Source of the DNA: Novacetimonas maltaceti
GTDB taxonomy: Bacteria > Pseudomonadota > Alphaproteobacteria > Acetobacterales > Acetobacteraceae
Length of the DNA: 64,000 nucleotides
Reading direction: 5' to 3'
NCBI RefSeq assembly: GCF_002906255.1
Contig: NZ_POTC01000007.1
Span: 1-64,000 of the forward strand
The notes below the pieces were generated by a model. That model saw only the letters and a list, made by a program, of their open reading frames with translations. It ran no database searches and had not been told where the DNA came from. Of the stretch, positions 1-64,000 are shown piece by piece; within the stretch, counting starts at the first letter, position 1, and every line of letters begins with the position of its first letter. A program made the position numbers and the translations under genes.

Positions 1-458
1 GGCCCCACCAGCGCCCCCGCCGCCCGTGCAGCCCCAGCCGGCGGGGGGACAGCAGCAGGCGCCGCGGCTACAGGCGCGGCAGCCACAGGGGCAGGAGCCG
101 GCGCTGGCGGCGGCGGTGGGGCCGCCGGAGTCTCTGGCGCGGCGGCTGGCGCGGCCATCACCTCGGCCGGTGCGGGCGCAACCGGCGTAGCATCAGGCTG
201 GGGCGCACTCTGGGCTACGACATCGGCGTCGGGCGTGGTCTCGCCCGTTTCCTCTGCCGTCTCCTCATGTTCCAGCTGGTCCAGTCGTTTTTCAACCTGT
301 TTGGGGACCGTTGTCGGCTCGAAGGTGCGATCGACGAACGACCGGTAGGAGTACTGTCCTCCTTCAACGCCAAAAGAACGCAGGACCCGCTGAAAATCCT
401 GCGGACTTTCAGCCTGCCCCCTTCTTCCAGCGACATCATCAGACCCTGAAGCACTCAC
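1..458 (-). CDS. ccpA: Cellulose-complementing factor CcpA, 5' part (runs off the window)
   Basis: The N-terminal ~152 residues of the cellulose-complementing protein of acetic acid bacteria are visible; the 3' end lies outside the window. The translation begins VSASGSDDVAGRRGQAESPQ and continues with a DFQRVLRSFGVEGGQYSY stretch, which I recognise from the Komagataeibacter protein. From about residue 85 it becomes a low-complexity Ala/Pro linker. The start is GTG at 458-456 and overlaps the bcsZ stop as GTGA (4 bp), so translation is probably coupled to bcsZ. In the family, CcpA is needed for ordered crystalline cellulose fibril output by the Bcs terminal complexes. The short ORF on the same strand in another frame is a shadow. 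Identity is well supported, but the C-terminal domain is not visible. Confidence 0.88.
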   Translation of the reverse strand, partial: MSASGSDDVAGRRGQAESPQDFQRVLRSFGVEGGQYSYRSFVDRTFEPTTVPKQVEKRLDQLEHEETAEETGETTPDADVVAQSAPQPDATPVAPAPAEVMAAPAAAPETPAAPPPPPAPAPAPVAAAPVAAAPAAVPPPAGAARAAGALVG

Positions 459-1558
459 TTTATAGTCTCCTCTGCCCGTGCGATGTAAACGAGCAGCGTC
501 AACGCTGCAGAATAATAATCGGGCGCGTGATCAAGTGTCGGGAGTTCCCCGGCAGAATCAAGCCCCGTACATTCAGCAACCGCAAGATATCCAGGCGGGG
601 CGTTGTAAGGCGAACGCGCCCCGGTCATCAGATCGACCCACCCCGGCAGGGCATTGGCCCCGAAATTGTTCCAGAAACGGCTGAAATCAGCCAGCACATC
701 CGGTGCAAGCATGTGCGCCCAGTAAAGGTAGAGCGGCACACGAATCGCATCATAGGAGAAGCGCGGCGGCCATCCCTGCGCGATCGACAGCGCACCGGTG
801 GCGCGGTTGACCGCCAGCCAGTCGGGCGGCAGGCGCCATTGCCCGAAACGCCCGGCGGCGACCAGGCGCAGGCCGTCCTGCATGACCGTGCGCCAGCGCG
901 GGTCCGCCGTCAGGTCGAACGCCTGCAGCAGCGAAGGCATCACGTAATAGGACAGGTTGAGGATCACGCTGTCCTTTTTGACGAACCCGGTCTTGCCGGG
1001 CATCAGGACGACATACGGCCCCACCTTCATCGTCATCAGGTTCACGACATCGCCGTAGATGGCCATCGCATCCTGAATGAAATCGGGACGCTTGAACCGC
1101 TTGCCCGCGCGGCCCAGCGCCAGCGCGATCAGCAGGTCACCGTCGGTCGCGTTGTTCTTGTCCGGCACGGCCGGCTGATGCCCGCTGAGGTAGCGCCACG
1201 AAAACAGCTTGTCGTCGGTATGCTGCAGGTTGGTGCGCGCCCACATCCAGATTGCCTCGAACGAGGCGAGGTCGCCCGCCGCCGCGGCGAACAGCATGCC
1301 GTAGCCCTGCCCCTCGCTGTGGGATTCGCCACCATTGCCCGTGTCGATGACACGCCCGCCGGGACGCAGGTACTTGCTGCGGAAGATGGCCCACTGCTGC
1401 GCGACCGCATCGGGGGCGGCGTCATCCGCAAAGGCGTTGCCGGATGAAAGCATCTGCGCACCCCCCGCTGCTGCCATGATCGACATAAAGGAACGCCGCC
1501 CGACCCCGCCTGCAGCCGGAGAATTGTTTTCTTCAGTCATCATGGAAATCAACTGCAT
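455..1558 (-). CDS. bcsZ: Endo-beta-1,4-glucanase, GH8 (CMCax / BcsZ)
   Basis: This 367-aa secreted cellulase belongs to glycoside hydrolase family 8 and hydrolyses beta-1,4-glucan; in this group it is required for normal fibril assembly. The N-terminus has a twin-arginine-like GRRSFM (residues 20-25), a hydrophobic segment and an AFA cleavage site at 42-44. The GH8 signature ESHSEGQGYG is at 78-87 and contains the acidic catalytic candidates E78/E82. The C-terminal part (LDHAPDYYSAALTLL) matches the acetic acid bacterial enzyme. I keep the ATG at 1558, which has AAGG four bases upstream and preserves the RR motif; starts at internal Met codons, used in some family annotations, would remove it. 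It overlaps ccpA by 4 bp. The promoter presumably lies in the long upstream gap, which carries an FNR-like site. Confidence 0.95.
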   Translation of the reverse strand: MQLISMMTEENNSPAAGGVGRRSFMSIMAAAGGAQMLSSGNAFADDAAPDAVAQQWAIFRSKYLRPGGRVIDTGNGGESHSEGQGYGMLFAAAAGDLASFEAIWMWARTNLQHTDDKLFSWRYLSGHQPAVPDKNNATDGDLLIALALGRAGKRFKRPDFIQDAMAIYGDVVNLMTMKVGPYVVLMPGKTGFVKKDSVILNLSYYVMPSLLQAFDLTADPRWRTVMQDGLRLVAAGRFGQWRLPPDWLAVNRATGALSIAQGWPPRFSYDAIRVPLYLYWAHMLAPDVLADFSRFWNNFGANALPGWVDLMTGARSPYNAPPGYLAVAECTGLDSAGELPTLDHAPDYYSAALTLLVYIARAEETIK

Positions 1559-2218
1559 CAGACCTTACATATCCCCAAAGACGCACACTCAAGGCACGAC
1601 ACGACACACAAACCGGCCACCGGCACCGCATGACCATGGCGGGCGACGACCTCTTTCCCGCAACAGGTCCGCGCACGGCCCCACAACTCGCGAAACAGAT
1701 CCGGACCAGATACGGCGCAATTCCCGAAAAGCATCCCCGATCGTGGATTTACTTGGGATATTGCCTGCACCGCACTCCGATCATAATCATCACCCCGTCC
1801 TTGGCAAACAATGGCAAAGCCCATGCCACGATACGGTCCGACGGAAGTTGTAATTTTATCACAAGCCCCGATCCTCCCGTTCCCGCACCATGCCGGAACC
1901 CGCATCGGGGACCTTCCCTCGCCAGGGCAGGCGTTGCCTGAAAAAACCAGACATCCCCACACCCGAAAGCTTAAGTCGGTGTAATAATATTCTTACGTTC
2001 GAAGAAAATTGGAAACCCGAAAGATATTTAAAATTTCAATTCGGGTTGACGCAGATCAATGACAGTCATCCGCCCGCAAATGAGCGGCGTGTCAATTTTG
2101 CATTATATTTACATCTTTACGGACCACAATCGAAAACAACAGGGCAGGAACCTGAAAAAGGCAAGTAAATCGCCTTTCCGCCCCATCCCTGTGCCCCGCA
2201 GGCATGTCCCGCCGCAGT
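1559..2218. other. 660-bp gene-free region upstream of bcsZ
   Basis: No convincing coding sequence. The segment about 1975-2110 is clearly more AT-rich than the surroundings, as expected of a promoter region. It contains an 8-bp inverted repeat AACCCGAA (2014-2021) / TTCGGGTT (2040-2047), immediately followed by an FNR-box-like sequence (2046-2059). A 134-codon minus-strand ORF that ends on the bcsZ start codon is Cys-rich and unlike a protein; I do not call it. The region most likely holds the bcsZ-ccpA promoter and leader. Confidence 0.6.
2046..2059. promoter_or_regulatory. Candidate CRP/FNR-family binding site upstream of bcsZ
   Basis: TTGAC-GCAG-ATCAA matches the FNR consensus TTGAT-N4-ATCAA at nine of ten defined positions. 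It lies in the AT-rich stretch about 490 bp upstream of the bcsZ start and about 160 bp beyond the rrf2 stop. A CRP/FNR-type regulator has been linked to bcsZ expression and cellulose synthesis in related strains, which makes the site plausible. The match is by eye only. Confidence 0.4.
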
Positions 2219-2695
2219 TTACGGCAGGGTTTTGTCAAGGGTGACGTCGCCAGTCATGAACAACCGCCGCATCATGTCGTCGCGCGCGGACATCTTCAGG
2301 ATATCGGCCAGCGTCCAGCGGTCCAGCACCTCCATGAACGCATCAAGCGCGGTGCCAAGGACGAAGTAGAACTGGCAGAACCCGCTCAGCACGCAATCCT
2401 CGGCCTCGCTCTTGGGGCGCATGCAGGACACCAGCTGCCGCTCTTCTTCCGTCAGGCGCACGACCGCGCCGATCCGGATCTCGTCCGCTGGCTGCCCCAG
2501 TTCGATCCCGCCGCCACGGCCGCGCACCGTGCGGATCAGGCCCGCCCGCCCCAGCTTGTGGACGACCTTGACCATATGGGTCTCAGACACCCTGTTGGCC
2601 TGCGCCACCTCACGTATCGAAACGCGCGTGTCGGGACGCAGCGCAACGTAAAGCAGAACCCGGAGGGCATAATCGGTATGCAGGGTCAAACGCAT
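2219..2695 (-). CDS. Rrf2-family transcriptional regulator, NsrR-like
   Basis: This 158-aa protein has an N-terminal winged helix (MRLTLHTDYALRVLLYVALR) and the recognition segment VAQANRVSETHMVKVVHKLG typical of Rrf2 regulators. Three cysteines at 91, 101 and 107 (C-x9-C-x5-C) sit where NsrR and IscR carry their Fe-S ligands, so the protein probably senses nitric oxide or redox state through a cluster. In the family NsrR represses NO-detoxification genes; no such gene is adjacent here, so the target is unknown. A 23-bp inverted repeat 43 bp upstream of the ATG is a candidate autoregulatory operator. IscR is less likely because no isc/suf gene is nearby. Confidence 0.8.
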   Translation of the reverse strand: MRLTLHTDYALRVLLYVALRPDTRVSIREVAQANRVSETHMVKVVHKLGRAGLIRTVRGRGGGIELGQPADEIRIGAVVRLTEEERQLVSCMRPKSEAEDCVLSGFCQFYFVLGTALDAFMEVLDRWTLADILKMSARDDMMRRLFMTGDVTLDKTLP

Positions 2696-3078
2696 CTAAT
2701 CTGTTCGCATCTTCCGAAATGAAGGCGGGATCCAGTCATATGGCGTAATGACAGCCATATTCTGTCCCTGAAGCGTAAAAAGCGATAATATTCCATACCC
2801 TACAGAAAAAAGCTTCCGCTATATTTTAATATAATACCTATTTTGTTTTTCTATATATGTTGCGCGCGCCTGAACACCCCTGAACAACGCCGGCCATACT
2901 GGGAAATGTTGGGACTGAAACCGACCCCGTGAAATGCCGGATCAGCGCCTGGCGTGCGATCCGGACTGCGGGCAGTGCCGCAAGGCTGCAAAACGGGCCA
3001 GCATATACAGAAGACTGAGCAGTAAAGAGAAAGGCACAGACATGCCATTGGCCGTGCAGAAACCTGCTGCAGAACCAA
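2696..3078. other. Gene-free, partly AT-rich region upstream of the Rrf2 regulator
   Basis: No credible ORF. Positions about 2740-2865 are strongly AT-rich and probably hold the promoter of the Rrf2 gene together with the inverted repeat at 2738-2760. From about 2870 to the tRNA the composition returns to GC-rich and I see no feature. Confidence 0.5.
2738..2760. promoter_or_regulatory. Candidate operator of the Rrf2 regulator
   Basis: Perfect inverted repeat ATATGGC (2738-2744), nine bases, then GCCATAT (2754-2760), located 43 bp upstream of the regulator's ATG. The 23-bp length and AT-rich arms resemble Rrf2/NsrR-type operators. Function as an autoregulatory site is inferred from position only. 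Confidence 0.4.
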
Positions 3079-3154
3079 TGGCGTCCCGTACGGGATTCGA
3101 ACCCGTGTTGCCGCCGTGAGAGGGCGGTGTCCTAGGCCTCTAGACGAACGGGAC
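3079..3154 (-). tRNA. tRNA-Glu (anticodon CTC)
   Basis: Read on the minus strand, the acceptor stem GTCCCGT pairs with ACGGGAC, the anticodon stem CCGCC/GGCGG encloses the loop CTCTCAC with anticodon CTC, and the T-arm contains GGTTCGAATCC. The 3' CCA is encoded (3081-3079). Body plus CCA is 76 nt. Confidence 0.96.
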
Positions 3155-3263
3155 AGGGCCGAAGGCGCTTCTAGAGGATTGCGGCCAGCGACACAAGCGG
3201 ACAACTCCCCCAAAATGCGATCTGTGTGCTTTTTTCTTTCACGCCCCTGCCTGGCCGCGGGTT

Positions 3264-3617
3264 TCAGGGCGAAACCTGCAGTCGCCCGATGATGCGGTTA
3301 TGCGCAAGATCCCAGATGATGACACGATCCGCGCCGCCGCCCGTCAGCGCCACCGCCAGCATCGTATCGCCCTGCCGCGCCAGCGAGGTGACATGCGTGC
3401 CCGCCGGTTCGTCAAGCACCAGCCGCCCCAGATCCTGTGGCAGCACCGCCTGCGTGCCCGTGGCGGCCGCAACCTGCGCCGGATCGGGCGTGCCGCTGTC
3501 GCGGGGATGCGAAATCCGGTGCACCAGCACACCCACCAGAACCAGCGATCCCACCGCCAGCAGAACCCCCATGCCGATCACCGCCGCAAGCAGCGCGCGC
3601 GATCCCTGTTTTTCCAT
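3264..3617 (-). CDS. Small single-pass membrane protein (possibly DUF6476-like)
   Basis: This 117-aa protein has one transmembrane helix (ALLAAVIGMGVLLAVGSLVL, about residues 8-30) followed by a roughly 85-residue beta-rich domain ending in WDLAHNRIIGRLQV. It resembles small alphaproteobacterial membrane proteins of unknown function such as DUF6476; that family assignment is tentative. I place the start at 3617 because GGAAAG lies eight bases upstream, whereas the longer start at 3653 has no ribosome binding site. It is divergent from the pseudouridine synthase gene, 50 bp away. Confidence 0.65.
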   Translation of the reverse strand: MEKQGSRALLAAVIGMGVLLAVGSLVLVGVLVHRISHPRDSGTPDPAQVAAATGTQAVLPQDLGRLVLDEPAGTHVTSLARQGDTMLAVALTGGGADRVIIWDLAHNRIIGRLQVSP

Positions 3618-3667
3618 CGTGTGCTTTCCGTTTCCGAACGCGAGTTTTTCCATTACATGGACGCCCC

Positions 3668-4639
3668 ATGACCCAAGACATCCAGCCTGCCCCCGTCATT
3701 GCCACCGTCGGGGATGCAGGGCAACGCACCGACCGCTTCATGGCCGACACGATCGGCACATTGTCGCGTTCGCGCATCAAGTCCCTGATGGAAGCCGGGC
3801 ACCTGCTGCGCGATGGCGTGGTGCTGCGCGACCCGGCCGACCCGGTGCGCGCGGGCATGCGCTATGAACTGCGGGTGCCCGCCGCCGCCCCGGCCACGCC
3901 ACAGGGGCAGGACATCGCGCTCGACGTGCTGTTCGAGGACCGCGACCTGATCGTCATCGACAAGCCGGCAGGGCTGGTGGTGCATCCCGCGCCGGGGAAC
4001 GAGGACGGGACGCTGGTCAACGCGCTGCTGGGCCATTGTGGCGACAGCCTGACGGGCATTGGCGGGGAACGCCGTCCGGGCATCGTGCACCGGCTGGACA
4101 AGGACACGTCGGGCGTCATGGTGGCGGCCAAGACCGAACTTGCGCACCAGGCGCTGTCCGCCGCCTTCGCCAGCCGCGATATCGAGCGCGCGTACCAGGC
4201 GGTGTGCTGGGGCGTGCTGACGCCCACCGCCGGGTCGTTCGAGGGCGCGATCGGGCGCGACCGGCGCGACCGCAAGCGCATGGCCGTCATCAGCAATGGC
4301 GGGGGCAAGCATGCCCTGACGCATTACCGCACGCTCGATGCCTTCCACGGCAGCCTCAGCCATGTCGAATGCAAGCTCGCGACCGGGCGCACGCACCAGA
4401 TCCGGGTGCATTTCGCCCATGCCGGGCACGCGCTGGTGGGCGACCCGACCTACCTGCGGCGCATTCCCGCCGCGGCACGCGGCCTGCCGGCCGACGCCCG
4501 CGCCGCCGCGCTCGACTTCCCGCGCCAGGCGCTGCATGCCGCCCGCCTTGGCTTCGTGCATCCACGCACGGGCGAGCATCTCCTGTTCGAGACGCAGCCC
4601 CCCCGCGACTTCCAAGACCTGCTTGCCGCGATTGGCTGA
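3668..4639 (+). CDS. rluD: RluD-type 23S rRNA pseudouridine synthase
   Basis: This 323-aa protein isomerises uridines to pseudouridine in rRNA. It has an N-terminal S4 RNA-binding domain (about residues 13-70) and a RluA-family catalytic domain with IDKPAGLVVHPA (97-108) and HRLDKDTSGV (141-150), where D144 is the catalytic aspartate. GRTHQIRVH is the conserved substrate-binding motif. The ATG at 3668 gives the normal family length; a longer frame back to 3437 overlaps the divergent gene and is unlikely. It lies 254 bp upstream of rpoH. RluD (sites 1911/1915/1917) is the most probable specificity in alphaproteobacteria, but RluA/RluC cannot be excluded from sequence alone. Confidence 0.85.
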   Translation: MTQDIQPAPVIATVGDAGQRTDRFMADTIGTLSRSRIKSLMEAGHLLRDGVVLRDPADPVRAGMRYELRVPAAAPATPQGQDIALDVLFEDRDLIVIDKPAGLVVHPAPGNEDGTLVNALLGHCGDSLTGIGGERRPGIVHRLDKDTSGVMVAAKTELAHQALSAAFASRDIERAYQAVCWGVLTPTAGSFEGAIGRDRRDRKRMAVISNGGGKHALTHYRTLDAFHGSLSHVECKLATGRTHQIRVHFAHAGHALVGDPTYLRRIPAAARGLPADARAAALDFPRQALHAARLGFVHPRTGEHLLFETQPPRDFQDLLAAIG

Positions 4640-4666
4640 TATTAAGGCGGTTTAATGCGCCTTTCC

Positions 4667-4695
4667 TTGACGCAACGGGGAATGGACAGTATCGC
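4667..4695 (+). promoter_or_regulatory. Candidate promoter for rpoH
   Basis: TTGACG (4667-4672), 17-bp spacer, TATCGC (4690-4695), about 200 bp upstream of the rpoH ATG. The -35 and spacing fit sigma-70; the -10 is imperfect. No sigma-32-type site was recognised. Confidence 0.3.
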
Positions 4696-4893
4696 TTGGA
4701 ACTGTTCGCCGGGGCCGACGCCCCCAGGCTAACTGGACGTCCTGCACGAGATCGCCCATTCCGGGGATGTCCTGTGGGGACGACAACAAGTCCAGTCGTG
4801 CGTCTCTCGGAAAACGGCTGCAACCCGTCGGTCGCCTGCTCGTTACAGACTGACCCGCCAGCTTGTTTATCCGGACACAGGAGTCCGATTCTG

Positions 4894-5793
4894 ATGGCCT
4901 CTTCTTCCGCAATTCTATCCGGTCCCGAAAACAACCTGTCAAAGTATCTTCGGGATATCCGCAAATTTCCGATGCTCTCCCCCGAGGAAGAGCTGAAACT
5001 GTCGCGCCTGTGGAAGGAAAAGGGCGACACGGAAGCAGCACATAAACTGGTTACCTCCCACCTGCGCCTGGTGGCGAAGATCGCGATGGGCTATCGCGGC
5101 TATGGCCTGCCGGTGGGCGAACTGATCAGCGAAGGCAACATCGGCATGATGCAGGCCGTGCGCCGTTTCGATCCCGAACGCGGGTTCCGCCTGGCCACAT
5201 ATGCCATGTGGTGGATCCGCGCCGCAATTCAAGAATATATCCTGCACAGCTGGTCGCTGGTGAAGATCGGCACCACGGCTGCGCAGAAAAAGCTGTTCTT
5301 CAACCTGCGTCGCCTCAAGGGGCAGATGCAGGCCATCGACGATGGCGACCTGCAGCCCGAACAGGTGGACAAGATCGCCAAGTCGCTGGGCGTTCCGGAA
5401 CAGGATGTCGTCAACATGAACCGGCGGCTGTCCGCCCCGGATCACAGCCTGAACGCCCCCCTGCGCACCGACAGCGAGGGGGAATGGCAGGACTGGCTGG
5501 TGGATGATCACGACAATCAGGAACAGACCCTTGCCGAGAGCGAGGAATATTCCGGGCGCAAGGCGCTGCTGGCCAATGCGATGCAGTCCCTGAACGAGCG
5601 GGAACGCCATATCCTGACCGAACGCCGCCTGAAGGACGACCCGGCGACCCTCGAAGACCTGTCGCACGTCTACAACATCTCGCGCGAGCGGGTGCGCCAG
5701 ATCGAGGTCCGCGCCTTTGAAAAGGTGCAGAACGCGATGAAGGCCGAAGTCGCCGCCCGGCGCGAGGAACATGAAAAGGCCCAAAAGGGCTAA
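4894..5793 (+). CDS. rpoH: RNA polymerase sigma-32 (heat-shock) factor RpoH
   Basis: This 299-aa alternative sigma factor directs RNA polymerase to heat-shock promoters. Region 2 is clear (GELISEGNIGMMQAVRRFDP, then RLATYAMWWIRAAIQEYIL), and the following QKKLFFNLRRLKGQ is the sigma-32-specific RpoH box that separates it from RpoD. Region 4.2 (YNISRERVRQIEVRAFEKV) ends the protein. The start at 4894 follows CACAGGAG; the open frame continues upstream through the rluD region but without family homology. It is followed by its own terminator (5815-5852) and then by structured repeat copy A. Confidence 0.96.
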   Translation: MASSSAILSGPENNLSKYLRDIRKFPMLSPEEELKLSRLWKEKGDTEAAHKLVTSHLRLVAKIAMGYRGYGLPVGELISEGNIGMMQAVRRFDPERGFRLATYAMWWIRAAIQEYILHSWSLVKIGTTAAQKKLFFNLRRLKGQMQAIDDGDLQPEQVDKIAKSLGVPEQDVVNMNRRLSAPDHSLNAPLRTDSEGEWQDWLVDDHDNQEQTLAESEEYSGRKALLANAMQSLNERERHILTERRLKDDPATLEDLSHVYNISRERVRQIEVRAFEKVQNAMKAEVAARREEHEKAQKG

Positions 5794-5814
5794 ACAACGC
5801 TGGCGGAACAATGA

Positions 5815-5852
5815 AAAACGGCCCGGAAGAGCAATCCTCCGGGCCGTTTTCA
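5815..5852 (+). terminator. rpoH intrinsic terminator
   Basis: 13-bp perfect stem: AAAACGGCCCGGA (5815-5827) pairs with TCCGGGCCGTTTT (5838-5850) around a 10-nt loop. The stem ends in a T run and lies 22 bp after the rpoH stop. Confidence 0.85.
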
Positions 5853-5871
5853 TTATGTTACTGAAATTAAC

Positions 5872-5951
5872 AAAAGTTTTTGGTGAAGCTTTTTTCAAAA
5901 AGCTTCAAAGAACGTCGCCTTTTTAAAAAAAGGCGACACCCAAAAACTTTT
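5872..5951 (+). repeat. Structured repeat, copy A (full length)
   Basis: Outer arms AAAAGTTTTTGG (5872-5883) and CCAAAAACTTTT (5940-5951) are perfect reverse complements. They enclose hairpin 1 (GAAGC...GCTTC, 5885-5906) and hairpin 2 (GTCGCC...GGCGAC). The element can fold as a three-way junction. It starts 12 bp past the purA stop (purA is on the minus strand) and 79 bp past the rpoH stop, beyond rpoH's own terminator. Confidence 0.9.
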
Positions 5952-5962
5952 ATTCTTCTTCC

Positions 5963-7252
5963 TCAATCCTCGAACGGGTCGCGCATCAGGATCGTGTCGT
6001 CACGTTCCGGGCTGGTGGACAGCAGGGTGACCGGCGCCTCCACCAGTTCCTCGATCCGGCGGACATACTTGATCGCCTGCGCGGGCAGGTCCGCCCAGGA
6101 GCGCGCGCCATGGGTCGTGCCTTCCCAGCCTTCCATCGTCTCGAACACCGGGCGGATACGCGCCTGTGCCGCAGGGGCGGAGGGGAAATGCGTGGTCCTG
6201 ACCCCGTCAAGTTCATAACCGACGCAGATGCTGATCTCCTTGAGGCCATCGAGCACGTCGAGCTTCGTCAGCGCCAGTCCGTTCACACCACCAACGCGCA
6301 CGGCACGGCGCACCAGCACGGCATCAAACCAGCCACAGCGGCGCGGACGCCCGGTGACGGTGCCGAATTCATGCCCGCGCTCACCCAGCGTGCGGCCCAT
6401 TTCATCATGCAGTTCGCTGGGGAACGGCCCCTCACCCACGCGGGTGGTATAGGCCTTGGCAATGCCAAGCACGAAGCCGACGGAGGTCGGGCTGACGCCG
6501 CTGCCGGTGCCCGCATTGGCCGCGACCGTGTTGGAGCTTGTGACATACGGGTAGGTCCCGTGGTCCACATCGAGCATGACGGCCTGCGCGCCTTCGAACA
6601 GGATGCGCGACCCGGCGCGGCGGCTGTCGTCGAGCAGGTCCCACACCGGGGCCATGAACGGCAGCACGCGCGGCGCGATACCGGTCAGGAACGCCATCAG
6701 TTCGTCCTTGGTGAAGGTCTCGGCCCCCAGTCCACGCAGCAGCGTGTTGTGGTGCAGCAGCAGTTCGTCGAGCTTCCAGTCCAGCGTCTCCGGCTCCGCA
6801 AGGTCGCACAGGCGGATCGCGCGGCGCGCCACCTTGTCCTCGTATGCGGGGCCGATGCCACGGCCGGTCGTGCCGATCTTGCGCTTGCCGCGCGCGGCCT
6901 CACGCGCACGGTCAAGCGCGCCATGCACCGGCAGGATCAGCGGCGCGTTCTCCGCGATCTTCAGCGTGTCGGGCGTGACCTTCAGGCCCTGCGCCGTCAC
7001 GCGGTCGATTTCCTTGAGCAGCGCTTCGGGATCAACGACAACGCCGTTGCCGATCACGCCCGTCTTGCCGCGCACCAGCCCCGAAGGCAGCAGCGACAGC
7101 TTGTAGGTCTGATCGCCCACCACCAGCGTATGCCCGGCATTGTGGCCACCCTGGAACCGCACGACGATGTCCGCGCGGCTGGCCAGCCAGTCAACGATCT
7201 TGCCCTTGCCCTCGTCACCCCACTGGGTGCCGATAACGGTGACGTTGGACAT
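5963..7252 (-). CDS. purA: Adenylosuccinate synthetase PurA
   Basis: This 429-aa enzyme condenses IMP and aspartate using GTP to adenylosuccinate, the first committed step to AMP. The N-terminal [16 protein letters not shown] carries the catalytic Asp and GTP-binding loop; GHNAGHT and [13 protein letters not shown] are also typical. Length is normal. The ATG at 7252 follows GAGGAGCAGTAC. It lies 89 bp downstream of hisZ on the same strand, a pairing common in alphaproteobacteria. No separate terminator is visible; the repeat copy A begins 12 bp after its stop. Confidence 0.97.
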
Positions 7253-7341
7253 GTACTGCTCCTCGCTCTGCTTCCCTGACGATCCGGATGCGCATCGTCA
7301 GGTGCGACCGGAAGGAAATCCATGATGATGAAAGAAAAAAC

Positions 7342-8505
7342 TCAGCCCGCCTGGGCCGCGCCCTGCACCGGCTCCAGCTTGCCGCCAACCGCGACGAAGG
7401 CGCAGCCAAGGCGGTGTGCCTCCGCCGCCGGATCGGCAATCTCGCCCAGGGCCGCGACCGTCGCATAACCCTGCGCACGCAGGGCCTGCCCCACGCGCGG
7501 GTCCATCCCCCACGGCACGAACACCCGCATGCGCCGCGCACGCGGCGGGGCCACGCGCAGGATCACGTCCGGCCGCAACGTCAGCCCGCAGGCGGGTTCA
7601 TCGTCATTGGAACGATAACGCCCGCCCCGGCCAAGTTCCTCCTGCCGGCCCAGCGCATAAACACTGACGCACACGCCGGTATGGTACTGCCATCCGCGGA
7701 ATTCGACCGGGTCGACCGTCAGGCGGATGCCCGGCACGCGCTTTTCGATGGCCGCGACCGTCGCCGCCAGACGGTCGCTGTGCACGCGCGCGGCATCGGG
7801 CAGGCTGACACGCGACAGGACATCAAGCGCACGATGCGCAGGCCCCGCCGCATGCAGAAGCTCCGTCAGCACGGGGGCCAGCGCGCCGCCATGCCGCGCC
7901 ACGGCGGCCGCGTCCTTGCGATCGAGCGCGCGCAGCAGAGCGGAACGGGCGGTGGGTGTCAGCCCTTCCGTCGCCAGCAGCGCGGTCGTCAGCGGCGGCA
8001 TCGTCAGGTCGAAGGAGACATGCGGCACGCCAAGCACCTGCAGCGCCTCCGCGCCAAGGGCCACGATCTCCGCATCCGCGACGGGGGTATCAGGGCCGAT
8101 CAGTTCAATGCCTGCCTGCAGGATCTGCCGGTCGGTATCGCGCGCAGGCCCGCCCATCATCACGCAGGCCCCGGCATAGGACAGGCGCAGCGGGCGCGGT
8201 TCATGTGCCAGGCGCGTGGCGGCGATGCGTGCGATCTGCGGCGTCATGTCGGGACGCAGCGCCATCATCCGGCGCGTGTCGGGGTCCATCAGGCGGAAGG
8301 TCTGTTCCGCGACTGCCGCCCCGGACCCCGTCAGCATCGTCTCCTCGAATTCCAGCAGCGGCGGCGAAACCCGGTCATAGCCATGGGTGGCGAACACCCG
8401 CATCAGGGTTTCCAGCCCGCTGGCCTCCGCCTCTGCCGCGGGGGGCAGCACATCGACGAAGCCGGCAGGCAGCAGCGCGGGATTGAGGGGCGGATCATCC
8501 GTCAT
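7342..8505 (-). CDS. hisZ: ATP phosphoribosyltransferase regulatory subunit HisZ
   Basis: This 387-aa protein resembles the class II aminoacyl-tRNA synthetase core of HisRS but is shorter and lacks the tRNA-binding end. It begins with the LPAGFVDVLPPAAEAEA segment, has ALRPDMTPQIARIAATRL (motif 2 region), and ends soon after the GRGGRYRSNDDEPACG segment. HisZ partners with a short-form HisG to make active ATP phosphoribosyltransferase in histidine synthesis; hisG is not in this window. It is most likely co-transcribed with purA and possibly serC. Confidence 0.88.
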   Translation of the reverse strand: MTDDPPLNPALLPAGFVDVLPPAAEAEASGLETLMRVFATHGYDRVSPPLLEFEETMLTGSGAAVAEQTFRLMDPDTRRMMALRPDMTPQIARIAATRLAHEPRPLRLSYAGACVMMGGPARDTDRQILQAGIELIGPDTPVADAEIVALGAEALQVLGVPHVSFDLTMPPLTTALLATEGLTPTARSALLRALDRKDAAAVARHGGALAPVLTELLHAAGPAHRALDVLSRVSLPDAARVHSDRLAATVAAIEKRVPGIRLTVDPVEFRGWQYHTGVCVSVYALGRQEELGRGGRYRSNDDEPACGLTLRPDVILRVAPPRARRMRVFVPWGMDPRVGQALRAQGYATVAALGEIADPAAEAHRLGCAFVAVGGKLEPVQGAAQAG

Positions 8506-8588
8506 GGTTCGGGCCTATGGTCTTGGCGTGCGCGCATCAGGCGGCAGGACGCGGCGCATCGCGCCACGCACACGGGGGCGAAAAGGGA

Positions 8589-9770
8589 TCAGATATAGGT
8601 CGCGCGGACCTGCGCATGCGCCCAGTCGAGCCACGGCACGACCGCCGCAAGGTCCGAGGATTCCACCGTCGCCCCACCCCACAGGCGCAGGCCCGGCGGC
8701 GCATCGCGGTAGCTGCCGACATCCATCGCGACACCTTCGGCCGCCAGCAGCGCGACGATTTCCCGCGCGGCCTTCGTCTGCGTTTCATGGTCCAGCGCCG
8801 TGAACCACGGCGCCACGATGCGCAGGCAGATGGCCGTGCTGGAACGATGGCGCGGCGACGTGGCAAGGAACGACGCCCAGTCGCTGCGTGCCTCCCACGC
8901 CTCGATCACGGCGAGGTTGGCGCGGCTGCGCGCGATCAGCCCCTTCAGCCCGCCGACCTGCTCCGCCCAGCGCAGGCCGTCGAGCGCGTCCTCCACACAC
9001 AGCATGGAGGGCGTGTTGATCGTATCGCCGCGGAAGATGCCCTCGATCAGGCCGTTCTTGTTCGTCAGGCGGAAAATCTTGGGCAGCGGGCGTGGCGCAG
9101 GCTGCGAGGTCAGGCGTTCGACCGCGCGCGGCGACAGGGCGAGCATGCCGTGCGCGGCCTCCCCGCCCAGCACCTTCTGCCACGACCATGTCACGACATC
9201 GAGCCTGTCCCACGGCAGGTCCATCGCGAACGCAGCCGATGTCGCGTCACAGATCACCAGCCCCTCACGTTCGGCGGGGATGGCGTCGCCATCGGCAAAA
9301 CGCGCGCCCGATGTCGTGCCGTTCCATGTCAGGACCACGTCACGCGACCAGTCCACCTCGGCAAGGTCGGGCACTTCCCCATACCCCGCCTTCAGGACGC
9401 GGGCATCGGGAAGCTGGAGCTGCGCGATGATGTCATTGGCCCATGTGGCCGAAAAGCTTTCGAATGCGAGGACATCGACCGGGCGCGGACCCAGCAGCGA
9501 CCACAGCACCATTTCCACCGCGCCCGTATCGGATGCAGGCACGATCCCCAGCCGCCAGCCCGCCGGCATGCCAAGGATGTCGCGCGAACGGGTAATCACC
9601 TCGTTCAGGCGCGCGCGCCCTTCCTTCGAACGATGCGAACGTCCCACCAGCGCCGACGACAGCGCCGCCACGGACCATCCCGGCCGCTTGGCGCAGGGGC
9701 CGGAGGAAAAGCACGGATTGAGGGGCCGTGCCGACGGCTTTTCGATCTGGATTTCGGGCAAGGAGAACAT
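8589..9770 (-). CDS. serC: Phosphoserine aminotransferase SerC
   Basis: This 393-aa PLP enzyme of class V aminotransferases converts 3-phosphohydroxypyruvate and glutamate to phosphoserine. It is the alphaproteobacterial long variant: [15 protein letters not shown] at the N-terminus, GRSHRS, and the PLP lysine K199 within [12 protein letters not shown] start at 9770 follows an upstream purine-rich stretch and matches family length. It lies 83 bp upstream of hisZ and just downstream of tRNA-Leu on the same strand. No serA or serB is in view. Confidence 0.92.
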
Positions 9771-9831
9771 CGTCCTGTTCGCAACACGGGCAAAAGGGAC
9801 AGCGCATCACGACATGGCATGATGCGCCAAC

Positions 9832-9915
9832 TGGTACGAGAGGGGGGATTCGAACCCCCATGCCTTGCGGCGGTCGATTTTGAGTCGACTACGTCTACCG
9901 TTCCGTCACTCTCGC
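9832..9915 (-). tRNA. tRNA-Leu (anticodon CAA)
   Basis: On the minus strand the stem GTCGA/TCGAC encloses loop CTCAAAA with anticodon CAA, the long variable arm and GGTTCGAATCC T-arm are present, and CCA is encoded (9834-9832). The first acceptor pair is G1-U72 rather than G-C. Total 84 nt with CCA. Confidence 0.95.
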
Positions 9916-9990
9916 ATGCTGGCCTGCTTAACAGTAAAACAGGGCCGGTGGCAATTCATCGCGCACCGCGCAGACAGCGCGGCGCACATA

Positions 9991-10935
9991 TCATATCCCG
10001 GGCGCAGCCTCCAGTCCCAGCATCAGGGCGATATTCTGGATCGCTGCCCCCGATGCCCCCTTGCCCAGGTTGTCCAGCCGCGCGGTCAGCACCGCCTGGC
10101 GATGTGCCTCGTTCACATGCACGCGCAGTTCCATCCGGTCGGTCCCCGCCAGCGTATCGGCGCACAGGCTGTTGCAGGCTTCCGGCACGCTGATGCGGTC
10201 GGACCCACGGTAATGCGCCACCAGCGCCGCATGCAGGTCCGCGCCGCGCACATTATGGCCCAGCAGGTCGAGGTGCAGCGGGATGGACACGATCATGCCC
10301 TGCGGGAAATGCCCGACCGAGGGGACGAACACCGGCACGCGCGACAGGCCGGAATAGACCTGCGCCTCCGGCAGGTGCTTGTGCTGCAACGCCAGTCCAT
10401 ACAGTTCGAACGCCGGGCCGCCATCGCGCTCGTGCGCCTCGATCATGGTCCGTCCCCCGCCGCTATAGCCGCTGACCGCATTGACGGTAATGGGGTAATC
10501 CGCAGGCACCAGACCCGCCGCGACCAGCGGGTGCAGCAGCCCGATGATGCCCGTGGGATAACAGCCCGGATTGGCGACGCGCGGGGCGGTGCGGATGGCC
10601 TGCGCCTGCTGCGCGCGCATTTCGGGGAAGCCATAGACCCATCCGGGCGCCGTGCGGAACGCCGTGCTGGCGTCGAGGACGCGCGGCGCATGCTGTCCCT
10701 GCGCCGCGAGTTCATCGACCATCGCCACCGCATCGCGCGCGGCCGCATCGGGCAGGCACAGCACCACGAGGTCCACCGCAGACATCAGGTCGCGCCGGGC
10801 GTCGGGGTCCTTGCGTCGCGCGGCGTCAATGGAGCGCACATCCACCGGCAGCCCCTCAAGGCGCGCGCGGATCCCCAGGCCGGTCGTGCCTGCTTCCCCG
10901 TCAATGAATACCGATGGCCGTGCGTGCGTGTTCAT
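9991..10935 (-). CDS. argC: N-acetyl-gamma-glutamyl-phosphate reductase ArgC (type 2)
   Basis: This 314-aa NADPH-dependent reductase forms N-acetylglutamate semialdehyde in arginine synthesis. It is the short type-2 form: FIDGEAGTTGLGIRARL replaces the usual dinucleotide loop, the catalytic cysteine is in ANPGCYPTG, and HFPQGM is present. I use ATG 10935 (AGGG just upstream); an upstream TTG at 10953 would add six residues but has no better ribosome site. It is divergent from mazG, 93 bp away. Confidence 0.92.
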   Translation of the reverse strand: MNTHARPSVFIDGEAGTTGLGIRARLEGLPVDVRSIDAARRKDPDARRDLMSAVDLVVLCLPDAAARDAVAMVDELAAQGQHAPRVLDASTAFRTAPGWVYGFPEMRAQQAQAIRTAPRVANPGCYPTGIIGLLHPLVAAGLVPADYPITVNAVSGYSGGGRTMIEAHERDGGPAFELYGLALQHKHLPEAQVYSGLSRVPVFVPSVGHFPQGMIVSIPLHLDLLGHNVRGADLHAALVAHYRGSDRISVPEACNSLCADTLAGTDRMELRVHVNEAHRQAVLTARLDNLGKGASGAAIQNIALMLGLEAAPGI

Positions 10936-11028
10936 ATCCCTGTTTCCCGGCAAGATCCGTCCGACATTGCGTGGACTGGCGGACTATACAATCATCACCC
11001 GCCGCCGCAACCACAACAGGAGCGCCCG

Positions 11029-11874
11029 ATGCCCGACACCCCGACATCCCCTGCCACATCCCCCATCCCGCCCATGGCCACGACCAATACGCCCGAGGCA
11101 CGGCAGGCGCTTGGCAGGCTGCTCGACATCATGGCGCGCCTGCGCGATCCCGTGACGGGATGCCCGTGGGACCGGGAGCAGGATTTCGCCACCATCGCCC
11201 CCTATGCGATCGAGGAAGCGTATGAAGTGGCCGACACCATCGCGCGGCAGGACTGGGACAGCCTGCCCGACGAACTGGGCGACCTGCTGCTGCAGGTGGT
11301 CTATCACGCGCAGATGGCGGCAGAGGCCGGGATGTTCGACTTCGCCACCATCGCGCGCATGATCGGGGACAAGATGGTACGCCGCCATCCCCATGTCTTT
11401 AGCAATGCAACGCTGGCGCAGGGCCAGTGGGAGGACGGCAAGGAGCGCGAACGCGCCGCGCGTGACCGGCGGGGGACGCTCGATGACGTGCCGGTCGGCC
11501 TGCCTGCCCTGCTGCGCGCGCGCAAGCTGTCGGCACGTGCGGCGCGCGTCGGCTTCGACTGGGACAATGCCGCCGATGTCATGGACAAGGTGGACGAGGA
11601 AGTGGCCGAACTGAAGGCTGAACTCGACAGCGGGGACAGGGCGCGGATGCAGGACGAACTGGGCGATGTGCTGTTCACGCTCGCGACGCTGGCACGCAAG
11701 CTCGACCTCGACCCCGAAGCCTGCCTGCGTCAGGCCAACGCCAAGTTCACCCGCCGTTTCACGGAAATGGAGCATGACCTCGCCGATCGCGGACTGGCCC
11801 TGCGTGATGTCGATGTCGGCGTGATGGAAGAAGGCTGGCAGGTGGTAAAACGGCGCGAACGCGGGGAGATCTGA
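11029..11874 (+). CDS. mazG: Nucleoside triphosphate pyrophosphohydrolase MazG
   Basis: This 281-aa house-cleaning enzyme hydrolyses non-canonical NTPs to NMP and pyrophosphate. Two tandem MazG domains are visible: the first with CPWDREQDF, EEAYEVADTI and DELGDLLLQVV, the second with EEVAELKAEL and DELGDVLFTLATLAR. The acidic EExxE/ExxD residues bind Mg2+. The start at 11029 follows ACAGGAG. Its 3' end has no conventional terminator, but the short repeat copy B begins seven bases after the stop. Confidence 0.93.
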   Translation: MPDTPTSPATSPIPPMATTNTPEARQALGRLLDIMARLRDPVTGCPWDREQDFATIAPYAIEEAYEVADTIARQDWDSLPDELGDLLLQVVYHAQMAAEAGMFDFATIARMIGDKMVRRHPHVFSNATLAQGQWEDGKERERAARDRRGTLDDVPVGLPALLRARKLSARAARVGFDWDNAADVMDKVDEEVAELKAELDSGDRARMQDELGDVLFTLATLARKLDLDPEACLRQANAKFTRRFTEMEHDLADRGLALRDVDVGVMEEGWQVVKRRERGEI

Positions 11875-11880
11875 AAAATC

Positions 11881-11916
11881 AGAAGTTTTTGGTGAAGCTT
11901 TTTCCCAAAAACTTCT
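11881..11916 (+). repeat. Structured repeat, copy B (collapsed form)
   Basis: AGAAGTTTTTGG (11881-11892) and CCAAAAACTTCT (11905-11916) are perfect reverse complements around a 12-nt remnant of hairpin 1 (TGAAGCTTTTTC). Hairpin 2 is absent. The arms differ from the consensus by a matched A-to-G / T-to-C pair, which keeps the stem intact. It sits between convergent mazG (7 bp) and the IMPase-like gene (13 bp). Confidence 0.8.
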
Positions 11917-11928
11917 ATCCGTCTGTTT

Positions 11929-12768
11929 TCAACCCGGTGTGCTGAACAGCAGGTCACGCAGGGCCTGCCAGCCCGCACGGTCCGGGGCATAGAGCAGGCC
12001 GCCATCGCGATCCGTCACGCGGTAGGGGGAGCCATCAAAATGCGCGGAATATCCCCCGGCCTCCTGATGGATCAGCCATCCCGCCAGATGGTCCCATGGC
12101 AGGGTGCGGTTGAACAGCAGGAAATGGCATTTCCCATCGACCAGCATCAGGTATTCATGCGCGGCACAGCGGAAATCCCACGACCCCATCACACGCGGCA
12201 GGTTGCGTGTCACGGTATCGCGCAGGTCCGGCGCAAGGTAGCGCCATGAGGCATTGCCCGACATCTGCTGCGGCGGCGTGGACGGGGCCACACGCATCGC
12301 CCGCCGTCCCCCATCGCGGTCATGCAGCCATGCCCCCTGCCCCCGCGCCGCCACCGCCGCGATATCGCAGACCGGGTCGAGGATGACGCCCCCCACGACT
12401 TCGCCATGCGCCACGGCAGACACCATGACGCCAAACAGTGGCACACCGGCAGCATAATTGGCGGTGCCGTCGATCGGGTCGATCACGAAGGCCAACTCCG
12501 CCATCCCCAGTCCGGACAGCAGCGCAGGGTTGGCGGCGACGGCTTCCTCCCCCACCACCAGCGCATCAGGATACAGGTCGCGCAGGGCACGGGTGATGGC
12601 GCGTTCCGCGGCCTCATCCGCCGCCGTCACGACATCAAGCGCGGAGGTCTTGGCACGGATGTCCGCATGGTCCAGGCGCCGGAACCGCGACATGACCTCG
12701 CTGCGCGCGGCATCGCGCATCAGGCCGAGGACCGTTTCCATGTCCGCAATGCCAATCCGGTCCGCCAT
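11929..12768 (-). CDS. Inositol-monophosphatase-family phosphatase (HisN or SuhB-like)
   Basis: This 279-aa Mg2+-dependent phosphatase has the family motifs GEEAVAAN (metal-binding Glu) and DPIDGTANYAAG (metal-binding Asp residues). The C-terminal part reads WDHLAGWLIHQEAGGYSAHF, the usual third metal-binding region. Candidates are inositol monophosphatase, histidinol-phosphatase HisN or 3'-phosphoadenosine phosphatase; the sequence does not decide. Start at 12768 is preferred because GGGAGGAACGGGAA lies directly upstream, while the longer frame to 12858 adds an unlikely sequence. Repeat copy C lies upstream of it, between this gene and hflX. Confidence 0.85.
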   Translation of the reverse strand: MADRIGIADMETVLGLMRDAARSEVMSRFRRLDHADIRAKTSALDVVTAADEAAERAITRALRDLYPDALVVGEEAVAANPALLSGLGMAELAFVIDPIDGTANYAAGVPLFGVMVSAVAHGEVVGGVILDPVCDIAAVAARGQGAWLHDRDGGRRAMRVAPSTPPQQMSGNASWRYLAPDLRDTVTRNLPRVMGSWDFRCAAHEYLMLVDGKCHFLLFNRTLPWDHLAGWLIHQEAGGYSAHFDGSPYRVTDRDGGLLYAPDRAGWQALRDLLFSTPG

Positions 12769-12894
12769 TTCCCGTTCCTCCCTGCCCTGCATGCCATGAC
12801 CATGCACAGGACAGCCATGGCCCCGCCACGGCCCAAACGCCACCCCCATGCCGGTCACACAACAGTCATCGAAAGGGGAGCCGTTTCAAAAATC

Positions 12895-12974
12895 AAAAGT
12901 TTTTGGTGAAGCTTTTTTCAAAAGGCTTCAAAGAACATCGCCTTTTTGAAAAAAGGCGACACCCAAAAACTTTT
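12895..12974 (+). repeat. Structured repeat, copy C (full length)
   Basis: AAAAGTTTTTGG at 12895-12906 and CCAAAAACTTTT at 12963-12974 with both inner hairpins. Hairpin 1 has one substitution (AAAAGGCTTC for AAAAAGCTTC) and hairpin 2 starts ATCGCC rather than GTCGCC, so it has begun to drift. It lies 39 bp downstream of the hflX stop and upstream of the IMPase-like gene, both on the minus strand. Confidence 0.88.
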
Positions 12975-13012
12975 ATAACTTTAATATCAATATGTTACTT
13001 GAACGCAATCTC

Positions 13013-14299
13013 TCAACTGTCCAGACAGGTGACGCCAGCGGCATGCTGCATCTCGAACCGCGCACGATTGGCAGGCGACAGGCGCACGCGCATGTCCACC
13101 GCGTCCTCATGGTCCGTGCGCTCGATCACCTCGCCATGTTCATACAGCCACGCCATCGCCGCGCCATCGGCGGGCGGCACACGGTAATGCACCAGTTCCA
13201 TCGCATGCGTCAGGCGTTCATCAATGGCGGCAAGCAGGTCAGGCAGGCCATCGCCGGTCATCGCGGAAATGACGATCGCGCCAGGACGCGCGCCCACCGC
13301 CTCGCGCCCGCCCATCAGGTCGGCCTTGTTCAGCACCTCGATCACCCGCGACTGCCAGTCGGGTTCGATCGTGCCGCTGTGGGCCATGCCCTCAAGCACC
13401 TCGATCACATCGGCGCGCTGGGCCGCCGTTTCGGGGTGGGAGGCATCGCGCACATGCAGGATGATGTCGGCCTCCGCCACCTCCTCGAGCGTCGCGCGGA
13501 AGGCGGCGATCAGTTCGGTCGGCAGGTCGCTGATGAAGCCCACCGTATCCGACAGGATGATCTGGCGTCCCGACGGCAGGCGGATGCCGCGCATCGTGGG
13601 ATCAAGGGTCGCGAACAACTGGTCCTGCGCATACACGCTGGCCCCGGTAAGCGCGTTGAACAGCGTGGACTTGCCCGCATTGGTGTAGCCGACAAGGGCG
13701 ACGACAGGGAACGGCACGCGCTTGCGCGCCTGACGGTGCAGGCCGCGCGTGCGGCGCACCTGCTCGAGTTCACGCTTGAGGCGCACGATACGGTCGCCGA
13801 TCATGCGGCGGTCGGCCTCGATCTGTGTTTCGCCCGGTCCGCCGAGGAAGCCGAAGCCACCGCGCTGGCGTTCCAGATGGGTCCATGTGCGCACGAGGCG
13901 GCTGCGCTGGTATTCCAGATGCGCAAGTTCGACCTGAAGCGAGCCTTCCTTCGTCGCGGCGCGTTCGCCGAAGATGTCGAGGATCAGCGCCGTCCGGTCG
14001 ATGACCTTGCAGCCAAGCGCGCGTTCAAGGTTGCGCTGCTGCACCGGGGTCAGGCGGGAATCGATGATGACGACGGTAATGTTGTCCGCCCGCACGGTCG
14101 CATGCAGCGACTCGACCTGCCCACTGCCCAGCAGGGTGGCGGGCCGGCGCGTGCGCAGCAGCAGCACCGCCTTGCAGATGATGACCAGCCCGATGGAAGC
14201 GGCAAGTCACACGGCCTCTTCCAGCCGGGCTTCGGCGGCGCGGCTTTCATCCTGCCGGTCGGGACGTTCCCATGGCAGGATGACGGCGGCGCGCGTCAT
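13013..14299 (-). pseudogene. hflX: GTPase HflX, interrupted by in-frame TGA at codon 31
   Basis: HflX is a ribosome-associated GTPase that splits stalled ribosomes after stress. The full reading frame from ATG 14299 would be about 428 residues, the usual family size. It opens MTRAAVILPWERPDRQDES and reaches EEAV, then meets TGA at 14209-14207, and continues in the same frame LAASIGLVIICKAVLLLR. Homologues normally have a residue such as Gly here, so a single GGA-to-TGA change is the simplest explanation. Downstream everything is intact: GYTNAGKSTLFN (Walker A), DTVGFISDLP, and NKAD. A restart at GTG 14167 would give 384 aa lacking the first 44 residues. It follows hfq by 20 bp. It could be a real pseudogene, a read-through or restart product, or a sequencing error. 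Confidence 0.75.
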
Positions 14300-14319
14300 G
14301 ACCGGTCCGGGCGCCGATG

Positions 14320-14604
14320 TCACAGGAATTCGCCGCTACCGGCCATGGGGGCGGCATCCTCGCCCTCGGCGGCGGGGGGTTCGAACAGGGTGACGGTACT
14401 TGCCGGCATCACCGTGCTGATCGCGTGCTTGTAGACCAACTGCGTATGCCCATCACGGCGCAGCAGGACGGAGAAATTGTCGAACCATGTGATGATTCCC
14501 TGCAGCTTTACGCCATTCACAAGGAAAATCGTAACAGGGGTCTTGGATCGACGGACGTGGTTCAGGAAGACATCCTGAACATTCTGCGAAGGGTCTTTTG
14601 CCAC
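14320..14604 (-). CDS. hfq: RNA chaperone Hfq
   Basis: This 94-aa Sm-like hexameric RNA chaperone promotes sRNA-mRNA pairing. Sm1 ([20 protein letters not shown]) and Sm2 ([11 protein letters not shown]) motifs are intact. The start codon is GTG at 14604 with AAGG upstream. A short acidic tail follows the core. It lies between ntrX (129 bp) and hflX (20 bp), the standard alphaproteobacterial order. Confidence 0.96.
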
Positions 14605-14733
14605 GGCTGGGCCTTACTTTGTTGCTGTTGGGCGGTTCACACAACATGGGCGCACCCATGTCCGTGCTACGGCGTTGCCACCGTCCGTATCACGGTTCAT
14701 TGTTTAGCAGGCCTGCGATCATGGGGCAAAATC

Positions 14734-16125
14734 TCAGGCAGGGTTACGGTCTTCCGATGTCACGCCAAGCTGCTTGAGCTTGCGGTGCAGGGCGCTGCGT
14801 TCCATCCCCACGAAACCGGCCGTACGGCTGATGTTGCCGCCAAAACGCAACAACTGCGCCTGCAGGTACTGGGTCTCGAACAGGTCGCGCGCCTCCCGCA
14901 GGGGCAGGCCCATCACATCCTCGTCGGAATCGAATTTCAGCAGCGCGGGCGCGCCATCGCCCACCCCCGACGGCAGCATGTCCGCGCGGATCGGGTCGGT
15001 CCCGTTGCCCGGCATCATGATCAGCAGGCGTTCCATCAGGTTGCGCAGTTCGCGCACGTTGCCCGGCCATTCGTAATTCTGCAGCGCCGCGATCGCGTCA
15101 CCCGACAGTTCGCGCAGCGGCAGGCCCGCATTTTCCGCGGCCCGGCGCAGGAACAGGCGCGCAAGGTCGGGAATGTCCTCGCGCCGTTCACGCAGGCCCG
15201 GCACGCGCAGCGGCACGACGGCAAGGCGGTAGTACAGGTCCTCGCGGAAGCGGCCGGCGGAAATCTCGGCCTGCAGGTCGCGATTCGTCGTCGCAAGGAC
15301 GCGCACGTCCACCTTCACCCGGCGTGATCCCCCCAGACGCTCGAACGTCTGGTCCTGCAGGGCGCGCACGATCTTGCCCTGTGTCTCCAGCGGCATGTCC
15401 GAGACCTCGTCGAGCACCAGCGTCCCGCCATGGGCACGCTCCAGCACGCCGGTACGACGCCCCGCGCCATCCTCGGTTCCTTCGATGCCGAACAATTCCT
15501 CCTCGAAGCGGCCCGGCGCAAGCGTGGCGCAGTTCAGGACGATGAACGGCCCCTCCGCACGGCGCGAACTGGCATGGATCATGCGCGCGGCAACTTCCTT
15601 GCCCGCGCCCGCAGCGCCGGAAATCAGCACCCGCGACCCGGTGGGCGCCACGCGGTCGATCTGGTTGCGCACCGCGACGATCGCGGCACTGCGCCCGTCG
15701 AGCATCGCCTCCGACCCCGCGCGCAGGCGCAGTTCCGCGTTTTCACGCGCAAGGCGCGACGCCTCCAGCGCGCGACGCACCACGACAAGCAGGCGGTCCG
15801 ACTGGAAAGGCTTTTCGATAAAGTCGTACGCCCCGTGCTGGAGCGCCGCAACGGCGGTCTCGATCGTGCCATGACCCGAGATCATGACAACCGGCACGGA
15901 GGGTTCTTCCTTGTGGAAGACATTGAGGATCCCCAGCCCGTCAAGGCGTGATCCCTGCAGCCACACATCGAGGATGACAAGCGACGGGCGACGTTCGCGA
16001 AAGGCGCTGATGGCGGAATCGGCATCGCCTGCCAGCCGTGTCTCGTATCCCTCGTCGCTCAGGATTCCCTCGATAAGCAGCCTTATGTCAGGCTCGTCAT
16101 CGACGATCAGGATTTCATGTCCCAT
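14734..16125 (-). CDS. ntrX: Response regulator NtrX
   Basis: This 463-aa two-component regulator is partner of NtrY. It has a receiver domain with phospho-acceptor D53, a central AAA+ domain with a modified Walker A GAAGAGKE (170-177), and a Fis-type helix-turn-helix (RTAGFVGMERSALHRKL). The sigma-54 contact motif GAFTGA is absent; the corresponding segment reads FGIEGTEDGAGRRTG. Loss of GAFTGA is usual in alphaproteobacterial NtrX, which acts with sigma-70. The start overlaps the ntrY stop by 11 bp, indicating translational coupling. The NtrYX pair responds to nitrogen and redox or envelope signals in relatives. Confidence 0.93.
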   Translation of the reverse strand: MGHEILIVDDEPDIRLLIEGILSDEGYETRLAGDADSAISAFRERRPSLVILDVWLQGSRLDGLGILNVFHKEEPSVPVVMISGHGTIETAVAALQHGAYDFIEKPFQSDRLLVVVRRALEASRLARENAELRLRAGSEAMLDGRSAAIVAVRNQIDRVAPTGSRVLISGAAGAGKEVAARMIHASSRRAEGPFIVLNCATLAPGRFEEELFGIEGTEDGAGRRTGVLERAHGGTLVLDEVSDMPLETQGKIVRALQDQTFERLGGSRRVKVDVRVLATTNRDLQAEISAGRFREDLYYRLAVVPLRVPGLRERREDIPDLARLFLRRAAENAGLPLRELSGDAIAALQNYEWPGNVRELRNLMERLLIMMPGNGTDPIRADMLPSGVGDGAPALLKFDSDEDVMGLPLREARDLFETQYLQAQLLRFGGNISRTAGFVGMERSALHRKLKQLGVTSEDRNPA

Positions 16126-18385
16126 GGTCGTCCTTTATCGGCAAAATCAACGTCGAAACAGCTCCCCTACCTTCGGGACAATCTTCTAGACCTACACTGC
16201 CCCCATGGTCTTCCAGAATCTTCTTGACGATTGCAAGACCCAGACCCGTGCCCTTGGGCTTGTGCGTCACATAGGGCTCCGTCAGGCGGGTGCGGTCTTC
16301 CACCGGCAACCCGATCCCGTCATCCGCAACCGACAGGCGCACGACGCCATGCCCGCATGACAGGTCAAGGCGGATCGTCCCGGCAATGCCATCGTCGCCA
16401 TGCGCAGCATCCCCTTCTTTGGGGCGCATGGCAATGGCGTCGGCGGCATTCTGCAGAAGGTTTGTCAGCGCCTGCCCGATCAGGCGACGGTCGCATTCGA
16501 CCATCGGCCCGCGATCCGGCAGGTTGACCACGTAACGGATTTCGGGATGCGCGCTGCGTTGCAGGATCAGGGTCTCGCGGATGATACGCGAAAAATCCTC
16601 GTCGCGCATCACCGGCTGGGGCATGCGTGCGAACGCGGAAAATTCATCGACCATGCGCCCGATATCGCCCACATGGCGCACGATCGTGTCCACACATTGC
16701 GAAAATGTGTCCGGGTCGGAGGAGATTTCACGCAGGAACCGCCGCTTCAGCCGCTCCGCCGCCAGCTGGATCGGGGTCAGCGGATTCTTGATCTCGTGCG
16801 CGATGCGACGCGCCACGTCCGCCCACGCCGCCTTGCGCTGCGCCACCTGCAGCGCCGTGATGTCGTCGAACGTCACGACATAGCCGTCGGCCACGTCGCC
16901 GGTCACGCTGCTCTGAATTTCCGCGCCGATACGTACCAGCAGCGTGCACGAACGCGTGCCCGCGACCACATGCACCTCATCGGTCAGTTCGCGGTTCACG
17001 CCGCGCGCCACCTGTTCCAGCATGGGCGCGAATTCCGGCACCACATCCACCAGCCGCCCCCCCACCGCGTCATTGAGGTCACGGTGGAGCAGCACGCTGG
17101 CCGCGCGGTTGGGCAGTTCGATGACCTGATGGGAATCGAGCCCGATCACCCCCGCCGACACCCCCGACAGCACGGCCTCGGTAAAGCGGCGGCGCTCGTT
17201 GATCTGGGTGGAGGCGTTCATCAGTTCGGTGCGCTGGGTCGAAAGCTGGTCGGTCATGCGGTTAAACGCGCGTGACAGGCTGGAGACCTCGTCATCGCCA
17301 TCGCCTTCGGGCACGCGTGAGGCGAGGTCGCCGCGGCTGACCCGTTCGGACGCCAGGATCAGCAGGCTGAGCGGACGCACGATCTGTGTCGCCAGCACCA
17401 GCCCGATCAGGATGGCCGCCCCCAGCACGAGGATCGCGACAAGCGCGAAGATCAGCACGAAGGTGAACTGGATCTTCGCGCGGTTGCGGTTGAGGCGCTG
17501 GTAATCGCTGACCACGCTTTCGGTCTTGCGCATGTGGCCAAGGATGTCGGGGTCCACCGGGCGGGAGATCATCAGCATCAGCGGCGGCGTATCACCAAGG
17601 GAGATGACCGCGCGCACCGTCTTTTCATCCGGGGAATCGAGGATGGCGATATCGTTGGTCCGCGCCATCAGCGTCGCGGCTGGCGGCGGCAGGTCCTGGC
17701 GGTATCCCGAATGTCCCATCAGCCCGCCGGAGGCGACGACGGTATTGGTGATCGGGTCATAGATGACCGCCATGTTCAGCCCGCGCAGCGTCGCCTGCGA
17801 ATCCAGGATCTGCCCCAGCGCGTCGGGATCGCGCATCAGGTCGGTCCCGTTGCCGAGCAGCCCGCTCTGCGCGCTGACGAGGTAGTTGGCGAGCGAGAAC
17901 GCCTCCGTGCGGATATTGGCGTTATGTTCCTGCAGGTATCCGCGCGATGCCTCCAGCGCCTCGTTCAGGGCGGTGTTGACGCGGTCGCTGAACCAGATCT
18001 GGATGCCGTAGTGGAAGAAGATCGCCGCGAACACGCCCACAACGATGGTCGGCGCGACCGCGACAATGCCAAACAGCGTCATCAGCCGCACATGCAGCCG
18101 CGCGCCAGCCAGCCCGCTGCGCCGTTCGGCCAGCATCCGCCCCACCTGTTCCGTCAGCGCGGTTGCCAGCAGCAGCAGCACGAGGAAATTGAGGATGAAG
18201 ATCAGCGCCTCGATCTGCGGGTGGCGCGCAAGCGACATCCCCCCCGACAGCACGACGAACGTCGCAACCCCGAGGCACAGCGCCAGCAGCACCAGCAGGA
18301 GCGAGACATTGCGCCGCACCAGCAGGTCCAGCCCGCGCCGCACCAGCCCATGCGCGCCATTGAGGTCGCCACCCGTTCCCGACAT
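16115..18385 (-). CDS. ntrY: Sensor histidine kinase NtrY
   Basis: This 756-aa membrane sensor kinase has several N-terminal transmembrane helices (e.g. NVSLLLVLLALCLGVATFVV), a periplasmic loop, another helix (FTFVLIFALVAILVLGAAIL), then HAMP, PAS and kinase domains. The H-box is RRIAHEIKNPLTPIQLAAERL-like, with the phospho-acceptor His in AHEIKNPL, and the G-box is GTGLGLAIVKKILEDHGG. It phosphorylates NtrX. It starts 3 bp after ntrC ends, so ntrC and ntrY are tightly linked. Confidence 0.94.
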   Translation of the reverse strand: MSGTGGDLNGAHGLVRRGLDLLVRRNVSLLLVLLALCLGVATFVVLSGGMSLARHPQIEALIFILNFLVLLLLATALTEQVGRMLAERRSGLAGARLHVRLMTLFGIVAVAPTIVVGVFAAIFFHYGIQIWFSDRVNTALNEALEASRGYLQEHNANIRTEAFSLANYLVSAQSGLLGNGTDLMRDPDALGQILDSQATLRGLNMAVIYDPITNTVVASGGLMGHSGYRQDLPPPAATLMARTNDIAILDSPDEKTVRAVISLGDTPPLMLMISRPVDPDILGHMRKTESVVSDYQRLNRNRAKIQFTFVLIFALVAILVLGAAILIGLVLATQIVRPLSLLILASERVSRGDLASRVPEGDGDDEVSSLSRAFNRMTDQLSTQRTELMNASTQINERRRFTEAVLSGVSAGVIGLDSHQVIELPNRAASVLLHRDLNDAVGGRLVDVVPEFAPMLEQVARGVNRELTDEVHVVAGTRSCTLLVRIGAEIQSSVTGDVADGYVVTFDDITALQVAQRKAAWADVARRIAHEIKNPLTPIQLAAERLKRRFLREISSDPDTFSQCVDTIVRHVGDIGRMVDEFSAFARMPQPVMRDEDFSRIIRETLILQRSAHPEIRYVVNLPDRGPMVECDRRLIGQALTNLLQNAADAIAMRPKEGDAAHGDDGIAGTIRLDLSCGHGVVRLSVADDGIGLPVEDRTRLTEPYVTHKPKGTGLGLAIVKKILEDHGGSVGLEDCPEGRGAVSTLILPIKDDHGT

Positions 18386-18388
18386 GGG

Positions 18389-19840
18389 TCAGCCACCACC
18401 GCGCACGACGGGAATGTCGAGGTCGCGTATCTTCTTGCGCAGCGTGTTGCGGTTCAGCCCCAGCATCGCCGCCGCCTTGATCTGGTTGCCGCGCGTGGCC
18501 GACAGCGTCATGGTGATGAGCGGGCGTTCGACCTCCGCGATCACCTTGTCATAGATGTCATGCAGCGGCATGCCGTCCTGCCCGGTTTCAAGGAAATGGC
18601 GGATGTGCCGCCCCACCGCGTCCGACAGCGTCTCGTTATCACGGGGCACGCCTTCCGCCGCCGGGGTGGACATGGCCTGCGCCTCCGCCAGTTCATGCTC
18701 GATCAGGTCCGCGCCCAGCGTCTCCTGCGGATACAGCGCATTGAGCCTGCGCATCAGGTTTTCAAGCTCGCGCACGTTCCCCGGCCAGCGATAGGCCTGC
18801 AGGGGCGCGATCGCCGCGTCGTCGAGCATTTTCGCCGGCGTCCCGTCCTCCTGGCAGGCATTGAGGAAATGCCGCGCCAGCAGGGGGATGTCCTCCACCC
18901 GTTCACGCAGCGGCGGCAGGCGCATCGGCACGACGTTGAGGCGGTAGTACAGGTCCTCGCGGAATGTGCCGGCCCGGATCGCCTGGCGCAGGTCGCGATG
19001 GGTGGCAGCGATGATGCGCACGTTCGCCTGCACCGGCTGCACGCCGCCCACGGTCGTGAATTCCCCATCCTGCAGCACGCGCAAAAGCCGCGTCTGCGCC
19101 TCTGGCGGCATGTCCCCGATCTCGTCAAGGAACAGGGTGCCGCCCGCCGCCTGCTCGAACCGTCCGGCGACGCGACTGGTCGCCCCCGCGAACGCGCCGC
19201 GTTCATGGCCGAACAGTTCGCTTTCGATCATGTCGCGCGGGACGGCGGCCATGTTGATCGCGACGAACGGCCCGGCGCGGCGGCGGCCATATTCATGCAG
19301 CGCGCGCGCGACGAGTTCCTTGCCCGTGCCGCTCTCGCCCGAGATCATGACCGTCAGGTCCGACGTCGTCAGCCGCGCGATGATGCGGTAGATGTCCTGC
19401 ATCACGACCGAACGCCCGATCAGGGGCATCTGCTCCTCGGGCTGGGCCACGGCGGGCGCGGGCACGACGGTGGCGGGCGTCGCCAGCGCGCGCGCCACCA
19501 CGGCAAGGACTTCCTTCAGGTCGAACGGCTTGGGCAGGTATTCGAACGCCCCGCGCTGCGTCGCCTGCACGGCCGTCGTCAGCGTGGACTGCGCGCTCAT
19601 GACCACGACACGCAGGTCGGGCCGCACCCGGCGGATGCGCGGGATCAGGTCCAGCCCGTTGATGTCCGGCATCACGACATCGGTGATGACCAGGTCGCCT
19701 TCGCCTTCCTCCACCCACTGCCACAGGGTGGCGGCATGCGCCGTGGCGCGCACCTGGTATCCCGCGCGCCCAAGCGCCTGGCTGAGCACGGTGCGGATGG
19801 AACGGTCATCATCGGCAACAAGGATGGTCGGCAGCGACAT
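18389..19840 (-). CDS. ntrC: Nitrogen regulator NtrC with GAFAGA variant
   Basis: This 483-aa response regulator has a receiver domain (D54), an AAA+ domain with Walker A GESGTGKE (168-175) and Walker [12 protein letters not shown] (233-243), and a C-terminal Fis-like helix-turn-helix ([18 protein letters not shown]). The sigma-54 interaction loop reads GAFAGA (215-220) instead of GAFTGA; the threonine is normally essential for sigma-54 remodelling. The protein is otherwise complete. It may therefore activate through sigma-70, as NtrC of Rhodobacter does, or act mainly as a DNA-binding regulator. It is 98 bp downstream of ntrB. Confidence 0.93.
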
Positions 19841-19938
19841 GGGGGCTTTACAGTCTTTCAGCTTTTCATGGCCCGGGCGCGTGAGGGAGAGGGGCTCGGG
19901 CGGATGTTCGTAACGGATCGGGGCAACGGCATGGCCCC

Positions 19939-21069
19939 TTACGGCATGTCGCGGTCTTCGGCCACCACCGGCAGGTGCAGCAGGACATCGGTCTGGCCCG
20001 GGCGGCTCTCGACCTCGATGACGCCGCCATGATCGCCCACGATCTTTCCCGCGAGCGCAAGTCCCAGCCCGCTGCCACTCGCATTGGTGGTCAGGAAGGG
20101 TTCGAACAGGTGCGGGCGGATGTTTTCGGGAATGCCCGGCCCGTTGTCGCGCACCGACACCAGCAGCGGCAGCTGCACCCGGCGCTTGCCCCCCACGGTG
20201 GAAACCCAGATGCCGGGGCGGTAGCTGGTGCTCAGCGTGATCTGCGCATCGGGCCGCGCGTCAGGGCCATGCAGGGCTTCGGCCGCGTTCTTCACAAGGT
20301 TGAGCAGCACCTGCACCAGCTGGTCGCGGTTGCCCCAGACCGGCGGGAGCGAGGGGTCATAGACCTCCTCGAAACGGATGTCGGCGGCGAATCCCTGCTG
20401 CGCAAGGCGGCGGACATGTTCAAGGACACGGTGGATATTGACGGGACGGCGCTCGATCGGCTTGTCGCTGAACATGTCCATCCGGTCCACGAGGTCGCGG
20501 ATGCGGTTGACCTCGTCCTGGATCAGGACCGCGAGTTCACGGTCCGCCTCCCCCACCGAACTTTCCAGCAACTGCGCGGCGCCACGGATGCCCGACAGCG
20601 GGTTCTTGACCTCATGCGCCAAGATGGCCGCCATGCCCGCCACGCTGCGGGCGGCGGAACGGAAGGTCAGCTGCCGGTCCAGCACGCGCGCGGCCGATGA
20701 ATCATGGAACGTGAGCACGACCGAACCCGGCTCCTCCATCATCGGCGCGCCATGGACGGTCACGCCCTCGCGGTGTAGGCGCGGCCCCTCCAGCGTGACT
20801 TCATGCTCCACCACGGTCTGTCCGTGGTCGCGCACCTGTTCGATCAGCAGGAAGACCGGATGGTCGGCGGGGATGATGTCCGTCAGGCGCATCTGCACCA
20901 GATGGGTGCGCGACATGCCAAGGAAGGGTTCGGCACTGGCGTTGACATAATGGATCGCCATGTCGCGCCCCACCACCATGACCGGCAGCGGCAGGGCGTC
21001 AAGGACGATGCGGCCGGGCCCGGTGACGGTCGCGGGCGTACAGAGGGGTGGGGTAGCCTGCCCCGTCAT
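19939..21069 (-). CDS. ntrB: Nitrogen-sensing histidine kinase NtrB
   Basis: This 376-aa cytoplasmic kinase has an N-terminal PAS domain ([20 protein letters not shown]) followed by HisKA ([19 protein letters not shown] with the phospho-His) and HATPase domains ([28 protein letters not shown]). In the family it senses PII protein and controls NtrC phosphorylation. Its ATG overlaps the dusB stop as ATGA, so the two are translationally coupled. Confidence 0.94.
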
Positions 21070-22136
21070 GCCGCGCGTGCGCTCGGCCCGGTGCCGGAGT
21101 CCGCGCCGGTGGTGGACGGGCGCGGCCCGCGCACGTGCCCCGCAGCGATCTGGCGGTCATAGAATTCCCCGATCATCGACAGCGCCGCGCCCACCGTGTC
21201 CACGCGGTTGATCGCGGCCCTGAACCCGGCCGAATCCGGCAGGCCGGCGGAGTACCACGACACATGCTTGCGCGCCAGGCGCAGGCCGGGATGCGCGCCG
21301 AAATGCTCCACCATCATGTTGTAATGTTCGAGGACGATGCCCTTCTCCGTCGGCAGGTCGGGTTCCGCCACGATGACACCGCGCGTCAGCGCGGCGCCCA
21401 CCTGCGCCGGGAACCACGGGCGGCCATAGCAGCCGCGCCCGATCATCACCCCGTCGGCCCCGGACTGCGCCAGGGCTTCGCGCGCGTCGCCCACCGTCAG
21501 GATGTCGCCATTGACGATCACCGGCAGGTCGATCGCCTCCTTCACCTGCCGCACGAAGCGCCAGTCCGCCGTGCCGTTGTAGAACTGCTGGCGCGTGCGG
21601 CCATGCACGGTCACCATGCGGATCCCCGCCTCCTGCGCGATGCGCGCAAGGGTTGGCGCATTGAGGCTGTTATGGTCCCAGCCCATGCGCATCTTCAGCG
21701 TGACGGGCACGTCCACCGCGCGCACGACGGTGGCCAGCAGGCGCGCGGCCAGCGCCTCGTCACGCATCAGGGCGGAGCCCGCCTGCTGCCCCACGGCCAC
21801 CTTCTTGACCGGGCAGCCGAAATTGATGTCGATCAGGTTCGCGCCACGGTCCACCGCGATACGTGCGGCCTGCGCCATCGCGTCGGGGTCGCACCCGGCC
21901 AACTGCACGGCGTTGAGGCCATCGCCCGCGACCTCCGCCATGCGCAGGGTGTTGCTGTTTTCACGCACCATCGCCCATGACGCGATCATTTCCGACACGA
22001 CCAGCCCCGCGCCGAGGCGCCGCGCCAGACGCCGGAACGGCAGGTCGGTCACGCCGGACATGGGGGCAAGGATCACCGGCACGTCAATGACAGTGCCATT
22101 TCCCAGATCAATCGGCGACAACAGTTCAGATGACAT
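21066..22136 (-). CDS. dusB: tRNA-dihydrouridine synthase DusB (NifR3)
   Basis: This 356-aa FMN-dependent enzyme reduces uridine to dihydrouridine in the tRNA D-loop. The typical [20 protein letters not shown] start, [10 protein letters not shown] with the catalytic Cys, and [18 protein letters not shown] are present. I choose ATG 22136 ([13 protein letters not shown]), where the family alignment begins; the frame remains open upstream to 22244 but reads through the intergenic region. First gene of the dusB-ntrBC-ntrYX-hfq-hflX cluster. Confidence 0.93.
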
Positions 22137-22351
22137 CAAAAATCCGCTTTCCCCGGCGGCCTGCCGCCCGCACGCCACATGGCATGCACCGGGCACCACG
22201 CCAGCCGTCACCGGCCGGGACACGCCCCGCCGTCCAGACACCACAATGCTTATGATTTAGGCAGAATACCTTTTCCGTTTCCGTCACGCAATTGATGATA
22301 ATGCACAACGGGAACGAAATTGGCCGCCATGATGCTTGACGTCGGCGCGAC

Positions 22352-23560
22352 ATGGCCGCATTCCTGCCGACCATGCGTGTTGCAGCCATCCTCCTTGCCG
22401 CAGGCCAGGGCCGCCGTTTCAGCGCCCAGACCGCGTCCCCCGTCGCCAAGCAGTATCTGACGCTCGGCGGCAGGCCCGTCATCCGCCATGCCGCGGATGC
22501 CCTGATCCCGCATGTCCAGATCCTCCAGCCCGTGGGAGAGCGCGCGTCGCTTGACGGGGCGCTGTCGGGTCTGCGCACCGCAGGCGACGCCACCGCGGAC
22601 GGATGCACCATCCTCGACTGTGTCCCCGGCGGGGAAACACGACAGGAAAGCGTGCGCGCCGGCCTCGAGGCGCTCGACCGCCTGCCCGAAACACAGAAGC
22701 CCGACCTGGTGCTGATCCATGACGGCGCGCGCCCCTATGTCCCGGCAGAGGTCACGCGCGCGGTCATCGACGCGCTGTCGGCGCATGCGGGGGCCATTCC
22801 CGGCGTTCCCGTCGCGGACACGATCAAGCGCGTGCGCGATGGCGTCATCACCGACACCGTGCCGCGCACCGACCTTTACCGCGCGCAGACGCCGCAGGGT
22901 TTCCGCTTTGGCCTGCTGCGCGACCTGCATCGCGGGGCGGCGGCGTCGGATGCGACCGATGATGCGGCGCTGCTGGAAACCGCGGGGCACCATGTGGCCA
23001 TGGTCGCGGGGTCCGAAGACAATATCAAACTGACCTACAAGGAGGATCTGGTGCGACTGGAACGCCTGATCGGCCCGACCCTGCTGCCGCGCACGGGGCT
23101 GGGGTATGACGTGCATGCCTTCGCCGAGGGGCGTCCGCTGATCCTGTGTGGCATCACCGTGCCGCATACGCGCGGGCTTGCGGGACATTCGGACGCGGAT
23201 GTCGGCATCCATGCCCTGTGCGATGCGATCTATGGCGCGCTGGCCGAAGGGGATATCGGCCGCCATTTCCCGCCGAGCCAGAATGAATGGAAGGACGCCG
23301 ACAGCGCGCGCTTCCTGGTCCATGCGGGAGAGCGCATCCGCGCGCGCGGCGGCATGCTGATCAATGCCGACCTGACGCTGATCTGCGAACGGCCCAAGAT
23401 CGGCCCGCATGCACAGGCGATGCGCGAACGCCTGGCCGACCTGCTGCAGGTCGGCGTGGACCGGATTTCGGTCAAGGCGACAACCTCCGAACGCCTCGGC
23501 TTTACCGGGCGGGAAGAAGGCATCGCCTGCACCGCCGCCGTCAGCGTGCTGGTGCCCTGA
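22352..23560 (+). CDS. ispDF: Bifunctional IspD/IspF isoprenoid enzyme
   Basis: This 402-aa fusion catalyses two steps of the MEP isoprenoid pathway: MEP cytidylyltransferase (N-terminal, [13 protein letters not shown] and HDGARPYVP) and MECDP synthase (C-terminal, GLGYDVHAF with metal-binding D and H, then [14 protein letters not shown]). The fusion is common in alphaproteobacteria. Either ATG 22352 or 22373 may be the start; neither has a good Shine-Dalgarno sequence. It is divergent from dusB. Downstream is the degenerate repeat copy D, no other terminator. Confidence 0.94.
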
Positions 23561-23584
23561 ACCTTTTGATAAGGTGACAGACGT

Positions 23585-23652
23585 TTATGGGTGCCGCCTT
23601 TTTTAAAAAGGCGGCATTCTTTTTTGCAAAAAGCTTAACCAGAACCTCCTGT
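23585..23652 (-). repeat. Structured repeat, copy D (degenerate)
   Basis: TGGGTGCCGCC and hairpin 2 (GCCGCC...GGCGGC) are preserved in reverse orientation, but the left arm of hairpin 1 is deleted (only AAAAAGCTTAACCAGAACC remains) and the outer arms no longer pair. It lies between convergent ispDF (about 24 bp) and the ATP12 gene (a few bases from its stop). Confidence 0.65.
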
Positions 23653-23655
23653 CCG

Positions 23656-24423
23656 TCATCCCTTCCGGGCGAGTTCGAGGAACGACCATGCTTCGGCGAC
23701 TTCGCGCGTCGTGGCCGCCAGCATGGCTTCAAGCTGCGCGTCGTGCCCCCAGATTTCCATCTGCGTGCGTTCGTCAAGTGTCGCGACCTGTGCCGCGCGT
23801 GCGGCGTCACATGCCCCCGCCACCAGCGCAAGCCCGAGCACGAGGCTCTTCATCGCAGGCACCATGACGCCAAGCGCGGCAAGCGTCGCATCGTCATAAC
23901 CGCGCAGGATGGTCCCCAGCGCCTCCAGCGCCTGCGGCGTCTGGGTGATGGGCATGACCCCTTCGGTCGTGCGCAGCGCAATGCCGTACCGCGCCCGCAG
24001 CCAGTCAAGCCACGGCGTCCACTGCGCCGCCTGGCGTTCGCACAATGTGGCCGGGTGCGTCGCGCGATAGCACAGCAGTTCGCCATTGGCATATTGCAAC
24101 AGGGCCGTGACCGTGGCCTCCCGGTCGGGGGCGATGCGTTCGATCATCGTGCCCGCGATCCGCGTCAGGGGCAGGTCCTCCGGCGTGAACTCGCCCCCCT
24201 TCCTGCCATCCCCTGCCTGCGCCCATTCGTCAGCCAGCGCCTGCGCCAGCGCACGGCCGTGCACCAGCAGCAACGCACGCCCCGGCAGCCGCACCGGCCT
24301 GCCATCAAGGTGGACGGTATGGCCCGTCCCCTCCGCCGCCACGGTTGCGCTGTCCCAGAAACGCCTGCGTGCTGCCGGCTTTCCGGCCGGCGTTGGCGAT
24401 GTGTGCTGCGTCGTATCCGTCAA
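23656..24423 (-). CDS. ATP12-family F1-ATPase assembly chaperone
   Basis: This 255-aa protein matches the ATP12 family, which assists assembly of the F1 alpha subunit in alphaproteobacteria and mitochondria. Recognisable segments are LDGRPVRLPGRALL, LADEWAQAG, PLTRIAGTMIERI, LLCYRA and the C-terminal EIWGHDAQLE. Its start codon overlaps the stop of the upstream AsmA-like gene as ATGA. No catalytic motif is expected. Confidence 0.9.
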   Translation of the reverse strand: MTDTTQHTSPTPAGKPAARRRFWDSATVAAEGTGHTVHLDGRPVRLPGRALLLVHGRALAQALADEWAQAGDGRKGGEFTPEDLPLTRIAGTMIERIAPDREATVTALLQYANGELLCYRATHPATLCERQAAQWTPWLDWLRARYGIALRTTEGVMPITQTPQALEALGTILRGYDDATLAALGVMVPAMKSLVLGLALVAGACDAARAAQVATLDERTQMEIWGHDAQLEAMLAATTREVAEAWSFLELARKG

Positions 24424-26885
24424 TGTATCAGTCCCAGTCCCTTGAGCAGGTCTTTTGCCTTGTTAATCTTCTGCGCGGCCTTGGGGTTGTCACGCACCAG
24501 GCTGCCGACATCGCCGGTGGGCTGTGGCGCGGCCCCCGTGGGTTCAGGGCCTGCCTGCCCCTCACGCGCGGCCTTCAGCGTGGCGGGGCACAGGTCGGGG
24601 ATGCCGCCCTTCCCCGCTGCACCGCCCAGCAGCAGGCCGATGGCATAACGCCCATCCGCCCCTGCATCCATGCGCGGACGCGGCGCGGACAGCGTGCCGC
24701 CCACGCGCACCGGCACCGAGGCCCCCGTCCCGCCGATCACGACCTGCGGCACCAGCCGCATGTCCAGCGCATAGGACGCAAGCCCCACGCTGCCCTGTCC
24801 CGTCATGCTGAGCATGGAGGTCTGCAGGCCGAGCGTATCAATCGTGGCCTGCCCCCTTGCCATGGCCATGTGCAGCCCGAAGCAGCGCAGCGGGATCGCA
24901 CCCGTCCCCGTAACACCCCGTGCCGCCTGCCCCAGCAGCGACCCGAGCGCCGCGCCATCGATCGTGCCGTTGACCAGCGAAGCGCCCATATGCCCGTCCA
25001 TGCTGGTACGCAGTTCGGCGGGTGTGTTCCCACGTGCGGTGGCTTCCCCCACCAACTGGAACGCCCCCTGCACCGCCATGGGCATGCCGGCATGCTGCTC
25101 GATCCATGTCGCGGGCAGCACCAGCGTGCCGATGGTGCCGGACACGACCGGCACGTCACCCGAGGCATCGACCGACAGGCGGCCCGAAACCCTGCGTCCC
25201 GTGCCCGTGGCCTGCAACGGGTCGATGTTCAGACGCCCTTCGCGCAGGGCAATGTGCATCAGCGCCTGGCGGTAGGTGTCCCCGGCCAGTTTCATCTGCG
25301 CCACGCTGACACGCACATCCATGTCGATGTCACGCAGGCGTTCAAACGCGATGCGCCCCTCCCCCGGCTTCTGTTGCGCGGGGCCGGGCGCGGGAGGGCG
25401 TGCCGGGACGGATGTCCCGCGCAGGGCGTCAAGGTCCAGCCAGCTTGCATCCACCGCGCCGCTGACCTGCGGGACGCCGCCATGCCCGCCATGGACATTC
25501 ATGTCCAGCGTGCCCGTCAGCGCAAGCTGCGTGCTGCGGACATTGAGGTCCGACAGGGCGAAATGCGCGCCATTGCCGTCACTGACGAGGTGGGTCGTCG
25601 CCTCCAGATGGTCCAGCGCCGCGCCATCGGGCAGCGCAAGGTGCGTCGATGACGCCGTCACGTTCACCACCGCGCGCGCGCCACCCAGCATCCCTGCAAC
25701 CCGCATCGACCCCACCGCGCCCGACAGGTCCACCGACATCGGCAACGGGTCCGACAGGTGCGTCAGCACGGCATGCTGCGCCTGTCCCAGCGAACCGAAC
25801 GACGCGGCCAGCTTCAGGTCCTGCCCGTTCCAGAGGCCGGTGCCCGCGATGGACAACGCCTCCTTCGGGCCTGCGGCATCGGCCGACAGGCGGTCGACCT
25901 GCAGCCCGGACAGGTACTGCCCGGCATCGAACGCCCCGGTGCGCAGGTGCAGCGCCTGCACCTGCGGGACGATTTTCGTCTCCGTGGGGGCGGCGCCATC
26001 GACAACATGCGCGGACAGGGTGACATCGCGCGCGGCAGGCACGTCATACCCCCCAAGCCATGGCGCAAGGTCCGCGAGGCGGGCGGCCTGCGCGTCGATC
26101 TTCAGGTCATATCCCTTCGCCCGGTCGGGATCGGCCACGCTGCCATCGAGCGTGAGGGTGCCTGCGGGCTGTCCATGCCCGGCAAGGGCCATCTGGAAAT
26201 GCACCGGCCATGGCGCGTCCCCTGCCGCGCGCTGCGTCAGGGAAATGGCCCCCGTATGGCCCGACAGGGTGAACCTCGCGCCATCGCGCGCGCCCGAGAT
26301 GTCGAACGCTGGCCGCGCGCCATCAAGGCCATCGACCCGGACATGGTCCAGCGCCAGTTGCGTCTTCACCCCACCCAGGCGGTCATCCCATCCCACAGTC
26401 GCATCACTGACGCGCAGGCTGCCAATCCGCACCACCCATGGCGTGCGGGAGGCGGCGGCCCCGGACGCTGGCTGCGCGGCGGTGGGGGTCATGCGCCAGT
26501 TCGCCTGCCCGTCGGCATCGCGGCGCAGGTTCAGCACGGGATGGTCCAGCGTGACGTTTTCAAGCTGCATGCGATGATGCACAAGCGCCATCAGCCCTAC
26601 ATCAGCCTTCAGGGTGCGCGCGCTGAACATCGGCGCGCCACCTGCCCCCTGCCTGTCCGCAAGGGCAATGTCATGCACGTAGACGGAGGCGGGGAAGGCA
26701 TGCACATCCACCGAACCGAGTGTGACTTCACGCCCGGTCTGGCGTTCGATCGCCGCAATGGCGCGCGCACGCAACGCCTGCGGGTCAAGCATGGCATGCA
26801 GGGCAAAGGCACCGCCCCCCGCCACCACGATGATCGCGGCGGCGGACGCCAGCAGGCCACGCCGCAGAGTTGCGCTGTTCGCCAT
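24420..26885 (-). CDS. AsmA-family envelope protein
   Basis: This 821-aa protein has an N-terminal membrane anchor (GLLASAAAIIVVAGGGAFAL) followed by an AsmA domain with IERQTGREVTLGSVDVHAFP and a long beta-rich region of repeated amphipathic strands. AsmA-like proteins in the bridge-like lipid-transfer superfamily act in phospholipid transport between envelope membranes. The C-terminal AsmA_2 region (GSVGLASYALDMRLVPQV) is present. It overlaps the ATP12 gene by 4 bp, which suggests co-translation; there is no known functional link. Confidence 0.87.
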   Translation of the reverse strand: MANSATLRRGLLASAAAIIVVAGGGAFALHAMLDPQALRARAIAAIERQTGREVTLGSVDVHAFPASVYVHDIALADRQGAGGAPMFSARTLKADVGLMALVHHRMQLENVTLDHPVLNLRRDADGQANWRMTPTAAQPASGAAASRTPWVVRIGSLRVSDATVGWDDRLGGVKTQLALDHVRVDGLDGARPAFDISGARDGARFTLSGHTGAISLTQRAAGDAPWPVHFQMALAGHGQPAGTLTLDGSVADPDRAKGYDLKIDAQAARLADLAPWLGGYDVPAARDVTLSAHVVDGAAPTETKIVPQVQALHLRTGAFDAGQYLSGLQVDRLSADAAGPKEALSIAGTGLWNGQDLKLAASFGSLGQAQHAVLTHLSDPLPMSVDLSGAVGSMRVAGMLGGARAVVNVTASSTHLALPDGAALDHLEATTHLVSDGNGAHFALSDLNVRSTQLALTGTLDMNVHGGHGGVPQVSGAVDASWLDLDALRGTSVPARPPAPGPAQQKPGEGRIAFERLRDIDMDVRVSVAQMKLAGDTYRQALMHIALREGRLNIDPLQATGTGRRVSGRLSVDASGDVPVVSGTIGTLVLPATWIEQHAGMPMAVQGAFQLVGEATARGNTPAELRTSMDGHMGASLVNGTIDGAALGSLLGQAARGVTGTGAIPLRCFGLHMAMARGQATIDTLGLQTSMLSMTGQGSVGLASYALDMRLVPQVVIGGTGASVPVRVGGTLSAPRPRMDAGADGRYAIGLLLGGAAGKGGIPDLCPATLKAAREGQAGPEPTGAAPQPTGDVGSLVRDNPKAAQKINKAKDLLKGLGLIH

Positions 26886-26939
26886 GTTCCCCTACCCGTC
26901 CCGTGCGTTGCCCGTGGCGGTGGAATTACCGCCGTGGGG

Positions 26940-27917
26940 TCATGTGCGCTGCGGCGCGGGCGCCGCAGGCGCTGCAAAGCCAAGCTGGCGGAACGTGTCC
27001 TTCATGTGCGCAGGCAGGTCCGCCGACACCACCAGTCGCCCCCCCGCCGGGTGCGGCAGGTCCAGCATGCGCGCATGCAGGTGCAACTGGTCGGGGAAGC
27101 CCTCCACATGGGCACGGTCATCGCCATATTTCGGGTCGCCAAGGATCGGGGTGCCCAGCGCCTCGCAATGCACGCGAAGCTGGTGTGTGCGCCCCGTCAG
27201 CGGCGACAGCGCAAGCCATGACAGCTTTCGCCCCGCCGCGTCCAGCACTTCATATTCCGACAGCGCATGCACCGCGTCCTTGTCGCGCCGCCCGGCGACG
27301 ACCATGATCGCCCCCGCCCCCGCGCCAAGGCGGGTCAGGGGCTGGTCGATCACGCCGGATGCGGGCGTGGGACGGCCCACCGTCACGGCCCAGTACACCT
27401 TGCGCACGTCGCGCGAACGAAAGGACGCCGCAAGCTTCGCCGCCACACCGGGCGTGCGCGCCAGCAAAAGCAGCCCCGACGTGTCACGGTCGATACGGTG
27501 GACAAGGCGCGGGCGCGGGTCATCGGGCTGGTCCTTCAACCCGTCGAGCAGCCCGTCGATATGATGGGTGATGCCCGGCCCGCCCTGCACGGCGATGCCA
27601 GCGGGCTTGTTCAGGACGATCACCTGGTCATCGCTGTAGATCACCATCCTGCGGATTTCACGCACCTGGCGTTCATCAAGCGCCCTGTGCGTCACCGGTG
27701 GGGGGCGACTGGCCTGCGGGATGGGGGGCACGCGCACCGCCTGGCCGGGGGCAAGGCGGGTGGACGTGCTGACACGCCCGCCATCGACACGGATCTGTCC
27801 CGTGCGGCACAGCTTCTGCAGCGCGCCCTGCGTCAGGTGCGGGTAATGGCGCCTGAACCAGCGGTCAAGGCGGATATCGGCTTCGTCATCACTGACGGTA
27901 AGGGTCACGACACTCAT
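26940..27917 (-). CDS. rluC: RluC-type 23S rRNA pseudouridine synthase
   Basis: This 325-aa second RluA-family synthase has an N-terminal S4 domain (IRLDRWFRRHYPHLTQGALQ), the catalytic motif HRIDRDTSGLLLLAR and GRTHQLRVHCEALG. The most likely target is RluC (sites 955/2504/2580). ATG 27917 overlaps the rarA stop as ATGA; a longer frame to 27947 would overlap rarA further. It is not closely similar to the RluD-type protein at 3.7 kb. Confidence 0.87.
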   Translation of the reverse strand: MSVVTLTVSDDEADIRLDRWFRRHYPHLTQGALQKLCRTGQIRVDGGRVSTSTRLAPGQAVRVPPIPQASRPPPVTHRALDERQVREIRRMVIYSDDQVIVLNKPAGIAVQGGPGITHHIDGLLDGLKDQPDDPRPRLVHRIDRDTSGLLLLARTPGVAAKLAASFRSRDVRKVYWAVTVGRPTPASGVIDQPLTRLGAGAGAIMVVAGRRDKDAVHALSEYEVLDAAGRKLSWLALSPLTGRTHQLRVHCEALGTPILGDPKYGDDRAHVEGFPDQLHLHARMLDLPHPAGGRLVVSADLPAHMKDTFRQLGFAAPAAPAPQRT

Positions 27918-29275
27918 GACCCACGGCTTTCGCGCACTCTGTCCCAACTGTCCAGACGTCGCGCGACCTCGCGTTCATATCCGCGCCCCGTGGGACGGTA
28001 AAATTGCGGGCGGCGCATGCCGTCGGGGAAGTAGTTCTGGCCCGAAATCCCCTCCGCCTGGTCATGGTCGTATTCATATCCCTTGCCATAGCCGATATCC
28101 TTCATCAGCTTCGTCGGCGCATTGAGGATATGGGCGGGCGGCATCAGGCTGCCGGTGGCGCGCGCGGCGCGGCGCGCACGGCCATAGGCGACATAGACCG
28201 CATTCGATTTCGGCGCCGTGGACAGGTGCACCACAAGCTGCGCCAGCGCCAGTTCCCCTTCGGGCGAGCCCATGCGCTCGTACGTCTCCCACGCGGCAAC
28301 CGCCAGCGGCAGGGCCTGCGGGTCGGCCATGCCCACGTCCTCCGCCGCGAAGCGCGTCAGGCGGCGGGCGATGTAGCGCGGGTCCTCCCCCCCTTCGAGC
28401 ATCCGGGCGAACCAGTACAGCGCCGCATCCGGGTCCGAACCGCGCATGGACTTATGCAATGCGGAGATGAGGTTGTAATGCTCATCGCGGTCCTTGTCGT
28501 ACAGCGCCGCACGTTTTGCCAGCAGCCGTGACAGGGATTGCGGGTCGAACACCGTATCGCCCGGTTGCGCCAGAATCTGCTCGACCATGTTCAGCAGGTA
28601 GCGCCCGTCCCCATCGGCCATGGCGCGCAATGTCGCGCGCGCGGGCGGCGTCAGCGGCAGGGCGCGGCCGGTTTCCGCCTCTGCCCGGCACAGCAGTTGT
28701 TCAAGCGCCGCATCGTCCAGTCGGCGCAGCACCAGCACCTGGCAGCGCGACAGCAGCGCGCCATTGAGCGCAAAGGACGGGTTTTCCGTCGTGGCGCCGA
28801 CCAGCACCACCGTCCCGTCCTCGACCACCGGCAGGAACCCGTCCTGCTGCGCGCGGTTGAAGCGGTGGATTTCATCCACGAACAGCAGCGTGCCTTCGCC
28901 AGTGGCCGCGCGGCGGCGCGCATCCTCGAACGCGCGCTTGAGGTCGGCCACACCGGAAAAGACCGCCGAAATCTGCACGAAGCGCAGGCCCGCCGCATGG
29001 GCCAGCAGGCGCGCGATGGTCGTCTTGCCAACACCCGGGCCGCCCCACAGGATCAGGCTGGCGAGGCTGTGGTTGCGCAGCATCAGGCTCAGCGTGCCTT
29101 CGGGGCCAAGCAGGTGATCCTGCCCCACCACCTGGTCCAGCGCCTCCGGCCGCAGGCGGTCCGCAAGCGGGCGGTGGCGTGATGCGGACTCGCCCCCGCG
29201 TCCTGTCGCGGGCGCGGCCTGGGGACGCGCCATGTCCGGCATGTCCCCGAACAGGTCCTGGGTGGGATCGTGCAT
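27914..29275 (-). CDS. rarA: Replication-associated recombination protein RarA (MgsA)
   Basis: This 453-aa AAA+ ATPase belongs to the clamp-loader-like family that acts at stalled replication forks. It has Walker A GGPGVGKTT, Walker B VDEIHRFNRAQQD, sensor 1 ATTENPSF and the C-terminal segment NAPTKLMKDIGYGKGYEYDHD. Start at 29275 (MHDPTQDLFGD) gives normal length; the frame stays open to 29599 through repeat copy E and is not coding there. It overlaps the RluC-type gene by 4 bp. Confidence 0.94.
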   Translation of the reverse strand: MHDPTQDLFGDMPDMARPQAAPATGRGGESASRHRPLADRLRPEALDQVVGQDHLLGPEGTLSLMLRNHSLASLILWGGPGVGKTTIARLLAHAAGLRFVQISAVFSGVADLKRAFEDARRRAATGEGTLLFVDEIHRFNRAQQDGFLPVVEDGTVVLVGATTENPSFALNGALLSRCQVLVLRRLDDAALEQLLCRAEAETGRALPLTPPARATLRAMADGDGRYLLNMVEQILAQPGDTVFDPQSLSRLLAKRAALYDKDRDEHYNLISALHKSMRGSDPDAALYWFARMLEGGEDPRYIARRLTRFAAEDVGMADPQALPLAVAAWETYERMGSPEGELALAQLVVHLSTAPKSNAVYVAYGRARRAARATGSLMPPAHILNAPTKLMKDIGYGKGYEYDHDQAEGISGQNYFPDGMRRPQFYRPTGRGYEREVARRLDSWDRVRESRGS

Positions 29276-29405
29276 GGGCTGTGTCTTGTTCCATGAAAAG
29301 AAGGACGCCACGTCACAACGCGGCGCGTCAGCATGACATATAGGAACACAAACGGCGCGATACACCCCATGCGCCAGACAAAGGTGACGGGTTAGTAAAA
29401 AGAAG

Positions 29406-29502
29406 AAAGTCATAAAAGTTTTTGGTGAAGCTTTTTCAAAAAGCTTCAAAGAACGCTGCCTTTTTCGATCAAAAGGCGGCACCCAAAAACTTTTATGACT
29501 TT
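29406..29502 (+). repeat. Structured repeat, copy E (extended arms)
   Basis: Outer arms are longer than usual: 20 perfect base pairs between 29406-29425 and 29483-29502 (AAAGTCATAAAAG... / ...CTTTTATGACTTT). Hairpin 1 is intact, while hairpin 2 is a CTGCC...GGCGGC variant with an inserted GATC. It ends 3 bp from the MBOAT stop codon and lies between two minus-strand genes. Confidence 0.88.
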
Positions 29503-29505
29503 GAA

Positions 29506-30885
29506 TCAGAACTGGAAATAGATGAACTGGTCGGGGATACGCCCGCCGATCAGCAGGATCAGCAGGACGAAGGCGATCCCGCCCGCCACCGCGACCCATG
29601 GCGCGGGCGGCATGTCACGCAGGATCGCGCGCTGCGATGACGGCCCCACCACCGCCACGGACACCGCGATGGCCAGCACGACGCCATGGTGCCCGGTCGC
29701 GGCATGGTCATGCCCGCCCATGCCCGCCATCGCCAGCAGCATCGTGCGCGCCGCCCCCAGGTCGGGCGCGCGGAACACCACCCATGACAGCATGATGAAC
29801 AGCATTGTCAGCGCCCATCCCGCCAGTGCGGGCATGGCCCCGCCCCGCCGCTGCCACCAGTGCGCGACCGCCAGCGCACCCCCATGCAGGCCACCCCACA
29901 CGAGGTAGGTCCAGCCCGCGCCATGCCATGCCCCGGCCAGCAGCATCGTCGCCCCGAGGTTGAAGGCCTGCCGCACCGCGCCGCAGCGGTTGCCGCCCAT
30001 CGGGATGTAAAGGTAATCGCGCAGGAACCGCGACAGGGTCATGTGCCACCGCCGCCAGAAATCGCGGATGGAAACCGAACGGTACGGGGCGTCGAAATTG
30101 AACGGCAGGCGCAGCCCGAACATCAGCGCCATGCCGATCGCCATGTCGGAATATCCCGAAAAATCGAAATAGATCTGCAGGGCATAGGCCAGCGCCGCAA
30201 GCCACGCCTGCCCCACTGTCGGCACATGCCCCTGCGCCACAAGGGCGAAGACCGGATCGCACAGGCTGGCCAGCGTATCGGCCAGTCCCGCCTTCTTCGC
30301 CAGCCCCACCAGCAGCAGCATCGCCCCGCGCGACAGGTTTTCCCACATCGCGCCGTTGCGCGGGGGTTGGGCGAACTGGGGCACGATCTCGTTATGCCGC
30401 ACGATCGGCCCTGCGACCAGTTGCGGAAAGAACGTGACGAATTCAAGGAAGTCCAACAGTCCATAGACCGGGGCCTGCCCCCGCAGCAGGTCCACGAGGT
30501 AGGAAATCTTCTGGAACACGAAAAACGACAGGCCCAGCGGCAGGACGATGTCCCACGGGTGGAACGCCTGCCCGCGCAGCGCCGCGAACACGCCTGACAG
30601 CCAGTTGGCATCCTTGAAGAACACCAGCACACATATGTTGAAGGCAATCCCGCCCAGCAGCCACGCCCGCCTGCGTGTGCGCCCCCACATGCAGGCCAGC
30701 GCCCAGTTGAGCAGCGTCATCCCGACGAGGAACGGCACGAAGCGCCAGTCCCACAGGCCATAGAACAGCAGGGATGCCGCGACCATCAGACCCTGGCGCG
30801 CCCGGCGCACGGGGGCGCACAGGTAATACAGCACCAGCACGACAGGCAGGAACCCGAGCAGGAAGCCCTGCGTGCTGAACAGCAT
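29506..30885 (-). CDS. MBOAT-family O-acyltransferase (AlgI-like)
   Basis: This 459-aa polytopic membrane protein has about ten hydrophobic helices. It has the AlgI/DltB-type signature: YFDFSGYSDMAIGMALMFG, FDAPYRSVSIRDFWRRWHMTLS, and the catalytic His region LLAGAWHGAGWTYLVWGGLHG. Such proteins transfer acetyl groups across the membrane to exopolysaccharide or cell wall. The usual partner (AlgX/DltD or SGNH hydrolase) is not adjacent, so the substrate is unknown. The ATG at 30885 shares one base with the stop of the flavoprotein gene (TGATG). Repeat copy E follows directly. Confidence 0.86.
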   Translation of the reverse strand: MLFSTQGFLLGFLPVVLVLYYLCAPVRRARQGLMVAASLLFYGLWDWRFVPFLVGMTLLNWALACMWGRTRRRAWLLGGIAFNICVLVFFKDANWLSGVFAALRGQAFHPWDIVLPLGLSFFVFQKISYLVDLLRGQAPVYGLLDFLEFVTFFPQLVAGPIVRHNEIVPQFAQPPRNGAMWENLSRGAMLLLVGLAKKAGLADTLASLCDPVFALVAQGHVPTVGQAWLAALAYALQIYFDFSGYSDMAIGMALMFGLRLPFNFDAPYRSVSIRDFWRRWHMTLSRFLRDYLYIPMGGNRCGAVRQAFNLGATMLLAGAWHGAGWTYLVWGGLHGGALAVAHWWQRRGGAMPALAGWALTMLFIMLSWVVFRAPDLGAARTMLLAMAGMGGHDHAATGHHGVVLAIAVSVAVVGPSSQRAILRDMPPAPWVAVAGGIAFVLLILLIGGRIPDQFIYFQF

Positions 30886-32099
30886 CAGCCCCGCCGCTCC
30901 GCCAGCGCCCGCCCCGCCGCATGGCCACTCGACCATGCCCACTGGAAATTATGGCCGCCCAGCCACCCTGTCACGTCCACGGCCTCCCCCACGGCAAACA
31001 GGCCGGGCACGTCGCGCGCCTCCATCGTCTGCGATGACAGGCCATCGGTGTCGATGCCACCGCGCGTGACCTCGGCCTTGGCGTACCCTTCGGTGCCATT
31101 GGGCATCAGCCGCCATGACGACAGCATCGCCCCCAGCGCGTCCAGCACGCTGTCGGGCATTTCCCCCACCGGGCCGTCAGGCAGGTGGCGCGCCGCCAGC
31201 ATCTGCGCCAGGCGCTGCGGCAGCACGCTCGCCAGCATGGCGGCGCCCCCCATGCGCGGGCGTCCCTTCTTCAGATCACGCAGGCACCGCGCCGCATCGC
31301 GTCCGGGCAGGCAGTCGATATCCAGCGCCGTCCCCGCCGACCAGTAGGAGGAAGCCTGCAGGATCGCAGGCCCCGACAGGCCACGATGCGTAAACAGCAT
31401 GCCGTCACGGAACACGACATCACGCGCGCGCCGCCCCGCCCCGTCATGGCATCGTGTCGCGACGTCCAGCGACACGCCCGCCAGTTCCACCATCCATTCG
31501 CGATCCGCCGCACCGAATGTCAGCGGCACGAGGGCGGGCGCGGGTTCGATGATCTTCAGCCCGAAACGGCGCGCGACATCATGCGACAGGCCCGTCGCCC
31601 CCAGTTTCGGGATCGACAGCCCCCCCGTCGCCAGCACAACCGCGCGGGCATGCAGCGCCATGCGGTCGGTTTCCACCACGAAATGCCCGTCCGCGTCGCG
31701 CCGCACCGCGATGATGCGATTCGACAGCGCCATCTCCACCCGGCCCTGCCGGCATTCGCGCACCAGCATCTCCACGATCTCGCTGGCGGAGCGGTCGCAG
31801 AACAGTTGGCCCGGCGTCTTGGCGTGCCACGCGATGCGGTGGCGGGCGATCAGGTCGAGGAAATCGCGCGGCGTATAACGCGCCAGCGCGGATTTGGCGA
31901 AATGCGGATTGGCCGACAGGAACATCCCCGGCCCCGAGTCCAGATGCGTGAAATTGCAGCGCCCGCCACCGGAAATCAGGATCTTGCGCCCCGGTTGCGC
32001 CGCATGGTCCACCACGACGACACGGCATCCCGCCTGCCCCGCCGTCGCGGCCGCCATCATCCCGGCGGCCCCGGCCCCCAGGATTACGGCATCAAGCAC
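30885..32099 (-). CDS. HI0933/BaiN-family flavoprotein
   Basis: This roughly 404-aa protein is an NAD(P)/FAD-dependent oxidoreductase of the HI0933 (YhiN, BaiN-like) family. It has DAVILGAGAAGMMAAATAGQ (FAD-binding loop), GRKILISGGGRCNFTH, and GEAVDVTGWLGGHNFQWAWSSGHAAGRA near the C-terminus. The biological substrate is unknown. The start is uncertain: GTG 32099 places the FAD loop at the expected position but has no clear Shine-Dalgarno; GTG 32114 is possible. It begins about 24 bp after the FzlA-like gene and shares a base with the MBOAT start. Confidence 0.83.
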   Translation of the reverse strand: MLDAVILGAGAAGMMAAATAGQAGCRVVVVDHAAQPGRKILISGGGRCNFTHLDSGPGMFLSANPHFAKSALARYTPRDFLDLIARHRIAWHAKTPGQLFCDRSASEIVEMLVRECRQGRVEMALSNRIIAVRRDADGHFVVETDRMALHARAVVLATGGLSIPKLGATGLSHDVARRFGLKIIEPAPALVPLTFGAADREWMVELAGVSLDVATRCHDGAGRRARDVVFRDGMLFTHRGLSGPAILQASSYWSAGTALDIDCLPGRDAARCLRDLKKGRPRMGGAAMLASVLPQRLAQMLAARHLPDGPVGEMPDSVLDALGAMLSSWRLMPNGTEGYAKAEVTRGGIDTDGLSSQTMEARDVPGLFAVGEAVDVTGWLGGHNFQWAWSSGHAAGRALAERRG

Positions 32100-32122
32100 A
32101 TCGGCACGGGGCACGGGCGCGC

Positions 32123-32791
32123 TCAGAAATCGAGGTCGGCGTAATGGGCGGGCGGCGTCATCCCGCTGACGCGGTCCTGCAGCAGGGAACGAAAGCACGG
32201 CCTGCTCTTGATCCGGGCATACCAGTCCTTGGCCGCGGGCGCGCTGTCCCATGCAATATCGTCGATGAAATCGAGGCACGACAGGTGCGAGGCCGCCGCG
32301 AAATCCGCCAGCGAGAGCATGTTGCCCGCCATCCACTGCCGCGTTTCCGCCAGCCAGTCGATATAGGACAGGTGAAAGCGGATATTGGCATATCCCGCCC
32401 GCAGCGCGCCGCCATCGGGATTGCCCCGGCCGGAGATGCGCTTCATCACCTTTTCATTGAGCAGGTTGCGTGTCACCTCGTTGCCGAATTTCTCGTCAAA
32501 CCAGACGACAAGCCGCCGCACCTCCACCCGTTCGGCAAGCGTGCGGCCCAGCAGCGGGGTATCGGGATAGGCTTCCTCCAGATATTCGCAGATCACCCAC
32601 GAATCGGGAATGGCAAGGCCCGTCTCCTCCACCAGCATCGGCACGGTACCGGCGGGATTGTGCGCAAGATAGTCGGGGCGACGTTCCCATACCCGTTCCA
32701 TCTTCAGTTCGAACGGCAACCGCTTTTCTCCCAGCGCAAGGCGCACCTTGCGGGAATAGGGTGAAAGGGGAAGGTGATAGAGGATACGCAT
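32123..32791 (-). CDS. GST-fold protein, FzlA-like cell-division factor
   Basis: This 222-aa glutathione S-transferase-fold protein begins with MRILYHLPLSPYSRKVRLAL and has WERRPDYLAHNPAGTVPMLV, then an all-helical C-terminal domain. The opening and the WERRP-NPAG pattern resemble FzlA, an alphaproteobacterial FtsZ-binding protein that regulates constriction, more than catalytic GSTs. The location, 161 bp from divergent minC, supports a division role. A generic GST cannot be excluded. Confidence 0.7.
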   Translation of the reverse strand: MRILYHLPLSPYSRKVRLALGEKRLPFELKMERVWERRPDYLAHNPAGTVPMLVEETGLAIPDSWVICEYLEEAYPDTPLLGRTLAERVEVRRLVVWFDEKFGNEVTRNLLNEKVMKRISGRGNPDGGALRAGYANIRFHLSYIDWLAETRQWMAGNMLSLADFAAASHLSCLDFIDDIAWDSAPAAKDWYARIKSRPCFRSLLQDRVSGMTPPAHYADLDF

Positions 32792-32952
32792 GCATCCGCT
32801 TTATTGCATCGCGCCACCCTTAGCCAAGCCTTCATGTCAACAAAACCGCATTGCATCGCACGCTGGCATGCCATGATCCCCCCACGCGCGCGCATCGGGG
32901 CCACGGGCCGTGGCATCGGGCGTCTTTTTCTGGCACATTGGATGGCGTGGCC

Positions 32953-33741
32953 ATGATACCGGTCGGGTCGCAGGCAGACGAATCCCAGGCAGACGAAGGC
33001 TGTAACCACTTGTCCGACGAATTGCGTTCCCTTCCGAAAATCCGCGCGCGTGGCCGCTCCTTCCTGGCGCTGGTGCTGTCACCCGAACCCCGCCTGTCCG
33101 ACTGGATGGCGGGGCTTGATGCGCAGATCGCCCGTTCCGCCGCCTTTTTCGCCAGCAAGCCGGTCATCCTCGACCTGTCGCTGCTCGGCCCGGACGAACC
33201 CGGGTTGGGCAAGCTGTATCCCGCGCTGCTTGAACGCGGCATCCGCATCATCGCGATCGAGGGCGCGGACCCCGCAACCCCCGCCATCGCCCACTGGCAG
33301 TGGCCGGCCGGGCTGGAGGGGGGCCGCGCGTCGGGCGCCGTGGACATCCCCGACGACCACGTTCCCGTCCCGGAACGCATACAGGGGTCGTCGCTGATCT
33401 TCGAACAGCCGATCCGTTCGGGGCAGACGATCATGAACCCCGATGGCGACATCATCATCATCGGGTCGGTCGGGTCGGGGGCGGAAGTCACCGCCGCAGG
33501 GTCGATCCATGTCTATGGCGCGCTGCGCGGGCGGGCGATCGCGGGCATGAACGGGCAGCCCGAAGCCCGCATCTTCGCCCATGACATGCGCGCGGAACTT
33601 CTGGCGATCGATGGGTATTATATGACCGCCGAGGATATCGACCCCCGATTTTCCGGAAATCCGTCACAGGCCATGCTCAATAATGACACAATCGTGGTGC
33701 AGCCACTCACCCTGCGGACGGCGCCACCCTCAAGAAGATGA
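32953..33741 (+). CDS. minC: Septum-site determining protein MinC
   Basis: This 262-aa inhibitor of FtsZ polymerisation blocks division away from midcell. The N-terminal domain (KIRARGRSFLALVLSP, KPVILDLSLLG) is followed by the conserved C-terminal beta-helix GDIIIIGSVGSGAEVTAAGS, IHVYGALRGRAIAG and ARIFAHDMRAELLAI. ATG 32953 is the best start in length; no strong ribosome site is visible. First gene of minCDE. It is divergent from the FzlA-like gene. Confidence 0.93.
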   Translation: MIPVGSQADESQADEGCNHLSDELRSLPKIRARGRSFLALVLSPEPRLSDWMAGLDAQIARSAAFFASKPVILDLSLLGPDEPGLGKLYPALLERGIRIIAIEGADPATPAIAHWQWPAGLEGGRASGAVDIPDDHVPVPERIQGSSLIFEQPIRSGQTIMNPDGDIIIIGSVGSGAEVTAAGSIHVYGALRGRAIAGMNGQPEARIFAHDMRAELLAIDGYYMTAEDIDPRFSGNPSQAMLNNDTIVVQPLTLRTAPPSRR

Positions 33742-33880
33742 ATTCAAGATACATTTTTCATCGTTGCGGCTGTTGCATCCCCCCCGGCCGCACCCTTACT
33801 CTTAACAACCATATTTCAACCGTTAGGGCCTATACCTCCCCGGGCCGCGGACGGAAATGACAGGACAAGGAAGAACTAGA

Positions 33881-34693
33881 ATGGCGAAAGTGCTGGTCGT
33901 CACCTCCGGAAAGGGCGGGGTCGGCAAGACAACGTCCACCGCGGCACTGGGCGCGGCGCTGGCACAGACGGGGCAGAACGTGGTCGTGGTCGATTTCGAT
34001 GTCGGCCTGCGTAACCTCGACCTTGTCATGGGCGCGGAACGCCGGGTCGTGTACGACCTGATCAATGTCATCCAGGGCGAAGCGAAGCTGTCGCAGGCCC
34101 TGATCCGCGACAAGCGCGTCGAAACCCTGTCGATCCTGCCCGCATCGCAGACCCGCGACAAGGACGCCCTGACGGCCGAAGGCGTCGCCAAGGTGATCGG
34201 CGAACTGCGTGAAAAGTTCGACTGGATCATCTGCGACAGCCCCGCGGGCATCGAACGCGGCGCGCAACTGGCGATGTACCATGCGGATTATGCCGTCGTC
34301 GTCGCCAACCCCGAAGTGTCGTCCGTGCGCGACAGCGACCGCATCATCGGCATGCTCGACAGCACCACGGAAAAGGCCAAGGGCGGCGGCAAGATCGAGA
34401 AATACCTGCTGGTGACGCGCTATGACCCCGGCCGCGCGTCGCGCGGGGAAATGCTGCGCACCGAGGACGTGCTTGAAATCCTGTCGATCCCGCTGCTGGG
34501 GATCATCCCCGAAAGCGAGGAAGTCCTGCGCGCGTCGAACCTCGGTTCGCCCGTCACGATTTCCAGCCCGCAGAGCCCGCCCGCCCGCGCCTATTTCGAG
34601 GCGGCGCGCAGGCTCGAAGGCGAAAAGATCGACGTCACCATACCCACTGAACGTAGCGGCCTGTTCGGGTGGCTGTTCAAGGGAAGATCCTGA
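33881..34693 (+). CDS. minD: Septum-site ATPase MinD
   Basis: This 270-aa membrane-associated ATPase recruits MinC. It has the deviant Walker [29 protein letters not shown], and a C-terminal amphipathic membrane-targeting helix ([10 protein letters not shown]). The start at 33881 follows AAGGAAG. It ends 2 bp before minE starts. Confidence 0.96.
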
Positions 34694-34695
34694 TC

Positions 34696-34971
34696 ATGGG
34701 CCTGCTTGATAGTCTTTTCGGTCGCAACCGCAGCTCCGCGCCGGTCGCGCGCGACCGGTTGCAGATCCTGCTGGCGCATGAACGCGCCGGCACGGACGGA
34801 CAGGAATCCGAACTGCTCAACACACTCCACAGCGAGATCCTGGAGGTCATCAAGAAACATATCCCCGTCGATCAGGACAAGGTCCAGATCAAGGTGGACC
34901 GGGGAACGTCGGTTTCGATGCTGGAAATCGACATCGAGGTGCCTGCCCTCGAAAAAAAGAAACTCCGCTAG
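34696..34971 (+). CDS. minE: Min system topological factor MinE
   Basis: This 91-aa protein stimulates MinD ATPase and drives pole-to-pole oscillation. N-terminal membrane-binding [20 protein letters not shown] and anti-MinCD [11 protein letters not shown] are followed by the dimerisation domain. The start at 34696 follows GGGAAG in the minD 3' end. It has its own terminator at 34984-35022. Confidence 0.95.
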
Positions 34972-34983
34972 GGCCTGAGGCCG

Positions 34984-35022
34984 CAAAAAAACGGGGCAAT
35001 CGCCATGCGATGCCCCGTTTTT
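34984..35022 (+). terminator. minE intrinsic terminator
   Basis: ACGGGGC-A-ATCGC stem (34991-35003) pairs with GCGAT-GCCCCGT (35107-equivalent positions 35007-35018) around CAT, with one bulged A. It is preceded by seven A and followed by a T run, 13 bp after the minE stop. Confidence 0.85.
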
Positions 35023-35061
35023 GCATTTTCCATGGCCGGGAACTGCCCTTGGGAAAAAGAT

Positions 35062-35143
35062 AAAAGTTTTGGGGGCCGCCTGTTGATCGAAAGAGGCGGC
35101 GTCCCTTAAAGCTTTTTGGGAAAAAGCTTCACCAAAAACTTTT
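35062..35143 (-). repeat. Structured repeat, copy F (reverse orientation)
   Basis: AAAAGTTTTGG (35062-35072), a variant hairpin 2 (GCCGCC...GGCGGC), hairpin 1 (AAGCTTTTTGGGAAAAAGCTT), and CCAAAAACTTTT (35132-35143). It lies 91 bp after minE, beyond the minE terminator, and 30 bp past the stop of the minus-strand GntR gene. Confidence 0.85.
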
Positions 35144-35172
35144 GAATGTTTTCATGGCAGCACAATCTGGCT

Positions 35173-35847
35173 TCAAGCCAGCATCGGTTCGATCCAGATC
35201 CGCGCATTGTTGAAATCGCGGGTGATCGCCTCCCGCGCGGCCTGCGGGTCACGCGCGCGCAACGCATCGATCAGCGCGGCATGCGGATGGACGTCGCCCA
35301 TGCTGCGCATGCTGGGCATCGGGCGCGACAGGGCATAAAGCGGGCCGATCCGCACCCACAGGTTCCGCAGGATGTTGGCCGTCAGCGGCAGGTCCGCCAA
35401 TGTCGCGATCGTGGTGTGGAAATCCGCATTCAGGGCGGCAACCGCCCCATCGTCACGAATGGCCAGCGCATCGACAAACTGACGATGCAGCATGGCCAGC
35501 GTCTCGATCCCGTGCGCGCTGGCCTTCAGGGCCGCGGCCTCCGCCAGCCTGACTTCAAGGTCGGAGCGCAGGGCATGGATTTCCGCGAAATTGCGACGGG
35601 TCATCGCAGGCACGACCGCCGTGTTGCGGTCATTGAGTTCCAGCGCATGTTCGGACACCAGACGCAGCAGCGCCTCCCGCACGGGGGTCGGGCTCAGGCC
35701 AAGTTCGGCAGCAAGGGGACGCAGGACAAGACGTTCGCCCGCGCGATAGCGGCTGCGGATCAGGCCACGCCGGACATGTTCATAGGCATCAACGCTCAGG
35801 ACACGTCGGGGGGGCTTGCTGTTCTGGTCCGTGATATCCGCCACCAT
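35173..35847 (-). CDS. GntR-family regulator, FadR (FCD) subfamily
   Basis: This 224-aa regulator has an N-terminal winged helix (LRPLAAELGLSPTPVREALLRL) and a C-terminal all-helical FCD effector domain with conserved D and H residues (LNADFHTTI, HAALIDALRARD). The usual FCD ligands are small organic acids with a metal. It lies downstream of nadC on the same strand, separated by 135 AT-rich bases, so it likely has its own promoter. The target is unknown. The region upstream has two TTGTAC/GTACAA words (about 35860 and 35921) that could form part of an operator. Confidence 0.85.
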   Translation of the reverse strand: MVADITDQNSKPPRRVLSVDAYEHVRRGLIRSRYRAGERLVLRPLAAELGLSPTPVREALLRLVSEHALELNDRNTAVVPAMTRRNFAEIHALRSDLEVRLAEAAALKASAHGIETLAMLHRQFVDALAIRDDGAVAALNADFHTTIATLADLPLTANILRNLWVRIGPLYALSRPMPSMRSMGDVHPHAALIDALRARDPQAAREAITRDFNNARIWIEPMLA

Positions 35848-35927
35848 ACTGCTATCTTATCCTTCGTACAAATATATCTTATTAATCCGTATAAATAATG
35901 ATCTCCCCGCAGATGGCAACTTGTACT

Positions 35928-35973
35928 GTGTGTCAGTTGCATTTTTTATGCATATTTAATTTAAATGACACAC
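35928..35973. promoter_or_regulatory. AT-rich inverted repeat between nadC and the GntR gene
   Basis: GTGTGTCA (35928-35935) and TGACACAC (35966-35973) are perfect reverse complements around 30 AT-rich bases, 10 bp after the nadC stop. It could be a weak terminator for nadC or an operator for the GntR regulator. Confidence 0.35.
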
Positions 35974-35982
35974 GACTACAGC

Positions 35983-36855
35983 CTAGGGTTGATAATCCAG
36001 CCCGATATCCATCGCCCTGACACTGTGGGTCAACCATCCCATCGAAATCAGGTCGATCCCTGTCGCGGCGATCGTAGCGGCATTTTCGGGCGTGACGCCG
36101 CCTGATGCCTCGGCCACGGCGCGATGGTCGATCATGCTGACCGCCTTGCGCAACTGCTCCGGTGTCATGTTGTCGAGCAGGAAGACATCCACCCCCCCGA
36201 CCTCCAGCCCCTCGGCCAACTGTTCCAGCGTATCGACTTCCAGTTCGATACAGACCAGGTGCCCCGCCGCCGCCCGCGCCCGCGTCAGGGCGGGACGGAT
36301 CCCCCCCGCGATCGCAAGGTGGTTGTCCTTGATCAGGATCGCGTCATCCAGTCCGAAGCGATGATTGGCGCCACCGCCCGCGCGCACGGCGTATTTCTGG
36401 ATCGCACGCATGCCCGGCATGGTCTTGCGCGTACAACTGACCTTGACGCCAAAAGGTTCCACCGCAGCCGCGACCTGCGCCGTCGCGGTAGCGATGCCAC
36501 ACAGGTGCGACAGGAAATTCAGGGCAACCCGTTCCCCCGACAGGATCCCGCGCGCCGGGCCACGCACGCTGGCGATCACCTGTCCGGGGGTGACATGGGT
36601 GCCATCAGGGGCCGCGACCGTGAATTCGATGGCCGGGTCCATCAGGGTGAAGGCCAGTCGCGCCATGTCCAGACCCGCGACCACCCCGGCCTGCCGGGCG
36701 GACAGCACCGCATGGGCGGCGGGATTGTCCGCCCCCAGCGTGACATCGGTGGTCAGGTCGCCACCACGGCCCAGATCTTCCATCAGGCCCGCACGCACCA
36801 GCGGTTCAAGCATCAGGTCAGGCAGGGGGCGGATCGATGGGGGACGGATCGTCAT
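35983..36855 (-). CDS. nadC: Nicotinate-nucleotide pyrophosphorylase NadC
   Basis: This 290-aa quinolinate phosphoribosyltransferase converts quinolinate and PRPP to nicotinate mononucleotide. SRQAGVVAGLDMARL-like, the SCTRKTMPGMRAIQKYAVRAGGG region and IKDNHLAIAGG are family hallmarks. ATG overlaps the nadB stop by 4 bp. Last gene of the nadABC operon. Confidence 0.95.
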   Translation of the reverse strand: MTIRPPSIRPLPDLMLEPLVRAGLMEDLGRGGDLTTDVTLGADNPAAHAVLSARQAGVVAGLDMARLAFTLMDPAIEFTVAAPDGTHVTPGQVIASVRGPARGILSGERVALNFLSHLCGIATATAQVAAAVEPFGVKVSCTRKTMPGMRAIQKYAVRAGGGANHRFGLDDAILIKDNHLAIAGGIRPALTRARAAAGHLVCIELEVDTLEQLAEGLEVGGVDVFLLDNMTPEQLRKAVSMIDHRAVAEASGGVTPENAATIAATGIDLISMGWLTHSVRAMDIGLDYQP

Positions 36856-38432
36856 GCGATCACTCCGTTATCAGGGGATAGTGTCATCGTGTCGGCCGGC
36901 GTCGTGCCAGCCTGCGCCATGACCGCCGCGATTTCGGCGCGCGCCGCATCCAGCGTCAGGCGCGACGGCACGGCATCATGGGCGGTATCGGGGAAATCGG
37001 CACGGAAATGCCCCCCCCGGCTTTCCCTGCGGCGCAGGGCCGCAAGCACCACCATGGCGGAGACGAGGGCCGCGTCATCGCGCTCCACCCGTGGGGCGAA
37101 CAGGCGCAGCGTCTCACGCAGTTCGTCGTGCGTGCGCACCACGCCCGCGCCCCGCGCCATGGCACGGCGCTGGGCCTCGGTCGGGGCCGGGGCCGCCGGG
37201 GCGAGCGCGCCGTCATCCACCGGCGGGGCGGTGCGCGCCACAGGCAGGCCCGACAGGTCATGGGCGACCCATGTGCCAAACGACACCGCTTCGAGCAGGG
37301 AATTGCTGGCAAGGCGGTTTGCCCCGTGCAGGCCGGTACAGGACACTTCCCCGCATGCCCACAGGCCCGGCACGCCGGTGCGGCCACGGCCATCCACGAC
37401 GATTCCCCCCATGTGGTAATGGGCGGCGGGACGCACCGGGATCGGCTGGCGGGCAGGGTCGATGCCCTGCGCGCGGCACAGCGCGTCGATCGCGGGGAAA
37501 CGTGTCGCAAACCGGGCACCGAGCACCGACCGCGCATCAAGGAAGACATGATGCCCCGCGCGCATATGCCGCCACACCGCGCGTGAGACGATGTCGCGCG
37601 CGGCCAGTTCCTCGGTAAAGCGATCACCGTTCTCGTCCACCAGCACGGCGCCTTCGCCACGCACGGCCTCGCTGATCAGCGGCATCGGCCCCGCCACATG
37701 GCGCGCGGCAAGGGCGGTGGGGTGGAACTGCACGAACTCAAGGTTGCCAAGGACCGCCCCTGCACGCGCGGCCAGCGCCAGTCCCTGCCCGCACGCGCCC
37801 AGCGGGTTGGTCGTATCGCCAAACAGGCCGCCGATCCCCCCCGTGGCCAGCACCACGGCAGGCGCGGGCCATGCGATATCGCGCCCGGCAATGCCGGCGC
37901 GCACGCCCGTCACGGCCCCGTCATGGGTCAGGAGCGCATGCACCCGGGCGTTTTCAAGTACCGTGATGCGCGGCGTGGCACGCACACGCGCCACCAGTGC
38001 CTCCATGATCGCGGCACCGGAGGCATCGCCACGGGCATGCACGATGCGGTGGCGGCAGTGCGCGGCCTCCAGCCCCAGTTTAAGCGTCCCGTCCGCCGCG
38101 CGGTCAAACCGCACCCCGAACGCCGCAAGGCGCGCGATGGCGTCCGGCCCGTCGGCAGTGACACGTTCCACGATCGCGCGATCGCACAGCCCCGCCCCGG
38201 CGGCCAGCGTATCGGCCGCATGCAGCGCGGGCGCATCATCCGCCCCTACGGCTGCGGCAATCCCGCCCTGCGCCAGCATGCTCGACGCCATTGCGGGACG
38301 GACGGCGGCCAATGGTCCTGCCGACAGCAGCACGCAGGGCCGATCGAGCATCAGCGCCGTCATCACCCCGGCCAGTCCGCCGCCGACAATGACGGGTTGC
38401 CCGGCCAGGGCACGCAGGCTTTCGCCCGTCAT
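36852..38432 (-). CDS. nadB: L-aspartate oxidase NadB
   Basis: This 526-aa FAD enzyme oxidises aspartate to iminosuccinate. It has the FAD loop [37 protein letters not shown], and [21 protein letters not shown] with catalytic Arg/His region. A slightly long C-terminal domain is typical for the group. It overlaps both nadA and nadC by 4 bp. Confidence 0.94.
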
Positions 38433-39409
38433 ATCGCCAGCATGCGTTCGACCGCACGCCGCCCGCGCGCCGCGAGTGCCGGGTCGATCGTCACCTCATG
38501 CGTCATGGTCTCCAGCGCATGGCGCAGGCCCGACAGGGTGATGCGCTTCATGTGCGGGCACATGTTGCACGGGCGGACGAAATCGATCTTCGGATGCAAA
38601 AGGGCGAGGTTGTCGCTCATGGAGCATTCGGTCACCAGCAGCACCTTGCCGCCGTCATGGGCCTGCACGTAATCGCTCATCATCGCGGTGGAGCCGGAGA
38701 AATCCGACACCGCGACGACTTCGGGCGGGCATTCGGGATGCGCCAGCACCACCACGCCGGGATTGTCCTCGCGCATGCGGGTGATCTCCTGCGGGGTGAA
38801 GCGTTCGTGCACCTCGCAATGGCCGGGCCACGTGATCATCTGGATGCCGGTCTCCGCCTCGATATTACGGGCGAGGAATTCGTCGGGGATCATGATGACC
38901 CGGTCCGTGCCAAGGCTTTCGACCACGCGCTTCGCATTGCCCGACGTGCAGCAGATGTCGCTTTCGGCCTTCACCTCCGCCGAGGTGTTGACGTAGGTCA
39001 CGACGGGCACGCCGGGATGGCGTTCACGCAGCAGGCGCACGTCGGCGGCCGTGATGGAATCCGCCAGCGAGCATCCTGCCCGCATGTCGGGGATCAGCAC
39101 GGTGCTGTCGGGATTGAGCATCTTCGCCGTCTCGGCCATGAAATGCACGCCGGCCATGACGATGACGTCGGCGCTGGCCTCCTGCGCTTCACGCGCGAGG
39201 GCGAGGCTGTCGCCACGGATGTCGGCAACGCAGTGGAAGATTTCCGGCGTCTGGTAGTTGTGTGCCAGAATGATCGCGTTGCGCTGCCGCTTGAGCTCCT
39301 CGATGGCGCGGATGTCGTCCAGGAACGTCGCCCACTCCATCTCGGGGACCAGATGGCGCACGCGGTCGTAAAGCCGGTCAGCCGCTTGCCGGGGACCCAG
39401 TTGATTCAT
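38429..39409 (-). CDS. nadA: Quinolinate synthase NadA
   Basis: This 326-aa [4Fe-4S] enzyme condenses iminosuccinate with DHAP to quinolinate. Cluster ligand candidates are C113, C197 ([10 protein letters not shown]) and C280/C283 ([12 protein letters not shown]). [19 protein letters not shown] near the N-terminus is typical. Transcription probably begins near the palindromic operator 33 bp upstream. Confidence 0.95.
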
Positions 39410-39442
39410 GATTGCCCTCCTCGCCGGCGGCCCCAGATTTCT

Positions 39443-39463
39443 TTATACTCAATTTGAGTATAA
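39443..39463. promoter_or_regulatory. NadQ-type operator upstream of nadABC
   Basis: Perfect palindrome: TTATACTCAA (39443-39452), one T, TTGAGTATAA (39454-39463). It lies 33 bp upstream of nadA, in the 158-bp gap between nadQ and nadA, where a repressor would block the nadABC promoter. The ATACTCA...TGAGTAT core fits the NadQ site described for alphaproteobacteria as I recall it. Confidence 0.75.
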
Positions 39464-39567
39464 GTGAGGCACGATCATCCGGCCGGACACTTCCAACGTG
39501 AAACCCCGCCTGTGTCAATCAGGATTTTCGTGATCCCCTTGCGCATCCCCCGGCGTGGCGGGCGCGT

Positions 39568-40473
39568 TCAGCCCGAATGCACGATCGGCAGCTTGCTTCC
39601 CGCGAACTGCCGCGCACGCCGCACCTCGCCACAGAAACGGAACAGGCGGGCGGGCCTGCCGCCGGTCTTTTCATCAATCCTGCCTGTTTCCTCAATAAGT
39701 TGCTGTTGTGTCACCAGCCGGCGGAAATTCTGCTTGTGCACATGGCAGCCCGCAAGGCTTTCGACCGTGCGCTGCAACTGGAACAGGGTGAACTCCTCGG
39801 GCATCAGTTCGAAGACAACGGGGCGGTAACGTATCCTTGCGCGCAGACGCGCCATGGCCGTTGCCAATATGCGACGGTGGTCACGGTGCATGTACCGGCC
39901 GGGAATCGCCTGCGCGGGGGGGCATCCGGCCTCCGTCACCAGCGTCGCCTCATACAGGAGTTCATAGCGCTGGAGCACGAGTTCATCGTCCCACGCGCCG
40001 CCATCACCGATGGCGAACAGCGCCATGCAGCGCTGCCACTGGCGCATCCGCGTCTCGATATCCGCCATGCCCGCCACCCAGGCGCACAGGCGGCGTTCGA
40101 TCAGGTCCGTGATTTCCTGCGTCGTGTCGCTGGTGCGGTCTTCCCACGGGAAATAGTCATACCAGTCGCGCCACCCCGTCTCCCGCGCGTGGCTGCGGGT
40201 CAGGGCGAGGTAGGAGATGGAGATGCTGCGCCCCTGTTCGGGGTGCAGGGCACGGTCATGGTCGGCAAAGGTATAGAGCTGTTCCACATGGCCGATGGGA
40301 TGGCCGGTCTGCTGCTCCACCCATGAACGCACCCCCGCCTGCAGGGAACGGTGGCTGCTTTCCAGCGGGCCGGAAGGCAGCAGGCGCCCATCGTCGATCG
40401 TCATCACCTGCGGCACGCCATCGCGCACCGCCGTCAGCACCGCGATCAGTTCCGTCACCACATGCGACATCAT
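39568..40473 (-). CDS. nadQ: NAD-biosynthesis repressor NadQ (Nudix-like + winged helix)
   Basis: This 301-aa regulator has an N-terminal Nudix-related domain (ELIAVLTAVRDGVPQVMTI, VEQLYTFADHDR, ISISYLALTR) without an intact catalytic Nudix box, and a C-terminal winged helix ending HKQNFRRLVTQQQLIEETG, GRPARLFRF. This layout is NadQ (COG4111), a repressor of nadABC in alphaproteobacteria. It sits directly upstream of nadABC, with the palindromic operator between. The start is ambiguous because ATG repeats (MMGGMMGADGMMSH); I use 40473, family-like, but 40503 is also open. Confidence 0.82.
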   Translation of the reverse strand: MMSHVVTELIAVLTAVRDGVPQVMTIDDGRLLPSGPLESSHRSLQAGVRSWVEQQTGHPIGHVEQLYTFADHDRALHPEQGRSISISYLALTRSHARETGWRDWYDYFPWEDRTSDTTQEITDLIERRLCAWVAGMADIETRMRQWQRCMALFAIGDGGAWDDELVLQRYELLYEATLVTEAGCPPAQAIPGRYMHRDHRRILATAMARLRARIRYRPVVFELMPEEFTLFQLQRTVESLAGCHVHKQNFRRLVTQQQLIEETGRIDEKTGGRPARLFRFCGEVRRARQFAGSKLPIVHSG

Positions 40474-40715
40474 GCCATCCGCGCCCATCATGCCCCCCAT
40501 CATGCCACCCCGTCATGCCGCCCCTCATGCCCGGGTGTAACGTCCTGCCATGTCACATGTCCCATGTATCACATGCCCCCGTATCACGCGCCGGTGTGTT
40601 TCGCATGCAACCGTCACGCCCCTGCCCCGTTATGACAGACACAATCCGAAACGGACGCCACAGGCACGGGTCCTTGTGACCTGTGCCCGTTCATGACCCG
40701 AAAAGGAGCATCGGA

Positions 40716-41279
40716 ATGGCGAAAGTCGCTGAAAACACATTCCTGACCGACGTGCAGACCCTGCGCGCCCGTGCAAAGGCCTCCATAGAACAGGGCGCGC
40801 TGACCCCTGCCTATCAGGGGAATGTCAAGACGGCCATCGACCTGTTGCAGACGGTTGTCGCGACGGAACTGGTCTGTGTCCTGCGCTATACCATGCATTC
40901 CATCTCCGTCGAGGGGATCACCAGCGAAAGCGTGGCCGCCGAATTCGCCACCCACGCCAAGGAAGAGCGCGCGCACATGATGTGGGCCGCCGAACGCATC
41001 GACCAGCTGGGCGGCGTGCCCAACCTGTCACCCGAAGGACTGGCGACCCGTTCGGCCAGCGAATATGGCGCGGGCGGCAACCTGGTGGAAATGGTGCGCC
41101 AAAACCTCGTGGCAGAACGCCTCGTGATCGAACATTACCGCGAACTGATCCGCTATTTCGCGGACCATGACCCCACCACGCGCATCATGCTCGAAAAGAT
41201 CCTTGCCGAGGAGGAGGAGCACGCAACAGACATGCATGACCTTCTGGTCGCGCATGAAGGCAAGCCGTTCCTGCCCTGA
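40716..41279 (+). CDS. Ferritin-like / bacterioferritin-family protein
   Basis: This 187-aa four-helix protein has di-iron ligand patterns in helix pairs: ATELVCVLRYTMHSI, EERAHMMWAAERIDQLGG and EEEEHATDMHDLL. This resembles bacterioferritin and Dps-like proteins that store iron and consume peroxide. The start at 40716 has AAAAGGAG upstream. There is no bfd nearby, and a haem-binding Met is not clearly identified. Confidence 0.82.
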   Translation: MAKVAENTFLTDVQTLRARAKASIEQGALTPAYQGNVKTAIDLLQTVVATELVCVLRYTMHSISVEGITSESVAAEFATHAKEERAHMMWAAERIDQLGGVPNLSPEGLATRSASEYGAGGNLVEMVRQNLVAERLVIEHYRELIRYFADHDPTTRIMLEKILAEEEEHATDMHDLLVAHEGKPFLP

Positions 41280-41492
41280 TATCCCTTCCGGCCACTTCCC
41301 CCTTTTTTCGCGGCGCCTGCGTCCACCGGCCATGTCCCGACATGGCCGGACGCCCCTGCACGCCCCTCCCCCGCCGGTTCCACCCGCGCCGGGCGTGCGG
41401 GCGCCGCATCCCCTTGCCGCACGGTTGACACCGCCTTCGCCAAGGTGGCCTGACCTGTGCCAGACCAGACCAATCATTACGGAGACCCTGAC

Positions 41493-42941
41493 ATGACGGA
41501 CGTCAGAACCTACGACCTGTTCATTGGTGGCGAATGGGTGCCCGCCACGACCGAGGAACGCGACACCATCCGCAACCCCGCCACGGGCGAGGCGCTGGCC
41601 AGCGTCGCCATCGCCAGCAAGGACGACGTGGACCGCGCCCTGCAGACGGCGCAGGAAGCCTTTGGCACCTGGAGCCGCCTGATCGCCACCGACCGCGCGG
41701 ACTGCCTGTACAGGCTGATCGACCTGATCCGCCGTGACGAGGAAAAGCTGGCGCGCATCATCACCACCGAAAACGGCAAGCCCATCCGCGAGGCAAAGGT
41801 GGAGGTCAATTTCGCCATCCAGCTGATCCGTTTCGCCGCGGAAAATGCCCGCCGCCTGGAAGGCAACATCATCCCCGGCAGCCGCCCGGGCGAGAAGATC
41901 CTGATCGAGAAGATCCCCCATGGCGTCGTTGCCGGGATTTCGGCATGGAACTTCCCCCTTGCCCTGACGGCGCGCAAGCTTGGCCCGGCGCTGGCGGCGG
42001 GCAACACGTTCGTCATCAAGCCGCATGAACTGACGCCGCTGTCCACACTGGCGCTTGCGGAACTGTCGGTGGAGGCAGGCTTCCCCAAGGGCGTGTTCAA
42101 TGTCGTCACCGGTGGTGGCGTGACGGTGGGCAACCAGTTGGTCGTCAACCCGATCACCAAGCTGATCACCATGACCGGCAGCACGCCCGCAGGCCGCAAG
42201 ATCATGGCAGCGGCGTCCGAGGGGCTGAAGGAAGTGCGGCTGGAACTGGTCGGCAAGGCGCCGTTCATCGTCATGGACGATGCGGATATCGAGGCGGCCG
42301 CAAACGCCGCCGTCGCCGCGCGCTTCATGAACTGCGGGCAGGTCTGCACCGCCAACGAACGCACCTATGTCCACCAGGCGGTCTATGACCGGTTTCTCGA
42401 ACTGCTGCGCCGGAAGATCGCGGAAATCAAGGTCGGCAACCCGCTGGATGCGGACACGACCATGGGACCGAAGATCAGCAGGGCCGAGCTTGAAAAGGTC
42501 GACGAGATGGTCCAGCACGCCGTGGCGCAGGGGGCGAAGGTCGAGATCGGGGGCAAGGCGCTGACGGGTGGCATCTATGACGCGGGCAATTTCTATGCCC
42601 CCACGCTGCTGACCAACGTGACGAACGAAATGGACATCACCCAGAACGAGGTGTTCGGCCCGGTCCTGTCGCTCATCAAGGTCGAGGACTTTGACGAGGC
42701 GCTGATGATGGCCAACAAGTCGCGCTATGGCCTGTCGGCCTACATGTTCACGCAGGACCTCAAGAAGGTCATGCGCATGAGCAACGAACTGAACTTTGGC
42801 GAGATCTACGTCAACCGCGAGGGGGGCGAGGCCGCGCAGGGTTTCCACCATGGCTATGGCGACAGCGGCATCGGGGGCGAGGACGGGCAGTACGGCCTCG
42901 AAGCCTATGTCGATACCAAGACCATCTACCTCAATTACTGA
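41493..42941 (+). CDS. aldA: AldA-type aldehyde dehydrogenase (lactaldehyde/glycolaldehyde)
   Basis: This 482-aa NAD-dependent aldehyde dehydrogenase resembles E. coli AldA. It has the Rossmann segment SAWNFPLALTARKLGPALAAG, MTGSTPAGRKIM, catalytic Cys in NCGQVCTANERTYV, and NEVFGPVLSLIKVEDF. The motif with the general-base Glu reads LELVGKAP rather than LELGGKAP: Glu is kept, but a conserved Gly is Val. The start at 41493 has GGAG upstream. It has a terminator at 42969-42995. It may oxidise glycolaldehyde or lactaldehyde; nearby glycerate kinase suggests a link to C2/C3 acid metabolism. Confidence 0.9.
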   Translation: MTDVRTYDLFIGGEWVPATTEERDTIRNPATGEALASVAIASKDDVDRALQTAQEAFGTWSRLIATDRADCLYRLIDLIRRDEEKLARIITTENGKPIREAKVEVNFAIQLIRFAAENARRLEGNIIPGSRPGEKILIEKIPHGVVAGISAWNFPLALTARKLGPALAAGNTFVIKPHELTPLSTLALAELSVEAGFPKGVFNVVTGGGVTVGNQLVVNPITKLITMTGSTPAGRKIMAAASEGLKEVRLELVGKAPFIVMDDADIEAAANAAVAARFMNCGQVCTANERTYVHQAVYDRFLELLRRKIAEIKVGNPLDADTTMGPKISRAELEKVDEMVQHAVAQGAKVEIGGKALTGGIYDAGNFYAPTLLTNVTNEMDITQNEVFGPVLSLIKVEDFDEALMMANKSRYGLSAYMFTQDLKKVMRMSNELNFGEIYVNREGGEAAQGFHHGYGDSGIGGEDGQYGLEAYVDTKTIYLNY

Positions 42942-42968
42942 GGCGGTTTTCGCATCGCGCAACCATGA

Positions 42969-42995
42969 CAGGGGGCCTCCGGGCCTCCTGTTTTT
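42969..42995 (+). terminator. aldA intrinsic terminator
   Basis: CAGGGGGCC (42969-42977) pairs with GGCCTCCTG (42982-42990), one G-U pair, TCCG loop, followed by TTTTT. It lies 27 bp after the aldA stop. Confidence 0.85.
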
Positions 42996-43017
42996 GTATG
43001 AACCAACTGAAGTAAAA

Positions 43018-43094
43018 GAAGTTTTTGGTGAAGTTTTTTCCAAAAAGCTTCAAGGAACGCCGCCCGTTCAGATCAAAAGGCGGCCCCCAAAAAC
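43018..43094 (+). repeat. Structured repeat, copy G
   Basis: AGAAGTTTTTGG, hairpin 1 (GAAGTTTTTTCCAAAAAGCTTC, one G-U pair), a longer hairpin 2 (CGCC...GGCGG with GTTCAGATC), then CCCCCAAAAAC. The right arm is partly lost. It lies 77 bp past aldA, beyond its terminator, and 11 bp past the coaA stop. Confidence 0.8.
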
Positions 43095-43104
43095 ACGCAC
43101 GCCC

Positions 43105-44079
43105 TCAGATCTGGCGCATCCAGACCGTGCTGACGCTGTGGCTTGGCCCCTTGCGCAGGATCAGGCGCGCGCGTTCGCGCGTGGGCAGGATGTTTTCCTC
43201 AAGGTTGGGCAGGTTGATGCGCCGCCAGATATCACGCGCCACCTTTTCCGCCTGTTCCGGGGTCAGGTCGCGGTAATGGTGGAAATACGATGTCGGCTTG
43301 CGAAAGGCGGTCTGCTGCAGCAACTGGAAACGCTGCACATACCACCGTTCGATATCCTGCGTATCGGCGTCGAGGTAGATAGAGAAGTCAAAGAAATCCG
43401 ACGCCATGAAGGGCTGTTCCGACGCGGTCTGGAGCACATTCAGCCCCTCGAAGATCAGGATGTCGGGCTGGTCCACCACCTGATAGCGGTCGGGGATGAT
43501 GTCATACGCCTCGTGCGAGTAGATGGGCACGTCGAGGTTCCGCTCCCCCGCCTTGAGCGCTGCAAGGAAGGAGATCATCTGCCGCAGGTCATAGCTTTCG
43601 GGAAAGCCCTTGCGCGCCATCAGGTCACGCTCCTGCAGCACGCGCGTGGGCAGCAGGAAGCCGTCCGTCGTCACCAGCGACACGTTGGGATGGTCGGGCC
43701 AGCGCGACAGCACCGCCTGCAGCAGGCGGGCGAACGTGCTCTTGCCCACGCCGACGCTGCCGGCGATGCCGATGATGAAGGGCACCGTCCTGCGCGGCAC
43801 GCCGAGGAAGGCGCTCTTGACCATGTTGTTGAGGCTGCGACTGGCAAGCACATGCAGGTTGAGCAGGCGCGACAGGGGCAGGTACACCTCCGCAATGTCC
43901 TCGAGCGAGACCGGTTCATTATGGCCGCGCAGGGACGCGACCTCCGCCTCGTTCAGGGACTGGGGCACATTCGCGCGCAGGGCCGCCCATTCGGGGCGGG
44001 GGAAAATCATGTATGGCCGGGTCGCGCCATATGACGGGACCTGTGGCGTGTCGGGCCTGTTACCCTTTCCACTCTCCAA
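43105..44079 (-). CDS. coaA: Pantothenate kinase CoaA (type I)
   Basis: This 324-aa kinase phosphorylates pantothenate, the first step to coenzyme A. It has Walker A GIAGSVGVGKSTFARLLQ, TTDGFLLP, GFPESYDLRQM, and FEGLNVLQT. The start is TTG at 44079: an unusually strong Shine-Dalgarno AGGAGGAGA lies seven bases upstream. An upstream GTG at 44130 has no ribosome site and adds a nonfamily sequence; ATG 44010 would cut into the family alignment. A start at TTG with strong SD suggests intermediate expression. Confidence 0.93.
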   Translation of the reverse strand: MESGKGNRPDTPQVPSYGATRPYMIFPRPEWAALRANVPQSLNEAEVASLRGHNEPVSLEDIAEVYLPLSRLLNLHVLASRSLNNMVKSAFLGVPRRTVPFIIGIAGSVGVGKSTFARLLQAVLSRWPDHPNVSLVTTDGFLLPTRVLQERDLMARKGFPESYDLRQMISFLAALKAGERNLDVPIYSHEAYDIIPDRYQVVDQPDILIFEGLNVLQTASEQPFMASDFFDFSIYLDADTQDIERWYVQRFQLLQQTAFRKPTSYFHHYRDLTPEQAEKVARDIWRRINLPNLEENILPTRERARLILRKGPSHSVSTVWMRQI

Positions 44080-44558
44080 GGGCCGCTCTCCTCCTGATGG
44101 TCGATCCGGGCACGGGTGCCCTTGATCCACGCCGGGCGGCGTAACATCTTACCCCGCCCCGATCCAGAGCGACCGGCCCCAATTTCGCGTGTGCAGGGCC
44201 AGGGTGCGCGTCCTACGGCCCCCACCTGATACAGTCGTGACAATTGTGACACGCCTGCCCCCGTCTGCCGCCCCCCCCCCGCCATGACGCGCGACAGCAG
44301 GCCATGCACCGGGCGCGTGCCCCATGGTGTGGCCTGTTTTCCGGGGCAGCCTGCAGGCAGGAACTTCTTTATGATTTGCACGGCGTCGGCGCGACAGGTT
44401 CCTGGACTGAGGGAAACGCCCAGGGCGCGGCCCTGAAACCCGCCAGGGGGCATTGCCCTTTGGAAACCATGACTTACCAATGGATCGGGAATGGGACCTC
44501 CTGCTCCCACGGACAAGAACGCTGCCAGAGGCGACGAGAACACAGCCCCTTCCTGCAC
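44080..44558. other. Gene-free region between coaA and glycerate kinase starts
   Basis: No credible ORF beyond N-terminal extensions. It holds the two divergent promoters, a run of ten C at 44271-44280 and a GTGACA-ATT-GTGACA direct repeat at about 44236-44250 that could be an operator. Confidence 0.4.
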
Positions 44559-45881
44559 ATGATGGACCGCCCGATGACATCCACCCCTTCCTTCCCTGTC
44601 GCGCCGGGCGCATGGCGCGACGACGCCGCGCGCGCGGCCTTGCGCCGGATCTTCGACGCCGCCATCCACAGCGCACAACCCGCGCGCGTGCTGGCGCGCC
44701 ACCTGCCGCCGCCGCCCAGGGGGCAGTGCGTGGTGGTGGGGGCGGGCAAGGCCTCGGCCGCCATGACGGCGGCGCTGGAACAGGCATGGCCGGACGTGCC
44801 GCTGCGCGGTGTGGTGGTGACGCGCGACGGCCATGTGGCCACAACGTCGCGCATCCGCGTGATGGAAGCCGCCCATCCCGTCCCCGACCGCCGCAGCGAG
44901 GACGCGGCGCGCGCCATGCTCGACGCTGTGCGTGGCCTTGGGCCGGATGACCTTGTCATCGCCCTGATTTCCGGGGGCGGTTCGGCACTGATGGAACTGC
45001 CCGCACCGGGCCTGACGCTGGAGGACATGCGTGCACTCAACCGCGCCCTGCTGCATTCGGGCGCGGACATTGGCGACATGAACCTGGTGCGCCGCCACCT
45101 GTCGCAGGTCAAGGGCGGCCGCCTGGCCTGCGCCTGCGCACCCGCCCGTGTGCTGACACTGGCCATCAGCGACGTGCCGGGGGATGACCCGCTGACCATC
45201 GCCAGTGGACCGACCGTGCCAGACCCCACGACGCCTGCCGATGCGCTCGCGGTGCTGCGCCGTCGCGACATCACCGTCCCGCCACAGGTGATCGACGCCC
45301 TGACGCGCCCTGCCCCCGTACCTGCGCCCCCCAACCCGGACAACCGCTACATCCTGATTTCCACCCCGCTGATGGCGCTTGAGGCCGCAGCGGACGAGGC
45401 ACGCTGCCTCGGTCTGACGCCGCTGATCCTTGGCGACGCGCTGGAGGGGGAAAGCCGGGAGGCGGCGATCATCATGTCCGGCATCGCACAGTCCGCGCGC
45501 CATCACGACCTGCCGGTGGCAGGGCCTGCCGTGCTGCTGTCGGGTGGGGAGACGACCGTCAGCATCCGCCCGGCCGACGGGCCGCCGGGACGGGGCGGCC
45601 GCAATACGGAATTCCTGCTCTCCCTCGCCCTTGCGCTGCGGGGACAGGACGGGATCTGGGCCATTGCGGGGGACAGCGACGGCATCGACGGGACCGAGGA
45701 CGCGGCAGGAGCGCTCATTACGCCCGATACGTTGTCACGGGCCCGTGCGCTGGGTCTGGACCCGCGCGACTTCCTGCGCCGCCATGACAGCTACAGCCTG
45801 TTTGACGCCACGGGAGACCTGATCCGCACCGGCCCAACGCTGACGAACGTCAACGATATCCGTGCAATCATGGTGCTGTAG
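44559..45881 (+). CDS. Glycerate 2-kinase (MOFRL family)
   Basis: This 440-aa kinase of the GckA/TtuD type phosphorylates glycerate to 2-phosphoglycerate. It has VVVGAGKASAAM, ALISGGGSALMELPAPGLTLEDM, RRHLSQVKGGRLA, ISDVPGDDPLTIASGPTVPDP, and the C-terminal MOFRL domain with LLSGGETTVSI and GDSDGIDGTEDAAGA. The start is uncertain among ATG 44559, 44562 and 44574. It ends near repeat copy H with no other terminator. Confidence 0.91.
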   Translation: MMDRPMTSTPSFPVAPGAWRDDAARAALRRIFDAAIHSAQPARVLARHLPPPPRGQCVVVGAGKASAAMTAALEQAWPDVPLRGVVVTRDGHVATTSRIRVMEAAHPVPDRRSEDAARAMLDAVRGLGPDDLVIALISGGGSALMELPAPGLTLEDMRALNRALLHSGADIGDMNLVRRHLSQVKGGRLACACAPARVLTLAISDVPGDDPLTIASGPTVPDPTTPADALAVLRRRDITVPPQVIDALTRPAPVPAPPNPDNRYILISTPLMALEAAADEARCLGLTPLILGDALEGESREAAIIMSGIAQSARHHDLPVAGPAVLLSGGETTVSIRPADGPPGRGGRNTEFLLSLALALRGQDGIWAIAGDSDGIDGTEDAAGALITPDTLSRARALGLDPRDFLRRHDSYSLFDATGDLIRTGPTLTNVNDIRAIMVL

Positions 45882-45908
45882 GGAATTCGAAAAACGATTG
45901 ATAAAATC

Positions 45909-45990
45909 AAAAGTTTTTGGTGAAGCTTTTTTCAAAAAGCTTCAAGGAACGCCGCCTTTTCAGATCAAAAGGCGGCACCCAGAAACTTTT
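45909..45990 (+). repeat. Structured repeat, copy H
   Basis: AAAAGTTTTTGG (45909-45920), hairpin 1 (GAAGCTTTTTTCAAAAAGCTTC, perfect), hairpin 2 (GCCGCC...GGCGGC with TTTTCAGATC loop), then CCAGAAACTTTT (45979-45990) with one mismatch to the left arm. It lies between convergent glycerate kinase (28 bp) and a lipoprotein gene (25 bp). Confidence 0.88.
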
Positions 45991-46014
45991 AATCATTCTT
46001 CCCGAACTGGCGGC

Positions 46015-46410
46015 TCAGTTCGCATTGCCGCCGTGCGGCTTGCCGTAACTGACCTGCGTGTCGGGCACGACGAAGTGCTTCGGGTCTTCCTGATTCTGGG
46101 AATCATCATCGTCCCCCGCCTGTGACGGGTCATAGCCGGAGGAGATCATCTGCATCGCCGCCGCGTCGGGCATGGGGTGATAGGCCTCTGTCGCGGCGTC
46201 GGGGTCCGGGTTGATGCGCGGCAACTGCCGCACATGCCCGGCGGCGGAGGCATGCGCCGGGCCGGGCACCGTGGTCCCGTTGGCGCGATGCCCGCCAATG
46301 GGGGGCATTGCCTCATCAACATCCACGGGATCGGTGGGATCGCCATGCATCGTATCGGCGCACGATGCCAGGCACAGCAATATCCCGATCATGACAAGAC
46401 GCGGTTTCAT
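46015..46410 (-). CDS. Small lipoprotein of unknown function
   Basis: This 131-aa protein has a lipoprotein signal: MKPRLVMIGILLCLASC with LASC lipobox (Cys17). The mature part is low-complexity, acidic and Asp/Pro-rich, with no recognised domain. It is monocistronic, convergent with glycerate kinase, and starts downstream of the recA terminator. I do not recognise the family. Confidence 0.7.
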   Translation of the reverse strand: MKPRLVMIGILLCLASCADTMHGDPTDPVDVDEAMPPIGGHRANGTTVPGPAHASAAGHVRQLPRINPDPDAATEAYHPMPDAAAMQMISSGYDPSQAGDDDDSQNQEDPKHFVVPDTQVSYGKPHGGNAN

Positions 46411-46461
46411 GCGCGCACAGTATCATCCCGCGCCACGGCACAAAGCCCGATTATTGCATAT

Positions 46462-46489
46462 CCTGCCGTCACGCCATGGTGACGGCAGG
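46462..46489 (-). terminator. recA terminator
   Basis: 11-bp perfect stem CCTGCCGTCAC (46462-46472) / GTGACGGCAGG (46479-46489) with a 6-nt loop, 24 bp after the recA stop. The downstream sequence is only moderately T-rich, so it may be weak or Rho-assisted. Confidence 0.7.
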
Positions 46490-46512
46490 GACCGGCCATC
46501 GGGGTGGATGCG

Positions 46513-47553
<1,041 letters not shown>

Positions 47554-47690
47554 GGCCTGCCTACCTTTTCGACGAAGCTGTGTTTCGCGCATTCCATGTT
47601 CCTGTCTGTGGACCGACACAGGACCCGCCGGACAGGATGGACATGTCCGCGGCCTTTCCACATGGAAGCTGCCTTGCTGCTTCCTATATG

Positions 47691-47705
47691 GAACAAAACA
47701 AGATC
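47691..47705. promoter_or_regulatory. Candidate LexA (SOS) box upstream of recA
   Basis: GAAC-AAAACAA-GATC resembles the alphaproteobacterial LexA direct repeat GAAC-N7-GAAC with one mismatch. It is 138 bp upstream of recA, a normal distance for the SOS-controlled promoter. By eye only. Confidence 0.4.
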
Positions 47706-47775
47706 ATTTACAACCTTGCCCCTGCCATTTGCCGTATCATTTCTCCTGCCCCGTTACACGACCGGAGGCCATGCC

Positions 47776-49245
47776 TCACCGTGGCCCGACGGCAAGGCCG
47801 GTTTCACGCGGGTCCGAACCTGCGGCGCATGTCGCGCCGTCACCGGGCAGGCCACGGGGACAGACGATGGCGTTGACGCGCCCTTCGGCCGTGACGGCCC
47901 GCGACGCGGGCGCCTGCCCGGACAGGACAAGCTTCATTTCCTCCGCCACGGCGGCGGCGGCATCATTCTGGCCCGACCCCGCCACCGCCGCGCGGAAGGC
48001 ATGGCCGTCACTTGCGATCGCGGCAGACAGCAGTGCCGGGGGCATGCGCACGGGCGACGCCGCAAGCACGATGCCCGTGTTCCCCGCGATACGCCCCGTG
48101 CCGAACAGGTTGTTCATCGTCAGGCTGCACGCCACGGCCATCCCGGCATGGTCGACCACGGCAAAGGAGGTCGAGGCCGGAAGCGGCGGCAGCATGCCGC
48201 TGCCCGGCGTGCCGGAATCAAGGACGGCCTGCGCGCGGGCGGTCTGGTCGTCATTGGTCAGCTTGCCCTGCGTATCCCCGCCCCGGGCGCGCCATGAGGC
48301 GACAGCCCCCTGTGACAGGGCCTCCGGATTACCCTGCCCCGCCAGCAGCGCGCGGAAGGCGACGGCACTGCCGAGGCCGCCATCGGCGGGGGGCGGCAGG
48401 AACGCGACCGTCAGGCCGCCTGCGGCGCTGACCCGCAGCGGCAGGCGTTCGGACGGGATGGCCGCGCGCAGGTCGCTGGTCTGCAACCCGCCGCCCGCCG
48501 CCTGGCTGCCAGCAGTGAAGGATTGCGCCAGCGCGCCGTTATACATGTCGCCCACGCCCATGCTGCGGATCTGGTCCAGCACGCCGGACAGGTGCGTCTG
48601 CACCAGCGCATCCCCTTCGACCAGCGCCGTGCCATCGGTGCGACTGAAGATCGCGCGCATGCCCGGATCGGCCAGCAGCGGCCCCTGAACGGTGGCGAGG
48701 TCACTTGCCAACTGATGGCTGACATTCACGCCATTGACCGCCAGCGACATCGCATCCGACAGGATTTCGGAAAAAGACGTGGTGCCATATTGCAGGTGCA
48801 TCAGGTACAACCCGCGCGCCAGCATCGGCACCGCCGCCGGACGGTCGGCATGGGGCGCGCCGGGAATGCCATCGGTGGTGCCGCCGCGCGGGGTAAAGAT
48901 GAAGGCGCGTCCCCCTTCATTATCGCCGGGACGATAGGCAAGGCACGCCCCGCCCGATCCCATCGACGCGCGTGACGGCAGCGTCACCGCCAGCGCCATG
49001 CCCATGGCAGCGGCCGCATCCGCCGCATTGCCACCACGCGACAGGATGTCACGCCCGACCATGGCGGCCTGGGGTTCATCAGCGGCCACCGTGCCGATCA
49101 GCGCACCGGGAGACGGGCCGAACATGTGGGTGACAAGGTGCATGGGCGAGGAATGGCCGCATCCGGCGACGGAAACCGCAAGCATTGCTGAAAACGCAAC
49201 CCGGACGGACCTGCGCGCAAAGGAATTCAGGGAATGCTCTGGCAC
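47776..49245 (-). CDS. Gamma-glutamyltransferase-like lipoprotein
   Basis: This 489-aa secreted protein has a lipoprotein-type N-terminus (AMLAVSVAGC, Cys29) and a GGT-family domain: GGNAADAAAAMGMALAV (71-87) and GSGGACLAYRPG. At the autoprocessing site it reads ASTSFAVVD, where the family has TTHFSVVD, so the nucleophilic Thr appears replaced by Ser358. The GSGG second signature is GTGRIAG. It may have altered or lost transpeptidase activity. The GTG start at 49245 is preferred because GGAGAAGAAGACGC precedes it. Confidence 0.78.
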   Translation of the reverse strand: MPEHSLNSFARRSVRVAFSAMLAVSVAGCGHSSPMHLVTHMFGPSPGALIGTVAADEPQAAMVGRDILSRGGNAADAAAAMGMALAVTLPSRASMGSGGACLAYRPGDNEGGRAFIFTPRGGTTDGIPGAPHADRPAAVPMLARGLYLMHLQYGTTSFSEILSDAMSLAVNGVNVSHQLASDLATVQGPLLADPGMRAIFSRTDGTALVEGDALVQTHLSGVLDQIRSMGVGDMYNGALAQSFTAGSQAAGGGLQTSDLRAAIPSERLPLRVSAAGGLTVAFLPPPADGGLGSAVAFRALLAGQGNPEALSQGAVASWRARGGDTQGKLTNDDQTARAQAVLDSGTPGSGMLPPLPASTSFAVVDHAGMAVACSLTMNNLFGTGRIAGNTGIVLAASPVRMPPALLSAAIASDGHAFRAAVAGSGQNDAAAAVAEEMKLVLSGQAPASRAVTAEGRVNAIVCPRGLPGDGATCAAGSDPRETGLAVGPR

Positions 49246-49708
49246 GCGTCTTCTTCTCCATTCGACCACAACGGCAGATGTCCCACCAGCCAGGACATCG
49301 ACACACCGGCATTCCGCCATTAGCGGTCTTGCGCGCATGGGGCAAGCAGCCTTTTGCACGACTGCCGCCGCAGGTGCGACGCCAGCGCAGGGCCTTCCGG
49401 TGGGCCATTTCGTTGACATCATGCCCCCCGCCGCATGCACACACAACAGGAGGAAAACCCCTCACGCCCTGTCGGCGCACTGCCCTGTCCGGCTTTACCG
49501 GTGATACATGCCCATGCAGGAAATATGGGCAAGGATAGTTCCGCGACACAGCATATGCCATTGGTACGGCCCGGATACACATGGTATCCATGCGCGATGA
49601 GGTTGACGGACAGGAAAAATCCGACAGGAATAAAAACAGCTTCCTGTGCCCGGCATTCCTGTTTTATTGAGTTTAACAGCTGTTTAATTACAAAAGTTAG
49701 AGCCAGAT
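49246..49708. other. Gene-free transition from GC-rich to AT-rich DNA
   Basis: No supported gene. Composition is GC-rich to about 49,590 and then becomes AT-rich towards the small membrane-protein gene. There are repeated GACAGGA words (about 49609 and 49621) and an AACAGCTGTT palindrome near 49676, but no tRNA or clear attachment site. Confidence 0.45.
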
Positions 49709-50197
49709 ATGGAATTCGAAGGTAAACCAAATATTAAAAATGCGTGTGGAATAATAGAATATATTGGAATACACAAAGAAAAACTGAACCAGATAGAATA
49801 TAGCAGCATCAATATGAAATCCGACTCTGGAAAAAGCATAACTCTTGGAAAAGTCTATGTTCCAAAGGATTTTTTACATTTTATTGAAATCGGAAAAAAG
49901 TTAAGCCTGAATTACTTTGAGTATCCCAATAAAATTAAATATCTTATTTTCGTAACTGATGGGAATCAGAAAATCTATAACGCCAGTTCAGTTTCTTCCT
50001 TTGCAAAATTTTTTCTTATATTATTCATTTTATTTTTAATAACAACCATTTGCTCCGTGTTATTTTCATTTCACAGACCATTTATCGGCATACCTATTTC
50101 GTTGATTTTAATTTTCTTTTCTATATTTTTGTATACAATGTTTATATCCCATACAGCAATTCTCATAGAATCAAAAAAACAGTTCGACCAGATATAA
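49709..50197 (+). CDS. AT-rich hypothetical protein with two transmembrane segments
   Basis: This 162-aa protein has a mixed soluble N-terminal domain (residues 1-95, rich in Lys, Ile, Asn) followed by two transmembrane helices (about 100-121 and 124-149) and a short tail. Codon use is heavily A/T, the opposite of every neighbour. It sits in a roughly 600-bp island without mobility genes. I do not recognise the family; candidates include an inner-membrane immunity or exclusion-type protein, but that is speculation. No partner is adjacent. Confidence 0.6.
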   Translation: MEFEGKPNIKNACGIIEYIGIHKEKLNQIEYSSINMKSDSGKSITLGKVYVPKDFLHFIEIGKKLSLNYFEYPNKIKYLIFVTDGNQKIYNASSVSSFAKFFLILFILFLITTICSVLFSFHRPFIGIPISLILIFFSIFLYTMFISHTAILIESKKQFDQI

Positions 50198-50558
50198 AAC
50201 ATATTCATTATAAATAAATAACAAGCACCCCTTCCGTCCCACTTCACATCTGCACGCAACAATACAGGATTCCTTGGCACGGAAAGGGGAACCCACATGT
50301 CCGCCTGCGCGTCCTGATGCGTCTTTCCTGACGCCATGGATTGCCCCCGTTTACGAAGCGGCATGAGCAATCCATAGCCGGATGGCGACCCTGTCCTACG
50401 CCCCCACATCAGGCGATTCGGCTTTTTTCGCTGCGGCGGATGTGGCCGCCCCTGTCGGCCTTGCCGGACATGGCGCATCTTTCACATGCCGTCTTCTTTC
50501 CTTACCTGCCACCATCCTTTACATACCCCATCCTGACCCGATTGACGGAGGCCGCACC
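50198..50558. other. Gene-free region upstream of the DsbA-like gene
   Basis: Starts AT-rich, ends GC-rich; the DsbA-like frame is open through part of it but without signal or family match. No other feature. Confidence 0.4.
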
Positions 50559-51353
50559 GTGTCCATTTCCCGTAGCATTTACCGATTGCGCCGCAAGGCA
50601 CCCGCTACCATTGCGGCGGCCCTCCTCGTGGGCGGACTTTACACGCCGGGCGCCGCCTCCGCACAGGGCGCGGCCGACACATTCACCCCCGCGCAACGCA
50701 AGGCCATCGTGGAAATCGTGCGCGATGCGCTGAAGACCGATCCCTCCATCCTGACCGATGCCATCACCGCACTGCGGCAGAACGCCGCCAACCAGGCCCA
50801 GGCCTCGGCGCAGGGGGCCCTTGCCACCCATCGTGCCCAACTGCTCAATCCCGTGGCGTCGGATGCGATCCTTGGCAATGCGCAGGCAACCACCACCGTG
50901 GTCGAATTCTATGACCCGCGCTGCCCCTACTGCCGCAAGGTCCTGCCCGACCTCGACCGGATCGTGGCAGAGGACAAGAGCGTGCGCATCATCGAAAAGG
51001 TCGTGCCCGTCCTGGGACAGGGCAGCCTGATCGCGTCACAGGCACTTGTCGCCGCATTCCAGCAGGGGGGACAGGCCGCGTATTTCAAGATGCAGCACGC
51101 GATCATGACGGATTCGGAACATCCCACCGTCGATCGCATGCGCACGCTGGCCAAGCAGTGCGGGCTGGATGCTGAACAGATGGCCAAGGCGATGAACGGG
51201 GAAAAGGTCACTGCCGTGCTGCAGGCGAACATGGAACTCGCCCACGGCATCGGCCTCGACGGGACGCCGACCTTCGTCTTCAACGCCCGCCAGATCATCC
51301 CCGGCGCGGTGGATTACGACGAACTCAAGAAAGCCATCGCCCATACCCGCTGA
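50559..51353 (+). CDS. DsbA-like thiol:disulfide oxidoreductase
   Basis: This 264-aa periplasmic thioredoxin-fold protein has a signal peptide with RRK and a hydrophobic core (APATIAAALLVGGLYTPGAASA) and the active-site EFYDPRCPYCRK (CPYC). The helical insert and GLDGTPTFVFNARQIIPG (cis-Pro loop) match the DsbA/BdbD-type family. The GTG start at 50559 follows GACGGAGG. CPYC is unlike DsbA (CPHC) and may indicate isomerase or reductase activity. Confidence 0.88.
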   Translation: MSISRSIYRLRRKAPATIAAALLVGGLYTPGAASAQGAADTFTPAQRKAIVEIVRDALKTDPSILTDAITALRQNAANQAQASAQGALATHRAQLLNPVASDAILGNAQATTTVVEFYDPRCPYCRKVLPDLDRIVAEDKSVRIIEKVVPVLGQGSLIASQALVAAFQQGGQAAYFKMQHAIMTDSEHPTVDRMRTLAKQCGLDAEQMAKAMNGEKVTAVLQANMELAHGIGLDGTPTFVFNARQIIPGAVDYDELKKAIAHTR

Positions 51354-51492
51354 TCCGGCACCACCACGCAGCGTTCCCGCCATACGGGCCGCCCGTCCGG
51401 CGGATGCGGCGTCCCTGCCGGCAACGGAACGCTCCGCCGCGCAACGCTTCGCCACCATCCCCGCGCTGGCGGGACTGGCGACAGGCGATGTC

Positions 51493-51966
51493 ATGACACC
51501 GCAGGCCCATCTGGCCTGCATCGCGGCGGGGACCTGCTGGGTGGCGGATGACGCCGCCGGCATGGTTGCCGGTTTCCTCAGCGCCCGCATGTGGCATGAC
51601 AGCCTGCATATCCTTGAACTTTCGGTCCGCCGGGAGGCACAGGGACACGGCATGGGACGCGCGCTTTTACACGCGGCAATGCGCCGGGTGCGCCAGTCAC
51701 GCCTGCCGGGTGGCCTGACACTGACCACATTTCGCGATGTCGCTTGGAATGCGCCATTCTACCGCGCAATGGGGTTCGAGGAGATGGCCTCCCCACCCCC
51801 ATGGCTGGCAGCGCTGCTGGCGGAAGAAGTCGCGGGAGGGTTCCCGCCCGGATCACGTTGCGCAATGCGCTGGCGGCCGGGGAAGGAAAGGTGCCCCCTT
51901 TTCCTCCCCCTAACGGTCACTTCACCGGTTCGGCAATTTTCTGCGCGACATCCACCGGTGCGTTGA
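51493..51966 (+). CDS. GNAT acetyltransferase (start codon unclear)
   Basis: GNAT-family N-acetyltransferase with the acetyl-CoA loop [19 protein letters not shown] and a C-terminal [10 protein letters not shown]. The first available ATG (51493) lies within the family's N-terminal helix. Upstream, without any ATG, GTG or TTG, the same frame reads AIRAARPADAASLPATERSA from about 51382, which is typical of GNAT beta-1. The native start may be nonstandard (ATA, CTG) or lost. It follows dsbA closely and its 3' end overlaps convergent hemA by 50 bp. Confidence 0.65.
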
Positions 51967-53206
51967 TCCGCATCAGCTTCGACAGCGCCGTGACCATCTG
52001 GTCCATCATCTCGTCCGTGTGGAACGGCCCCGGCGTCAGGCGCAGGCGTTCCGTCCCGCGCGGAACGGTGGGATAGTTGATGGGCGTGGCATACAGCCCG
52101 TATTCATTGAGCAGCCGGTCACTGAGGTCACGGCAGCGCTGCGCATCGCCCACGGGGATGGGGACGATATGGCTGGGCGTCATGGTGAACGGGATCCCGG
52201 CCTTGCGCAGGCGGGCGCGGAAGGCGTTGACGCGTTCGAACATCTTTTCACGACGCCACGCATCCTTGCGCACCTGCCGCACACTCGTCAGGGCGGCGGC
52301 AACCACGGCCGGCGGCAGCGCGGTGGTGAAGATGAAGCCGGATGCCGCAAGGCGCAGGTATTCCACGACCTCGCTCGACGCGGTGATGTATCCGCCATGC
52401 ACGCCAAACCCCTTGGACAGCGTGCCTTCGATGACGTCCACCTGGTCCGCCACGCCGTCGCGTTCGGAAATGCCGCCACCCTGCGCGCCGTACAGGCCCA
52501 CCGCGTGCACCTCGTCCAGATAGGTCATGGCATTGTATTTGCGCGCCAGCGCACATGTCCCGGCAATGTCGGAAATGTCGCCATCCATGGAATACACGCT
52601 CTCGAACGCGATCAGCTTTGGCGCATCGGGCGGGGCGGCGGCCAGCTTGGCCTCAAGGTCCTCGAGGTCGTTATGTTCGTAAATGACCGTGGTGGAGCCA
52701 CGCGCACCCTTGATGCCCGCGATCATGGACGCATGGTTCAGGCGGTCGGAAAAGCAGATCCAGCCCGGCATGCTGGTCAGGATGGTCTGCAGGCTCGCCT
52801 GGTTGGAGACATAACCCGACACGAACAGCAGCCCCGCCTCCTTGCCATGCAGGTCGGCCAGTTCACGCTCCAGCGCGGTGTGGAAGGGGCTGGTGCCCGC
52901 GATGTTGCGCGTGCCGCCGGCCCCCGCGCCATGTTCGCGGATCGCGGTGATCGCGGCATCCATCACGACGGGTTCGACGCCCATGCCCAGGTAATCGTTC
53001 GACGACCATACCACGACCTCGCGGTCATGGTCGCAGGCGGGCGTCGCAGGCGTGGCGGGGGCCTTTTCCTGCTCGTACACGGGGTAACGGTCCGCCTCCC
53101 GCGCGAGGGGGGTGAACTGGCGGTACCGGCCCTGCGTGCGGATGTCCGCCAGCGCGGTGCGGCAGAACCGGTAAAACGGATGGCCGTCCGGATGATTACT
53201 GGACAC
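51917..53206 (-). CDS. hemA: 5-Aminolevulinate synthase HemA (ALAS)
   Basis: This 429-aa PLP enzyme condenses glycine and succinyl-CoA to 5-aminolevulinate, the alphaproteobacterial route to haem. It has [42 protein letters not shown] and the PLP lysine in [15 protein letters not shown]. The GTG start at 53206 has GGAAAGGAAG upstream and gives normal length. It is an important group marker. Confidence 0.95.
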
Positions 53207-53451
53207 TGATCTTCCTTTCCATGCGAACCTCGTTCCATACCCGCACCGAACCGTCATTCCAGCGCCGGACGCGGCCCCGCCGCAGCGCAGGCGTGCGCCA
53301 TCGGCCGGTCGTCCCACGGCGTGGAACGGCAATGTCACGCCCCACAGGCAGGATTATTTCCCTATCCGTCCAGTCTTATAGGCCTTCTGCCGCCGGGTCA
53401 CCATGGCAGGGCCGCCGTGAAATTTAAAAAATCTCCACTTTTCTGGGCGTC

Positions 53452-53919
53452 CTAGCGGACATAGATGCGGATTGTCGGGACATCAACGCCCGGATCGGTC
53501 ATGCCTGTCATCTCCATCTGTGCGGGGTCGGCGCCATCATGGACGACCTCCGCCGCGACAGCCTGCGCGTCGGTCGCAACGATGCGCGACAGCAGCGCGG
53601 CCTGCGCGTCAGGCGACAGGGCATCGGGAATGGCCGCGACGATGGTGAACAGCACGTTGGGCTTGCGCGCCAGCGCCTCCGCCACCGCTTTCTTCAGGTC
53701 GGGCTGCCATTGCGGCTGTGGCGTCCCTGCCCGGATTTCAATAAGCGGCGGAACATGGCGGACCTCCACCGGCGGCGGGGGCGGGATGACCACCTGCGGC
53801 GGGTCGCCCGCATGGCGGTTGAACGTCTTCTGCCCGATCAGCGTACACCCGCCCACCCAGACCATGCTGGAGGCAAGGAGGACACGGAGCGGCAGCGCGA
53901 TGCGGCAGGGTACGGGCAT
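53452..53919 (-). CDS. Lipoprotein of unknown function
   Basis: This 155-aa protein has a lipoprotein signal (LRVLLASSMVWVGGC), a Pro-rich linker (PPQVVIPPPPP) and a compact domain (LKKAVAEALARKPNVLFTIV...). I do not recognise the family. Start at 53919 or 53940. It is divergent from the transketolase-like gene. Confidence 0.65.
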   Translation of the reverse strand: MPVPCRIALPLRVLLASSMVWVGGCTLIGQKTFNRHAGDPPQVVIPPPPPVEVRHVPPLIEIRAGTPQPQWQPDLKKAVAEALARKPNVLFTIVAAIPDALSPDAQAALLSRIVATDAQAVAAEVVHDGADPAQMEMTGMTDPGVDVPTIRIYVR

Positions 53920-54197
53920 GACCGCCAAGCGATACAGCATCCACGCCCCGGGGCAAGGGCCAAAACGGCAATTGGCGCGCCCCGCCATCCCCCCGGATGC
54001 CCACAATCAAACGCCTGTGACCCGGCATGCATTCAGGGGACTTGCGATCAGGAAGGGTCATCCTGTAGTCGTGGGACATCACGTGATGCGCCGACACGGC
54101 GATACCCGGACAGGGCAGGCATGGCACGATGCGGCATCCCGCCTGCGGCATATTCGTCCTGCCACCATGAACCAGCAGGTGGATCAGGCCAGACGGC

Positions 54198-56192
54198 ATG
54201 AAACAGTCCCCCGTTACCGACACTGGACACAACGTCCCCCCCGCCCCGCCGCTGATGGCGGAAGATGGCGCGCCGCTGGACCAGACGGGGCGGATCGCCG
54301 CCTCCATCCGGCAGATCATCCGCACGAACGAGGCCGACAGCCACCATGTCATCCATGCCTGTGCGATGGCCAATGCCTGCGCGGTGCTGTGGAGCCGGTA
54401 CCTGAGGTTCGATCCCGCCTGCCCCACATGGTTCGACCGGGACCGTTTCGTGGTCTCCTCCGTGCGGTACCGCACGCTGGTCGATGCGCTGGTCACCCTG
54501 TCGGGACAGGCGGCGATCCGCATGGACGATACCCCCCACCCCGCCACGACCATGGGGTTCGGGCCCAGCGGGCAGGGGCTGGGCGCCGCCATCGGCATGG
54601 CCATGGCGGAACAGCACATGGCCGCGCGTTTCGGCCGCACGCTTGTCAACCATCGCATATGGGCCGTCAGCTGCTGGTCCGAACTGTCGACCGGCGTGGC
54701 GCTGGAGGCGGCGGTGCTGGCGGGACAGATGGGGCTGGACCGCATCACGGTGCTGGTGGGCCTGTCGGAACATGAACGCGTGCAGGCCGAGGCGGCCCTC
54801 CCCCGCTATGCCGCGTCGGGCTGGTCCGTGCGCAAGGTCGCGGCCGACCAGCCCGAACAGATCGCGGCCGCCATCGCGTCGTCCATCCGCACGCACCGCC
54901 CCTGCCTGATCGCATGCCTGTCCCCCGCACCCGACCCGGAAACGGCCGCCCCCTTCGTCGATGATCCCGGCCTGTGGGCCTCGGCTGCGCGGCGCGGGGC
55001 CACGGCACGGCGGTCATGGCTGCGCCGGCTGGCCAAGGACCGGCAGCGCATCGATTTCGAACGCATCATCTCAGGCGCGCGACCGGCCCTGTGGCGCACC
55101 GACTGGCGGCGGTCATGGCAGGGCGCGGGACGCCACCGCACGTCCCATCCCGCATTGCCGACCACCAGCTACGCCCGGCGCGGGCTTGATATCCTCCGCG
55201 AACTCCTGCCGGAAGTGCTGTGCCTGCGCTCCCGCCTTGGCCTGGCGTCCGGGGCGACAACGGGACATGGCCCCGCCGCCCTGCCGACACGCTGCGACAC
55301 GCAGGTGCATGGCATGGCCGCGCTGCTGAACGGGATCGCGCTGCATGGCGGGTTCCTGCCGTGCGGGGCCGCGACCTTCGTCGCCGTGGACCGCATGCGC
55401 CCCGCCCTGCGCTTTGCCGCCATGATGAAACGCCAGGTCATCTATTTCCTGACCGATGGCGGCCTGTCGCCGGAAGAGGACGGCCCGGCATGGCTGCCGG
55501 TGGAACAGCTTGCCAGCCTGCGCGCCATGCCCAATGTCGCGGTGTTCCGCCCCGCCACCCGGCGCGAGACGATGGAGTGCATGGAACTTGCCCTTGAGCG
55601 CACCGACGGGCCAAGCCTGCTGACGCTGTGCCCGTTCATCCCGGCGGCCGACGTGGCGGCGGACACGACGCTGCCCAACGCCAACCCGCTGACGAACCTG
55701 TGCGCGCGGGGGGGCTATGTCGTGGCCGAATCCCCCACCCTGCCCCGGCAGGTCACCCTGATCGCCACGGGGCAGGAGGTCGCGACCGCGCGCATGGCGC
55801 AGTTGCTGCTGTGTGAACAGGGGATCGGCGCGGCACTGGTGTCGCTGCCGTGCTGGGAACTGTTCGCGGCGCAAAAAATATCCTATCGTGAGCAGGTGCT
55901 GGGAACGGCACCCCGGATTGGCGTGGAGGCCGCATCCGGGTTCGGGTGGGAACGCTGGCTGGGACAGGAAGGGACATTCATCGGGATTGATGGTTTCGGC
56001 GAAAGCGTCACCGCCGGCACACGGCAGGAGCGCAACGTGACCATACAGCCCGAACATATCGTCGCCCGCGCGCTGGAGGTGATCCACGCCACGGGCAACG
56101 GCCCCGCCGGGACCATTGGCAACCGGCGGCATGATGACGGGGTTCTTCCTTTTTCGGACACGTCATCCCGAAGCGCTGCACTACAGAACTGA
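54198..56192 (+). CDS. Transketolase-like pseudoenzyme
   Basis: This 664-aa protein has the length and three-domain layout of transketolase (e.g. PTWFDRDRFVVSS, MGFGPSGQGLGAAIGMA, GMAALLNGIALHGGFLP, EEDGPAWLPVEQLASLR). Key residues are missing. At 81-94 SNGHGS has become SSVRYR; the ThDP/Mg GDG-N motif at about 156-190 reads SCWSELSTG...LVGLSEHER; the catalytic Glu of REFGM is QVHGM (369-373), and THD is LTD (418-420). It probably cannot bind ThDP. It lies 19 bp upstream of gap and likely forms an operon with gap and pgk, the location of normal tkt in many alphaproteobacteria. Confidence 0.8.
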   Translation: MKQSPVTDTGHNVPPAPPLMAEDGAPLDQTGRIAASIRQIIRTNEADSHHVIHACAMANACAVLWSRYLRFDPACPTWFDRDRFVVSSVRYRTLVDALVTLSGQAAIRMDDTPHPATTMGFGPSGQGLGAAIGMAMAEQHMAARFGRTLVNHRIWAVSCWSELSTGVALEAAVLAGQMGLDRITVLVGLSEHERVQAEAALPRYAASGWSVRKVAADQPEQIAAAIASSIRTHRPCLIACLSPAPDPETAAPFVDDPGLWASAARRGATARRSWLRRLAKDRQRIDFERIISGARPALWRTDWRRSWQGAGRHRTSHPALPTTSYARRGLDILRELLPEVLCLRSRLGLASGATTGHGPAALPTRCDTQVHGMAALLNGIALHGGFLPCGAATFVAVDRMRPALRFAAMMKRQVIYFLTDGGLSPEEDGPAWLPVEQLASLRAMPNVAVFRPATRRETMECMELALERTDGPSLLTLCPFIPAADVAADTTLPNANPLTNLCARGGYVVAESPTLPRQVTLIATGQEVATARMAQLLLCEQGIGAALVSLPCWELFAAQKISYREQVLGTAPRIGVEAASGFGWERWLGQEGTFIGIDGFGESVTAGTRQERNVTIQPEHIVARALEVIHATGNGPAGTIGNRRHDDGVLPFSDTSSRSAALQN

Positions 56193-56211
56193 CCTTAACG
56201 GAGAATAAGAA

Positions 56212-57234
56212 ATGACTGTCAAAGTCGCGATCAACGGTTTCGGTCGCATAGGTCGCCTCGTCCTGCGCGGGATCATCGAAAGCGGACGCACCGATGTCGT
56301 CCCTGTCGCCATCAACGACCTCGGCAGTGTCGAGGCGAACGCCCACCTCCTGTCCTATGACAGCGTGCATGGCCGCTTCCCGGCCGAAGTCCGTGTCGAG
56401 GGCAACAGCATCATCATCAAGGCCAATGGCCGCACCTATGCCCCGATCCACGTCTCGGCCGAGGCGGACCCGACGAAGGTCCCGTTTCAGGGCGTGGACG
56501 TGGCCATGGAATGCACCGGCCGCTTCACCGACAAGGAAAGCGCGTCACAGCTGATCAAGGCGGGCGCGCGCAAGGTTATCGTCTCCGCCCCGGCATCGGG
56601 TGTCGATGCGACGATCGTCTATGGCGTCAACCAGGATGTGCTGACATCCGACATGACGGTCATCTCCAACGCCTCGTGCACGACCAACTGCCTCGCCCCG
56701 GTGGCGAAGGTGCTGGATGATGCGTTCGGCATCGAATGTGGCTACATGGTCACCATCCATTCCTATACCGGCGACCAGCGCACGGTGGACACGCTGCACA
56801 AGGACCCGCGCCGCGCGCGTGGCGCGGCGCTGAACATGATCCCGACCTCCACCGGGGCGGCGCGCGCCGTGGGCCTGGTCCTGCCGCACCTGAAGGGGCG
56901 CCTCGACGGGACCGCCATCCGCGTGCCGACGCCCAACGTCTCCCTCGTCTCGCTCGACTTCGTGCCGAAGCGCGCGCCGTCTTCCGTCGAGGACGTGAAC
57001 GAGGCGATGCGCAGGGCCGCAGCCGAAGGGCCGCTCAAGGGCATCCTCGACTACAACACCGCCCCGCTGGTGAGTTCGGATTTCAACCATTCGGTTGCCT
57101 CCTCCACCTTTGACGCGACGCAGACGGCGGTGATCGACGGCGGCAAGCTGGTGCGCATCTGCAGCTGGTACGACAACGAATGGGGCTTCTCCAACCGTAT
57201 GTCCGATACCGCCGCCCTGTTCGGCAGCCTGTAA
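56212..57234 (+). CDS. gap: Glyceraldehyde-3-phosphate dehydrogenase
   Basis: This 340-aa type I enzyme interconverts G3P and 1,3-bisphosphoglycerate. It has [14 protein letters not shown], catalytic Cys in [13 protein letters not shown], and [12 protein letters not shown]. The start follows ACGGAGAATAAGAA. Its stop TAA shares one base with the pgk ATG (TAATG), so they are coupled. Operon position is tkt-like-gap-pgk. Confidence 0.97.
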
Positions 57235-58457
57235 TGGCGACGGTCGCATTCAAGACGCTGGATCAGCTTCAGCCCGCGGGCAAGAAGGTTCTTCTGCGCG
57301 CGGACCTGAACGTTCCGGTCAAGGGGGGGCAGATTACCGACGCCACCCGCCTGCTGCGCCTGCTGCCGACAATCCAGGAACTGGCGCAGAAGGGCGCGCG
57401 CGTCATCGTGGTCAGCCACTTCGACCGCCCCAAGGGGCAGCGCGTGCCTGAAATGTCGCTGGCCCCGATTGCCGATGCGCTGGGCGATGCGCTGGGCCGT
57501 CCCGTCACCTTTGCCGATGACTGCATCGGCCCGGTGGCGCAGAAGGCGGTGGACGCCATGCAGGATGGCGACGTGGTGGTGCTGGAAAACACCCGTTTCC
57601 ATCCCGGCGAGGAAGCGAACGACCCCGACCTTGCCAAATCGCTGGCGTCGCTGGCGGATTTCTACGTCAATGACGCGTTTTCCGCCGCCCACCGCGCCCA
57701 TGCCTCCACCGAGGGCGTGGCCCGCCACCTGCCGTCCTTTGCCGGGCGGTTGATGGAGACGGAACTGAACGCGCTGAACATCGCGCTGGAAAACCCTGAA
57801 CGCCCGGTCGGCGCAATCATTGGCGGGGCGAAAATCTCCACCAAGCTCGACCTGATCGGCAACCTGCTTGAAAAGGTGCAGGTGCTGATCATCGGTGGCG
57901 CGATGGCCAACACGTTCCTTGCGGCGCAGGGCGTGAAGGTCGGCCGTTCCCTGCAGGAAGGCGAGATGCACGACACCGCGCGCGCCATCCTGGCGAAGGC
58001 CAGGGAAAAGGGGTGCGAGGTGGTGCTGCCGGTCGATGCGGTGACGGCGACCGAGTTCAAGGCCAACGTGCCCACGCAGGTTGTCGCCATCGACGCCATC
58101 CCCGATGACGCGATGATCCTTGATGTCGGCCCGCAGACCGTGCGCGACCTGTGCGCGAAGATCGCGACGCTGAAGACGCTGGTCTGGAACGGGCCGCTTG
58201 GCGCGTTCGAGATCCCGCCCTTTGACGCGGGCACGAACGCCGTGGCGCAGGAGGTCGGCCGCCTGACGCACGAAGGCAGGCTGAAAAGCATCGCAGGCGG
58301 CGGCGACACGGTCTCCGCCCTGCGCCATGCCGGTGTGACGAAGGAGATTTCCTATATCTCCACCGCAGGCGGTGCGTTCCTTGAATGGCTGGAGGGCAAG
58401 ACCCTGCCGGGCATCATGGCGCTGGAATCCGTGTTCGAGCGCGCATTGCCGATCTGA
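57234..58457 (+). CDS. pgk: Phosphoglycerate kinase
   Basis: This 407-aa kinase makes ATP from 1,3-bisphosphoglycerate. It has [39 protein letters not shown]-type, and the C-terminal [13 protein letters not shown]. The start at 57234 overlaps gap; the longer frame is not used. It has a terminator at 58491-58524. Confidence 0.97.
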
Positions 58458-58490
58458 GCGGCCGTTTTGTTACCGTCCTGATGGGCTATG

Positions 58491-58524
58491 GGGGATCATC
58501 CTTTGCGGGATGGTCCCCTTTTTT
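58491..58524 (+). terminator. pgk intrinsic terminator
   Basis: 11-bp stem GGGGATCATCC (58491-58501) / GGATGGTCCCC (58508-58518), one T-G pair, then TTTTTT. It lies 33 bp after the pgk stop. Confidence 0.88.
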
Positions 58525-58548
58525 GTAGATGGAAAATCCTTGAGGAAT

Positions 58549-58629
58549 AAAAGTTTTTGGGTGCCGCCTTTTTTCCAAAAAGGCGGCGTTCTTCGAAGCT
58601 TTTTGAAAAAAGCTTCACCAAAAACTTCT
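58549..58629 (-). repeat. Structured repeat, copy I (reverse orientation)
   Basis: AAAAGTTTTTGG (58549-58560), perfect hairpin 2 (GCCGCC...GGCGGC), perfect hairpin 1 (GAAGC...GCTTC), CCAAAAACTTCTT (58618-58630). It lies 92 bp past pgk, beyond its terminator, and about 2 bp from the ftsY stop. Confidence 0.9.
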
Positions 58630-58630
58630 T

Positions 58631-59626
58631 TCACTTTTCTTCAGGCGGGGGAGCTTCTTCCTTCTTTCCCCCCTCTTCCGCCGGGGTGTCACGGTCGATC
58701 ACCTTGATGTCGTCGCCCACCAGTCCCTGCGCGAAGGCCTGCGCGGAGAACGGACGCAGATCCTCCGCCTGTTCGCCCACCCCAACCATATGCACCGGCA
58801 GGCCGAACGCATCAGCCAGCGCCACGACAATGCCGCCACGCGCGGAACCATCCAGCTTCGTCACCACCAGTCCCGTGACATTCACCAGTTCCTTGAACAC
58901 GCGCACCTGTTCCATCGCGTTCTGGCCCGTGGTGGCGTCCAGCACAAGGAAGACGGAATGGGGCGCGGTCTCGTCGAACTTGCGCATCACGCGGATGATC
59001 TTCGCCAGTTCCTCCATCAGCGCGCCCTTGTTGTGCAGGCGTCCGGCCGTATCGACCAGCAGCAGGTCGGCACCTTCCGCCTTGCCCTTCTTGAGCGCCT
59101 CGAACGCAAGGCCTGCGGCATCGGCATTGGGGGGGCCGGCGATGACCGGCGCGCCCACCCGCTCGCCCCACACCTGCAACTGCTCCACCGCGGCGGCACG
59201 GAACGTGTCGCCCGCGACCATCATGACCTTCTTGCCCTGCTCGCCATAATAACGGGCCATCTTGCCGATCGTCGTGGTCTTGCCCGTGCCGTTGACGCCC
59301 ACCACCAGCACGACATGCGGCTTGTGCGCGGGATCGGGCTCGAACGGGATGGCGACGGGTTCAAGGATATTCGCAATTTCCTCCGCCAGCGCGCTGCGGA
59401 CTTCCTCGTCCGTGACTTCCTTGCCGAATTTGGCGGAACGGAAGGAATCAATCACCTTCGCCGCGACATTCGGCCCAAGGTCGGCGGAAATCAGCAGGTC
59501 TTCCAGGTCCTCCAGCGCCTTGTCGTCAAGCTTGCGCCGGGTGAAGACCGCGCTCAGCCCGCCGCTGAGTTTCTGTGTGGAGCGCGACAGCCCCGCCTTG
59601 AGTCGTGAAAAGAAACCAAGAGCCAT
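58631..59626 (-). CDS. ftsY: Signal recognition particle receptor FtsY
   Basis: This 331-aa GTPase docks SRP-ribosome complexes at the membrane. It has a short N domain, GVNGTGKTTTIGKMA (G1), DTFRAAAVEQL, DTAGRLHNKGALMEEL, TKLDGSARGG, and an acidic Glu/Pro-rich tail (EEAPPPEEK). Start at 59626, 1 bp after the mtaB stop; the longer frame overlaps mtaB and is rejected. Third gene of dapF-mtaB-ftsY. Confidence 0.95.
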   Translation of the reverse strand: MALGFFSRLKAGLSRSTQKLSGGLSAVFTRRKLDDKALEDLEDLLISADLGPNVAAKVIDSFRSAKFGKEVTDEEVRSALAEEIANILEPVAIPFEPDPAHKPHVVLVVGVNGTGKTTTIGKMARYYGEQGKKVMMVAGDTFRAAAVEQLQVWGERVGAPVIAGPPNADAAGLAFEALKKGKAEGADLLLVDTAGRLHNKGALMEELAKIIRVMRKFDETAPHSVFLVLDATTGQNAMEQVRVFKELVNVTGLVVTKLDGSARGGIVVALADAFGLPVHMVGVGEQAEDLRPFSAQAFAQGLVGDDIKVIDRDTPAEEGGKKEEAPPPEEK

Positions 59627-59627
59627 G

Positions 59628-60878
59628 TCAGGAAATTTCCGCCACCAGTCCGTTATCGTCAAAAGCCACGGGCCGCACCGTCTCGATCCGTCCCGCCTGC
59701 GACGGCGCAACGCCATCTGCCAGCCGCACCGGGGCGAATTCCTCGGAATGCCCGGATGTCTGCGTCTCCATCAGCACCCGCAGCGGCCGCCCGAGCAGCC
59801 CCGCGTGATAGGTACGCGCCGCCTGCGCCCCCGCCGCCCGCAGGCGGGCCGCGCGTTCGCGCCGCTGCGCCATGGGGATGGCGGGCATCCTTGCTGCCGG
59901 GGTGCCGGGGCGTTCGCTGTAGGGGAAGACATGCAGGTAGGGCAGCGCCTGCCCCGCGATGAAGTCCAGCGTCTCGTTGAACAGCGCCTCGTCCTCGGTC
60001 GGGAAACCGGCGATCACGTCCGCGCCGATCCCGATATCGGGCCGCAACCCGCGCGCCCGCGCGATGACGGCGGCGACATCCGCCGTCAGGTGACGACGCT
60101 TCATGCGCTTGAGGATCATGTCAGACCCCGCCTGCAGCGACAGGTGCAGATAGGGCATGAAACGCGGCTCCTGCCCCAGCAGTTGCCACAGGTCGTCATC
60201 AATTTCCACCGGATCGACCGATGACAGGCGCAGCCGTTCGAGTTCGGGCACGAGTGCCAGCAGCCTGCGGCACAACTGCCCCAGCGAAGGCTGTCCCGGC
60301 AGGTCGCCCCCCCATGAAGTGATGTCCACGCCGGTCATCACCACCTCCCGATAGCCCGAGGCGACAAGCGCGCGCACCTGCTCGACCACCGCGCCGACGG
60401 GGACGGAACGCGACGGCCCGCGCCCGAAGGGAATGATGCAGAAGGTGCAGCGATGGTCGCACCCCTGCTGCACCTCCACAAAGGCGCGGGTGCGGCCCGC
60501 AAATTCCGTCACCAGATGCGGCGCGCTTTCACGCGCGGCCATGATGTCGGACACCGCATTGCCCTGCGACAGCGCCGCCTCGCTCCAGCTTTCGGCGGAC
60601 AGTTTCTCCCGGTTACCCAGCACGCGCGTCACACCGGGCAGCGCGGCCCAGCGTTCGGGGTCGATCTGCGCCGCGCATCCCGTCACGACAATGCGCGCGT
60701 CGGGCCGGTCGCGATGGGCGCGGCGTACCGCCTGGCGGGCCTGGCGTTCGGCCTCCGCCGTGACGGCACAGGTATTGACGATCACGACATTGTCCAGCCC
60801 GGCCGCATGGGTGCGCATCACCTCGCTTTCGTAGGTGTTGAGCCGGCAGCCGAATGTCAGGATTTCAGGCTTTTTCAT
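59628..60878 (-). CDS. mtaB: tRNA t6A37 methylthiotransferase MtaB
   Basis: This 416-aa radical-SAM enzyme adds methylthio to t6A37 in ANN-decoding tRNAs. It has an N-terminal UPF0004 domain with cluster cysteines ([19 protein letters not shown]), and the radical-SAM CxxxCxxC in [17 protein letters not shown]. Its ATG overlaps dapF stop as ATGA. Confidence 0.93.
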
Positions 60879-61699
60879 CGGGGATAGGTATCCAGCGCAA
60901 CAGAGCCTTCGAAACTCAGCGTGGCGGGACCACGCATCAGGACGTGGCCGTCGGCCTCGCGCCATGTCACCGACAGCACGCCGCCATCCATTTCCACGGC
61001 ACAGGTGCGATCGACCAGTCCGCGCCGCACGCCATTGACCACGGCGGCACATGCGCCCGACCCACAGGCCAGTGTCAGGCCCGCGCCACGTTCCCACACC
61101 CGCAGGCGCATGGCGTCGCGCGCGCGCACCTGCGCAAAGCCGATATTGGCACGTTCGGGAAACAGCGGGTCATGTTCCATCACCGGCCCCTGCCGGCGCG
61201 GGTCGGTCGCATCATCGGCCTCAAGGAATACGGTGGCATGCGGGTTGCCCATCGACGCCGCCGCCGGGTCCCCCCACAGCGGCAGGTGCAGGGTATCGAC
61301 CTCCCGCGCCAGCGGGATATCGCGCCAGCCCAGCGCGGGCGGTCCCATATCGACGCTGATCGTCCCGTCTGCGGCGATTTCGCTTTCCAGCAGCCCGGCG
61401 CGGGTCTGCAGCACCGGGGTCGCAATGCCCCGTTCACGCCCGATCAGGGCGGCGACACAGCGCGACGCATTGCCGCACGCCCCCGATTCGCTGCCATCGG
61501 CGTTGAAGAAACGCACGAACACGTCCGCGCCCTCGCGGCAGGCGGGGCGCAGCACCACGAACTGGTCACAGCCGATCCCGCGCTGCCGGTCCGACAGGGC
61601 GGCGATGCGCGCGGGCGTCAGGTCAAGGCGGCCGGCGCGTTCGTCCATGACGACGAAATCGTTCCCAAGGCCGTGCATCTTGTAAAAGCTGGTCTTCAT
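60875..61699 (-). CDS. dapF: Diaminopimelate epimerase DapF
   Basis: This 274-aa enzyme interconverts LL- and meso-diaminopimelate for lysine and peptidoglycan. Both catalytic cysteines are visible: [10 protein letters not shown] and [23 protein letters not shown] opens the protein. First gene of dapF-mtaB-ftsY, a linkage common in alphaproteobacteria. Confidence 0.95.
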
Positions 61700-61777
61700 C
61701 CGAACCCTATATACGCCAACATCATGTCCGCCGCGACCATGCGCGCCACCGGCGGGGAGTCGCCCGCCGACGCGTTT

Positions 61778-62179
61778 TTACAGGAAACGCCCCGGCGCGC
61801 CACGCTGCAGGACCTCGATACGGTAACCATCGGGGTCGGTGATGAAGAAATACCGCCCCACGAACCGCTCCCCGCACGACATGTCCCTGACCGGTTGCGG
61901 CGACAGGCCCGCGGCGGACAGGCGCGCATGTTCGGCATCCACGTCCGCGACCGAGACGGCAAGGTGGCCATAGCCATCGCCAAGGTCATACGGGCGGTCG
62001 CGGTCATGGTTGAATGTCAGTTCGAGTTCGAACGTCTGCTCCGCGTTCGCAAGGTAGATCAGCGTGAACGTATCAAACACGAACCTGTCCACCGGCCTGA
62101 GGCCGAAGGCGAGGTCATAGAACGCCATGGCGGCGTCCGCGTCCCGTACACGGATCATGGAATGGATCATTCTGGCCAT
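61778..62179 (-). CDS. Glyoxalase/VOC-family protein, lactoylglutathione lyase-like
   Basis: This 133-aa protein has the VOC fold of glyoxalase I: MIHSMIRVRDADAAMAFY, ELELTFNHD, YGHLAVSVADVDAEHARL, FITDPDGYRIEVLQ. The metal ligands H/E appear in place. It probably converts methylglyoxal-glutathione hemithioacetal to lactoylglutathione (GloA). Start at 62179 has AAGGGAG upstream. It is slightly different from E. coli GloA, so assignment stays at family level. Confidence 0.82.
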   Translation of the reverse strand: MARMIHSMIRVRDADAAMAFYDLAFGLRPVDRFVFDTFTLIYLANAEQTFELELTFNHDRDRPYDLGDGYGHLAVSVADVDAEHARLSAAGLSPQPVRDMSCGERFVGRYFFITDPDGYRIEVLQRGAPGRFL

Positions 62180-62322
62180 GTCTGCGCTTTCTCCCTTGCT
62201 GCAATCTGTCGTAAATGGCGGCAACTGACGGCATTCTCAACATGCCGTGGCGTTTTTTCGCGCACGGCGAAACGTGCAGGCGACCGGCCGTTTCGTCCCA
62301 CCCCGTCGCATCTGGCATATTC

Positions 62323-62970
62323 ATGAACGACCTGCACGGCTTCCACCCCGGCGCCTTCCTCAGCGCATCGCACGAATCCGACACCGCCTTCTGGTCCGCC
62401 CGTCCCTCCGGCCCGATGCTGGATTCCGGGGCCTGCACGGCGGTCACGGCGCTGTATCGCACCATGCTGCCCGAAGGCGGGCGCATCCTTGACCTGATGG
62501 CCGGCAACGACAGCCACCTGCCGGACAACATCCCCTTTGACGCCGTGATCGGCATCGGGGTGGATGCCCCGGCGCTGGAGGCCAACGACCGCCTGACGCA
62601 ACGCATCGTGCAGGACCTCAACGATGCGCCCGAACTGCCGCTGGCCGATGAATCGCTTGATGCCGTGTGCCTGTGCGACGTGGTACCCTACCTGCGTCAC
62701 CCCGTCGCGCTGTTTCGCGAAATCGCCCGTGTCCTGCAACCCGGCGGGCTGGTTCTTGTTACATACGGAAACAGTTTTGTCCCACAAAAAGCCGTGGCAT
62801 TGTGGCAGGCACTCGAAAGTGACGAGCGCCAGCGCCTTGTGCGTATCCTGATGCAGCGCGCGGGCTTCGCCCATACCGATACCGGCAGCGTGACACCGCC
62901 CCCCAACGATGCCGTGTGGCATGACACGGTCTATGGCGTCACCGCGCGGCGCGATGGCAGCGTGGCATGA
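62323..62970 (+). CDS. SAM-dependent methyltransferase
   Basis: This 215-aa class I methyltransferase has a variant motif I (ILDLMAGNDSHLP), acidic loop VIGIGVDAPALEAND, motif IV LDAVCLCDVVPYL and RVLQPGGLVLVTYG. It resembles a family with DLMSSWVSHLP in cyanobacteria and plants whose substrate is unknown. The start (62323 or upstream) is not decided by a ribosome site. Divergent from the glyoxalase gene. Confidence 0.78.
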   Translation: MNDLHGFHPGAFLSASHESDTAFWSARPSGPMLDSGACTAVTALYRTMLPEGGRILDLMAGNDSHLPDNIPFDAVIGIGVDAPALEANDRLTQRIVQDLNDAPELPLADESLDAVCLCDVVPYLRHPVALFREIARVLQPGGLVLVTYGNSFVPQKAVALWQALESDERQRLVRILMQRAGFAHTDTGSVTPPPNDAVWHDTVYGVTARRDGSVA

Positions 62971-63111
62971 AAAACACGCCTCCTGCCGCGCATCGGATAT
63001 TACAGAAGGTAAAAATATCCTTCTTAAAAGAAATTATCATTTACGCCGAAGCCGGGAAATGTTTTGACACACAGTAGTCTTGACCCGTAGTCCGAGGCCC
63101 ACTGGTAATAT

Positions 63112-64000
63112 ATGCCGAATCTTTCCTCCCGTCGTGCTGGCTGGCTCAGCCTGTCGGCCGCCCTGCTGCTGTGCTCTTTCATGGTGCCTGCCTCGGCAGG
63201 CTGGGCCGAAGACGATCCGGAATCGCTCGACATCATGGAGCGACAGATGGAACGCCTGCAACAGCAGCAGATGGAACTGCAGCGCAGCCTGCAGGCAATG
63301 CGCCAGCAGATCGCGCAGCACCGCGCCCATGCCGGCACGGGCACGGGGGGACATTCCCTGCAGGTTTCAGGCAGCGCGGGCCATGTGCGCGGCGGCTGGA
63401 CCCCGCAGGAAGGACACCTTGCAACCACGGGCGAACGCACGCCGCCGGGCATGGCGGCGCCGCATATCGGGGGACATTCGGACAACCCGAACGGATCGTT
63501 CCTCGACACGCCGACTTTTGAATCCGTCGTCGCCCACCGCGACGAGGACCTGATCTCGCACATGGCGAACAACAATGTCGGCCCGCACACGCGCGAAACC
63601 GTCGGCGAGCAGTCCACCGGCGCGCTGGGCAGCAAGGTGTTCCATGCCGGGTCGGTGTCGATCATCCTTGGCGGGTTCTTCGACGCCGCCGCGGTGGAGG
63701 AAAACCGCCATGTCGCCTCGGGCATCTTCAATTCGTGGGCGAACATCCCCTTCCGCAACAGTTCGAACTTCCACACCGACAACTTTACCGGGGACGCGCG
63801 CTATACCCGCTTCTCCCTGATGGCGCGCGCGCCGCTGGGCACGCACATGACGGTGGCGGGATTTGTCGAAAGCGATTTCGGCGCGAGCGCGGAAACCACC
63901 AACCCGTATGAAAGCAACTCCTACGTCCCGCGCCTGCGCCAGGCGTACCTGACGCTCGATGATTCCAAGACCAACTGGCATTTCCTGATCGGTCAGGCCT
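63112..64000 (+). CDS. Outer-membrane porin-like protein (DcaP-like), 5' part
   Basis: An open frame runs from ATG 63112 to the end of the window (about 296 residues visible), with no stop. It has a signal peptide (LSLSAALLLCSFMVPASAGWA), a Gln-rich coiled coil (about residues 42-68) and then beta-strand-like repeats: SVSIILGGFFDAAAVE, ARYTRFSLMARAPL, MTVAGFVESDFGAS, PRLRQAYLTLDD. This arrangement is that of DcaP-type trimeric porins. Substrate unknown. Upstream sequence (62971-63111) is AT-rich with TTGACA at 63064-63069. Confidence 0.75.
   Translation, partial: MPNLSSRRAGWLSLSAALLLCSFMVPASAGWAEDDPESLDIMERQMERLQQQQMELQRSLQAMRQQIAQHRAHAGTGTGGHSLQVSGSAGHVRGGWTPQEGHLATTGERTPPGMAAPHIGGHSDNPNGSFLDTPTFESVVAHRDEDLISHMANNNVGPHTRETVGEQSTGALGSKVFHAGSVSIILGGFFDAAAVEENRHVASGIFNSWANIPFRNSSNFHTDNFTGDARYTRFSLMARAPLGTHMTVAGFVESDFGASAETTNPYESNSYVPRLRQAYLTLDDSKTNWHFLIGQA

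What the first reader, a model, noticed from the sequence alone, without database searches (positions are those of the whole stretch)
5872..58629. A family of nine ~80-bp three-hairpin repeats, each directly 3' of a minus-strand gene
Nine copies occur in 64 kb (A 5872, B 11881, C 12895, D 23585, E 29406, F 35062, G 43018, H 45909, I 58549). The consensus has outer arms AAAAGTTTTTGG / CCAAAAACTTTT enclosing hairpin 1 (GAAGC...GCTTC) and hairpin 2 (GCCGCC...GGCGGC), so it can fold as a three-way junction in DNA or RNA. All copies start 2-39 bp after the stop of a minus-strand gene. Seven lie between convergent genes, two between co-oriented genes, none in a divergent region. Where the plus-strand gene already has its own terminator (rpoH, minE, aldA, pgk), the element lies next to the minus-strand gene; where it does not (mazG, ispDF, glycerate kinase), the element is shared. 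Copies vary: B lost both inner stems but keeps paired arms, E has 20-bp arms, D is decaying. No target duplication is visible. I infer a dispersed bidirectional terminator or a 3'-end processing element, possibly originally mobile (MITE-like). I know of no description of this element.
Basis: partly seen in the sequence, partly recalled or inferred. Interest (0 to 1): 0.85.

Follow-up and report, generated by a model that had tools for sequence, protein, structure and literature searches.

The report
Flipping three-hairpin repeats at gene ends
Acetic acid bacteria of the Komagataeibacter/Novacetimonas group carry tens to about two hundred copies of an ~80-100 base folded DNA repeat that sits just behind the ends of genes, mostly where two genes run towards each other; many copies are found at the same place in different species but turned round, which suggests a dispersed, direction-neutral gene-end (transcription stop) module.

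Summary
The genome has 189 matches to the arm+hairpin-1 word (reversed control 0). In 1.23 Mb sampled, 116 elements were found: 65 between convergent genes, 44 between co-oriented genes, 4 in divergent gaps (18.5, 60.9, 33.6 expected by intergenic bases); 62 of 165 convergent pairs carry one. The genus is taken to be Novacetimonas; 13 of 13 sampled Komagataeibacter genomes also have it. Related elements with the same arms and other inner stems occur in a few other Acetobacteraceae genera. The minus-strand bias in the title is chance.

New here: the element is found inverted in place. Of 60 sites shared with a ~93% identical relative, 13 are flipped, 11 of them intact in both. Among 14 genomes, sites that still hold an element go to about half-and-half orientation with divergence. 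Inverted pairs resemble each other more than random copies do, although 4 of 12 do not. Template switching or recombination between the arms is the likely cause.

Best reading: a REP-like palindromic repeat, no RAYT detected, kept at 3' ends and probably acting as a bidirectional terminator or 3'-end RNA barrier. Termination is inferred, not shown. No description seen in the paper listings searched.

The parts
5872..5951 (+). copy A, between rpoH (+) and purA (-); opposite orientation in G001 and G002
11881..11916 (+). copy B, arms only (internal deletion), between a gene with a MazG domain (+) and a phosphatase-like gene (-)
12895..12974 (+). copy C, behind hflX (-), co-oriented gap; opposite orientation in G001, absent in G002 and G003
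23583..23647 (-). copy D, degraded, between ispDF (+) and a minus-strand gene; better preserved and in opposite orientation in G002 and G003
29406..29502 (+). copy E, full 20-bp arms, co-oriented gap; absent in G002
35062..35143 (-). copy F, between minE (+) and a minus-strand gene; absent in G002
43018..43094 (+). copy G, between an aldehyde dehydrogenase gene (+) and a minus-strand gene; distal arm truncated relative to G001
45909..45990 (+). copy H, between a glycerate kinase-like gene (+; family score under the curated cut-off) and a minus-strand gene; absent in G002
58549..58629 (-). copy I, directly behind ftsY (-), facing a plus-strand gene with its own terminator-like hairpin; same orientation in G001 and G002

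Best explanation
A family of ~80-100 bp palindromic intergenic repeats (outer arms of 12-20 bp or more enclosing two hairpins, a three-way junction as DNA strand or RNA) has spread through Komagataeibacter/Novacetimonas genomes and is retained just behind stop codons, above all between convergent genes. SHOWN: copy number, placement, predicted fold, sites shared between the two genera, and opposite orientation at many shared sites. SUPPORTED: these are in-place inversions of the same copy. INFERRED: (1) flips arise by polymerase template switching or recombination between the arms, needing no dedicated enzyme; the same process homogenises the stems; (2) because the fold is almost symmetric, either orientation serves transcripts from either side, so flips are tolerated; (3) the folded RNA ends or protects transcripts, i.e. 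a bidirectional terminator or 3'-end barrier that limits read-through between convergent genes.
For: Placement: 65/44/4 convergent/co/divergent (116 found; 2 more at stretch edges, 1 in a weak ORF call), against 18.5/60.9/33.6 by intergenic bases; co-oriented copies a median 26 bp after the stop and 104 bp before the next start; in 35 roomy convergent gaps nearer to one stop than uniform, p=0.0025. Annotated plasmids agree: 4 of 5 elements with annotated neighbours on both sides are convergent, two of the four being one site in two strains. Inversion: 13 of 60 shared sites vs G001 (12 without one double site); 11 of 32 sites intact in both vs 2 of 28 others, Fisher p=0.013; inverted pairs alike at 0.893 over the inner bases vs 0.825 for random pairs and 0.906 for same-orientation pairs; ranks differ from uniform, KS p=0.0035, n=12. 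Same:inverted by flank identity 18:1, 23:11, 31:38, 25:23 among 14 genomes. Orientation-neutral use in convergent gaps, 15 + and 15 - (6 and 12 in co-oriented gaps). Structure: 95.3% of cells paired (94.7 in shuffles), 18 double-change cells vs 6.2 in shuffles, 0 of 500 as high. Template switching between short inverted repeats is described as homogenising arms and inverting the spacer (PMC8604942, abstract and passages).
Against: No transcript data. The terminator scan shows no ordinary terminator at 3 of 4 copies scanned. T-rich flanks are equal on both sides in co-oriented gaps, so no sense-side U tail. 15 of 24 own sites mapped in G002 have no element there, so it is dispensable. Avoidance of promoters and genes alone would also push a neutral repeat to 3' ends. 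Stem homogenisation can mimic covariation without selection, and the number of pairs with double changes (4) is not above shuffles (219 of 500). 4 of 12 inverted pairs vs G001 rank at 0.42-0.76 among copies, and all 4 inverted pairs vs G002 rank in the middle (7 to 13 of 22), so replacement by another copy is not excluded at those sites. In most relatives examined outside the two genera the predicted fold is one long hairpin (7 of 10).
Confidence: 0.55

Rival explanations
1. A selfish or relict palindromic repeat (REP/MITE-like) with no function, tolerated only where it does not break genes or promoters, i.e. behind stop codons; flips and paired changes are by-products of replication across inverted repeats.
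For: Convergent gaps are the most permissive places; 15 of 24 mapped sites lack it in G002; 28 of 60 shared sites are not intact in both genomes; template switching explains flips and paired changes without selection (PMC8604942 passages).
Against: Nearer to a stop than uniform even in roomy convergent gaps; some sites (A, B) hold an element in both genera; element identity between own and G001 is above that of adjacent non-coding DNA (0.813 vs 0.704 over 60 shared sites; the detection threshold biases this upward).
Confidence: 0.3
2. A 3'-end RNA stabiliser or processing site (RNase III or exonuclease barrier) rather than a terminator.
For: Long paired arms and two stable hairpins on either strand (-42.9 and -44.8 kcal/mol for a consensus with extended arms that I wrote); private terminator-like hairpins coexist at 10 of 22 gene ends that are more than 50 bp from the element.
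Against: Not distinguishable from termination with sequence alone.
Confidence: 0.25
3. A dedicated site-specific recombinase flips the element (an inverton-like switch).
For: Inverted repeats of 12-20 bp or more and a high share of flipped intact copies; one plasmid copy faces a tyrosine recombinase gene.
Against: Both orientations occur equally in convergent gaps and the content is nearly symmetric, so no on/off output is evident. A recombinase was not searched for, so this is weak.
Confidence: 0.08
4. A DNA-level site, for example for gyrase or a nucleoid protein that relieves supercoils between convergent genes, as reported for E. coli BIMEs (recalled).
For: Enrichment between convergent genes; the hairpin-1 stem hardly varies while hairpin 2 does.
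Against: No binding data; co-oriented 3' ends are used too.
Confidence: 0.1

Closest known systems
REP / BIME / REPIN repeats
   Same: High-copy intergenic palindromes; proposed roles in supercoiling, termination and RNA stability (PMC3733652, abstract in the listing).
   Different: Longer unit with two inner hairpins, no GTAG or CGTC end tag in the consensus, no RAYT hit in the genome, orientation flips at kept positions.
ERIC and similar MITE-like palindromes
   Same: About 100 bp, long palindrome, intergenic (ERIC 127 bp in PMC2267715 passages).
   Different: No resemblance in sequence that I recall; two inner hairpins; no target duplication or parent transposon found.
DNA-uptake-sequence hairpins that may serve as terminators
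   Same: A dispersed repeat that may act as terminators (PMC2267715 passage).
   Different: There the unit is a short uptake word (about ten bases, recalled); here the whole folded element is the repeat unit.
Short inverted repeats with spacer inversion by template switching
   Same: Homogenised arms and reversible spacer inversion (PMC8604942 passages).
   Different: There the inversions changed 2-5 bp of spacer in yeast genes; here a ~55-60 bp structured interior in a dispersed bacterial family.

Membership tests
REP/REPIN | RAYT (Y1 transposase, PF01797) in the genome | tested here: not met
   0 matches in the own draft genome, family rings in 5 of 14 control genomes
REP/REPIN | GTAG or CGTC tag at one end | tested here: not met
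   66-copy consensus ends AAAAG / CTTTT (read by eye); PMC3733652 states that CGTC repeats are missing in Acetobacteraceae (passage)
REP/REPIN | high-copy extragenic palindrome | tested here: met
MITE | terminal inverted repeats | tested here: met
MITE | target-site duplication at filled vs empty sites | tested here: inconclusive
   no clean duplication at 7 candidate sites, flanks diverged, several are degraded copies
MITE | related autonomous element with the same ends | tested here: inconclusive
   98 arm+hairpin-1 matches in 1.23 Mb, 2 outside listed elements and 19 kb apart; two thirds of the genome not read
intrinsic terminator | GC hairpin directly followed by a U tract | tested here: not met
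   scan calls none at F, G, H and one minus-strand hairpin inside E; the U tract lies within or beyond the outer helix
intrinsic terminator | placement directly after stop codons | tested here: met
intrinsic terminator | transcripts end at it | not testable with these tools
   needs Term-seq or reporters
inverton (site-specific invertible switch) | inverted repeats with observed inversion | tested here: met
   between genomes, not within a culture
inverton (site-specific invertible switch) | dedicated recombinase | not tested
   no search made
Rfam family | match at gathering score | tested here: not met
   only two tRNAs matched in the window

The most novel reading that the evidence does not exclude
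A genome-wide set of place-fixed, orientation-flipping, near-symmetric palindromic modules serves as shared 3'-end insulators of convergent genes in acetic acid bacteria; arms and palindromic layout are kept across several Acetobacteraceae genera while the inner stems change, and the family is maintained without a dedicated transposase, by template switching and conversion between copies.
Probability: 0.3. Interest if true: 0.82.

Novelty: new variant of a known kind. Interest (0 to 1): 0.66.

Why it matters
Over a third of the convergent gene pairs in the sampled DNA carry the element (62 of 165), so it may be a main way in which transcripts end or are insulated there, in bacteria that include industrial cellulose producers. 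The flip record offers a natural measure of inversion between short inverted repeats, and lets one ask whether repeats become gene-end parts because of function or tolerance. It also warns that covariation in palindromic repeats can arise by arm homogenisation.

Tried and rejected
RAYT mobilisation: no PF01797 hit. Larger parent element with the same ends: none seen in the third of the genome read. Target duplication: no clean case at 7 sites; several 'absent' sites are degraded copies. U-tail selection on the sense side: rejected, flanks are symmetric. Phage copies: no match in 50,697 phage records. Terminator replacement test: private hairpins at 10 of 22 gene ends more than 50 bp from the element, 25 of 156 in convergent gaps without it, 9 of 156 in shuffles; the 0 of 68 at 50 bp or less is uninformative because the spacer is too short. 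Replacement by another copy instead of inversion: disfavoured overall vs G001, not excluded for 4 of 12 pairs there nor for the 4 pairs vs G002. Smaller orthologue counts are superseded for G001. Of 143 model matches (many the two strands of one place) I kept 77 places of at least 22 bits for and dropped weaker ones. One search used copies scoring 90 or more: 26 same and 12 inverted pairs of the 60. Weak R1 hits in G007, G022 and G023 proved to share the arms.
Full report
WHAT IS THERE. A covariance model of seven of them (A1/R1) gives 150 hits in the 3.63-Mb draft genome, which was the scoring cap, and the arm+hairpin-1 word with up to one mismatch occurs 95+94 times with 0 in the reversed control. 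No Rfam family matches them in the window.

WHOSE IT IS. Relative G003 is taken to be Novacetimonas hansenii JCM 7643, because its contig and the named one are both 17,951 bases long and hold the same region; so the window's genus is taken to be Novacetimonas. In 397 Acetobacteraceae genomes, drawn from a larger group, the word is abundant in 4 of 4 genomes of this genus (133-206 hits) and in 13 of 13 of genus g85 (16-194 hits); 54 of 397 have any match, most of the rest only one to a few (exceptions: G398 with 28, G212 with 12 of a variant, G318 with 10); control hits are 0 or 1. Genus g85 is taken to be Komagataeibacter: two contig lengths (379,215 and 66,488) equal those of K. xylinus K2G30 and K. 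nataicola LMG 1536. It is also on plasmids of K. nataicola, K. saccharivorans and N. hansenii (6 records) and on none of the phage records searched.

RELATIVES IN OTHER GENERA. A pattern with only the outer arms fixed and a 38-66 base interior matches in 8 of 140 genomes from 6 genera; the control has 1+1 in the own genome and 0 elsewhere. In four other genera (g21, g80, g100, g104), and in diverged form in g5 and g20, the interior is again made of two palindromes, but the stem bases differ (CTCCC/GGGAG, CTTC/GAAG, GTTC/GAAC instead of GAAGC/GCTTC and GCCGCC/GGCGGC). The predicted fold is two hairpins in 3 of 10 such loci and one long hairpin in 7 of 10, because there the two palindromes can pair with each other. 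Of the ten loci, nine lie within 78 bp behind a called stop (two convergent, seven co-oriented, none divergent) and one falls inside an ORF call (the ORF caller was trained on the own genome).

PLACEMENT. In 1.23 Mb (116 elements at score 56 or more) 65 are convergent, 44 co-oriented, 4 divergent, 1 inside a weak ORF call, 2 at stretch edges. By intergenic bases 18.5, 60.9 and 33.6 are expected for the first three (binomial p 4e-23, 0.002, 1e-12). Co-oriented copies sit a median 26 bp after the upstream stop and 104 bp before the next start; 59 of 65 convergent copies are within 40 bp of a stop; 62 of 165 convergent pairs have one. A first count on 864 kb gave 47/27/2 and 1 inside, of 77. In the 35 convergent gaps with more than 80 bp of free space the element is nearer to one stop than uniform placement gives (p=0.0025). 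Plasmid annotation, which is incomplete, agrees: of five elements with annotated neighbours on both sides, four are convergent and one co-oriented (two of the convergent ones are the same site in two strains; the sixth record has too little annotation). Gene calls on the genome are my own codon-usage script.

STRUCTURE. In 66 aligned own copies (A3) 95.3% of cells pair (94.7% in shuffles); 18 cells show changes on both sides against 6.2 in shuffles (0 of 500 as high), 14 of them in hairpin 2; but the number of pairs with such changes (4) is not above shuffles (219 of 500), and the hairpin-1 stem hardly varies. Arms of about 20 bp are general, since both flanks carry the same T-rich outward extension.

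IN-PLACE INVERSION. At site A the own copy reads hairpin 1 then 2, while G001 and G002 read 2 then 1 with conserved flanks; C shows the same against G001, and D against G002 and G003. Systematically, 64 own elements have both flanks in the G001 DNA read: 47 same, 13 inverted (one is a double element), 4 not found. With both copies intact (score 115 or more) 11 of 32 are inverted; otherwise 2 of 28 (p=0.013). Inverted pairs resemble each other more than random copies (12 pairs; inner identity 0.893 vs 0.825; KS p=0.0035) and do not differ significantly from same-orientation pairs (p=0.16), though 4 of the 12 rank at 0.42-0.76. The four inverted pairs vs G002 rank 7 to 13 of 22, i.e. no support there. 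In the region of sites A-D and beyond (18-50 kb each) in 10 Komagataeibacter and 4 Novacetimonas genomes, same:inverted goes from 18:1 (flanks 92% or more) to 23:11, 31:38 and 25:23 (below 82%); these pairs are not independent, and at those four levels 9, 19, 69 and 84 comparisons had no element. Opposite orientations also separate assemblies of 5-8 contigs (G087 vs G161, G161 vs G326), so draft misassembly is unlikely to explain them. Two K. saccharivorans strains share one plasmid site in one orientation.

HOW IT MOST LIKELY WORKS. Template switching between short inverted repeats homogenises arms and inverts the spacer (PMC8604942, abstract and passages). That one process would explain the flips, their concentration in intact copies and part of the paired changes. 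A near-symmetric fold behind stop codons in either orientation fits a direction-neutral 3'-end module; I rate terminator or 3' barrier function as more likely than not, but unproven. Against an ordinary terminator: no hairpin with a following U tract stands out. Against importance: 15 of 24 own sites mapped in G002 lack it, two of them with convergent genes only 14 and 22 bp apart.

KNOWN OR NOT. Searches of open-access papers (only the top rows listed were seen), and passages of PMC12306157, PMC2267715, PMC3733652, PMC4686929 and PMC8102297, gave no description of this element; PMC3733652 says that CGTC repeats are missing in Acetobacteraceae. Most subscription papers and all supplements were outside the search. 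I file it as a new family of REP-like palindromic repeats, not as REP, MITE or terminator proper, because defining features of each failed or could not be settled.

Noticed in passing
L070:15352-15551 (own contig C10): Another repeat of about 170-190 bp with dozens of matches in G001 (contigs C62, C134, C74 and others, often adjacent) and few in G002.
   Followed up: no
L049:12945-13084 (own contig C2): An element fused to an extra unit, about 125-140 bp in all, with about nine similar stretches in G001.
   Followed up: no
L048:6587-6739 (own contig C2): Two elements back to back in opposite orientation; G001 has one.
   Followed up: partly
own contigs C66:12072-12311 and C83:16-254: Pairs of elements 154 bp apart near contig ends, three of the four with equal scores; perhaps a repeated unit or an assembly overlap.
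   Followed up: no
own contigs C1 (L037-L045) and C8 (L061-L064): Element density is low: 6 hits in 180 kb and 2 in 80 kb, against 9-13 in 80 kb on C6, C10 and C11.
   Followed up: no
L076:17065-17116 (own contig C11): A short palindrome GGTTCTTTTTT..AAAAAGAAC next to an element remnant resembles one of the inner palindromes of the elements in other genera.
   Followed up: no
window 15034-15319 and 18752-19034: Two similar DNA stretches 3.7 kb apart inside two genes that look like paralogous response regulators (gene identity by eye).
   Followed up: no
genus g93, for example G212: Up to 12 matches to the word in one genome; those listed for G212 are all the one-base variant AAGTTTTTGGTGCAGC, perhaps a sister family.
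   Followed up: no
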